Virus record (IMG/VR): IMGVR_UViG_3300033388_003924
Span: 1 to 33,843 of that record
Direction: 5' to 3' (one strand)
DNA from: a virus
DNA: 33,843 nt
Numbering within the stretch: position 1 is the first letter of the stretch; each line of letters begins with the position of its first letter. The translations under genes and the position numbers were made by a program. Positions 1 to 33,843 of the stretch are shown here, piece after piece. A model generated the notes under the pieces. The model was not told where the DNA came from and ran no database searches. It was given only the letters and a program-made list of their open reading frames with translations.

Positions 1-384
1 CTTAAATTTTTATTTTCAGAAATAAATATTATGAGAACTATAGGTCAAACTCAATTGGAATCTTATGTGAATGTAGTTTTAAAATTAGAAGGTTTATATG
101 TTGAACCAGATAAAAAAAAAATTCAAAATAGCCTAGGTAAAGAATTTCTTGGTTCTGAACAAGGTTATGCTTTACTTATGAGTTTCTTTAATTGGACAAT
201 AGAACAAATAAATGAACTTCCAATATCTAAATATTTTATTTTTACTAATGAAGCTTTTAATATTACCGCACTTAATTCAGGTGGAAAATATAAGTATGCA
301 AACAGTGAAGATAGAATGATGTATAAACAAATGGTTGCGTTTAATGAAATTCAACAAATGAAAAAGGAAGGAAGATGGCACTAG
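1..384 (+). CDS. Tail assembly chaperone-like protein, 5' partial or frameshift extension
   Basis: The reading frame is open to the left edge of the window. It contains an ATG at 31 (117 residues from there), but no Shine-Dalgarno sequence precedes that ATG, unlike most genes here. The gene ends 10 bases inside the tape measure gene. This position, directly before the tape measure, is where siphophages encode tail assembly chaperones (lambda G/GT type), whose second part is often made by a -1 ribosomal frameshift. A candidate slippery heptamer sits at 4-10. The protein is helical-looking and has no motif I recognise, so the chaperone role rests on position and on the missing ribosome binding site. 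Confidence 0.6.
   Translation, partial: LKFLFSEINIMRTIGQTQLESYVNVVLKLEGLYVEPDKKKIQNSLGKEFLGSEQGYALLMSFFNWTIEQINELPISKYFIFTNEAFNITALNSGGKYKYANSEDRMMYKQMVAFNEIQQMKKEGRWH
4..10 (+). other. Candidate -1 ribosomal slippery site (AAATTTT)
   Basis: The heptamer AAATTTT fits the X XXY YYZ pattern. Frame 2 (codons TTA AAT TTT TAT TTT CAG AAA) is open from the window edge to a TAA at 23-25. A -1 slip on the heptamer would move ribosomes into the frame of the gene ending at 384. Heptamers of this kind occur by chance in AT-rich DNA, and only 25 bases of the upstream frame are visible, so this is tentative. Confidence 0.35.
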
Positions 385-2387
385 GTAATTCAGATAAAAT
401 CGGTGTGGCATATGTTGAACTTAAAGCTGATATGACAAAATTCAATGCTGATTTATTAAAGCTGAAAGCTAATACTGAAAAAGCTACACATAAAGCTTCA
501 AGTGGTTTTAATAAAATGACTGCAAGCATAGGTAGAATGGTAGCTGGTTTAATTGCAGCTAAAGCAGCATGGACTTTTGCAAAGGAAGCAAAGAATGCTG
601 CAAGGGATGCAGAAGAAACCCGGTCAAAGTTTAATACGGTTTTTGAATCAATTCAAAATAAAGCAAATGAAACTGCTGATAATTTAGCAAGGGATTTTGG
701 TTTAGCTGGAACAACTGCAAGAAAACTTCTTGGTGATACTGGTGATCTATTAGTTGGTTTTGGATTTGCTGAAGGTAAGGCACTTGATTTGTCTAAACAA
801 GTAAATACTTTAGCACAAGATTTATCATCCTTTACAAATTTTGCTGGAGGTGCTGAAGGTGCAAACCAAGCTTTAACTAAAGCTATACTTGGTGAAACTG
901 AATCTGTAAAAGCTCTTGGAATTGTCTTAAGACAAAATACACCTGAATTTAAAAAAGCCATGGAACAAACTATGAGAAATCAGAATGTTGATTCTAATCA
1001 GGCTAGAGCTTTAGTATTACTTAAAGAAATGTATAGGCAATCTGGAAAAGCTGTTGGTGATTATGAAAGAACAAAAAACAGTTTAGCTAATGTAGAAAAA
1101 AGACTTGACGAAGAACAAAAACAAACAATGGAAACTTTAGGTAAAGAACTTGTACCATTGTTTAGATTAGTTACAGGTTTAATTTCTGATCTTACTGTTG
1201 AAACTGGAAAGTCAACAACAAGCTTAAGTTTATTTGGTACTGGAGCAAAAGTTATAGGTACTATTATAGCAGGGGTTGTTGGTGGTATTAAAGTTGTTAT
1301 AACTGCTGTTGGTGGTATGACAGCAGCTTTTGTTGGATGGTTTACTAAAGGTTTAGATTTTGGTAGAAAAGTTGCAGCAAGAACTTTAAAAGATATTGAA
1401 ATAATTTCTTTAGAAACTGGAAAGTCAGTAAAAGAATTATGGACTGATTTAACTGATGATACAGCTGCAAAAAAATTAACAAAAACAACAGAAGAAACAA
1501 CTAAGAAAGTAAAGAAAGAATGGGAAGGAACACTTCACACTGTTTTTGATTTGAAAAATGCTATAGCTGCACTTGATGATGAAATTGATAAAACATCTAT
1601 GACAGATATAGAACAATTAAAAAGACTTGCACTTAAGCAAGGTTATTTGGAAGAGCAATTAAGGTTAATAGAATTATTAAGAGAACAACAAAAGAAACCC
1701 TCTTTACCAGAATCTGAAAAAGATACTGAAGAATCAAGAGCTAAAGAAATGGAAGATAATGTTTTACCGATGCTTGAAGATATTGATACTGCCATGATTG
1801 ATTTAAACGATGTAACAAATGTTCTTGGTTCTTCAATGCAATCAGCAGCTTCAAGGTCTTTATCTGGATGGGCTAGACAACTTGAACTAATCAAAGGTGC
1901 AAATACTTTTGCTGGTAAGTTATTAAATAATATTTTACAAATTGCTGCACAAGCTGTTGTACTTAAATTACTAGGAACTTTCGCAACTGGTGGAGCTGGT
2001 GGAGCTGGTTTATTTGGTATGATAAGTAGTTTTTTAAGTCCGGGTAAAGCTCAATTTGGTGGAACTTTTACAGGTGGTAGTAATGGAGCTTTAAAACTTG
2101 CTGGTGGTGGTTCTGGTATTGTACCATCCGGTTTTCCAAATGATACTTTCCCAATGTTAGTTTCTTCAAGAGAAGAATTTGAAGTTAAAACACCCGGACA
2201 AGCAAGAAAATCAGATCAAATGTTTAATGATTTACTTAACTCTTTTAATGGTTTAAGAAAGTCTATACTTAATCAACCAAGAGCAAACATAAATATAAAA
2301 TCTGAATTAGATGGATTAACTTTTACTGAAGAAGTTGTTGAACCTGCACAAGAAATTTTAAACAAGGAGAAAAGTTTTGGCAGCTGA
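375..2387 (+). CDS. Phage tail tape measure protein
   Basis: 670 residues, preceded by AAGGAAGG before the ATG and overlapping the upstream gene by 10 bases. Tape measure proteins set tail length and span the tail tube until DNA injection. The N-terminal 260 residues are charged and helical, with alanine-rich stretches. A hydrophobic glycine/valine-rich segment follows at about residues 288-320, then a charged coiled-coil region (about 380-480) and a glycine-rich C-terminal third (GGAGGAGLFG, GGGSGIVPSGFPND). This layout, the size and the position between chaperone and tail-tip genes are typical. At roughly 1.5 angstrom per residue the length suggests a tail near 100 nm. Confidence 0.9.
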   Translation: MALGNSDKIGVAYVELKADMTKFNADLLKLKANTEKATHKASSGFNKMTASIGRMVAGLIAAKAAWTFAKEAKNAARDAEETRSKFNTVFESIQNKANETADNLARDFGLAGTTARKLLGDTGDLLVGFGFAEGKALDLSKQVNTLAQDLSSFTNFAGGAEGANQALTKAILGETESVKALGIVLRQNTPEFKKAMEQTMRNQNVDSNQARALVLLKEMYRQSGKAVGDYERTKNSLANVEKRLDEEQKQTMETLGKELVPLFRLVTGLISDLTVETGKSTTSLSLFGTGAKVIGTIIAGVVGGIKVVITAVGGMTAAFVGWFTKGLDFGRKVAARTLKDIEIISLETGKSVKELWTDLTDDTAAKKLTKTTEETTKKVKKEWEGTLHTVFDLKNAIAALDDEIDKTSMTDIEQLKRLALKQGYLEEQLRLIELLREQQKKPSLPESEKDTEESRAKEMEDNVLPMLEDIDTAMIDLNDVTNVLGSSMQSAASRSLSGWARQLELIKGANTFAGKLLNNILQIAAQAVVLKLLGTFATGGAGGAGLFGMISSFLSPGKAQFGGTFTGGSNGALKLAGGGSGIVPSGFPNDTFPMLVSSREEFEVKTPGQARKSDQMFNDLLNSFNGLRKSILNQPRANINIKSELDGLTFTEEVVEPAQEILNKEKSFGS

Positions 2388-3807
2388 TATTTTATATACT
2401 GTACTTATAGATGATGTTAATGTTGATGATCATGTTGTATCATCTGGAAGAGTACCACATATTAAAAGGGATAGAATTTTACAACCTTTACCGGGTAGTG
2501 TAAACATGCGGTTAGACAGTACTCAAACAACAGTAACACTTGAAGAAGGTCAAAGTGTAGTAATTAAAGAAGAAGATGTAATAAGGTTTTCTGGATTTAT
2601 AAAAACCCTTGATACGAATTTTGATGCTCTTACATCCGATCTTGAAGTTGTTAGTTCTTTACTTAAACTTAAGGAGGTAAAAGTAACTTATGGTGAATTA
2701 CATGATTTACTTGAACCGGGTGCTTCAAGAAATAAGTATCAACCAAGTGATAATTATGGTTTTCCTAATGTTGCTATTTTATGGTTGATGCAAAAAATGT
2801 TTGATGCTGCTGGTTTAACTTTAGATGTATTAGAAGTTGAAAATTATATTGTTGAAACAGGTGGAATATTTGGTACAGTATTAGAAAAAGATTTGGTACT
2901 TGATGAAAATACTTTGTTTGCTTTGAATCAAAGGGTATGCGGTAATCATGTTTTATTTAGTTCAACACCGGGAACTGGTGATAATGTTTTTCAAAGTAGT
3001 ACAATAGATTGTTTGAATTTCTTTCAAAGGGTTTGTATAGGAAGAAGTTATTATGTACAACCAGATGATACAAAAAATAAGTATAAGCTTTTTCTTAGAG
3101 CTGGTGAATCTTTACCAACTGATAATTATGATGTTGCTGATAATGATAAGTATTCTTATTCAGAACTAGAACCTGAATCTGATAGTTTAGGAGGTAACTA
3201 TTATGAAATAAAATTTGGTTCACCTGCTGTCGGTGGAATAGTTGCAACTGAAAGGGGTTTGTATGCAGGTATAGAATTTGACCCTGCTGATGTTAATACT
3301 GGAGCAAATACAATCACCTCTACAGATCATAGAATAAAAGGTGGTTCAGTTATAAAGTTTACAAGTGATGGAACTTTACCGGGTGGTGTAATAGAAGGTG
3401 ATGAATACTATGTTATAAATGAAACTGATAATAATTTTCAAATAAGTACTGAATCAGGTGGAGTTTTTCACACTATAACTTCACAAGGTACTGGTACACA
3501 TACTTATTATGCAGAATATGAAATTGAAGTGGATGATAGGCAAGGTACTGGTAAATATAAAGTACCTTACTGGAATAATTTAAGGATTTACTATCATGCA
3601 CATGGTACAATTAGTGGAGCAATACAAGCAAACAGAAAATTAAGCACTTCTTTATTTTGGGGTGCTTATTCTAATTACTACCAGATTAAACCAGTACCAA
3701 CACAAAAAATTACAACAAAGGTTTTAGATTTTTCTAAACCAAGAATGTTAAAGCATTACTTAAATATTAAAGCTCAAAATCATTCGATTGAACAAGTAAC
3801 AATTTAA
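2377..3807 (+). CDS. Tail-tip/baseplate protein with inserted beta domain
   Basis: 476 residues. The start is a TTG at 2377, chosen because AAGGAG lies at 2364-2369 and no ATG fits; it overlaps the tape measure gene by 11 bases. Residues 1-100 are beta-rich with a VIRFSGFIKTLD segment of the kind seen in tail hub proteins, where a strand pair is followed by a conserved helix. Around residues 305-385 lies a common phage-tail insertion module (ITSTDHRIKGGSVIKFTSDG, then EGDEYYVINETDNNFQIS), the 'GD.V.FT..G.LP.G......YYVI....N.F..S' pattern. Position after the tape measure supports a distal-tail or hub role, but I cannot assign Dit or Tal. Confidence 0.7.
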   Translation: MAADILYTVLIDDVNVDDHVVSSGRVPHIKRDRILQPLPGSVNMRLDSTQTTVTLEEGQSVVIKEEDVIRFSGFIKTLDTNFDALTSDLEVVSSLLKLKEVKVTYGELHDLLEPGASRNKYQPSDNYGFPNVAILWLMQKMFDAAGLTLDVLEVENYIVETGGIFGTVLEKDLVLDENTLFALNQRVCGNHVLFSSTPGTGDNVFQSSTIDCLNFFQRVCIGRSYYVQPDDTKNKYKLFLRAGESLPTDNYDVADNDKYSYSELEPESDSLGGNYYEIKFGSPAVGGIVATERGLYAGIEFDPADVNTGANTITSTDHRIKGGSVIKFTSDGTLPGGVIEGDEYYVINETDNNFQISTESGGVFHTITSQGTGTHTYYAEYEIEVDDRQGTGKYKVPYWNNLRIYYHAHGTISGAIQANRKLSTSLFWGAYSNYYQIKPVPTQKITTKVLDFSKPRMLKHYLNIKAQNHSIEQVTI

Positions 3808-3818
3808 GGAAAAGTTAG

Positions 3819-4508
3819 ATGGGAATATTTGGAGAAGGAACACCTGCATTATGGGAAGATGGAAAAAATCAAGTTTCAGAAGTAACACAAGTATTATTTA
3901 TTACTAATAATATAATGGAACTAACTTTTTTAAATGCACATGATTATGAACTTGGTATGAGAATAAAATTTGATAATATGTATGCTTTAGTTGATGGTAT
4001 AAACCTTGCACACTATGATGGATGGGCATATATAATTAGTAAAACTTCTTTTACTGTTTCAATAGATGTAAATTGGATTGCCGGTTTTGGGCATTCAGCA
4101 ACACTTATTATAAGTCCAGATGTAACTGGTTACATTGCACTTGATAGAGCAACACTTGAAGACCCGAACTTTATTGTAAAAGATAAAATTGTTCATACAT
4201 CTATAATTAACGGACATAAGAACACTATTAAAAGAGGTAACTATTCTAGTTTTTCACTTAAGTTAAATCTTATGAGATATAATGCACTTAATCAGCAAAA
4301 CTTAATGAGATTACTAACAACTTGGGATGGTGGAAATTTATTATTCTTTCCACATTGGGATGGAGAATATATACAAGATGAAAGTGCTGCTGGTGTTGAA
4401 TTTAATGTAAATGTTATGTTTAAGTATATTGATTCTGCTGATTTTAGGGATATTGGTTTTATAGAATTATATTCACAAGAGTATACAGATATTTCAAAAA
4501 ATATATAG
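3819..4508 (+). CDS. Putative minor tail/baseplate protein
   Basis: 229 residues, with AAGGA before the ATG and 11 bases after the upstream stop. The N-terminal 75 residues (LNAHDYELGMRIKFDN...GWAYIISKTSFTVSID) resemble the small beta module inserted in the preceding protein. The C-terminal 150 residues are beta-rich and aromatic (LRLLTTWDGGNLLFFPHWDG). No enzyme motif is visible. The gene sits in an uninterrupted tail operon, so a structural tail-tip role is inferred from context. Confidence 0.55.
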   Translation: MGIFGEGTPALWEDGKNQVSEVTQVLFITNNIMELTFLNAHDYELGMRIKFDNMYALVDGINLAHYDGWAYIISKTSFTVSIDVNWIAGFGHSATLIISPDVTGYIALDRATLEDPNFIVKDKIVHTSIINGHKNTIKRGNYSSFSLKLNLMRYNALNQQNLMRLLTTWDGGNLLFFPHWDGEYIQDESAAGVEFNVNVMFKYIDSADFRDIGFIELYSQEYTDISKNI

Positions 4509-4517
4509 GTTGATAAA

Positions 4518-5048
4518 ATGGCAACTAATGATGCAACAGTACAAGTTTTAGATTTAAGTATTCATAGAGGTGATAAAGAAACTTTTGTTATTAAATTACT
4601 TGGTATGGATTTAACAGGAAGGAAGGTTTATTTTACCGGGAAGCAAAACAGGAGTTTAGAAAGTCCAAGGTATATTGATAAATCAAGTGATGAAGCAAGT
4701 GAACTTACATCTGTTTTAAATGGTTCTGATACTGATGTTACAATATACTTAAATCCTTCAGATACAGAAGATATACAATTTGAATTGTTACAAATTGATA
4801 TTGAAAGTGTTGATCAATTTGATATTGATAATGTTGAAACTGAAGCAAGTGGTACAATGGGTATTGTGTATGATGTAAGAACAGATTATGATAATTATAA
4901 TCTACCTGATGAACCAGTTACTTTTCAACAAGTTGATGCTTCAAATTTTGAGGTTAATTCTTTAATGCACGTTCAAGAAGTAAGTGGTGTAAGAACAATG
5001 GTTGAAGTAACTATTGATGAACTTAAAAATATTTTAGGGATAACATAA
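4518..5048 (+). CDS. Putative baseplate/fibre protein with Ig-like N-terminal domain
   Basis: 176 residues. The N-terminal 120 residues follow the pattern of BppU-type N-terminal immunoglobulin-like domains of phage baseplates: 'RGD..TF.I...G.DLTGRKVYFT', an acidic middle, 'TIYLNPSDTEDI', then 'MGIVYDVRTD'. The C-terminus (VEVTIDELKNILGIT) closely resembles the end of the next protein (LSVNELKALLGI), which suggests a shared docking tail. The BppU comparison is from pattern memory and not from an alignment. Confidence 0.55.
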   Translation: MATNDATVQVLDLSIHRGDKETFVIKLLGMDLTGRKVYFTGKQNRSLESPRYIDKSSDEASELTSVLNGSDTDVTIYLNPSDTEDIQFELLQIDIESVDQFDIDNVETEASGTMGIVYDVRTDYDNYNLPDEPVTFQQVDASNFEVNSLMHVQEVSGVRTMVEVTIDELKNILGIT

Positions 5049-5049
5049 A

Positions 5050-5619
5050 ATGAGCCATACAGAAGTTAAAAAAAGATATGCTGCACCAAGGTATAAAGCT
5101 TTTTTAGAAAATCTTGGTGGTATAGGAAGTTTTGCAGTAGTAAAAGAAGTTACTGAAGATTTAGGTGCATTAAGTAATAACTTAGTTACAAGTTTTAATG
5201 ATACAAGTTCACCCTTCGATACTTTTCTTACACAAGGTAATGATGTTAATGTTGCTGAAAATGAAACAACAGGTGATGCAGGTTTTGCTGGTGATCAATT
5301 TACAAGTTATGAAGTAGGTGATGTTGTACATATAGAATTTGATTTTAGAATTGAATCAGGTTCTGGTAGTTTATTTTTATATATAAGTGCTGGTGCAGTT
5401 GATACTGAAAAATCTAATATAATAGAAATTACTTCAGATGGACATTATGAAGAAACTTTTATAATTACTGATGCTGGTAGTTGGACTTTAGGTAATGAAA
5501 CCAGTGAAGTTTGGAGGTTTAATATAAGTAACATAACACTTAAAAAATCTGTACTAACAACATACAAAGCTTTTAAATGGTTATCAGTAAATGAACTTAA
5601 GGCACTCTTAGGTATTTAA
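5050..5619 (+). CDS. Putative tail fibre/receptor-binding protein, jelly-roll-like
   Basis: 189 residues, starting one base after the upstream stop. Residues 45-165 alternate polar and hydrophobic residues with aspartates and end in WRFNISNITLKK, which looks like a carbohydrate-binding jelly roll ('Y..GD.V...FD...GSG.L...'). The C-terminal ELKALLGI matches the C-terminus of the neighbouring 176-residue protein. A sugar-binding or adaptor role at the tail tip is inferred from fold pattern and position. I do not recognise a named family. Confidence 0.5.
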   Translation: MSHTEVKKRYAAPRYKAFLENLGGIGSFAVVKEVTEDLGALSNNLVTSFNDTSSPFDTFLTQGNDVNVAENETTGDAGFAGDQFTSYEVGDVVHIEFDFRIESGSGSLFLYISAGAVDTEKSNIIEITSDGHYEETFIITDAGSWTLGNETSEVWRFNISNITLKKSVLTTYKAFKWLSVNELKALLGI

Positions 5620-5643
5620 TTAAATTATAAGGAGAAATATATA

Positions 5644-6054
5644 ATGCAAGGTTATTCAAATTATTATGCAAGTAAAGTTATTGATCATGTTTTTGGGAAT
5701 CAGGTATTAACACCTGAAGTAACTTTGTATTGTGCTTTAGCAAAAGGTGCTGTTCTTGAATCTGATGATGGTTCAACTTTTGATGAAGCAGATTATACAA
5801 GTTATGCAAGAATTGCTTTAACAAATAATAATACAAATTTTCCAAATGGTGTTGCAGGTGCAAAGTCTATTGGTGTTGATGTTACTTTTCCTCAATCAAC
5901 TGGTGGAACAAATACCATACATGAATTTGTAATTCTTGATTCTGCAAGTGGTGGTGAAATTGTTGGTGGTGGAAGTTTAACAATACAGCAAGTTGTTACT
6001 TCAGGTATTCAACCTGTATTTTTAGCGGGTGAAGTTGAACTTACACAAACTTAA
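5644..6054 (+). CDS. Tail fibre-like beta-sandwich protein
   Basis: 136 residues, with AAGGAG 8 bases before the ATG. It fits a small phage tail protein family with the order 'LYCALAKG...YTSYARIALT...F......ITFP.STGGTNTIHEFVILDSASGGEIV.GG.LT....V..G..P.F.AGE.ELT'. Proteins of this pattern sit next to fibre genes in many siphophages and are thought to be beta-sandwich tail components. There is no signal peptide and no catalytic motif. Confidence 0.6.
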   Translation: MQGYSNYYASKVIDHVFGNQVLTPEVTLYCALAKGAVLESDDGSTFDEADYTSYARIALTNNNTNFPNGVAGAKSIGVDVTFPQSTGGTNTIHEFVILDSASGGEIVGGGSLTIQQVVTSGIQPVFLAGEVELTQT

Positions 6055-6072
6055 TATAAGGAGAAACTTAAA

Positions 6073-6372
6073 ATGGCTATAACACCATGGAGGGATTATT
6101 TAGGTGCAACTGTTAGAGATTATTTGGGAGTAGATATACAATTTAAAAAAACCAGCGCCCAAATAAATTCTATTTTTGATCTTGAAGCAACTGTAAAACT
6201 TATAGTACCAATGAGTTGTTCAATTGATATGGGTTTAAGTGTTGCTCCAACAATGACAGTTAAAGTTTTTCCTTCTGCTTCAATAAGAAGTGTATTTAAT
6301 ATAAATGCACAAGCAACAAAAGCTATAACAAAATGGAAATCAATAATGTTTAAGTATATAGGAGATAGATAA
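6073..6372 (+). CDS. Small tail-module protein of unknown function
   Basis: 99 residues, with AAGGAG at a normal distance from the ATG. The start carries a near-repeat (WRDYLGATVRDYLGVDIQFK). The rest consists of alternating hydrophobic/polar strands (ATVKLIVPMSCSIDMGLSVAPTMTVKVFPSASI), so a beta-rich structural protein is likely. It is co-directional and tightly spaced between two fibre genes. I recognise no family. Confidence 0.55.
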   Translation: MAITPWRDYLGATVRDYLGVDIQFKKTSAQINSIFDLEATVKLIVPMSCSIDMGLSVAPTMTVKVFPSASIRSVFNINAQATKAITKWKSIMFKYIGDR

Positions 6373-6374
6373 AA

Positions 6375-8039
6375 ATGAGTAATAGAATTAAAGACTTAAA
6401 TAATAGTATAACCTTTGAATTAACTGATGTACTTGGACTTGATAGAGTTTCACCAGATGAAACTTTTAAAGTTACCGGGCAGGTATTTGCTGATAGAATT
6501 GGTGAGGCTTTTCTTACTTCAGATAAAATGAAACAAATGAATAGGAATATGGCTCAACTAATTGCCGTGGCAGATATTGACGATAATGCACCAGAAAATT
6601 CTGGTAAGTTTTATGATTTATTCCAAGGTGAGAATGAATTTTCACAAGGTATAATAGATGAAGCTTCAACAACTTCTGATGCAGATGTAAGTGCAACTGA
6701 TACTGAAATTGATGTTGTTGATGCTTCAGATTTTGCAATTGGTGAAGAGGTAACAATCCAAGGTGATTATAATGTTCCAGTATATTATGATATTGATAGT
6801 GCATCTTATGATTCTAAATCTTTTGTGACAACTACTCAAGAAGGAAATCCAAGGGGTGTTTCTTTTTCTAGTGATGGTTCAAAAATGTATGTTGTTGGAT
6901 TAGTAGGAGATTCAATATTTCAATATACTTTATTAACTCCTTGGGATGTTAGTACAGCAGAATACGCTGAAAAATTATATGACCCAACAACTCAAACTAC
7001 TGCACCTTTTGGGGCAAAGTTTAATGGTGATGGTACATCTATGTTTATAAATGATTTTTCATCTAGGATTATATATCAATATACTTTATCAACTGCATGG
7101 GATGTTAGCTCGGCAAGCTATGCAACAAAATCATTAAATACATCATCACAAATAACAGAACTTGTAGGATTTTGTTTTAATAGTGATGGTTCAAAAATAT
7201 ATGCTGTTGATGATGCTACAAATGAAATTATTTATCAATATAATTTAAGTACTGAATATGATTTAAGTACTGGAAGTTATGCATCTAAATTTTTTGATAT
7301 AACTTCACAAGAATCTTCACCTCAAGGTATTGCTATGAATGCTGATGGTTCAAAAGTATTTATAATAGGTACAACTGCTAAAACTGTATTTGAATATGAT
7401 TTAAGTACTCCTGATGATATAAGTTCAGCAAGTTATAATAGTATAAGTTATTTAACTACTGGAGAAACTACAAATCCTCAAGATATATTTTTCTCTACAA
7501 TTGGAGATAAATTTTATATTATAGATAGTACACCAGATGAAGTTTTTCAATATTCATCTTTAGGTGGAACACCTTCTGGAACAATTAGAATTGAAAGAAA
7601 AGTTATAAGTAATATTGTAAGTAATACTTTAACAATTCCAGCACTAACAAATAATTATGCAAGTGGTGCTGAAGTTTATAGGAGTTTATATACAATAACA
7701 GCAGAAGAATTATTATTTCCCGGCTCAACACTTACTGAAGTTGACATAAGATATAATATAATCCCTGTATCAGAAGCAAGACAAGTTTTAGCATGGGTTC
7801 AAAAGAATATTATTTCCGGGTATTCAATCACTGGATATATTTCAATCGTAGATACATCCGACCCTGAATCTTATGTTGTAATGACAAAAAGTACAATAGC
7901 TTTAACAGTAGGTGAAGAAGATGAATTTGAATATTTTGGAACAACAGCAGAAGAAAAAATTACCTTAAAATTAAAACTAATTAGGAATTCAACTTCAGAT
8001 GTAATAAAAATTACTAAAATTCTAGGAGCAATAGACTAA
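6375..8039 (+). CDS. Tail fibre protein with five-blade beta-propeller
   Basis: 554 residues. Residues 1-95 are a fibre-like N-terminus. Residues 138-397 hold five repeats of about 52 residues, each with a blade pattern 'SPQGI.F..DGSKMYV......IFQYTLST.WDVSTASY'; the DGSK-type turn recurs near 167, 219, 271, 324 and 376. The propeller lies between two halves of another module: AIGEEVTIQGDYN (121-133) before and RKVISNIVSNTLTIPALTNN, ASGAEVYRS after (408-437). The C-terminal 100 residues are beta-rich. Propellers of this type occur in tail proteins of environmental phages; receptor binding is the likely role. Confidence 0.7.
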   Translation: MSNRIKDLNNSITFELTDVLGLDRVSPDETFKVTGQVFADRIGEAFLTSDKMKQMNRNMAQLIAVADIDDNAPENSGKFYDLFQGENEFSQGIIDEASTTSDADVSATDTEIDVVDASDFAIGEEVTIQGDYNVPVYYDIDSASYDSKSFVTTTQEGNPRGVSFSSDGSKMYVVGLVGDSIFQYTLLTPWDVSTAEYAEKLYDPTTQTTAPFGAKFNGDGTSMFINDFSSRIIYQYTLSTAWDVSSASYATKSLNTSSQITELVGFCFNSDGSKIYAVDDATNEIIYQYNLSTEYDLSTGSYASKFFDITSQESSPQGIAMNADGSKVFIIGTTAKTVFEYDLSTPDDISSASYNSISYLTTGETTNPQDIFFSTIGDKFYIIDSTPDEVFQYSSLGGTPSGTIRIERKVISNIVSNTLTIPALTNNYASGAEVYRSLYTITAEELLFPGSTLTEVDIRYNIIPVSEARQVLAWVQKNIISGYSITGYISIVDTSDPESYVVMTKSTIALTVGEEDEFEYFGTTAEEKITLKLKLIRNSTSDVIKITKILGAID

Positions 8040-8218
8040 TGAAAAAAAGAAATAGAAGAACAGGTGTACTAATAAACTTAAGTTCAGTTGATAATTGGAA
8101 AGAAAAATTCATAAAAGATAACGGTTCAATAGAAGATCAATTTATTGAACAAGCAGAAACACCTATTGTTTATAAAAATAAAATAAAAGATTGGATAAAA
8201 GATAATCCAAAACCTTAA
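8039..8218 (+). CDS. Small basic protein of unknown function (59 aa)
   Basis: The ATG overlaps the stop codon of the fibre gene (TAATG), and AGGAG lies 10 bases upstream, so translation is probably coupled. The product starts MKKRNRRTGVLINLSSVDNW and ends IKDWIKDNPKP; it is basic at the N-terminus and amphipathic afterwards. It fills the gap between the fibre gene and the secreted protein gene. The close packing and ribosome binding site make it credible. No family is recognised; a fibre-assembly accessory role is only a guess. Confidence 0.6.
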   Translation: MKKRNRRTGVLINLSSVDNWKEKFIKDNGSIEDQFIEQAETPIVYKNKIKDWIKDNPKP

Positions 8219-8239
8219 GTACAAAAAGAAGGTGGTGAA

Positions 8240-9136
8240 ATGAAAAAGTATATTCTTATAATATTGTTAGTACCTTGGATTGTTGCAGCTCAAATTGTAA
8301 CTCCAACTATACCTGTTGATGGAAACAATAAACCTGTAAGTCTTATGTATGTACTTACTGATTCAGGTTATGTTGCAGCTAAAGCAAAACCAGAAGATGG
8401 TTCACTTGATGTTAATTTACAAGATCAAACAACAGACCCTGTTGTAGTTCCATTTAATAGAAAAGATGGTTCAACTTTTATTACTGAAGCAACTGTTCAA
8501 GATAGTTCTTTTTTAGTTGTTGATGATACAACTGGACTTGGTATAAGTGATTACTTAGTAATATATAGTGGTGCTATTGGAAGATTTTCACAAATGATAA
8601 TTGATACAGTATCTAATGATACTGTTTTTGTTAATACTCCTTTTGATGTTGCTTATCCTGATTCATCTTTTTTAGATTTCGGTGTTTCTGAAATGGCAGT
8701 TGATGGTTCAAGTACAAGACAGATTTTTGGTGTAAGGGGTGTATCACCTGATACTGTTGGTATATCTCTTGATATAACAAGAATCATATTCACTATCATC
8801 TGTACAACTGCACCAGAATTTACAGATTTTGGTGATATACCAGATGGTTTACCTAAAGGTTTAGTACTTAGAACCAGAAATAATAGATGGTTTAATATCT
8901 TTACAGTTAAAACAAATCAAGGTTTAGCTGCTTTAATGTATGATATACATGTTTATGAAGGTGATAAAGTTTTTAATACTAATACTATCACTGGAAGATT
9001 GACTTTCGCAGGTCAAAATAAAATAGGTGTTGCAATAAGACTTGCACCCGGAGAAGATTTAGAATTTATTGTACAAGATAATTTATCTTCACTAATATCA
9101 TTTAAGGTTGTAGCTGAAGGACACATTGTAAATTAA
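8240..9136 (+). CDS. Secreted or tail-associated beta-rich protein with signal peptide
   Basis: 298 residues. The N-terminus MKKYILIILLVPWIVAAQIV is a canonical Sec signal peptide with a likely cut after AA, before Q, the type common in Bacteroidota; there is no lipobox cysteine. Residues 70-165 carry the module also seen split in the fibre protein (TVQDSSFLVVDDTTGLGISD...MIIDTVSNDTVFVNTPF). The C-terminal half (GLPKGLVLRTRNNRWFNIFT ... LAPGEDLEFIVQDNLSSL) looks like a phage fibre domain. AGGTGGTG precedes the ATG. A signal peptide on a tail-module protein is odd: it may be exported before lysis, or the segment may act in the particle. Confidence 0.6.
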   Translation: MKKYILIILLVPWIVAAQIVTPTIPVDGNNKPVSLMYVLTDSGYVAAKAKPEDGSLDVNLQDQTTDPVVVPFNRKDGSTFITEATVQDSSFLVVDDTTGLGISDYLVIYSGAIGRFSQMIIDTVSNDTVFVNTPFDVAYPDSSFLDFGVSEMAVDGSSTRQIFGVRGVSPDTVGISLDITRIIFTIICTTAPEFTDFGDIPDGLPKGLVLRTRNNRWFNIFTVKTNQGLAALMYDIHVYEGDKVFNTNTITGRLTFAGQNKIGVAIRLAPGEDLEFIVQDNLSSLISFKVVAEGHIVN

Positions 9137-9155
9137 ATATAAACTTAAATATGGG

Positions 9156-9572
9156 ATGGTTATGAACTTTACAGAAAATGGTGATGTACAATTATCTGAT
9201 GGTATGATAATTAAAGATGGTGACACTAAGAATTTAAGTAAAAAACAAATGCTTGAGTTGTATGATACACCTGCTTCAATGTTTCAGATATTAAGTATAA
9301 AAACAAATCAATCTGATATGAAAAAAAGTATGGAAAATTTAATTAAAATGATTGATAAAAAATTTACTGATAAAAAAGATGGGCATGTTATAGGATGCCC
9401 TGTAAATGTTGAAGCAATAGAAGGTATTGTTGAAAATAAAATGGGTGCGATTGTAAAAGATAAAGTTTTATCAACAGCGAGTATTATGAAAGCATTAAGT
9501 ATTATTATTGCTTTTTTTGGTGGTGTAGGATTGGTTGTATATTTTGTTATTCAAGCTGTTCAAAAAATATAG
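9156..9572 (+). CDS. Small membrane protein, possible holin partner
   Basis: 138 residues from the ATG at 9156; an in-frame ATG at 9162 fits the GGGATGG ribosome binding site better, so the true start may be two codons later. The first 110 residues are polar and lysine-rich, with a short CPVN motif. One transmembrane segment lies near the C-terminus (KALSIIIAFFGGVGLVVYFV), followed by a short basic tail. Tail-anchored proteins of this layout often sit next to phage holins. The holin gene follows after 13 bases, so a role in lysis is inferred. Confidence 0.55.
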   Translation: MVMNFTENGDVQLSDGMIIKDGDTKNLSKKQMLELYDTPASMFQILSIKTNQSDMKKSMENLIKMIDKKFTDKKDGHVIGCPVNVEAIEGIVENKMGAIVKDKVLSTASIMKALSIIIAFFGGVGLVVYFVIQAVQKI

Positions 9573-9585
9573 GAGTATAAAAATT

Positions 9586-10002
9586 ATGGATATAGGTAGT
9601 ATACTTTCAACAATAATTTCACCAATTACAATTATGATTGATGAAGTATTTACTTCAGATGATGAAAGATTACAAGCTAAAAATAAACTTGCTGAAATTG
9701 AAAAAGCAGCTAGTTTAAAACTTATTGATTATGAAAAAAATATAATAGATAAGAAAGCTGAAATCATGGTTGCAGAATTAAAGCAAGATGATAAATATAC
9801 TAAAAGAGCAAGACCTACAATAATTTACATGGGTTTAATTGTTCTAGTTGTTAATAATGTTTTGTTACCTTGGATAAGTCATTTTATAGGTTCTGCACCT
9901 CCAGCAATAGCTATACCTGCTGAATTCTGGTATGCTTGGGCAGGTGTTACCGGTGTTTATGCTTTTGGAAGAACTAAAGAAAAATTAAATGGGAATACTT
10001 AA
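9586..10002 (+). CDS. Holin, GTA-type three-TM family
   Basis: 138 residues. The start at 9586 (MDIGSILSTIISP) is chosen over an in-frame ATG at 9535 because AGGAG lies at 9571-9575 and the longer form would overlap the upstream gene. The order of features matches the GTA_holin_3TM family: hydrophobic N-terminus, FTSDDERLQAKNKLAEIE, a charged helix, then TKRARPTIIYMGLIVLVVNN, and a second hydrophobic pair ending AFGRTKEKLN. Such proteins form holes in the inner membrane at lysis. It sits between a tail-anchored protein and the DUF5675 protein, forming a lysis cassette. Confidence 0.8.
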   Translation: MDIGSILSTIISPITIMIDEVFTSDDERLQAKNKLAEIEKAASLKLIDYEKNIIDKKAEIMVAELKQDDKYTKRARPTIIYMGLIVLVVNNVLLPWISHFIGSAPPAIAIPAEFWYAWAGVTGVYAFGRTKEKLNGNT

Positions 10003-10440
10003 ATGAAACTAATTCTATATAGGGCATGGAGTAATGATAATGAAACTCTTGGTGTACTATCAATAGATAATGTTGAACAATGTTTTATTTTAGAAGATCA
10101 ATACCAAGATAAAAAGATTGCTGGAGAAACAAGAATTCCTTCAGGTACTTATAAAATTGGTTTAAGGATAGAGGGTAAACTAAATGTTAAGTATAAAAAA
10201 AGATTTCCTGATACACATAAGGGAATGCTGCATATTGAAAACATTCCAGATTTCAAATATGTTTACATCCATATTGGAAACACTGATGATGATACTCTTG
10301 GTTGTTTGCTTACTGGTAGACAAGCTGAAATTGAAAAAGGAAAAGTAACAATACTTAATTCAACAGTTGCTTATAAAGAACTGTATGAAAAAGTTATTGA
10401 TAAAGCATTAAGTAATGAATTATTCATTCAAATAATATAA
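10003..10440 (+). CDS. DUF5675 family protein, candidate lysis enzyme
   Basis: 145 residues, starting directly after the holin stop codon. It shows the DUF5675 pattern: LYR.W.NDNETLGVLSID near the start, FILED.YQ....AGETRIPSGTYKI at 28-52, then VYIHIGNTDDDTLGCLLTGR at 87-106. The H90...G100-C101 arrangement resembles the His/Cys active site of YkuD-type L,D-transpeptidases, but that is only a similarity of pattern. No conventional endolysin is visible in the window, and this gene closes the lysis cassette, so it may do or assist wall degradation. It has no signal peptide, so it would need the holin. Confidence 0.7.
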   Translation: MKLILYRAWSNDNETLGVLSIDNVEQCFILEDQYQDKKIAGETRIPSGTYKIGLRIEGKLNVKYKKRFPDTHKGMLHIENIPDFKYVYIHIGNTDDDTLGCLLTGRQAEIEKGKVTILNSTVAYKELYEKVIDKALSNELFIQII

Positions 10441-10448
10441 AAAGAGCT

Positions 10449-10552
10449 TAGACTTTTTGCACTTTTTTATACCCTATTTATTACTACTTCTCATATATAT
10501 ATATTTACTTTTCTATAATCAGTAATATATAGGGGGTAAAAAAGTCTAAAAT
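10449..10552 (+). repeat. 100-bp dyad repeat, copy A (inverted relative to copy B at 27449-27551)
   Basis: The left arm (TAGACTTTTT at 10449, then GCAC, then TTTTTTATACCC) is answered by the right arm (GGGGGTAAAAAAGTCTA at 10532-10548) around an AT-rich centre of about 60 bases. The reverse complement of 27449-27551 aligns across the full length at roughly three quarters to four fifths identity by hand. Shared blocks include AGACTTTTTGCAC, TTTTTATACCC, TTACTAC, TCATAT, CAGTAA and TATAGGGGG. Runs of five G or C occur only in these two elements. Confidence 0.8.
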
Positions 10553-10633
10553 TTTTTTACTTATTCAGTTACTTATTTGATATGTTTTTTATAAATTGCA
10601 AGTCAAGATTTTAAAATAATTTATAAAGGACAT

Positions 10634-10712
10634 TTTGACAGATGAACTTAAAGCACTTAAAAAATTTAAATATGATTTGTCTTACTTCCCTATAGTAAGA
10701 ACATCTGTCAAA
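10634..10712 (+). promoter_or_regulatory. Structured RNA leader: start-codon-sequestering stem
   Basis: TTTGACAGATG (10634-10644) is perfectly complementary to CATCTGTCAAA (10702-10712), an 11-bp stem. Inside it, TCTTAC (10680-10685) pairs with GTAAGA (10695-10700). The outer stem buries the ATG of a small ORF (10642-10695) that fills the loop. CTTAC/GTAAG segments also occur in the following terminator hairpin, so alternative pairings are possible. The layout is like an attenuator: leader ORF, competing hairpins, terminator, then the regulated gene. The function is inferred. Confidence 0.5.
10642..10695 (+). CDS. Candidate 17-residue leader peptide
   Basis: ATG at 10642 to TAG at 10693-10695 encodes MNLKHLKNLNMICLTSL, with five leucines in 17 residues. 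AAAGGA lies upstream at 10625-10630, at a rather long spacing. The bases around the start, GACAGATG, are the same as at the starts at 13020 and 18238, which also open new gene groups. The ORF spans the inner hairpin of the leader structure, so ribosome passage would disturb it. A short ORF can arise by chance, so confidence is limited. Confidence 0.35.
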   Translation: MNLKHLKNLNMICLTSL

Positions 10713-10755
10713 GCTGGTAAGGTTTTCTCTCCTGATTATCCTTACCAGCATTTTT
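10713..10755 (+). terminator. Intrinsic terminator or attenuator hairpin before the helicase gene
   Basis: GCTGGTAAGG (10713-10722) pairs perfectly with CCTTACCAGC (10740-10749) around a 17-base loop, followed by ATTTTT. It ends 3 bases before the helicase ATG, which has no Shine-Dalgarno sequence. It could end late transcription, or act conditionally on the replication operon together with the leader ORF. Confidence 0.65.
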
Positions 10756-10758
10756 ATT

Positions 10759-12330
10759 ATGACAACATACACTTTAACTGATTACCAAAAAGAATTGTCA
10801 AGTAAACATATTGATACTCTTCATAAGCATAAGATTCTTTACTATGTTATGGAGCAAAGAACCTATAAAACTATTACTGCACTTCTTACAATTCAAAAGT
10901 ATTATAACAAGTATAAACCAAGAGACGGTAAAAATCATAATAAAGTTTTATTTGTTACAGGTAAAAAAATTATTAAAGATATTGAACTTGATATAAGTAT
11001 GTTGAAAAAAATACTTAAAGATAAGTATACACTTCAGATTGATGTAATAAATTATGAAATGCTGCACAAAATAAATAAAGATAATGATTATACTTTTATA
11101 GTTGTTGATGAACCTCAAACCCTTGGAGCTTTCCCAAAACCAAATTTAAGAACCAGATTATTAAAAGATATAGTTCAGTATAAACTTTTGATATTATTAT
11201 CAGGTACACCAACACCTGAAGGATTTTCTCAAATCTATCATCAACTTTATATTTCAATGAATACACCTTTCAAACAATGGGGTAATTTTTATAATTGGGT
11301 TAGTGCTGGATTTGTTGAACCTACTGAATTAAGAATTACTGGAAGAACAATAAAAATTTATAAGAATGCAAGAGAAGACAAAATTTTACCTTATGTAAAA
11401 CCTTTTATGATTACTTTTACACAAAAGCAAGCAGGGTTTAAACAAAAAGCTCCAATGGATATTATTAGACTTGTGCCCGGTAAACCTTCAATACAAAACT
11501 TGATTAAGATATTACTTAAAGATAGATATTATAAATGTAGAAAATTTGAAGGTGAGATAATTGCTGATACTGCTGTTGCCTTACAACAGAAAATACATCA
11601 ATTATCTTCAGGTACAATTATTTGTACACATCCAACAGAAACAGTAACAGTAAAGAAAAAAATAATTGACCCTGAACTAAGAAAAAAAGTAGAAGTTGAA
11701 ATTGAAGAACCAAAAAAGATTTATAAAATTCTGGATGAATCAAAAGCTGATTTTATTGAAGAAGAGTACAAGGATAAAAAGATTGCAATTTTTTATAAGT
11801 ATATATCAGAAGGAACTGTTTTAAGGAAAAGATTTAATACAACTGAGGACAACCACGAATTTAATGCTTCAGAAGATTTGGTTTTTATATCTCAATTTAG
11901 AAGTGGTTCAAGAGGTATAAACTTAAGTACAGCTGATTTAATAATTGCATACAATATTGATTTCAGTTATGAGATTTATTCTCAATTCAGACAAAGGTTA
12001 AGCTCCAAGGATAGAAAAGAACAACCTATAATACATTGGTTGTTTACAGCTTATGGTATGGAAGATAGGATATACTTAAAAGTAATAGAAAAAGAATCAT
12101 ATACATTAACATATTTTAAGGAAGATTATATGAGTACAAAAATAACACAATCAGTATTAAGGGAAGCATTAAGTATTAAGAATGCTATTTATAAACTTAC
12201 TGTTGAAATTCAGAATATGAATGCAGCAACAGACCTTGAAACACTTAAGTATTGTAAGGAGCAATTTATAAAGACCGGGTTAATTGAAGAAAAAGATTTT
12301 GATTCACCTTATGGTAAAGAAAAGAAATGA
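10759..12330 (+). CDS. SF2/SNF2-type DEAD-like helicase with degenerate P-loop
   Basis: 523 residues. Motifs in order: a Walker A-like MEQRTYKT (31-38), VVDEPQ (Walker B, D117-E118), LSGTPTP (148-153), and a C-terminal helicase domain with FISQFRSGSRGINLSTADLI and YSQFRQRLSS (motifs V and VI). Phage relatives usually read RTGKT at the P-loop; here the glycine before lysine is a tyrosine. The start has no Shine-Dalgarno sequence, lies immediately after a terminator-like hairpin, and is kept because the conserved N-terminal region begins soon after it. It opens the DNA metabolism operon; a role in replication, recombination or transcription remodelling is expected. Confidence 0.8.
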   Translation: MTTYTLTDYQKELSSKHIDTLHKHKILYYVMEQRTYKTITALLTIQKYYNKYKPRDGKNHNKVLFVTGKKIIKDIELDISMLKKILKDKYTLQIDVINYEMLHKINKDNDYTFIVVDEPQTLGAFPKPNLRTRLLKDIVQYKLLILLSGTPTPEGFSQIYHQLYISMNTPFKQWGNFYNWVSAGFVEPTELRITGRTIKIYKNAREDKILPYVKPFMITFTQKQAGFKQKAPMDIIRLVPGKPSIQNLIKILLKDRYYKCRKFEGEIIADTAVALQQKIHQLSSGTIICTHPTETVTVKKKIIDPELRKKVEVEIEEPKKIYKILDESKADFIEEEYKDKKIAIFYKYISEGTVLRKRFNTTEDNHEFNASEDLVFISQFRSGSRGINLSTADLIIAYNIDFSYEIYSQFRQRLSSKDRKEQPIIHWLFTAYGMEDRIYLKVIEKESYTLTYFKEDYMSTKITQSVLREALSIKNAIYKLTVEIQNMNAATDLETLKYCKEQFIKTGLIEEKDFDSPYGKEKK

Positions 12331-12485
12331 AAAAGAAATTAAAAATATTAGCTAATGAACATTGGAATTATATAGAAAAATTATTAAAAGCACATAATGA
12401 AAATGAGGTTATACTTAAAAAAATTGAGTTTCATTATAAAACTGCTTTTATTCATGGGTGGAAACATTGTAAGGAGAAAAAATAA
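12327..12485 (+). CDS. Small lysine-rich phage protein (52 aa)
   Basis: The ATG overlaps the helicase stop codon (ATGA), so translation is probably coupled. The product begins MKKKLKILANEHWNYIEKLL and ends KTAFIHGWKHCKEKK. The 'Y..AFIHG.KH' ending is common in tiny proteins next to phage nuclease and replication genes. It has no transmembrane segment. Function is unknown. Confidence 0.6.
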   Translation: MKKKLKILANEHWNYIEKLLKAHNENEVILKKIEFHYKTAFIHGWKHCKEKK

Positions 12486-12674
12486 TTGAAAACACAAAGA
12501 CAAATTAAAAATAAAATTAAAGAAGAAACAAAAAGATTTTTAGAATGCCAAAAAACATCAAAACATTTTCATGTTGATGAAGATAAGCTTATGCAAATGG
12601 CATATCAAAGGGAACTAAAATTAAGAACTGGAAAAATTAAAGCTTTAAAATGGGTATTGAATGAATATACTTGA
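12486..12674 (+). CDS. Small charged helical protein (62 aa)
   Basis: The start is a TTG at 12486, directly after the previous stop, with AAGGAG upstream at a good distance. The product is highly charged and helical and ends LRTGKIKALKWVLNEYT, an ending seen in small phage proteins of replication modules. It overlaps the nuclease gene by 14 bases. No family or function is recognised. Confidence 0.55.
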   Translation: MKTQRQIKNKIKEETKRFLECQKTSKHFHVDEDKLMQMAYQRELKLRTGKIKALKWVLNEYT

Positions 12675-12945
12675 AAGTAAAATTCAATCTGAATACATTA
12701 AATATTTAAATGGAAAAGGTTTTAAAGCTGTAAGACATCATCCAACAAGAGCAGGTGAACCTGATACTATATGCTGTATACATGGTAGATATGTTGAAAT
12801 AGAATTTAAAAAACTTACTGGTATACAATCTGCTTTACAAAAAATATCAAGAAGGTTATGTATAAAAGCTGGAGGTGAGTACTGGATAATAAAAAGCTTA
12901 ACACAATTACAAAGAAAAATAAACAGGTTAAGTAAAAAACTTTAA
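12661..12945 (+). CDS. VRR-NUC domain nuclease
   Basis: 94 residues, the full length of a stand-alone VRR-NUC domain. E5 in the first helix, GEPD (32-35), the strand YVEIEFKK (44-51) and Q60 follow the family pattern 'E..IQ...I..L...G......R.....G.PD......G...EVK......Q'. The usual E-x-K appears as E46-I-E48-F-K50, a small deviation. Phage VRR-NUC proteins are Holliday-junction or flap nucleases working next to SNF2 helicases, as here. Confidence 0.8.
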   Translation: MNILESKIQSEYIKYLNGKGFKAVRHHPTRAGEPDTICCIHGRYVEIEFKKLTGIQSALQKISRRLCIKAGGEYWIIKSLTQLQRKINRLSKKL

Positions 12946-12951
12946 AAAGTA

Positions 12952-12983
12952 TTTGCTTATTAAAAATGTATTAAGTATTTTTG
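12952..12983 (+). promoter_or_regulatory. Bacteroidota-type promoter (TTTG-N20-TATTTTTG)
   Basis: TTTG at 12952-12955 is followed after exactly 20 bases by TATTTTTG at 12976-12983. This matches the known Bacteroidota sigma consensus TTTG-N19-21-TANNTTTG. It lies 37 bases before a gene start in a gap between genes. The 14 bases TATTTTTGTAACTC recur identically at 14097-14110, also just before a gene. Confidence 0.7.
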
Positions 12984-13019
12984 TAACTCATAAATAAAAA
13001 TAATTGGGAGAAAAGACAG

Positions 13020-13298
13020 ATGGAAAAAATTTCTTATGCAGGTAGTAACTGGTTTATTAAAAAAGAAACAAACACCTCTTTAATATTAAGTAAAACCTTC
13101 AAAGGGTTTGATTCACCTCTTATAATTACAACAACTCTTGATGATCATTTACTTGATTTACCAACACCTGAAGCACCAAACAAAAAAACTATTTCAAGAA
13201 CAATGGGAGAACCAATACTAAAAGAATTTGACTTGGAAGCTATAGAAGAATTATCTAAATCATCTGGATATAAAAAAAGAAAAATTAAGTATTCTTAA
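13020..13298 (+). CDS. Hypothetical protein (92 aa)
   Basis: First gene after the promoter at 12952-12983, with GGGAG upstream and a GACAGATG start context. The product begins MEKISYAGSNWFIKKETNTS, carries LDLPTPEAPNKK in the middle and ends in a basic tail (KKRKIKYS). It is soluble. I recognise no domain. The basic tail and the following histone-like gene hint at nucleic-acid contact, which is only inference. Confidence 0.6.
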   Translation: MEKISYAGSNWFIKKETNTSLILSKTFKGFDSPLIITTTLDDHLLDLPTPEAPNKKTISRTMGEPILKEFDLEAIEELSKSSGYKKRKIKYS

Positions 13299-13332
13299 CT
13301 AAATTTTTAACAAACAAAAGGAGTATTAAAAA

Positions 13333-14022
13333 ATGGCAAGTCCAATATTAGAAAGACTAAGAAAACAAGCAATGAAAGAACTTAAGGAAGAAAAAGCAGT
13401 TGATGGTAAAGCTGAAGCAGCAGAAGAAAAGAAAGCAAAAGCAGCAGCAAAGAAAGCAGCAGCAGAACAGAAGAAGAAAGATGTACTGGAAGCAGCAGCT
13501 GAAGCAAAGAAAGAAAAAGCAGCAGCAAAGAAAGCTGGTAAAGGTAAAACTGGAGTTGCGGCAATAAAAGCAGCAGCAAAGAAGACAGCAGAAAAGAAAG
13601 CTGGTGCAGGTACTTTAACACTTAAAGCTAAAGAAGCAGCAAAGAAAAAAGCAGCAGTTGCTAAAAATAAAGTTACACCCGGTAAGAAACTTAAAGGAAC
13701 TGAAGTACAAACTGGTGCTGGTTTTTTCTATACTCAACATCTTACTTCACCTCAAAAAGAAATAAAAGAAAATATAGAAGGTACACCTTACTATATAACA
13801 AACCATGGAAGGGTTTATTCCAAAAAGAACAATGGACAATTAAAAGAATGTGTAACATTGATTTATGGAAGAGTACCAATAGCTGATTTAAGAGCTTCAG
13901 GTGATAGAGTAAGGTTTAAAATTGCAGATATGATTGCTGAATATTTTACTGCAAAGCAAGCAAAAAGATTTGCTGAATTAAATAATGAATATGTTGTTGG
14001 TAAAAAAATAAAAAAGAAATAA
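13333..14022 (+). CDS. Histone H1-like Lys/Ala tail fused to NUMOD4-like DNA-binding domain
   Basis: 229 residues, with AGGAG before the ATG. Residues 15-115 are almost only alanine and lysine with some glutamate (AAEEKKAKAAAKKAAAEQKK and similar), like the C-terminal tail of histone H1. Residues 150-220 resemble NUMOD4/HNH-associated modules: PYYITNHGRVYSKKNNGQLK, then FKIADMIAEYFT, as in 'Y.VSN.GRVRS......LV.EAF'. No HNH catalytic motif follows. It may bind or compact phage DNA near the replication site. It is the last gene before a strong terminator. Confidence 0.65.
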   Translation: MASPILERLRKQAMKELKEEKAVDGKAEAAEEKKAKAAAKKAAAEQKKKDVLEAAAEAKKEKAAAKKAGKGKTGVAAIKAAAKKTAEKKAGAGTLTLKAKEAAKKKAAVAKNKVTPGKKLKGTEVQTGAGFFYTQHLTSPQKEIKENIEGTPYYITNHGRVYSKKNNGQLKECVTLIYGRVPIADLRASGDRVRFKIADMIAEYFTAKQAKRFAELNNEYVVGKKIKKK

Positions 14023-14036
14023 TACTTAAGAAAAAT

Positions 14037-14077
14037 GAAACAGGTTATTATACTTTTTTATTATAATAACCTGTTTC
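14037..14077 (+). terminator. Strong intrinsic terminator
   Basis: GAAACAGGTTATTATA (14037-14052) is perfectly complementary to TATAATAACCTGTTTC (14062-14077), a 16-bp stem with a 9-base T-rich loop. AT-rich sequence with T-runs follows. It lies 15 bases after the histone-like gene and could work in both directions. Confidence 0.85.
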
Positions 14078-14104
14078 TATTTATAAAATTTTTTATTATT
14101 TTTG
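14074..14104 (+). promoter_or_regulatory. Bacteroidota-type promoter before the atypical gene pair
   Basis: TATTTTTG at 14097-14104 matches TANNTTTG. At a 19-base spacing upstream lies TTTC (14074-14077), three of four bases of TTTG, which overlaps the foot of the terminator stem. The identical 14-mer TATTTTTGTAACTC at the stronger promoter (12976-12989) supports it. The gene start is 38 bases downstream. Confidence 0.55.
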
Positions 14105-14141
14105 TAACTCTAGTTTTAATTAAAAAAAATCAGGAGGACAA

Positions 14142-14423
14142 ATGACTTTACCAGACAAGATGAAAGTAGTGGCGCATGATGGAGAAATAAGAATTAAGCA
14201 AAAAGATGGCAAGTATGATTTTATACAAGGGACGGTAGTTCTATTATCAGACGCAATAAAGATAGCACAGGATCACGCAGACGAAGCGGTTAAGGATGAA
14301 CGGGAAAGAATCATAAGACGGATTGAAACAGTCAGAGATAAATTCCACAAGAAACTTGAAAAAGACGAGATATACGCTTGCAATGAAATTCTTGAACAAA
14401 TCAAAGGAGCGTGTGATGGATAA
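14142..14423 (+). CDS. Hypothetical protein with foreign base composition (93 aa)
   Basis: AGGAGG precedes the ATG. The product starts MTLPDKMKVVAHDGEIRIKQ and has a long charged helix (DEAVKDERERIIRRIETVRD). About ten or more CpG dinucleotides occur within 282 bases (gcg, acg, cgg codons), whereas CpG is rare in the neighbours outside CCGG. Codons such as GCG, ACG, GAC and CGG are atypical for this phage. It lies behind a terminator and its own promoter, so it looks like a recently acquired moron-type gene. Function is unknown. Confidence 0.7.
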   Translation: MTLPDKMKVVAHDGEIRIKQKDGKYDFIQGTVVLLSDAIKIAQDHADEAVKDERERIIRRIETVRDKFHKKLEKDEIYACNEILEQIKGACDG

Positions 14424-14517
14424 TATATTTGCATTTTTTGAATGGTTGAATAAAATCACTCAACCAATTCGTGATCTTAAAATGGAATTGACAGGAGGTT
14501 TTAAAACATGGCATTAA
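14416..14517 (+). CDS. Small protein (33 aa) in the atypical unit
   Basis: ATG at 14416 with AAAGGAG upstream, overlapping the previous gene by 8 bases and the next by 10. The product MDNIFAFFEWLNKITQPIRD continues to a TWH ending and is amphipathic with aromatic residues. Its start lies in the same non-typical segment as the upstream gene. The close packing and ribosome binding site support it. Function is unknown; it might be a partner of the upstream protein. Confidence 0.5.
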   Translation: MDNIFAFFEWLNKITQPIRDLKMELTGGFKTWH

Positions 14518-15473
14518 CTAAATCCCTAATTAAACCGCATGATAATATTAAAGGTGTTCAAAGGATTGATTACTTTGATGATCGTTATTATGGTGTATGT
14601 TATAAAGAACAATTCAAATTAAAAAAACAAACAAGATATAGAACACTCGAAGCACATTTTCCAAGTGTAACTTCAGTACTTGGTGTATTCCCTAAAGATT
14701 TTCTTGCACACTGGAGGGGTGAAGTAGGCAATGCAAGAGCTGATCAAATTCTTGCTGAAGCTAATAAGATGGGAAGCTTTATACATTATGCTGCTGAAGT
14801 ACTATGCAGAAAAGGAGTTGTAATTTTTAATCCATTATATAATGAACAGTATTCAAAAAAACAAATTGATGCACTTGAAAGAAAACATAAAGAAATTGTT
14901 ATTGTAAGATTTCAAAAAGAATGGGTACAGATTAGAAGAATTTATATGTTACTTCAGGAACTTAAGTTTGAAATTACTGGACATCATACAGAAACAGAAC
15001 AAACAGTTTTTTCTGTTAAACATAAGTATGCAGGTACACTTGATTTGCTTTGTGAAATAGGTGCTGGTACTTATCAAATAAATGGAGCTAAACCATTAAC
15101 ACTTGATTATGGTTTATACTTAGGTGATTGGAAAACAGGTAAAGGTATCGGTGAAACTTATTACATGCAGCAAGCAGCATACCTTGAAGCAGTTATTGAA
15201 ATGACACCTGAATTAGATAAGTATATAAAAGGTTGTTTAATATTTCATACCAATGCAAAAACAAAAGCAGGTATTGAAGGACTTGCAACTAAATTTATTG
15301 ACCGGAAACAATGCAAAGAATACTTCAGACAATTCTTAGCAGTTTATGAAGTATATAAAATTTCAAATCCAATACCTGAACCAAAAGAATTTACTATGAG
15401 TACAATGTTTTACTTAAATTCCCCAGCTGTTGATAAAGCTAAAGCAAGAAAAAAGAGCAGGGGTATAAAATGA
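14508..15473 (+). CDS. PD-(D/E)XK nuclease, RecB/Cas4-like
   Basis: 321 residues, with AGGAGG before the ATG. Catalytic pattern: MGSFIHYAAE with H93, AGTLDLL with D179, DWKTGKG with D207 and K209, then MQQAAYLEAV with Q221/Q222 and Y225. This is the order of the PDDEXK_1 superfamily found in phage exonucleases. The gene overlaps the DNA polymerase by 4 bases (ATGA), so it is probably an exonuclease or recombination nuclease of the replication operon. Confidence 0.8.
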   Translation: MALTKSLIKPHDNIKGVQRIDYFDDRYYGVCYKEQFKLKKQTRYRTLEAHFPSVTSVLGVFPKDFLAHWRGEVGNARADQILAEANKMGSFIHYAAEVLCRKGVVIFNPLYNEQYSKKQIDALERKHKEIVIVRFQKEWVQIRRIYMLLQELKFEITGHHTETEQTVFSVKHKYAGTLDLLCEIGAGTYQINGAKPLTLDYGLYLGDWKTGKGIGETYYMQQAAYLEAVIEMTPELDKYIKGCLIFHTNAKTKAGIEGLATKFIDRKQCKEYFRQFLAVYEVYKISNPIPEPKEFTMSTMFYLNSPAVDKAKARKKSRGIK

Positions 15474-17428
15474 AAAATTCATTACCCTGTTTTACAAATT
15501 GTATTTCAATGGATGCTAAAGGTTTATGGGCTGGTTGTGATTTTCATATAACACAAGTTACTTATTCAGAAATTTTAAGTATACTAAAGGAGGTGAAGAA
15601 GGAAACAAATATTCTTGCACTTGATGTTGAAACTTTTGCACATGAAGATTTAGTAAGTACAAGAGAAGTTTATACTTATTTAAGAAAAAAAGACTTTGAA
15701 GCTGAAGGTAAAAAATTTGGTGTTGGTGCAACTAAAACTGTTAATAAAGAATATGATGAAGTACTTAAAGAAGTTGCACTTAATCCAAGATTGAATACTA
15801 TAAGACTTGTACAAATAAATACAGGTACAGAAATACTTGTTATTGATCTTAAGTATATTAAAAATCCTGAACCTTTATTTAAACAGATAATGAAATTTTC
15901 AATTACCGGGCAAAACATTAAGTTTGATATTGAATCTATTAAAGCAAAACATCCATGGTTTGAACCAAAAGAATTATATGATGTTATGATTGGAAATAAG
16001 TTTTATAGAGCTTCAAAGATTGCTGGTACGTTTTATAATAACCTCAAAGAAGTTATCAAGTACTGGATGGAAGTAGAGATTGAAAAAGAACATGGTAAAA
16101 GTTATTGGGGTGGTATAATTACTGGTGATATGTTTAAGTATTCTTATTATGATGTTTTTTACTTATTAGATATTACTTACAAACAGATTAAAAATATAAA
16201 TAAAGATTCGATAAATTTAACATATAAGAAACCTTACTTTGATAATTTACTTGATGATAGAGTTGCTATAATTGAAATGAAATTTTTATACCCTTTCATT
16301 GAAACTGAATTAAAGGGTATACCAATAAATGTTAATTACTTAAAATCACAAAAAGCAGAACTGGAAAGAAAGGTTAAAAAATTAAGGAAACCTTTTACAA
16401 GTATAAATCCTAATTCACCACAACAACTTCAAGACTTTTTATTTAATAAAAAAATATATGTACCTAGTACTGGTAAACCTGTTCTGATGAAATATAGAGA
16501 ACATAAAATAATAAAACAGTTACTGGACTATAAAAAATTTAATAAAAGGTTGCAGATGGTTACAGATTACATTGGTAAACACATGGAAGAAGATCAAAGA
16601 ATATATGTAAACTTTAATTCATTTGAAGGAATGGCTGGAAGGATGTCTGCAAGAAATCCAAATTCACAACAGATACCACACGCTATAAAAGATAATTTCT
16701 ATGCTCCAGTAAGAGGGTATAAATTATGTAAAGCTGATTACCCTTCACTTGAAGCAAGGGTTGCAGGTTGTTATACAAGAGATAAAAGAATAATAGAAAT
16801 ATTTTCACAAACTAAAACTGTTAGTAAATACTTAAGAGATATGCACTATATAACAGCAGGTGCATTTTATGGTAAGCAACCTTGTGATGTAACAGAAGAT
16901 GAAAGGTATCTTGCAAAACCTGCAAACTTTGGTTTAATGTTTGGTATGGGTATACAAACTTATATTGATTACTGTTATGAAAACTTTGAACTGGAAATTG
17001 ATGAAGAAGAAAGTAGAAGGCAGCACAAAGTATACTTTGATTTATATCCGGGTATCAAAAAGCTTCATAAAAATAATGGAGCTGCATTAAATAATTATGG
17101 GTTTATCACTTGTAAAACTTTACTTGGTAGACAAGTTGTAACTGATATGTACACCAATGCAGCTAATTACCCAATACAAGGAAGTGCAGCAGATATATTT
17201 AAGCTTGCTTGTATACTGTTTTATGAAAGGGTGAAGAAGCTTAAACTGGAAGCATGGATTGTGAATTATATACATGATGAAGTAATTGTTGAATCAAAGT
17301 CTTCAGATTATAGTAAGGTTAAGCTGATACTCAAGGAATCAATGGAAGCTGCAATAAACTTTACTATAAGAGATTTTGAAACAGAAGTAAATGTTGAAGA
17401 TATAAAAGTTGCTAAACTAGCAGCATAA
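15470..17428 (+). CDS. DNA polymerase I, family A, with 3'-5' exonuclease
   Basis: 652 residues. The exonuclease domain shows LALDVETFA (D52, E54), TGQNIKFDIES and YSYYDVFYLLDI. The polymerase domain shows RMSARNPNSQQIP, motif A ADYPSLEARVAG (D423), motif B RYLAKPANFGLMFGMG, and motif C YIHDEVIVE (H602-D603-E604). All catalytic acids are present. Motif B ends MFG where most relatives have YG, a Tyr-to-Phe change; the position that discriminates dideoxynucleotides is Phe, as in E. coli Pol I. There is no 5'-3' exonuclease domain. This is the replicative polymerase of the phage. Confidence 0.95.
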   Translation: MKNSLPCFTNCISMDAKGLWAGCDFHITQVTYSEILSILKEVKKETNILALDVETFAHEDLVSTREVYTYLRKKDFEAEGKKFGVGATKTVNKEYDEVLKEVALNPRLNTIRLVQINTGTEILVIDLKYIKNPEPLFKQIMKFSITGQNIKFDIESIKAKHPWFEPKELYDVMIGNKFYRASKIAGTFYNNLKEVIKYWMEVEIEKEHGKSYWGGIITGDMFKYSYYDVFYLLDITYKQIKNINKDSINLTYKKPYFDNLLDDRVAIIEMKFLYPFIETELKGIPINVNYLKSQKAELERKVKKLRKPFTSINPNSPQQLQDFLFNKKIYVPSTGKPVLMKYREHKIIKQLLDYKKFNKRLQMVTDYIGKHMEEDQRIYVNFNSFEGMAGRMSARNPNSQQIPHAIKDNFYAPVRGYKLCKADYPSLEARVAGCYTRDKRIIEIFSQTKTVSKYLRDMHYITAGAFYGKQPCDVTEDERYLAKPANFGLMFGMGIQTYIDYCYENFELEIDEEESRRQHKVYFDLYPGIKKLHKNNGAALNNYGFITCKTLLGRQVVTDMYTNAANYPIQGSAADIFKLACILFYERVKKLKLEAWIVNYIHDEVIVESKSSDYSKVKLILKESMEAAINFTIRDFETEVNVEDIKVAKLAA

Positions 17429-17457
17429 TTAAAAACTTAAAATAAGGAATATACCAA

Positions 17458-18090
17458 ATGAGTTTAGATAAAGGTGGAAGAGAAGGAGTACAATACCTTA
17501 AAGTAACTGATGGTAAGTTAAGAATTAAGTCAAATGAAGAAGATGAACAAGCAGAAAAAAGAGTTACAGAAAGTAAAGATGGAACAAAGCACACTTTTTA
17601 TGAAAGGAACTTTTCAAAAGTTACAGGGTACATTACAGATATTCGTATTCAAACACATGAAGAATATGGTGATTCATTGATAATTGTTCTTGAAGATGTT
17701 GTTGGTGATAAAGAAGAAATTTATCAGCTTCAGATGTCAGATTCTGGTAGGTACTTCCAGATGTTTAGTCAACTGTTACCAAACATTGATTTTAGTTTAC
17801 CTATAACTTTTCAACCTTATTCATTTACACCTGAAGGTGCTAAGTATGTAAACCAAGGTGTGAAGGTTGTACAAGGTGGTGAAAAGATAAAGAATCATTA
17901 TAAAACATGGACAGAAAAAAATGGTACTAAACTTAAAAATGGTTTACAGGATTTTGATTTTAGTAAAACAAAAAGTAAAGATCAAAAGAAAATACTTAGA
18001 ATTCAACTCACTGCATTTTTGAAAAAAGAAATTGATAAGCAGATAAAAAGATTAGCTAAATTTTTTGAAGCACTTGCAGAAGAAGAGTAA
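17458..18090 (+). CDS. Putative single-stranded DNA-binding protein
   Basis: 210 residues. AAGGA precedes the ATG, 29 bases after the polymerase stop. Residues 10-140 are beta-rich with a pattern seen in genes next to phage polymerases: 'GKLRIK.NEE', 'YERNFSKVTGYITDIRIQTH', 'EEYGDSLIIVLED', 'YQLQMSDSGRYFQMFSQLLP', which would fit an OB-fold. The C-terminal 60 residues are lysine-rich and end LAKFFEALAEEE, an acidic end as in many SSBs. The SSB role is inferred from position and this acidic tip. Confidence 0.5.
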   Translation: MSLDKGGREGVQYLKVTDGKLRIKSNEEDEQAEKRVTESKDGTKHTFYERNFSKVTGYITDIRIQTHEEYGDSLIIVLEDVVGDKEEIYQLQMSDSGRYFQMFSQLLPNIDFSLPITFQPYSFTPEGAKYVNQGVKVVQGGEKIKNHYKTWTEKNGTKLKNGLQDFDFSKTKSKDQKKILRIQLTAFLKKEIDKQIKRLAKFFEALAEEE

Positions 18091-18112
18091 TAAGAAGTAA
18101 ATACTTATAAAC

Positions 18113-18217
18113 AAAGGGAAGGGTTAAACAGAAATGTAAGAAGTAACACCTTGTGTTAAACAACCTTCTTCTTGATGTATAGTATAGGTTGATTATACAT
18201 CTAAACCCTCCCTTTTT
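18113..18217 (+). ncRNA. Predicted three-way-junction structured RNA
   Basis: Three helices nest cleanly. P1: AAAGGG and GGGTT (18113-18125) pair with AACCC and CCCTTT (18204-18215), about 12 bp with one bulge. P2: AAGAAG and TAACAC (18138-18149) pair with GTGTTA and CTTCTT (18153-18170) with a 3-base loop. P3: GATGTATA (18174-18181) pairs with TATACATC (18194-18201). A T-run (18213-18217) ends P1. It fills the gap between the SSB-like gene and a gene starting at 18238. It may be a small RNA, a cis regulator or an elaborate terminator. Confidence 0.55.
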
Positions 18218-18237
18218 AATTTAAGGAGTAATGACAG

Positions 18238-18630
18238 ATGAAAGAATTTATTTTAATGGCAAATCACACAATGTTTTTTGAAGGTACTATGTCTGAACTT
18301 ACACTTGCACAACTTCAGTTTATTATTAAGGAAGGTAATGTAAGTATATACTATAAAGATGCACCTTTACCAACTAAAGAAGAAATACTTGAAAGTTTAG
18401 AAAAGAAAAACTTAATAATTAAACTGGATGAAGAACCTGAAGTTAAAAAAGAAAAGTTTTTTACTTTAGATCAATCATCTGATATATTAAGTGATGAAAA
18501 TCTTGAAGAAGAATTTGATTGGAGTATGGTCGGAGTAAAGATAAATAAATCTAAATCAGGATTTGAAGGTGTTACATGTGAACAAGCAATAAAAAATATA
18601 AACTTAATTTTAAGAGGTATAGAGATATGA
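18238..18630 (+). CDS. Hypothetical protein preceding the primase (130 aa)
   Basis: AAGGAG lies 10 bases upstream, with the GACAGATG start context shared with two other unit-opening genes. The product begins MKEFILMANHTMFFEGTMSE; a start at the second methionine is possible. It is acidic (LDEEPEVKKEKFFTLDQSS, LEEEFDW) and overlaps the primase/helicase gene by 4 bases, so it is probably co-translated with it. A helicase-loading or primase-accessory role is plausible from context alone. No family is recognised. Confidence 0.6.
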   Translation: MKEFILMANHTMFFEGTMSELTLAQLQFIIKEGNVSIYYKDAPLPTKEEILESLEKKNLIIKLDEEPEVKKEKFFTLDQSSDILSDENLEEEFDWSMVGVKINKSKSGFEGVTCEQAIKNINLILRGIEI

Positions 18631-20972
18631 ATAATATTCTATTTGGTAAAGCTCCAGTTTTAACAAACAATGCAGTACTTAAAAAAATAAGTATTGCACA
18701 ATTTGTAAAACTATTAAAGACATCAAAGCAGCTCAAAAAAGTTACAGATGATATAAGAAAATGTAAGGATGTTTTAGAAAAGAAAAGACTTAAGAAACAA
18801 ACACTAGATTATATTTTACCTTTCAATTATAAAAAACTTGTAAGAAACCAAGCAAACTTTATTAGTGCTGAATATATGATTTTTGAAGCTGATGGTGTAA
18901 CAAACCCGGCAAAAGAATTACTTAAGATTAAGAAAGATTCAAGAATTCTTGTTTCATATATATCAGTATCAAACAATGGTTATAAGTTTATGGTAAAACT
19001 TAATGCACCTATAACTAAAGAACATTATTACCGGGCTTATAACTACTTCAAGAATATGTTTAATAATGAATTTGATATTGAACTAGACCCTGCAAATAAT
19101 GATATGGCAAGAGTACAGTTTTTATGCTATGATACAAAAGTATATTTTAATCCAAAAGCAAAACCTGTTGATGTAAAAGAAATTGTGTACCAGCTGAACC
19201 TGATTGATGAAAATTATAAAGGACATTATGAACAAGAATTTTTATATGATATTGATGAAGTACCTAAAGCTATTGATTACATTCATAAGCATGGTTATCA
19301 TGATCTTGAAGATGAATCTGTATGGTGGCGTTTAAGTATGTCTTTAGCATCCCTTGGTGAAGAAGGAAGGAAACACTTCTTGCATCTTTCTTGTGATCAT
19401 CCTTTATACCCAAAAGATACTAAAGTAAGAATGAATAAAAAGTTTGATCATCTACTTCAACAGCATGGAAGGTATCATGATGAAAATAGAGTTTTAAGTA
19501 TAAACTCTTTCTTTCATATTGCCAAAACAAAATTCAACTATAGAATTAAACAATCATCTAAAAGAGCAATAGAACTTTTACTTGCAAATGAATTTTATGA
19601 ACAGTATAAGGATTTACTTATATATGATCATTCAAAGATGTCTTCAGGAAAATTATATTCTTGGTACATCTGGAATAATAAAACTTATGTTGCTGCTGAT
19701 AGAGGTGAAGTATCAAATTTATATATTCAATTTCTGGAGAAAAAGAAAAAAGAAGTTATTGCTTCAGGTGGTGGTGAAGATGATGATACTTATGGAGTAC
19801 TTACTTTATCAAATATATCAAGAGCTGAAACAAAAAGGTATAGAGATTTAACTTTAGATTGGGCAAGCACTAAACCAAACTTTGCAATTAAACCTGATGA
19901 ACTTGACATGAATTTAGATTTGTTCAATACTGAAAGTGGAATACTTAATTTTATAACCGGTAATATACTTAAGCATGATCAAGGTTTTAGAATGACAAAA
20001 ATTTCACCTGTTAAGTATATTAAAAAATCAAAATGCCATGCTTGGGAAGCTTTTCTTGATAAATTATTTTTTAGTAATAGTAACATCATAAATTATATAC
20101 AAGAAGCTGTTGGTTATAGTTTGACCGGGAACATATCAGAACAATGTTTATTTTTCTTATATGGTACAGGTGCAAATGGTAAGAGTACTTTCTTAGAAGC
20201 AATAAAACATATTGCTGGTGATTATGCAACACATGCTAATTATGAAACCTTTACAGCTAATCAAAAAGACGGTTCAAATCATTCTGAAGATGTGGTAAGG
20301 TTAAGAGGTGCAAGAATGGTTACAACTTCTGAAATCAATACCAATAAAAGTATCAATGAATCTTTAATTAAATCAATGACTGGAGGTGATAAAATAACTG
20401 CAAGAGCTTTGCATAGTTCTTCAATTGAATTTACACCTAATTTTAAAATCTGGATTGCCGGGAATCATAAGCCAAAACTTAATAATTTTGATATAGGTAT
20501 TAGAAGAAGATTTCATATAATACCATTTAACTATAGATTTAGGCAAGATGAAATAAGACCGCAATCAGAAATACTTAATGAATTTGAAGCTGAAGATTCT
20601 GGAATACTTTCATGGTGTATTAAAGGTGCTGAAAGATGGTACAGAAGAGGTAAGTTATCAATCCCTATAGAAGTTGAAGAAGAAACACAAAAGTATTTTA
20701 AAGAGTCTAATATTATAGAACAGTTCCTTGATGATCTTTGTGTTTTAAGTCCAGCTGAAAAATGCCCGGCTTTAGATTTGTTCAATGAATATTTTAAGTA
20801 TTCAAATGAAAACCATGAACAACCAATGGGTAGAAATAAATTTTATGGAAGACTTGAAGAGCTTGGATTTACAAGAAGTAGAGATTCAGCAGCAGGTAAA
20901 CAGATTGTTAATGGTATGAATTTGAAAGTAGAAGAAAAACTTAAAGATAAAAAACATAGTAATTTAATTTAA
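18627..20972 (+). CDS. Primase/SF3 helicase with BT4734-like N-terminal domain
   Basis: 781 residues. Residues about 75-190 match the BT4734/VirE-N pattern of Bacteroidota elements (ILVSYISVSNNGYKFMVKLN, DIELDPANNDMARVQFLCYD, VYFNPKAKP). A D5-like region precedes the SF3 helicase: Walker A GTGANGKST (513-521), then VRLRGARMVTTSEINTNKSI, IKSMTGGDKITARALHSSS, and FKIWIAGNHKPKL with sensor asparagine, followed by GIRRRFHIIPF with an arginine finger. The C-terminus resembles a winged helix (FNEYFKYSNENHEQPMGRNK). It should prime and unwind DNA for the family A polymerase. Confidence 0.85.
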   Translation: MNNILFGKAPVLTNNAVLKKISIAQFVKLLKTSKQLKKVTDDIRKCKDVLEKKRLKKQTLDYILPFNYKKLVRNQANFISAEYMIFEADGVTNPAKELLKIKKDSRILVSYISVSNNGYKFMVKLNAPITKEHYYRAYNYFKNMFNNEFDIELDPANNDMARVQFLCYDTKVYFNPKAKPVDVKEIVYQLNLIDENYKGHYEQEFLYDIDEVPKAIDYIHKHGYHDLEDESVWWRLSMSLASLGEEGRKHFLHLSCDHPLYPKDTKVRMNKKFDHLLQQHGRYHDENRVLSINSFFHIAKTKFNYRIKQSSKRAIELLLANEFYEQYKDLLIYDHSKMSSGKLYSWYIWNNKTYVAADRGEVSNLYIQFLEKKKKEVIASGGGEDDDTYGVLTLSNISRAETKRYRDLTLDWASTKPNFAIKPDELDMNLDLFNTESGILNFITGNILKHDQGFRMTKISPVKYIKKSKCHAWEAFLDKLFFSNSNIINYIQEAVGYSLTGNISEQCLFFLYGTGANGKSTFLEAIKHIAGDYATHANYETFTANQKDGSNHSEDVVRLRGARMVTTSEINTNKSINESLIKSMTGGDKITARALHSSSIEFTPNFKIWIAGNHKPKLNNFDIGIRRRFHIIPFNYRFRQDEIRPQSEILNEFEAEDSGILSWCIKGAERWYRRGKLSIPIEVEEETQKYFKESNIIEQFLDDLCVLSPAEKCPALDLFNEYFKYSNENHEQPMGRNKFYGRLEELGFTRSRDSAAGKQIVNGMNLKVEEKLKDKKHSNLI

Positions 20973-20983
20973 GAGGTTTTGTA

Positions 20984-21247
20984 ATGACTATAGATTTAAA
21001 AGCAGATACTAAAAAATTGAAGAAAGAACTTATGAAGACTCAAAAAATACTTATGAAGACTCAAAAAATACTTATGAAAAATAAAAACTTAAAAGAATGT
21101 AAATCATGTGGTATGCTAATTGATAAAGCTTGTAGAAAATGCCCGGCATGTGGAAGAAAATTTATGGGATGCTTTTCTTACTTCATCATAGCATGTACTA
21201 TTATTGTTGTACTTAGTTACATGATAATAAAATTGGGAGGTGCTTAA
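20984..21247 (+). CDS. Zinc-ribbon protein with coiled repeat and C-terminal membrane segment
   Basis: 87 residues, with AAGAGG before the ATG. The N-terminus carries a heptad-like tandem repeat (LMKTQKI twice, then LMKNKN). A zinc ribbon follows (CKSCGMLIDKACRKCPACG, two Cys-x2-Cys pairs), then a transmembrane segment (YFIIACTIIVVLSYMIIKLG) at the C-terminus. Coil, ribbon and anchor suggest a membrane-tethered adaptor. It starts the cassette of small unknown genes after the primase. Confidence 0.65.
   Translation: MTIDLKADTKKLKKELMKTQKILMKTQKILMKNKNLKECKSCGMLIDKACRKCPACGRKFMGCFSYFIIACTIIVVLSYMIIKLGGA
21029..21070 (+). repeat. 21-bp tandem duplication inside the zinc-ribbon gene
   Basis: A 21-base unit (starting CTTATGAAGACTC) is present twice without a mismatch at 21029-21049 and 21050-21070, and a third partial unit (CTTATGAAAA) begins at 21071. 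It keeps the reading frame and adds one turn pair to the coiled region. Exact identity implies a recent duplication by slippage. Confidence 0.85.
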
Positions 21248-21457
21248 ATGACAGAAATAATTTTACACCAAAAACCAATACTTAAAAAAGTTTTAATCAA
21301 GGATGCAAAGAATAAAATTAAAATACTTACTGGTAATAAGTTTATACATATTTACCCGGATATGAGTATTGTTCTTAATGATACTTATACTGTTGATGAA
21401 CTTTTAAGTATATCACAAATAGTACATGAACTTAAAAAAGAAATTGAAGGAGCTTAA
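21248..21457 (+). CDS. Hypothetical small protein (69 aa)
   Basis: The ATG follows the previous stop directly, with GGGAGG upstream inside the preceding gene. The product (MTEIILHQKPILKKVLIKDA ... FIHIYPDMSIVLNDTYTVDE) looks like a small alpha/beta protein without a membrane segment. It ends in a charged helix (ELKKEIEGA). No family is recognised. Confidence 0.55.
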   Translation: MTEIILHQKPILKKVLIKDAKNKIKILTGNKFIHIYPDMSIVLNDTYTVDELLSISQIVHELKKEIEGA

Positions 21458-21460
21458 GAA

Positions 21461-21910
21461 ATGATTATAAAAAAATTACTTAATGCACTTTGTAATGGTT
21501 TAAGAAAGGATTTAGAATTAAGTACTGAAGAGTATGAAAGAATTTTTGTTGAAAGGTATGAATTATTATGGTATTGTAAAGCTCCAGAAGTAAACAGAAA
21601 AACTTTATTATATCAAGAGCTTAGTTTATCTTTGTCTTTTGCCAAGCTGCAACTTGATTTAAGTAAAAGCTTGTACTGGTATTTTAGGAAGCTAAATAAT
21701 TTGTATGGTGTATATAACTTTTTAAAGGGTGCTGGATTTAAAAAATGGAAAAGCTTTAAGATGATATTTAAATTAAAAAAGATGTCTGAAGATTTAGAAA
21801 AATTTGACAGTACAAAAAGAATTTTAAATTATCACCCCGGTTTAATGAAAGACTTAAAAAAGCTTGGTGTGAAAGAAACAATACAAGCATTAAATAAATT
21901 GGACTCTTAA
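21461..21910 (+). CDS. Hypothetical helical protein (149 aa)
   Basis: GGAG lies at a normal distance before the ATG, 3 bases after the preceding stop. The product is helical, rich in lysine and leucine (MIIKKLLNALCNGLRKDLEL ... MIFKLKKMSEDLEKFDSTKR), with several aromatic residues (YELLWYCKAPE, LYWYFRKLNNLYGVYNF). There is no motif I recognise. It is the last gene before a gap of 234 bases. Confidence 0.55.
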   Translation: MIIKKLLNALCNGLRKDLELSTEEYERIFVERYELLWYCKAPEVNRKTLLYQELSLSLSFAKLQLDLSKSLYWYFRKLNNLYGVYNFLKGAGFKKWKSFKMIFKLKKMSEDLEKFDSTKRILNYHPGLMKDLKKLGVKETIQALNKLDS

Positions 21911-21942
21911 AACATTAAGTATTTAACCTATGTTTTAAGTCC
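21901..21942 (+). terminator. Stem-loop at the end of the gene group
   Basis: CTTAAAACAT (21906-21915) is perfectly complementary to ATGTTTTAAG (21930-21939), and GGA (21901-21903) can extend the stem with TCC (21940-21942) past a 2-base bulge. It overlaps the stop codon of the 149-residue gene. No T-run follows, so it could be an RNA-processing or stability element instead. The rest of the gap to 22144 shows nothing I can support. Confidence 0.4.
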
Positions 21943-22144
21943 TAAGTATATTTCATGCCTGATTAAAGCATTTTTTGAAGGTCTAATGTATGTGTCTATC
22001 AATTCCTTGCATAAATAAAGTTAAGAATTTACTTAAAAAACAAAGGTTTTGAAGTTGTTGGAAAATAGTTTGGAAAATTAAGTAAAAACTTTTGCAAATT
22101 CCCAGATTTATGCCTAATATGTTAATAAAAAAAGGAAACCTAAA

Positions 22145-22471
22145 ATGACAAACTCAAAACACACCTGCAAGAAACACAACACAGTAAAAACTTATTGCAA
22201 AAGTCCTATACAAGATAAAGATGGTTATACTTGTTTTGAATGCCTTGAAGAAAGACTAATTAAAAATTCAAAATTAACAGGTTACAACACAAACCAGTTT
22301 GTAAAAGCAGAACATGTTTTTATAGAAGGTCAAGGAACTTTTTATTTCACTGAAGAAATTGCTCGTAATGAAAACACAAAAACAGGTAATGAGATTGGTT
22401 TATATATAGAAGAAATTTTACACGAAGGTACTACACTGTATAAAGAATTAAATAAAAACGTTTGGGATTAA
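22145..22471 (+). CDS. Putative zinc-binding small protein (108 aa)
   Basis: The N-terminal part holds C8, H11, C18 and the pair CFECLEERL (C35, C38), a spacing that could bind one zinc, following the start MTNSKHTCKKHNTVKTYC. The C-terminal half is acidic (FYFTEEIARNENTKTG). AAAGGAAA precedes the start. It opens a run of small genes after a gap of 234 bases. Function is unknown. Confidence 0.55.
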   Translation: MTNSKHTCKKHNTVKTYCKSPIQDKDGYTCFECLEERLIKNSKLTGYNTNQFVKAEHVFIEGQGTFYFTEEIARNENTKTGNEIGLYIEEILHEGTTLYKELNKNVWD

Positions 22472-22509
22472 GTAAATAAAAAATAATTAAAAAACTAGGA
22501 GCTGCTAAA

Positions 22510-22788
22510 ATGAAAATTGAAAACACAAAAATGAAAACTTTCTTAAGTAAAAACGGTATTGTAGCAACACCTAAATTTTTAGCGACTGGAAGTATTAAAG
22601 GTTGCTGGAGGTTGTATAATAATAAAGTTGAGTGGTTTGATAATACAGAACTTCAAGAAAAATTAACTGCTCTTGGTTTTACTTATTATGATGGTAGACC
22701 TTTAAATAATTTTTCTGGTAATGGTGGTAGGTTTTGCGTATTTGTAAGACATGAAGAATTAACACAAAAATTTGTTTACAATAATTAA
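22510..22788 (+). CDS. Hypothetical small protein (92 aa)
   Basis: AGGAGC precedes the ATG. The product begins MKIENTKMKTFLSKNGIVAT and has an aromatic core (GCWRLYNNKVEWFDN, LGFTYYDGRPLNNF), looking like a compact alpha/beta domain. No signal, membrane segment or catalytic motif is visible. It belongs to the small-gene cassette. Confidence 0.55.
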   Translation: MKIENTKMKTFLSKNGIVATPKFLATGSIKGCWRLYNNKVEWFDNTELQEKLTALGFTYYDGRPLNNFSGNGGRFCVFVRHEELTQKFVYNN

Positions 22789-22802
22789 CCGGAAATAATA
22801 AA

Positions 22803-23363
22803 ATGGCAATTTACAAAAACTTATCAGATGAAGACAAAAAAGAAAGGGACAACTTGGTAGAACAGATTCAAGAATTATACCCTTCAGTATATAACAAAGA
22901 AGCACAATTTGAAGAATTTTGTGATATGGATAATTCAATATTGAAATCTGAACTTGAATTTTTAACTTACAGCTCCAATAAAAAAGCTGGTACAAGTTCA
23001 ACTGTAAAATTCAATGAGTTGCAGAAAGCAGTACAGGAAGAAGAAGATAAAGCATCTAAATCTTGTGTTGATATTGCTTATGAAATACTTAATACTAAAA
23101 ATGAAGCTTACAAAGAAGATTGTAAAATTGAACAGGTTAAAAGACAAAAAGAAAAAGCTATTCTTTGTGATGTTTCTCTTGCACTTATGGCAGGTGAAAA
23201 TAATGCTTATGATACAACTAAAGAAAATACTGAACTTGCTGTTGATTCAGAAGAATATTATGAAAATGCACTTGGAAGTATTTCTTCAACAGAACAAGTT
23301 ACAGATGGTGAATATAAAAAAGAAGTTATTGCATGGTTTGAAAAACACAATCATATTATTTAA
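22803..23363 (+). CDS. Hypothetical acidic coiled-coil protein (186 aa)
   Basis: The ATG at 22803 follows CCGGAAATAATAAA, with only a weak ribosome binding site. The product is acidic and helical (LSDEDKKERDNLVEQIQELY, LQKAVQEEEDKASKSCVDIA). Four cysteines are scattered without a metal-binding spacing. It is co-directional with its neighbours. Function is unknown. Confidence 0.55.
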   Translation: MAIYKNLSDEDKKERDNLVEQIQELYPSVYNKEAQFEEFCDMDNSILKSELEFLTYSSNKKAGTSSTVKFNELQKAVQEEEDKASKSCVDIAYEILNTKNEAYKEDCKIEQVKRQKEKAILCDVSLALMAGENNAYDTTKENTELAVDSEEYYENALGSISSTEQVTDGEYKKEVIAWFEKHNHII

Positions 23364-23385
23364 GTAAAAAACCGGGAAGGTTAAA

Positions 23386-24111
23386 ATGACACCTGAAAAA
23401 TTAAGAGATATTGCAGCACAATTTTTTTACAACAGTGATAGAATGTATGTTTATCATTCAGCTTTAATAAAGATGTCTAAAACAGAAATGATTGATCTTA
23501 TTGAAGCACTAAACCAGTTAAGGGGTAATTTCAAAAGCTCAACTTATGAAGTACTGGATGAACTGAAGAAAGCACAAACAATTGCAACATCTGATAAAAG
23601 ATATAAAGATTGGTGTAATAATAACCCACATTATTTAGGTGAAAATCAGGATGAAAGTTTTTTAATTAAGAAAAAACTTATATTAAAAGTTTCTGTTACC
23701 TTGGAAGATATGAATTATGAAACTGAACCTGTACAGTTTCAGCACTTTGAAGAACCTAGTAAAGTTACTTATGTATCAAGAGATCAAAGTTTTTATATAT
23801 CTTTACCGGGTGGTGATGATAGAGAAGTTTATAGTGTATCTGATGCTGCTTGTATACTGGTTGAAGAAGGTTTTACAGTAGTAAAGAAAACTGAATTTGT
23901 TAATGACAAAAAGAAAATACCTTACAACATTGAATTTGATATAAAAGATATTGCAGAATTAAAACAGCATGATATAAATGATGAATATGTTAAAGATTTT
24001 TATAATAAGTATATAAGTAAACCTTTTACAGCTGATCAATTAAATGATTTTATTAAAGATTTTTTTGCAAGAAAAACAATTAAGGGATACTTAAATGAAA
24101 AATCTAACTAA
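23386..24111 (+). CDS. Two-part hypothetical protein with shared 'MSK..M.DLI' module (241 aa)
   Basis: The N-terminal 70 residues (LRDIAAQFFYNSDRMYVYHS, then ALIKMSKTEMIDLIEAL) resemble the whole of the 85-residue protein at 24630-24887. Residues 100-240 form a separate acidic alpha/beta domain (SFYISLPGGDDREVYSVSDA). GGGAAGG lies before the ATG, within a CCGGG motif that here is intergenic. It overlaps the next gene by 17 bases. Function is unknown. Confidence 0.55.
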   Translation: MTPEKLRDIAAQFFYNSDRMYVYHSALIKMSKTEMIDLIEALNQLRGNFKSSTYEVLDELKKAQTIATSDKRYKDWCNNNPHYLGENQDESFLIKKKLILKVSVTLEDMNYETEPVQFQHFEEPSKVTYVSRDQSFYISLPGGDDREVYSVSDAACILVEEGFTVVKKTEFVNDKKKIPYNIEFDIKDIAELKQHDINDEYVKDFYNKYISKPFTADQLNDFIKDFFARKTIKGYLNEKSN

Positions 24112-24601
24112 CTTAACAGAAATGGAAAAACTTATTACTAAGGATGCACTTAAAAAATATGATGCGGCATCTAAAGTAATTTTTGATGATCTTGAAATTG
24201 AGGGTTTTGAAATAAAGCAGGTGGAAGATTTTTTTAAGCAAAGATTACAGCTCTTGTTTGAATCTAATGAACTGCATGGTGAAGTAGTATCTTCTGGTAA
24301 TGTATTCCAGCTGCAAGCAGAAGCAAAGAATCTTATTAAAGATGTGAACAGTAAAAGAAATAGCTTAAGGGAAGTACTAGAAACTTTACAGGTTGATTTT
24401 GAACCTCTAGTAATACATACTAGTGTAAAAAATAAGCAGTTGATACAGGTAGTAAAAATTGAAATTGATTATAGCGGTATATTTTATATAGCTTATGGTA
24501 CAGAAGTTTCAAATTTAAAATTTCAAGATGTTGATGATTGTGTTGATTGGTTAATAGAAAATAGATATGATGGTATTATTGAAGTAATAGATAGTAAGTA
24601 G
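24095..24601 (+). CDS. Hypothetical protein (168 aa)
   Basis: The ATG at 24095 lies inside the end of the preceding gene, and no strong ribosome binding site is seen, so coupled translation is likely. The product is helical at the N-terminus (MEKLITKDALKKYDAASKVI) and alpha/beta at the C-terminus (VVKIEIDYSGIFYIAYGTEV, DCVDWLIENRYDGIIEV). The C-terminal part resembles the domain in the preceding protein's second half in general character, but I cannot claim homology. Confidence 0.55.
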   Translation: MKNLTNLTEMEKLITKDALKKYDAASKVIFDDLEIEGFEIKQVEDFFKQRLQLLFESNELHGEVVSSGNVFQLQAEAKNLIKDVNSKRNSLREVLETLQVDFEPLVIHTSVKNKQLIQVVKIEIDYSGIFYIAYGTEVSNLKFQDVDDCVDWLIENRYDGIIEVIDSK

Positions 24602-24629
24602 ACACTTATAAATAATGGGAGTAAGTAAA

Positions 24630-24887
24630 ATGAAAAAATACTGGAGTAACTTAGAAAAAATTGCAGATGATATTTATGGAGGTGCAGGTAAAAAACATTG
24701 GAACACTTTATTAAGGATGTCAAAGCTTCACATGTTTGATTTGATTGATATTTACTACAGAACATACAATGTTAATAAAGGTAATACTGAACACTATAAG
24801 CAAGCAGCTAGAAAGATAAGAAGAGTTTTACAAAATGCTTTAACAGCTCGAAACTTCTCAAATAAAATGAGTAGTTCAGAATTTTAA
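24630..24887 (+). CDS. Small helical protein, 'MSK..M.DLI' family (85 aa)
   Basis: The start at 24630 is chosen over an in-frame ATG at 24615 because GGGAG (24617-24621) lies 8 bases before it. The product MKKYWSNLEKIADDIYGGAG continues with KHWNTLLRMSKLHMFDLIDI and ends in a basic helix (KQAARKIRRVLQNALTARNF). It resembles the N-terminus of the 241-residue protein and the C-terminus of the next protein, so three related modules occur within 2 kb. Function is unknown. Confidence 0.6.
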   Translation: MKKYWSNLEKIADDIYGGAGKKHWNTLLRMSKLHMFDLIDIYYRTYNVNKGNTEHYKQAARKIRRVLQNALTARNFSNKMSSSEF

Positions 24888-24912
24888 TACTTAATAATTG
24901 GGAGTGAAAATA

Positions 24913-25383
24913 ATGTCAAAATTTAAAGTAACATTAACAAATGAAAATGATGAAGTAATTGCTGATTGTTGGATTGCTGATACAGAAGCAGAAATTGCTA
25001 AACTGGAAATTGATGATAATGAAACTGTTTTTCATTATGAAGAATCAAAGACTATATTAAATTATACTACTGATAACTTTTTAATGAATGAAATTAAAAT
25101 ACTTAAAGAGAAACATAAAAAAGAAGAAGAACCAGAAGCGTTAAATACTTATACACCTATTTATGCTATTGCAAAAGTAATACAAGCTGATTGGAAAAAT
25201 ATTAACTATGCAGCTAAACCTTATTTAAATGCCATGCTTCAGATAACAAATATAAATAATACTTACTTTGCAGATTCAGGTAAATCTGTTGTACTTTATT
25301 TCCTTGCTAATGCTCAAACTTGGAAGGGTGAAACAGCAAGAGAAGTTAAATCTTTACTTAAAAAAATTGCAGGTGTAAAATAA
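24913..25383 (+). CDS. Phage protein with 'YLNAM...YFLANA' domain (156 aa)
   Basis: ATG at 24913, preferred over an in-frame TTG at 24898 because GGGAG lies 8 bases before the ATG. Residues 1-70 form a small beta/alpha part. The C-terminal 75 residues follow a widespread phage motif: 'IAK.IQADW.....AAKPYLNAMLQI', 'YFADSGKSVVLYFLANAQTW', 'KGETAREVKSLLKKIAG'. I know this pattern from many phage early genes but have no function for it. It overlaps the next gene by one base. Confidence 0.65.
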   Translation: MSKFKVTLTNENDEVIADCWIADTEAEIAKLEIDDNETVFHYEESKTILNYTTDNFLMNEIKILKEKHKKEEEPEALNTYTPIYAIAKVIQADWKNINYAAKPYLNAMLQITNINNTYFADSGKSVVLYFLANAQTWKGETAREVKSLLKKIAGVK

Positions 25384-25598
25384 TGAAAACTAAAAAATCA
25401 AAAAGTAAATTCAAAGTGTATTATCAAGATGGAGCTGAATTTTATGATGCAGAAACTAATAGTATAATTGCGTCTTATCCTGAATATGTTGATGATGATT
25501 TTGATGTTGCTGGTGGTATTGCAGCTGAAGAACGATTTTTAAATGATCATCCACAATACAAACAAAGTACAGTATTTAATAATAATGGAGGTGCTTAA
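25383..25598 (+). CDS. Hypothetical small acidic protein (71 aa)
   Basis: TAATG overlap with the preceding gene. The product begins with a basic stretch (MKTKKSKSKFKVYYQDGAEF) and continues acidic (YPEYVDDDFDVAGGIAAEER). Its length and packing fit the early cassette. No family is recognised. Confidence 0.5.
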   Translation: MKTKKSKSKFKVYYQDGAEFYDAETNSIIASYPEYVDDDFDVAGGIAAEERFLNDHPQYKQSTVFNNNGGA

Positions 25599-25599
25599 A

Positions 25600-26085
25600 A
25601 TGGCAGCAGTACCAACTACTATAAAAGAAACAATTAAAAACATTGAAGATATGAATTGTACACTAGAAGGAACTTACCCTTTAATGGAAGCAAGAGATAA
25701 TTTATATGAACTTGCAAAGTATATTGAACTTATTACAGGTCAACTTAATAAAGCTTTTGATGATTTGAATAAAAATAACCTCCAGCTGGTTAAGCTGAAT
25801 AATTCATTAAGTTTGAATGCAAGACTTACAGAAAAACTTAATTCTGAAAAATACTTTATTGTCAATAATCAGAAATTTAATTGTGATGATTTATATGTTT
25901 ATCAGAATGGATTAAGAACAAGAAAGATATGCTGCTATGAAAAACTTAAACCTCCAGCAGTACCCAGTACACATACACTTGGAAAAAATGTTATAGTTTG
26001 TGAATTTGATTCTGAAACTTTTGGTTATGATTTAACAGCAGCAAAAAAAGATGATACTTTTGAATATATAATAAAATGGTTATAA
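25600..26085 (+). CDS. Hypothetical protein with central coiled coil (161 aa)
   Basis: The start at 25600 is chosen because GGAGGT lies 9 bases upstream; an in-frame ATG at 25543 would overlap the preceding gene by 56 bases. The product begins MAAVPTTIKETIKNIEDMNC. Residues 35-85 look like a coiled coil (LITGQLNKAFDDLNKNNLQL). The C-terminal half has four cysteines, two adjacent (KICCYEKLK). Function is unknown. Confidence 0.55.
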   Translation: MAAVPTTIKETIKNIEDMNCTLEGTYPLMEARDNLYELAKYIELITGQLNKAFDDLNKNNLQLVKLNNSLSLNARLTEKLNSEKYFIVNNQKFNCDDLYVYQNGLRTRKICCYEKLKPPAVPSTHTLGKNVIVCEFDSETFGYDLTAAKKDDTFEYIIKWL

Positions 26086-26108
26086 ACTAAACTTAAGGAA
26101 AAAACAAA

Positions 26109-26528
26109 ATGAAAACTTTATTACTTAACATCTGGACTTATTTTTTATTAGCTGTATTCACTGTAAAGAACTTAGTTAAAAACTTATTTGTATTTATTTA
26201 TAATTACAAATTTTTTGCAAAGAAAAAAGTAGCGAAACCAGAAAAGGGTAGCTGGAGAAAAAAGAGATATAAAGTAAAATTTAAAACTCTTAAGTATACT
26301 GGTTTAACTTATCCTTTATCTAAATGCTTCAAGAAAGGTTATGGATTAAAAGGTATTGAAGCTAAAACCGGAATAGCTATACAAACCTTAAAAGATTATA
26401 GAAATGAATTACTTGAACCTTTGAAGATGAAACTGGTAAGTAAGAAATTAGCAAGAAGTTTTTATGGTACTAATGCAAAAGAAGCTGCACCTGATTGTAA
26501 ATATTCTCTTGCTGGACAAATCAGATAA
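26109..26528 (+). CDS. Membrane-anchored protein with helix-turn-helix-like C-terminus (139 aa)
   Basis: AAGGAAAA precedes the ATG. The N-terminal 35 residues are hydrophobic with basic flanks (MKTLLLNIWTYFLLAVFTVK) and likely span the membrane. A strongly basic linker follows (KGSWRKKRYKVKFKTLKYTG). Residues 80-105 (KKGYGLKGIEAKTGIAIQTL, then KDYRNEL) look like a helix-turn-helix. A membrane-tethered DNA-binding protein would be unusual in a phage. Function is inferred from pattern only. Confidence 0.55.
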   Translation: MKTLLLNIWTYFLLAVFTVKNLVKNLFVFIYNYKFFAKKKVAKPEKGSWRKKRYKVKFKTLKYTGLTYPLSKCFKKGYGLKGIEAKTGIAIQTLKDYRNELLEPLKMKLVSKKLARSFYGTNAKEAAPDCKYSLAGQIR

Positions 26529-26551
26529 TTAAAAATTTTGGAGTTAATGAA

Positions 26552-26773
26552 ATGGATAAGTGCAAAGAATTCTTAAAACATAAAAGTAAATTCTGGTTTA
26601 TTGAAAAATATTTTCCTAATAAAATGATACTGCTGGAAGAATTAGCTAAAGAAAATAAAGAACCTCAATTATTAAATGAATTAAATGATATTTGGTTTAA
26701 GTTACCTGATAGTTTTAATATTATAAATATGCCTGAAGGATGGAGTGAATTTTTAAGTATTTTAGAATCTTAA
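26552..26773 (+). CDS. Hypothetical small protein (73 aa)
   Basis: A weak GGAG lies before the ATG. The product (MDKCKEFLKHKSKFWFIEKY ... NIINMPEGWSEFLSILES) is a small aromatic-rich soluble protein. It sits in the same operon as the membrane-anchored protein. No family is recognised. Confidence 0.5.
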   Translation: MDKCKEFLKHKSKFWFIEKYFPNKMILLEELAKENKEPQLLNELNDIWFKLPDSFNIINMPEGWSEFLSILES

Positions 26774-26786
26774 AGGAGGTGTTATA

Positions 26787-27008
26787 ATGGCACATAGTTA
26801 TAAAGATTTAGATTTATATAAGCAGCATGTAAAAGATTATGTTGAAAGAGTAGTTGAAGAATTTAATAAGTATGTTGAAAAAACTATTGTTCCAGATATA
26901 AATACACTTGCTTATAATACACTTATAGAAATATCTTTTCACCAAGGAACTAAAGTTTCTGTTATAGGTGAAGTAATAAAAAAAGAACTTGTACTGGAGC
27001 AAATATAA
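26787..27008 (+). CDS. Hypothetical small helical protein (73 aa)
   Basis: It has one of the strongest ribosome binding sites in the window, AAAGGAGGTG, 13 bases after the preceding stop, so high expression is likely. The product begins MAHSYKDLDLYKQHVKDYVE and ends KKELVLEQI; it is mostly helical with many glutamates and lysines. It overlaps the next gene by one base. Function is unknown. Confidence 0.55.
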   Translation: MAHSYKDLDLYKQHVKDYVERVVEEFNKYVEKTIVPDINTLAYNTLIEISFHQGTKVSVIGEVIKKELVLEQI

Positions 27009-27223
27009 TGAATAATAAAAAAGCAAAAGTTATATCTGAAATGAATATACCCGGACATAAAAGAATAGCTCTTTATGAATCATTAGTTAAACCTGATTTG
27101 TTTGTTGTAACAACAATCTGTACAATTAAGTATGAAGTAGATTCTGAAGAAGGTTTTCAAGATGATCTTGATGCGGCTATTATGAAATATATCGAATTAA
27201 CTACACCTACTAATGGTAGTTAA
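27008..27223 (+). CDS. Hypothetical small protein, last gene of the early cassette (71 aa)
   Basis: The ATG overlaps the preceding stop (TAATG). The product (MNNKKAKVISEMNIPGHKRI ... EEGFQDDLDAAIMKYIELTT) looks like a compact alpha/beta protein. The gene ends where the non-coding hub begins. No family is recognised. Confidence 0.5.
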   Translation: MNNKKAKVISEMNIPGHKRIALYESLVKPDLFVVTTICTIKYEVDSEEGFQDDLDAAIMKYIELTTPTNGS

Positions 27224-27263
27224 TTATTTCATATAAAATCTTTCCTCCTTACCTTTCACATAA

Positions 27264-27297
27264 AACCCTTGGTAAACATAAATTATTATCAGGGGTT
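27264..27297 (+). terminator. Possible weak terminator of the early operon
   Basis: AACCCTT (27264-27270) can pair with AGGGGTT (27291-27297) with one G-T wobble around a 20-base loop. The sequence CTTTCCTTGTTTT follows, a broken T-run. It lies 41 bases after the last early gene. Confidence 0.35.
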
Positions 27298-27362
27298 CTT
27301 TCCTTGTTTTGTAAAAACTAAAATACTTAAAATGTGTTAAAACTGGACTTTGAATATACTTC

Positions 27363-27416
27363 AAGCTTTATTTAAGTATTTCAGGATAGTTTCGAAACAG
27401 ATCAAAAATAAAGCTT
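27363..27416 (+). repeat. 11-bp perfect inverted repeat around a TTTCGAAA palindrome
   Basis: AAGCTTTATTT (27363-27373) and AAATAAAGCTT (27406-27416) are exact reverse complements separated by 32 bases. The 8-base palindrome TTTCGAAA (27390-27397) lies inside the spacer and contains a CpG, which is rare in this genome. It could be a protein-binding operator or an RNA stem-loop. Confidence 0.6.
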
Positions 27417-27448
27417 TTATCAAAAAGTGTATAGTAAATAGTACAAAC

Positions 27449-27551
27449 TTTTTAGCCTATTTTACCCCCCTATAGTTACTGGTTATGGAATTGTATATAT
27501 ATAATATGACAGGTAGTAAGATAAGGGGGTATAAAAAGTGCAAAAAGTCTG
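27449..27551 (-). repeat. 100-bp dyad repeat, copy B (inverted relative to copy A at 10449-10552)
   Basis: On the + strand the left arm is TTTTTAGCCTATTTTACCCC followed by CCTA, and the right arm is TAAGGGGGTATAAAAAGTGC followed by AAAAAGTCTG. Read on the - strand it aligns with copy A over its whole length, including the GCAC asymmetry in one arm. The arm with AGACTTTTTGCAC faces away from the replication/early module in both copies. It ends about 80 bases before the small terminase gene. Confidence 0.8.
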
Positions 27552-27629
27552 AAGGTTTTAAGGTGTTTTTTGGTTGATTATAGTTTATATTTTGCGTATG
27601 AAATTAAAAACTTATAGAGATTCTATTTA

Positions 27630-28226
27630 ATGGCAGCTACAAAAAGAAAAGATAACTTTGATTATAAGAAGCTTAACCTGAAACAGATTGAAAAGCTTGC
27701 TTATGCTGGATGGGATGTAAAAGACATATCAGAATTTTTCGGTATTTCTGTACAACAGTTTACAAATGTTGTTATGGAAAATAAATATGGTATAGGTGAT
27801 GCTTATAATAGAGGTACTGATGATTCAGTAAGAAGAGCTGAAAGAGCTTTGTTTGAAAAAGCTGTTGGTTACGAACACCCTGAAGTAAAAGTATTTGCAC
27901 ATAAAACAGGTAAAGCAGAACTTGGTACTGAAGAAATTGTTGTTACAAAAGTTGATACTATCAAACACTACTCACCAGATACACCTGCTTTAATATTTTA
28001 CTTAACTAACAAGAAAAGACACGAATGGAAACATAGATTTGAAATTGAAAATCTTGCGCCCGGTAACATCTTACCAGATATGTCAAATTTTAAATTCAAT
28101 GATTTACTTCAGCTTGTTAATGGTGGTGTTAATGGTGGTGTACCAGTTAAAGAAAGTAAAATTAAAAAAAATAAAAAGAAAAAACTTGTAGCTGCAACTA
28201 AAAGAACTAATAATGGTAAGAAGTAA
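27630..28226 (+). CDS. Terminase small subunit
   Basis: 198 residues. Residues 17-52 form a helix-turn-helix (QIEKLAYAGWDVKDISEFFG, then ISVQQFTNVV). Next come DDSVRRAERALFEKAVGYEH and DTPALIFYLTNKKRHEWKHR, the order of phage small terminases that bind the packaging site and hand DNA to the large subunit. The tail is lysine-rich (KIKKNKKKKLVAATKR). No Shine-Dalgarno sequence precedes the ATG. It overlaps the large subunit gene by one base, and copy B of the repeat lies just upstream. Confidence 0.85.
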   Translation: MAATKRKDNFDYKKLNLKQIEKLAYAGWDVKDISEFFGISVQQFTNVVMENKYGIGDAYNRGTDDSVRRAERALFEKAVGYEHPEVKVFAHKTGKAELGTEEIVVTKVDTIKHYSPDTPALIFYLTNKKRHEWKHRFEIENLAPGNILPDMSNFKFNDLLQLVNGGVNGGVPVKESKIKKNKKKKLVAATKRTNNGKK

Positions 28227-29737
28227 TGAACTTAAGTAATTACTATAATGATACTGGTTCAGGTTATAAAGAGCGGTACACCCGGCAAGCAATAATTATT
28301 GCAGCATCTTGTGAGATTGCAAGAAGATCATTTTGGGAGTATTGCAAGTTAAGACATCCTAAGTTTTATATAGAAGGTAGGCACTACTTAAAAAATCTAT
28401 GTAACACCCTACAATCTTTTTACTTAAATGAGTTAATAAACCCTAATACACTTAAAGCATATGATAAGTTAATACTTAATGCACCTCCAAGACATGGTAA
28501 GACATTAACTCTTACTTGTTTGGTTGAATGGATGCTTGGTAAAGATAACATTGAAAGGTTTATATGCGGTTGCTACAATGAAAACTTATCGGTAAGGTTT
28601 GGAAGAAAGATAAGAGATAGTGTACAGGAACAGAAGTTTAGTAATAACACTAATGAAATGCAGCAAGGGCAAGACATATATAAAACATTAGTTTACTCTG
28701 ATATATTCCCTGATACAGTTATAAAGAAAGGTGATGCTTCAAGTTTAGTATGGAGTTTATACGGTCAATACTTTAATTTTCTTAGTACAAGTCCGGGTGG
28801 TACTGTAACTGGTGTTGGTTGCTCTATTGGTATACTTGATGATCTTGTTAAGAACAAAGAAGAAGCTTATTCTGATTTACACCTTGATAAAACTTGGGAT
28901 TGGTATACAGATACTTTTTTAAGTAGATTAGAAGAAGGAGCTAAACAAATTATAGGTGCTACAAGATGGTGTAAAGGTGATGTGCCCGGTAGAATACTTG
29001 AATCTGATGAAGCTGCTGATTGGTATCATATAAGTTTAAAAGCTTATGATGAAAAGAGAAAACCTCAAATGTTATGTAATGAAATCTTAAGTAAAAAATC
29101 ATTAGATGATAAAAAGCTTTATATGAGTCCAGAAATTGTTGAAGCAAATTATAACCAGCAGCCTATTGATATTGAAGGAATATTATATAAAAACTTAAAG
29201 ACTTATAAAAAACTTCCAATGGATGATAAGGGTAATGTGTTATTTAACCAGATAAGAAACTATACAGATACAGCTGATGAAGGAAGTGATTACTTATGTT
29301 CTATATGTTACGGTGTTTACAATGGGTATGCTTATATACTTGATGTGCTGTATACTAAAGAAGGTATGGAGATAACAGAACCAGCAACTGCTGAAATGCT
29401 TGATGATAATGATGTTAAAAGAGCTGTTATAGAATCTAATAATGGTGGAAGAGGTTTTGCAAGAAATGTACAAAGGGAATTAAAAGCTATAGATAACAGT
29501 AGTACAATTGTTAAGTGGTTCTACCAAAAGAAAAATAAGAAGGGTAGAATCTTAGGTAATTCAAGTATAGTAATGAATAAGGTTTTATTTCCTGAAGGAT
29601 GGGAACACATGCTACCAGTATTTTATAAAGATACTATAAATTATATGAAGGAAGGTAAAAATAAAAATGATGATGCACAAGATACACTATCAGGTATTGC
29701 TGAAGACATATCAAAGAAATCAATGGACTTTGGGTAA
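28226..29737 (+). CDS. Terminase large subunit
   Basis: 503 residues. The ATPase has Walker A APPRHGKT (86-93), Walker B GCSIGILDD (D205-D206) and a coupling-like IIGATRWCKGD. The C-terminal RNase H-like nuclease has YTDTADEGSDYLCSICYGVY with its first acidic residues, AVIESNNGGRGFARNVQREL, and KNDDAQDTLSGIAED. It cuts and translocates DNA into the prohead through the portal. Start overlap with the small subunit (TAATG) supports coupled translation. It contains Thr-Arg and Pro-Gly codon pairs carrying CCSGG motifs. Confidence 0.93.
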   Translation: MNLSNYYNDTGSGYKERYTRQAIIIAASCEIARRSFWEYCKLRHPKFYIEGRHYLKNLCNTLQSFYLNELINPNTLKAYDKLILNAPPRHGKTLTLTCLVEWMLGKDNIERFICGCYNENLSVRFGRKIRDSVQEQKFSNNTNEMQQGQDIYKTLVYSDIFPDTVIKKGDASSLVWSLYGQYFNFLSTSPGGTVTGVGCSIGILDDLVKNKEEAYSDLHLDKTWDWYTDTFLSRLEEGAKQIIGATRWCKGDVPGRILESDEAADWYHISLKAYDEKRKPQMLCNEILSKKSLDDKKLYMSPEIVEANYNQQPIDIEGILYKNLKTYKKLPMDDKGNVLFNQIRNYTDTADEGSDYLCSICYGVYNGYAYILDVLYTKEGMEITEPATAEMLDDNDVKRAVIESNNGGRGFARNVQRELKAIDNSSTIVKWFYQKKNKKGRILGNSSIVMNKVLFPEGWEHMLPVFYKDTINYMKEGKNKNDDAQDTLSGIAEDISKKSMDFG

Positions 29738-29774
29738 TTAAATAAATACTTAATAATAAATAAGAGGTTTAGCA

Positions 29775-30023
29775 ATGACTAAAGCAGATCGAATACCAGA
29801 AATATTAGAATGTAATAATGCTTGGACAGCAACAGAACTAAAAGAAATGAGTGCAGCAGAAGTTGAAGACATACATGATAGGGTATGTCATACCAGTAAT
29901 GAACCAGTTGCAACAGCACTTGATACACTTAAAACAAGAGTTGCAAAGTTGGAAGAAAAAAATGCTGCTGGTATAATTGCAGTAGGTAGGGATTTAGTTA
30001 AACATGCAAAAGGAATGATGTAA
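29775..30023 (+). CDS. Hypothetical small protein between terminase and portal (82 aa)
   Basis: AAGAGG precedes the ATG. The product (MTKADRIPEILECNNAWTAT ... RVCHTSNEPVATALDTLKTR) has an N-terminal helical domain and a coiled C-terminal half (VAKLEEKNAAGIIAVGRDLV). Proteins of this size between terminase and portal are common in siphophages without known function. Confidence 0.6.
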   Translation: MTKADRIPEILECNNAWTATELKEMSAAEVEDIHDRVCHTSNEPVATALDTLKTRVAKLEEKNAAGIIAVGRDLVKHAKGMM

Positions 30024-30056
30024 AAACTTAATAACAAGGAAACAGGAACTAATACC

Positions 30057-31547
30057 ATGCTATTACAAAAAGGTAATGAATCTGATAAGATCATATCTAA
30101 CATGTACACAAAAGAGTTTGTAAGAACTAAAATTTCAAAAGCTTTTGTAAGTGATCAAATAGAAAAAGATGTTGCTTCAACAAAGAAGAAGAAAATGAAA
30201 GCAGGTGTTGCTTATTATAATGAACAGCAGAAAATACTTAAAGCTAAAGCAAATGTTGTTGATATAGGTGGACAAGCACAAACCATTGTTGGTAAATCTA
30301 ATTTTAAACCCGTTCATAACTTCCATACATTGTTAGTTGATCAAAAGAAAGATTATCTGCTTGGTAATAAAGTTAAAATAACTTTTGAAGAAGGTGTATC
30401 AGAAGATAAGCAAAAACTTATTCTTGATATGTTGACTATAGAGTTTAATGAGAACTTGCAGCAAATGGTTGTAGGTGCAAGTAATAAATCTGAAGAATGG
30501 GCACACTACTTTATAAATGAAAAAGGTAAATTTGATTGGGTAGTAATACCAGCTGAACAAGTTATACCTTTTTATGATGGTAAGTATGATAGAAAGCTTG
30601 TTACCATTATAAGATATTATAATGTTGATGTAACTAATGTTGAAACGAATAAGACAACACAAATTAAAAGAGCTGAAGTATGGACACCTGAAGATGTTAC
30701 TTACTACATACAAACTTCAGGTAATACCTTTGAACTTGATAAAGATGAACCTGTTAATCCAAGACCGCATGTAATACTAGGTGATTTCTTAGAAGATGAA
30801 GAAAGAAAACAATTAAATACTGATGAAGTATTTACTTGGGAAGATGTACCTTTTTTACCTATATATAATAACACTGCTAAGAAAACAGATTTGCAGCCTA
30901 TTAAATCTTTAATTGATTTATATGATGAACTGATTGCAACAGGTGCTAATACTATCATTGATCTTCAAGAAGCTATATGGGAAGTAAAAGGTTATGAAGG
31001 TGATAAGATTGAAGAGCTTGCACAAAAACTTAAGCAGTTTAAAGTTGTTAATTTATCTGCTGAAGATAGAGCTGGTATTAAAGGACATCAATTAGATATA
31101 CCTTGGGAAGCAAGAAAAGATTTAATTGAAAAAACAAAAGATTCTATCTATGAACAAGGAAGGGGTGTAAATATTTATAGTGATAATTTTAAATCAGACC
31201 CTTCTGGAGTTGCTCTTAAAGCTTTATACTATCCATTAGATATAAAGTGTAATGCCATGGAAACAAGTATAAGAAAATTTATTGATTCTTTATTATTAGC
31301 TGTTGAAAAGTGGTTACAACAAACAGGTGAAGATAAAGAAACAGTAATTGATAAGATAACTTATAAAATAGATAGATCAATGTTAATCAATGATGCAGAA
31401 GTTGCTGATATAGCACAAAAATCTAAAGGTATTATATCTGATGAAACTATATGGGAAAATCACCCATTTGTAAAAGATACAGCTAAAGAAAAATTAAGAA
31501 TGGAAGAACAAAAAGCAAATGAATTTGGGAATACTGATTTTGAATGA
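30057..31547 (+). CDS. Portal protein (SPP1 gp6-like)
   Basis: 496 residues. The sequence follows the SPP1-type portal pattern: 'KAGVAYYNEQQKILKAK' near the start, 'FHTLLVDQKKDYLLGNKVKI', the acidic crown region, VPFLPIYNNTAKKTDLQPIK, SLIDLYDELIATGANTI, and a long helical region with PSGVALKALYYPLD. It forms the dodecameric channel at the head vertex that terminase docks on. It follows the terminase genes and overlaps the MuF gene by 4 bases (ATGA). Confidence 0.85.
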   Translation: MLLQKGNESDKIISNMYTKEFVRTKISKAFVSDQIEKDVASTKKKKMKAGVAYYNEQQKILKAKANVVDIGGQAQTIVGKSNFKPVHNFHTLLVDQKKDYLLGNKVKITFEEGVSEDKQKLILDMLTIEFNENLQQMVVGASNKSEEWAHYFINEKGKFDWVVIPAEQVIPFYDGKYDRKLVTIIRYYNVDVTNVETNKTTQIKRAEVWTPEDVTYYIQTSGNTFELDKDEPVNPRPHVILGDFLEDEERKQLNTDEVFTWEDVPFLPIYNNTAKKTDLQPIKSLIDLYDELIATGANTIIDLQEAIWEVKGYEGDKIEELAQKLKQFKVVNLSAEDRAGIKGHQLDIPWEARKDLIEKTKDSIYEQGRGVNIYSDNFKSDPSGVALKALYYPLDIKCNAMETSIRKFIDSLLLAVEKWLQQTGEDKETVIDKITYKIDRSMLINDAEVADIAQKSKGIISDETIWENHPFVKDTAKEKLRMEEQKANEFGNTDFE

Positions 31548-33382
31548 AAAAACTTTTATACATATTAACTATGATGGTGTTACTGATGCCCGGATATAAC
31601 ACTATAAATAAAAACTTAATTGCAAAGATGGGTGAAAGTGTTCATAAGTATGATAATCTTTTACTTAACTATAAAGATAATCTGGTTCAAGCATATCAGA
31701 ATTCTTTATTAAGTATAAATGTTGATCTTGCTAAGATGTACGCAGTTATGGGTGCTGATGTATCACTTGCTAGTGCTAATAAGTTTGATAGGTTGAATAA
31801 GTTGTTCAGTAACATTACCAAGGAGTTAAGAGGTTTAGGGGTTAAGGAAACTGATATAATAGGAAGGGGTATAACAAATTCTTTTTCAGATTCTTATTAT
31901 CATGGTTCTTATGCTTATGAAAATTCCTTTAATGCAGCTATGGGTTTTACTGCACTCAATAAAGATGCAATACAAGCAAGCTTGGTTAATCCATTAAGTA
32001 AAATTAAATGGCAAGATTCAGTAAAGGATAATATAAAAGTACTTAACAACCAAGTAAGGAGTACTATTACTGAAGGTCTTATTCAAGGACATGGATATAA
32101 GAAGACAGCAAGAATAGTTGCTAAGACAATACTTAACTTTCAAAATCCTAATGATATTAAAGGAGCTGCAACTAAAGCTTTTAGAATTGTTTCAACTGAA
32201 ACACATAGGGCTTTTAATCTTGGTGCTGATACATCCTTTAACCAAGCAAAAAAGAATGCAGATAAGTTTGGTTTAGATAAATTCAATAAAAAATGGACAG
32301 CAAGTTTAGATTTAAAAACCCGGTCTTCACATCAAGGTGCTGATGGAGCTAAAGCTGATAAAGATGGTATCTTTCATTTGTTTGGTGCTGAATTTGAATC
32401 ACCCGGCAATAGTGGTATAGCTGAACAGGATATAAATTGTAGATGCTCTTACTTTGTACAAATGGGTGAAGTAAAGAATAAAAAAAGATTTGATAACATA
32501 AGTAAAAAACCAACAGCAAATGTTTCCTACTGTTCATGGTTTGCAAAGAAGTTTGGAGCAGCTGCACCCGGATGTAAAAAAACATCTTTACCTGTTAAGA
32601 AGATAGGTAAGTTTAAAAAAACAAAAACAGGTACACCAGTTAAGAGTTTGGGTAAAAAGGTTAAGACAACACAATCAGTTGTTGATACACTTAAAAAAGA
32701 TTACCCTTCACTTAAAGTAACTGGTGGTAATACTGGTACTGGTGTTACTGAACATGTTGCACCTAAGAAGAAGACTATTATACCAAGTAACAGTTTACAG
32801 AAGACCAAGAGTACAAAAGTATTAACTGAAGAACAGTTTAAAGAAAATTATTATATACATAGTAAAGAGTTCGATTATAATGTTGATATACCTTCACATG
32901 TAAAAAATAATTATAGTAATTGGAAGGTGAAGGAACTTATTCCAATAAGGTCTTATACTCAATCAGGGTATAGAGTGAATAGAAGGCTAGCAGTAGATAA
33001 AGTTAATTTAACAGCTGAAGATATTGCATTTACTCAAAACCTGAACAGTTCTTTACTTAAATTAGATTCATATCAAGGTGCAACAGTAAGAGTTATACCA
33101 AAAAGTGGTGTAAACTTAAGTAATTACCAAGCAGGTTCTACTATTGAATGGGAAGCTTTTACTTCAAGTGGAAGACCGGGTTCAGTATTTTTACAAGACC
33201 AAAAAAGTAGGTACAAGGTAGCCTTTCATTTAAATGGTAAAACAGGTAGAAATGTTGAAGGAATATCTTATTACCCAAGAGAAAAAGAAGTTATGTTTGG
33301 CACTAATACTAAATGGTATGTTGAAAGGGTAGAAGAATTATCAGATGGGCATATTGATATATACTTAAGTGAGGTTTTATAA
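31544..33382 (+). CDS. MuF-type head protein fused to ADP-ribosyltransferase
   Basis: 612 residues. Residues about 190-305 form the MuF/SPP1 gp7 minor head domain: VSTETHRAFNLGADTSFNQA, W251 with SLDLKTRSSHQGADG, and NCRC (298-301). A lysine-rich linker (320-415) leads to residues 430-612, which fit an R-S-E ADP-ribosyltransferase: PIRSYTQSGYRVNRRL, YQGATVRVI (R516), FTSS (539-542) and REKEVMFG with E580-x-E582. The N-terminus MKKLLYILTMMVLLMPGYNT is hydrophobic, odd for a head protein. Fusions of MuF with toxins are known in temperate phages. The enzyme may be packaged and injected. Confidence 0.8.
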   Translation: MKKLLYILTMMVLLMPGYNTINKNLIAKMGESVHKYDNLLLNYKDNLVQAYQNSLLSINVDLAKMYAVMGADVSLASANKFDRLNKLFSNITKELRGLGVKETDIIGRGITNSFSDSYYHGSYAYENSFNAAMGFTALNKDAIQASLVNPLSKIKWQDSVKDNIKVLNNQVRSTITEGLIQGHGYKKTARIVAKTILNFQNPNDIKGAATKAFRIVSTETHRAFNLGADTSFNQAKKNADKFGLDKFNKKWTASLDLKTRSSHQGADGAKADKDGIFHLFGAEFESPGNSGIAEQDINCRCSYFVQMGEVKNKKRFDNISKKPTANVSYCSWFAKKFGAAAPGCKKTSLPVKKIGKFKKTKTGTPVKSLGKKVKTTQSVVDTLKKDYPSLKVTGGNTGTGVTEHVAPKKKTIIPSNSLQKTKSTKVLTEEQFKENYYIHSKEFDYNVDIPSHVKNNYSNWKVKELIPIRSYTQSGYRVNRRLAVDKVNLTAEDIAFTQNLNSSLLKLDSYQGATVRVIPKSGVNLSNYQAGSTIEWEAFTSSGRPGSVFLQDQKSRYKVAFHLNGKTGRNVEGISYYPREKEVMFGTNTKWYVERVEELSDGHIDIYLSEVL

Positions 33383-33576
33383 TGGGAAGTATTTTATATT
33401 GGGATGATCAAAAAATTCAAGAGCAAAAAAACTTAATTGAAAAAAATATAAATAAAGCAAAGGAGGTTGCAACAAAGGAAGAGGAAGATAAATTTATTGA
33501 TAAAATGTCTTCTTCAGAACCAGCAATTGTTATAGATAGACAAAATAAAAAAGGGGTGCAAATTGAAAGCACTTAA
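33382..33576 (+). CDS. Hypothetical small charged protein after the MuF-ART gene (64 aa)
   Basis: The ATG overlaps the stop of the MuF-ART gene (TAATG). The product (MGSILYWDDQKIQEQKNLIE ... MSSSEPAIVIDRQNKKGVQI) is highly charged and helical. It lies between the MuF-ART gene and the scaffold gene. Its place next to a toxin domain makes an immunity or chaperone role possible, but nothing in the sequence shows it. Confidence 0.5.
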   Translation: MGSILYWDDQKIQEQKNLIEKNINKAKEVATKEEEDKFIDKMSSSEPAIVIDRQNKKGVQIEST

Positions 33577-33641
33577 AATAAATCAATCTAATGGTGGTGG
33601 ATTGCACTAAAAAAACTAATAGAAAAAAGGAGTAACACATT

Positions 33642-33843
33642 ATGAATTATTTAGAAAAACTTAAGGCATTACTTACACCTGATCAATACAAGAAAGTTAC
33701 AGATGATCTTGGTGAAAAAACTTTGTTTGTTAATGATGGTAAAAATTATATTGCCATTGATAAGTTCAATACTAAAAATAAAGAACTTGAAACTGCAAAC
33801 AATCAGATCACTGAATTGAAAAAAAATATTAGTGATACTGAAA
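33642..33843 (+). CDS. Scaffold protein (GP20-like), 3' partial
   Basis: AAGGAG lies 9 bases before the ATG. The visible 67 residues begin MNYLEKLKALLTPDQYKKVT, continue with VNDGKNYIAIDKFNTKNKEL and enter a coiled coil. This matches the pattern of phage minor structural GP20/scaffold proteins ('L..LLG....V...L.......N.G.YIP..KFN..N.E...L...I'). The gene is cut by the window edge. Scaffold proteins lie directly before the major capsid gene, which should follow outside the window. Confidence 0.75.
   Translation, partial: MNYLEKLKALLTPDQYKKVTDDLGEKTLFVNDGKNYIAIDKFNTKNKELETANNQITELKKNISDTE

Follow-up and report, generated by a model that had tools for sequence, protein, structure and literature searches.

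The analysed stretch of DNA, referred to below as the window, comprises 33,843 bases of a virus record that is classed as linear. All of its larger genes point in the same direction (Table 1). A lysis cassette, in which a GTA-type holin gene precedes the gene for a DUF5675 protein, is followed by an early module coding for a SNF2/DEAD-type helicase, an exonuclease, a family A DNA polymerase and a D5-type primase-helicase, and then by terS and terL, in this order. Neither an integrase nor a repressor was recognised in the window. The stretch that would run from the end of the record (33.6 kb) round to its start should contain capsid and connector genes; these seem to be missing, suggesting that the genome is either incomplete or cut in the late region. 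A probable tail-fibre gene (6375-8039) has internal repeats of about 156 bp and a weak SMP-30 match, and a lysine/alanine-rich protein with internal AAKKA repeats, possibly histone-like, is encoded at 13333-14022.

The primase-helicase is composed of a BT4734-like N terminus, D5_N, DUF5906 and a weak Pox_D5 match near the C terminus; PF08706, PF19263 and PF08800 score above the cut-off, and PF03288 just below it. Its helicase region matches ASFV C962R and poxvirus D5. A structure model of the C-terminal half, made to check for a winged helix, was too poor for use (mean pLDDT 44). The BT4734-like N terminus, a domain name that we take to derive from a Bacteroides protein, and the apparent lack of Shine-Dalgarno sequences hint at a Bacteroidota host.

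Table 1. Coordinates of the dyads, their parts and the neighbouring genes in the window
Feature	Position	Strand	Basis or remark
GTA-type holin, precedes the DUF5675 gene (lysis cassette left of A)	9535-10002		PF11351
DUF5675 protein, last gene beyond A	10003-10440	+	PF18925
Dyad A (left site)	10450-10561	.	between lysis cassette and first early gene; 81.6% identical to reverse complement of B
A outer half-site, GTGC-bearing, toward late genes	10450-10485	-	four-arm alignment, half-site model
A AT-rich core, 35 bp, candidate unwinding element	10486-10520	.	83% AT (nearly identical stretch)
A inner half-site	10521-10556	+	four-arm alignment, half-site model
SNF2/DEAD-type helicase, first large gene within the bracketed module	10759-12330	+	
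Exonuclease, within the bracketed module	14508-15473	+	PHROGs 298
Family A DNA polymerase, within the bracketed module	15470-17428	+	PF00476, E 8e-59
D5-type primase-helicase, proposed reader of both dyads	18627-20972	+	PHROGs DNA primase, E 9e-103
Dyad B (right site), inverted relative to A	27440-27550	.	between end of early module and terS; self-blastn
B inner half-site	27445-27480	-	four-arm alignment, half-site model
B AT-rich core, 34 bp	27481-27514	.	72% AT (nearly identical stretch)
B outer half-site, GTGC-bearing, toward late genes	27515-27550	+	four-arm alignment, half-site model
Terminase small subunit, first late gene beyond B	27630-28226	+	PHROGs 309

The early module is bracketed by two inverted copies of one element, dyads A and B. 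A first-pass annotation of the sequence had proposed such an element at 10449-10552 and 27449-27551; the element is real, and the homologous block is slightly longer than proposed. Self-blastn aligns 27440-27550 with 10561-10450 at 81.6% identity over 114 columns (E about 1e-19). This is the strongest inverted match of the window, and the pair also gives the two longest inverted pairs in a repeat search. Formal alignment against shuffled sequence, the check named in the annotation, yields a score of 120 versus a maximum of 44 in 2000 first-order Markov shuffles, and none of the 74 random segments drawn from the window yielded a second site of equal quality. The copies lie 16,960 bases (~17.0 kb) apart, in the sole intergenic gaps longer than 300 bases (10441-10758, 318 bases; 27224-27629, 406 bases) as defined by ORF calls of at least 50 aa. 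They also contain the window's only G5/C5 runs (10532, 27465 and 27525). Each copy aligns to its own reverse complement and is therefore an imperfect palindrome. The additional block in one arm, GTGCAAAA, faces outward in both copies, and the GTGC-bearing arm is oriented toward the late genes in A and B alike. On all these points of position and anatomy the first-pass description was accurate.

Because the four arms align with one another, the unit is a 36-bp half-site that is used four times, inverted around cores of 35 and 34 bp. The four half-sites share a mean column identity of 74%, with a consensus of about AGTAATAAATAGGGGGTAAAAAAGTGCAAAAAGTCT. Searched with a model built from both arms of A, the window yields the arms of B with 28.2 and 23.5 bits (next match 8.9), and the reciprocal model from B finds the arms of A at 27.8 and 26.0 bits (next match 10.2). 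For the model made from all four arms, shuffle maxima range from 6.4 to 11.0 bits; the half-site search identified exactly four half-sites in the whole window. The cores are conserved between A and B nearly as well as the arms (78% versus 80-86%). Within the arms, tandem 9-mers (AAAAAGTGC/AAAAAGTCT) are clear in the outer arms only. The window iterons are weak, and the dyads were detected through their homology while remaining unflagged by our iteron detector, which recovers both ori and crr of P4 as a positive control.

Both dyads can fold as RNA, but the changes between A and B tend to disrupt pairing and not to compensate: over both stems, ten pairs are lost through a single change, two survive a single change and only one is maintained by a double change. 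The pair-breaking changes together with the near arm-level conservation of the cores point to DNA sites bound by protein and not to RNA hairpins. Consistently, no terminator-like site is present at A or B, promoter-like sites are no more frequent at the dyads than by chance, and an Rfam search at the dyads returned no match. The T-tract hairpin of an intrinsic terminator is absent from the dyads, and compensatory change, as seen above, is almost absent. Terminator-like signals do occur elsewhere: a weak one at 27290-27306, outside B, and an AT-rich palindrome at 14001-14106, between two early genes, with a 16-bp stem and a T-rich tail resembling an intrinsic terminator.

Close relatives of the phage were found neither in IMG/VR (terL best about 53%; primase two loci at 32-33%; polymerase none) nor among GTDB genomes. 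An exact 18-mer of the outer arm occurs in five other stretches, and these occurrences were put down to chance, as the matches end within about 22 bases. Distant terL relatives have iteron clusters around AT-rich DNA upstream of terS, and one of them (G007; 44,355 bp, with a direct terminal repeat) carries a further cluster, homologous to the first, at the opposite end of its early module. No iteron pair was found in the terL-related phages with other replication systems (CD1801, TVCOM_ph1, phiJH1301-1, Javan117, IPP23, FNU_1P and GBK2). Clostridioides phage CD1801 (L215) does have a homologous repeat pair, lacking iterons, in unannotated gaps (15580-15747 and 28762-28942). The closest phages by primase among those examined (G013, G014 and phi105; 26-28% identity) have a single cluster beside the primase gene, and in Wanderer and PI-Sepi-HH2, which also have D5 primases, clusters are present only beside the primase.

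We then examined a panel of 20 whole contigs, selected solely for a D5 primase like that of G023, to which the window primase is ~20% identical. Two homologous iteron dyads bracket the primase in 15 of them (G034, G035, G038-G042, G044, G045, G047, G050-G052, G054 and G055), where G045 is counted with its terminal repeat closed, and for G039 and G042 the evidence comes more from shared iteron clusters than from blast. The other five lack a clear bracket: G036, G043 and G048 have one cluster, G037 has none, and G053 is doubtful since its second match consists of the contig ends. These ends (1-85 and 44651-44729) match the internal iteron site at 15462-15590 identically; assembly across a repeated origin may account for this. 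Pairs are also present in four contigs found through terL (G001, only if circular, G007, G019 and G023). Relatives with an early module of the same kind thus mostly retain a pair; the opposite pattern, loss of both copies with the gene order kept, had been named in the annotation as evidence against the element. In some genomes the dyad was equalled by a few random segments, probably because these overlap the second dyad or coding repeats. Dyad spacing in the paired phages, measured within contigs, is 13.6-17.8 kb, a range that includes the window value. Phages with VapE-type primases have pairs in two of eight cases (G022 and G056); in the remaining six, a single cluster coincides with the 3' end of the primase gene or lies close to it.

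The survey also bears on two roles listed in the first-pass annotation, a packaging signal and a recombination or inversion site, neither of which held up. Pairs occur both with and without the window's terL family, indicating that the pair tracks the primase and not the packaging genes. Thus, although B lies directly upstream of terS, a pac signal that is also used elsewhere is very improbable: A is far from terS, and the pair is also carried by phages where no member of the window's terL family was found. We give just as little credence to the dyads being the terminal inverted repeats of a transposable early module or the ends of an invertible segment. Inverted repeats 17 kb apart would fit such a module, but no transposase or recombinase was recognised among the scanned window proteins, no target duplication is obvious by eye, and each repeat is itself palindromic. 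In addition, the 18% divergence between A and B argues against frequent recombination. Among the relatives the better alignment of the pair is inverted in 14 cases, direct in four and unclear in one; since the dyads are nearly palindromic and the phages related, this orientation bias is a tendency, not a test, yet the four direct pairs do not suit an invertible segment.

In ten panel genomes we asked whether the two sites of a genome share their iterons. With one mismatch allowed, site 2 contains 4-13 occurrences of the iteron found at site 1 of the same genome, against none or few (0-3) of the iterons from genomes that use another one. The iteron differs between groups of genomes. An iteron that is common to both sites and yet group-specific suggests that one protein probably reads both sites of a genome. 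When phages share an iteron, their primases resemble one another more closely in the C-terminal region, to a degree slightly above that of the helicase domain (69 of 2000 label shuffles, with relatedness uncontrolled), a hint that the primase may be this reader. The sharing of iterons within each genome would also suit a division of labour in which one dyad is the origin and the other serves copy control or incompatibility by titrating or pairing the initiator, as in the handcuffing known for iteron plasmids. We regard this as unlikely, for both copies have a complete dyad with an AT-rich core, which is more than titration needs, and copy control has a less obvious use in a lytic burst.

The positions of the sites relative to genes were judged in ten panel phages from protein sequences, without a family search. 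In most of them the left site is flanked by the integrase or its neighbours on one side and by repressor/immunity genes on the other; the right site follows the last early genes and precedes the late regulator/terminase region. The window dyads, at the late/early and early/late borders, occupy positions equivalent to those in these temperate relatives. Such positions raise the possibility that the dyads are sites for transcription regulators separating early from late expression, be it as operators, insulators or terminators; the placing of the relatives' right site just ahead of the late genes, and of their left site between the integrase and the repressor genes, could be read in this way, as could the + strand T tract of A. 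The terminator, promoter and Rfam results given above and the disruption of RNA pairs between A and B speak against it, as does the link of the pair to primase type, together with the location of the cluster beside the primase gene in single-site phages. Regulatory sites are therefore improbable, and the terminator or insulator role suggested in the annotation is not borne out. Of the roles that it listed, paired origins or initiator sites are the one that finds good support in the comparative evidence.

The best match among known systems is satellite P4, in which crr (4291-4590) and ori (9086-9809) flank the operon of the alpha primase and both contain type 1 repeats. The winged-helix domain of alpha binds the origin repeats, after which the protein unwinds and primes the DNA (PMC4234260). 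Like P4, the window encodes a primase-helicase of the D5/SF3 class and has two separate cis elements of one repeat family, placed left and right of the primase gene: A at 10.5 kb, the primase at 18.6-21.0 kb and B at 27.5 kb. In P4 the shared iterons form inverted sets around AT-rich DNA; in the window the half-sites are inverted around AT-rich cores, with clear tandem 9-mers in the outer arms only. There are also differences. P4 is an 11.6 kb satellite with a site spacing of about 5 kb, its crr is a double 120-bp element that differs from ori whereas A and B are alike, its repeats are unrelated in sequence to the 36-bp half-sites, and its primase domain is of the Toprim type (PMC4234260).

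Origins of phage-inducible chromosomal islands (PICIs), tested in plasmids, invariably comprise an AT-rich region with an iteron set on each side (PMC6092414). In this they resemble each window dyad, and in SaPI/PICI elements the sets are read by Rep/primase. However, SaPI/PICI elements have one origin each, directly 3' of rep, whereas the window dyads lie at a distance from the primase gene (8.1 kb upstream of it and 6.5 kb downstream), and the window has no further half-site, either directly 3' of this gene or elsewhere. The position of the single clusters in the VapE phages, described above, is that in which PICI origins were tested, and thus supports an origin reading of the sites. In pRN1/BIP-1 a large dyad is likewise the proposed target of a primase-SF3-winged-helix protein, but it is a single stem-loop 3' of the replication gene, and no pair is described. 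Herpes simplex oriS and oriL also combine a dyad of initiator sites with an AT-rich core, in more than one copy per genome; their initiator and virus group are unrelated to those of the window.

Phage SPP1 offers a different model of how two origins may work together. Its oriL and oriR are similarly organised, lie 12-13 kb apart and are both bound by gp38, and a proposed model has the second origin stall forks and so trigger concatemer synthesis (PMC6316719, PMC3485210). By analogy, one window dyad might start theta replication while the other, bound by the initiator, stalls the fork to give concatemers for packaging, in which case the dyads would be functionally unequal. The two similar elements with repeats and an AT-rich region (a candidate unwinding region in the window), the conservation of both cores and the location of B next to terS would all agree with this. 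On the other hand, SPP1 relies on the DnaB-type helicase gp40 with a dedicated loader, gp39, and a separate binder, gp38, and not on a D5 primase; its oriL lies within gene 38. No counterpart of gp38, gp39 or gp40 was recognised among the scanned window proteins, some small early ORFs being without matches, and P4 is nearer in both primase type and layout. We consider the SPP1-like mechanism possible but tentative. It concerns the mechanism within a paired-origin reading, so its probability overlaps with that of the explanation that we prefer.

The two sites are homologous and dyad-symmetric and bracket the replication module, and this arrangement is frequent in D5-primase phages and annotated in P4. 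Taken together with the comparisons above, the dyads are likely to be paired replication origin sites read by the D5-type primase-helicase of the phage, and a bipartite origin like ori/crr of P4 is the most likely reading of the pair. The primase-helicase would bind the inverted half-sites that flank the AT-rich core of each dyad, melt the core and start replication; the second site would cooperate with the first by looping or joint loading, or serve as an alternative start. Here we infer that the primase is the binder, that the core is melted and that a single cycle uses or requires both sites. The origin reading is weakened by the weak iterons of the window, the low similarity of its primase to those of the panel and the single sites in its nearest relatives by primase, as well as by the five panel contigs without a clear bracket and the different layouts of the two P4 sites.

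The literature covered, in which few subscription journals are represented, yielded no previous account of such paired sites in D5 phages. We judge the odds to be even that tailed phages with D5 primase-helicases generally replicate from two-site origins placed around the early module, a hitherto unrecognised architecture of which ori/crr of P4 would be the reduced satellite form and the window phage a divergent example. If so, P4 crr, seemingly a peculiarity of a satellite, would belong to a common phage design, and the pairs would provide a route to origins in phages whose initiators are D5-type primases. The many natural pairs with matching iterons and initiators would also make it directly testable why there are two sites, be it for joint initiation, fork stalling or copy control.

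Follow-up and report, generated by a model that had tools for sequence, protein, structure and literature searches.

Two abutting hairpins and a short open frame before a phage helicase gene: a possible translation-gated terminator

Results

A structured gap precedes a helicase gene that lacks a ribosome binding site

The IMG/VR record IMGVR_UViG_3300033388_003924 is an AT-rich sequence of 33,843 bases whose plus strand carries the main genes; this whole stretch was analysed and is called the window below. A gap at 10441-10758 separates a DUF5675 gene, which lies beside the holin gene, from a gene for a SNF2/DEAD-type helicase. The following features were located in and after this gap:

10625-10630, plus strand: AAAGGA, possible Shine-Dalgarno sequence of the leader frame or frames
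10634-10712, plus strand: hairpin 1, perfect 11-bp stem with both candidate start codons inside (fold and repeat search)
10635-10781, plus strand: open frame of 48 codons if it starts at TTG; its last 23 nt overlap the helicase gene
10642-10695, plus strand: 17-codon ORF, ATG to TAG (stop at 10693-10695), product MNLKHLKNLNMICLTSL
10680-10700, plus strand: 7-bp inner hairpin that spans the stop codon of the 17-codon ORF (fold; 10680-10686 with 10694-10700)
10713-10758, plus strand: hairpin 2, terminator-like, 10-bp stem, 17-nt loop, T-rich tail
10759-12330, plus strand: SNF2/DEAD-type helicase gene, ATG at 10759, lacking a ribosome binding site

Most genes of the window genome have Shine-Dalgarno sites. 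Calculation of the ribosome-site duplex energy gave +1.2 kcal/mol for the helicase start against a median of -6.5 kcal/mol, the worst value of all 46 starts, so an earlier note on this DNA was right that the helicase ATG has no ribosome binding site. Neighbouring genes overlap in 11 of 44 pairs, by 1-17 nt. Under the explanation that is tentatively favoured below, the segment forms the 5' leader of an early, helicase-first operon. Promoter-like sites near the leader were not more frequent than expected by chance in a motif scan, which counts against this explanation.

Several other structures were seen in the window. A large imperfect palindrome occurs twice, at 10446-10558 and 27440-27550, and the two copies are 82% alike, stand in opposite orientation and lie at either end of the early gene block, separated by about half a genome; they may serve as bidirectional terminators or in replication. 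MW202828 carries a similar palindrome (L004, near 2788), found with a search pattern that was composed after viewing the sequences. An AT-rich stem of about 17 bp at 10582-10633 ends where stem 1 starts and overlaps the possible promoter region. Between two early genes, a perfect 16-bp stem with a 9-nt loop (14037-14077) is followed by AT-rich DNA and is terminator-like.

The two hairpins abut and exceed chance expectation

Stem 1 is formed by TTTGACAGATG (10634-10644) and CATCTGTCAAA (10702-10712), with 11 bp and a loop of 57 nt, and the ATG at 10642-10644 makes up the last three bases of the 5' arm, as expected from the earlier description of a perfect stem that buries the start of the 17-codon ORF. 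The inner hairpin that had been described as 6 bp lying within that ORF is present, but it has 7 bp in the fold and straddles the ORF stop. Stem 2 is formed by GCTGGTAAGG (10713-10722) and CCTTACCAGC (10740-10749), with 10 bp (6 of them G/C) and an energy of -17.6 kcal/mol (-16.6 kcal/mol in the comparison of pairings below). It ends 9 nt 5' of the helicase ATG, and its tail ATTTTTATT reaches as far as that ATG, so sequence and fold both reproduced the perfect 10-bp hairpin with T-run noticed before. Stems 1 and 2 meet at 10712/10713 with zero bases between them.

The 141-nt fold had an energy of -38.3 kcal/mol (z -5.2), and none of 200 shuffles was as low. Among 1,125 segments of 120 nt covering the whole genome, the best one at the leader ranked 6th in z and 17th in energy. 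The window contains three perfect stems (at least 10 bp, at least 4 G/C, loop of at most 60 nt) against a mean of 0.58 expected from 100 simulated genomes, and two such stems within 5 nt of each other were found in none of the 100. This analysis confirmed that both hairpins are real, unusual and beyond chance.

Stem 2 is stable, contains G+C pairs and has a T-run behind it; it thus has the sequence features of an intrinsic terminator and may release transcripts. The terminator scan, which permits loops of 3-8 nt, did not report it, its loop being 17 nt; such a loop is large for an intrinsic terminator, which counts against the best explanation.

The inverted repeat might instead work at the DNA level, the 11-bp arms serving as paired operators or belonging to a promoter or an origin of replication, and we regard this as unlikely. 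Each arm of stem 1 carries TTGACA (10635-10640 on the plus strand, 10706-10711 on the other strand), a -35 consensus, and the gap is AT-rich with many inverted repeats. However, no TTGACA in the whole window is followed by a TANNNT box 16-18 nt downstream, extra copies of the 11-mer are not found above chance, and the abutting second stem would be left unexplained. Side-by-side stem-loops ahead of an early operon also recall put of phage HK022, in which two adjacent stem-loops serve early phage genes (PMC9378689). By this analogy the leader RNA would sit by an early promoter and modify RNA polymerase, which appears extremely unlikely: the window element has about 116 nt against about 70 nt for put RNAs (PMC9378689), its first stem encloses a loop of 57 nt, its second has a T-rich tail, and an Rfam scan gave zero matches at the leader up to E 5.

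The 17-codon ORF is unlikely to form a trp-style attenuator

The segment had been described in the earlier note as an attenuator before the helicase operon, in which a ribosome on the 17-codon ORF would select between exclusive terminator and antiterminator pairings. Three observations agree with this: AAAGGA has good spacing to the ATG, the start is buried in stem 1, and the stop lies 17 nt 5' of stem 2. AAAGGA (-5.3 kcal/mol) stands at an aligned spacing of 8 from the ATG at 10642 and 1 from the TTG at 10635, where other genes have a median of 6 (10th-90th percentile 3-7), and random places reach so low an energy in slightly more than 10% of cases. The codon score of the ORF was -8.5 bits; such poor codon usage says little about a leader peptide.

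The pairing logic, however, was not supported. The CTTAC/GTAAG repeats on which it was based are present, but the best upstream pairings of the stem 2 arms reached only -6.4 and -4.9 kcal/mol against -16.6 kcal/mol for stem 2 itself, so that they do not provide a working antiterminator. The predicted probability of stem 2 was 0.997 in the free RNA and 0.998 with a ribosome at either the leader stop or the leader start. Stems 1 and 2 are adjacent without overlap, no strong mutually exclusive terminator and antiterminator of trp type were seen, and MNLKHLKNLNMICLTSL has no run of a single residue that could serve as regulatory codons. Thus the terminator-like hairpin and the ORF start inside a stem stand, whereas trp-like logic is not supported by the modelled pairing, and the attenuator as first proposed is very unlikely. 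What remains is a simpler idea: with the stop of the 17-codon ORF only 17 nt away, stem 2 could be kept open by a ribosome close to it.

A slippery-looking A AAA AAT was seen at 10659-10665 in the 17-codon frame, where ribosomes could slip into the 48-codon frame; it is separated from the inner hairpin by a spacer of 14 nt, which is long for frameshifting.

A second frame runs through both hairpins

A second frame, overlooked before, is open from 10620 to the TGA at 10779-10781. From the TTG at 10635 it covers 147 bp and traverses both hairpins and the T-run. Its codon score was +13.4 bits against out-of-frame DNA, where the 99th percentile is 5.1, and real gene stretches of 48 codons had a median of 26 and a 5th percentile of 6.2; against an intergenic background, which was a small set, the score was -0.7. 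An ORF that long with that score arose in 0.18% of 20,000 intergenic-like sequences and in 9 of 50,000 dinucleotide shuffles of the region. The 5' arm of stem 2 reads Ala-Gly-Lys in this frame, and two near-copies of the arm elsewhere in the window stand in the same phase within real genes, which counts in favour of the best explanation.

Four observations count against coding. Database searches found no homologues of the product, the third codon position is C in 19% of codons against 5% in genes, Phe or Tyr make up 11 of the 48 residues, and the TTG has a spacing of 1. A Stenotrophomonas match (E 1) lay inside a larger gene and was taken as chance. In the searches for homologues and relatives, pattern P0001 gave 158 matches in genome_contigs, of which 0 were confirmed. 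A single-sequence structure model of the product was poor (pLDDT 58.6). Weighing these features of codon usage and composition, we consider it somewhat more probable that the 48-codon frame is translated, by whatever start, than that it is not, and of the two leader frames it is the likelier one to be read by ribosomes.

Further short frames were seen in other gaps, at 8039-8218 (59 codons) and 12327-12485 (52 codons), and are possibly unlisted genes; the 59-codon frame has gene-like codon usage.

Some relatives carry a pseudoknot-terminator leader before the helicase

Scans with the helicase and the polymerase found no close relatives in viral_contigs, and searches with two protein motifs and with DNA patterns for the palindrome and both stems returned only unrelated loci or nothing. 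Terminase relatives in genome_contigs amounted to 73 loci; the 25 of these that were listed in detail share mainly structural genes, with weak likeness in helicase, primase or tape-measure. Helicase relatives amounted to at least 80 loci with 36-41% identity to the window helicase, of which 80 were kept for comparison, and a fold z value was given for 67 of these 80 listed loci. The helicase usually comes right behind another gene: of the 67 listed loci with an identified upstream ORF, 57 have a gap of at most 30 nt.

A conserved element of about 110 nt stands before the helicase in 14 of the 80 listed relatives: an H-type pseudoknot and, directly after it, a GC-rich terminator stem that has a T-run. 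This element was described by covariance model R1:

L031-L034, L036, L039-L041, L044-L046, L048, L050 and L052 (for example L041:941-1051): pseudoknot-terminator leader, model R1

The 14 loci represent 10 distinct sequences. Both partners had changed in 3 of 21 pairs, 98.6% of cells were able to pair, and 0 of 500 shuffles reached the observed value on any of five measures, the structure having been drawn on the same sequences that were used for this covariation test. R1 was present in 6 of 30 records searched whole, once in each; the regular expression for the element was composed after viewing the sequences. Comparison of 7 whole element loci with Rfam gave no match up to E 1. The distance to the helicase ATG, measured from 8 nt past the conserved arm, ranged from 8 to 225 nt. 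Locus L035 (3887-3995; 24.5 bits) retains the 3' terminator arm and the TAGTAATT motif without the 5' arm, which is a misfit with a conserved terminator in the relatives. The helicases of the 10 element-bearing loci also lack ribosome sites, which is ordinary there because most other long genes in 8 of these loci lack them too (median -0.4 kcal/mol).

An ORF in the R1 leader is not conserved, ranging from 10 to 48 codons across the 10 distinct sequences, and this counts against the best explanation. The earlier note had proposed comparing the fate of hairpins and ORF in relatives; R1 bears on this by analogy only, a different leader being kept and the ORF not kept (14 of the 80 listed relatives).

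Homology between the window leader and R1 was considered and is unproven. The window scored 10.3 bits with the R1 model (E 0.68 in 4 kb) while an unrelated place scored 13.7 bits, and the window did not appear among the R1 matches in the 80 listed loci. A 14-nt core match with L034 was reached by 5 of 1,000 shuffles, and its score of 28 compares with 34 and 31 elsewhere in the window. The likeness consists of the layout and a 14-nt core of doubtful weight. In both cases a structured element is directly succeeded by a terminator-like stem, and a helicase of one and the same family comes next, but the window fails the covariance model, has a nested stem rather than a pseudoknot, and has another terminator sequence.

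These relatives bring forward another reading, a structured RNA leader in which no ORF plays a role. In that case hairpin 2 would terminate partially or under the control of a factor, or would act as a stability element, while hairpin 1 would bind protein or RNA. The strong structure (fold z, genome rank, stem statistics) and the covarying pseudoknot and terminator without a conserved ORF in 14 of the 80 listed relatives speak for it. On the other side, the relatives' leaders are without demonstrated homology to the window leader, the score of the 48-codon frame is rare by chance (9 of 50,000 shuffles), and the missing helicase ribosome site is left without explanation. We regard this reading as doubtful, yet given the relatives as nearly as likely as a translation-gated terminator.

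Discussion

As the best single account we tentatively favour a terminator that is gated by translation in the manner of pyrBI, coupling being the way in which the helicase is translated. The two hairpins, their direct contact, the lack of a helicase ribosome site and the open frame with its codon score are observed; transcription, termination, choice of frame and gating are inferred. Because hairpin 2 ends 9 nt before the helicase ATG, no promoter fits after it, and transcripts that reach the helicase would have to cross it. A ribosome following close behind RNA polymerase in the short frame would hold hairpin 2 open, and transcription would continue into the helicase gene. If the leader were poorly translated, as may be expected with both candidate starts buried in hairpin 1, transcription would stop at about 10755. 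The end of the 48-codon frame lies about 20 nt into the helicase gene, which could couple its translation to that of the helicase; such coupling would account for the absence of a ribosome site, and it fits a genome in which gene overlaps are common (11 of 44).

The pyrBI terminator of Escherichia coli sits within a 135-bp leader gene (PMC4824070), and the window frame is similar in that its 147 bp (10635-10781) span stem 2 (10713-10749) just before the gene that would be regulated. PMC4824070 and PMC5021804 state that ribosomes near a terminator repress termination, and the former adds that terminators are repressed near stop codons and free past about 27 nt. Unlike pyrBI, the window has a phage helicase in place of pyrimidine genes, its frame overlaps the gene, its start codons are buried in a second stem, and its translation and termination are predicted. 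Attenuators of the trp/his type likewise have a short ORF, hairpins and a terminator-like stem 5' of the gene, but the window is without strong mutually exclusive pairing and without a regulatory codon run. HK022 putRNA shares the paired adjacent stem-loops before early phage genes, whereas the window element is longer, differs in shape and has a terminator-like tail, sequence likeness having been judged by the Rfam scan alone. According to PMC2965389, 1,004 of 15,930 predicted attenuators overlap annotated short ORFs. An attenuator of a phage replication operon in this form did not stand out among the literature records listed.

At the level of the family, it may be, although we consider this rather doubtful, that this helicase is repeatedly placed behind structured, terminator-bearing leaders of differing make (a nested double hairpin with an overlapping 48-codon frame in the window, a pseudoknot with a terminator in relatives), and that phages ration the helicase by transcription attenuation, with the sensing parts turning over while the terminator logic stays. 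The pseudoknot-terminator of the relatives, which is supported by covariation and matched no Rfam family in those loci that were searched, is a concrete and testable RNA element before a phage helicase. If the translation-gated terminator is true, a replication gene expressed early by the phage would be turned on or off according to whether ribosomes keep pace with RNA polymerase, and the phage would thereby read out host translation directly as infection begins.
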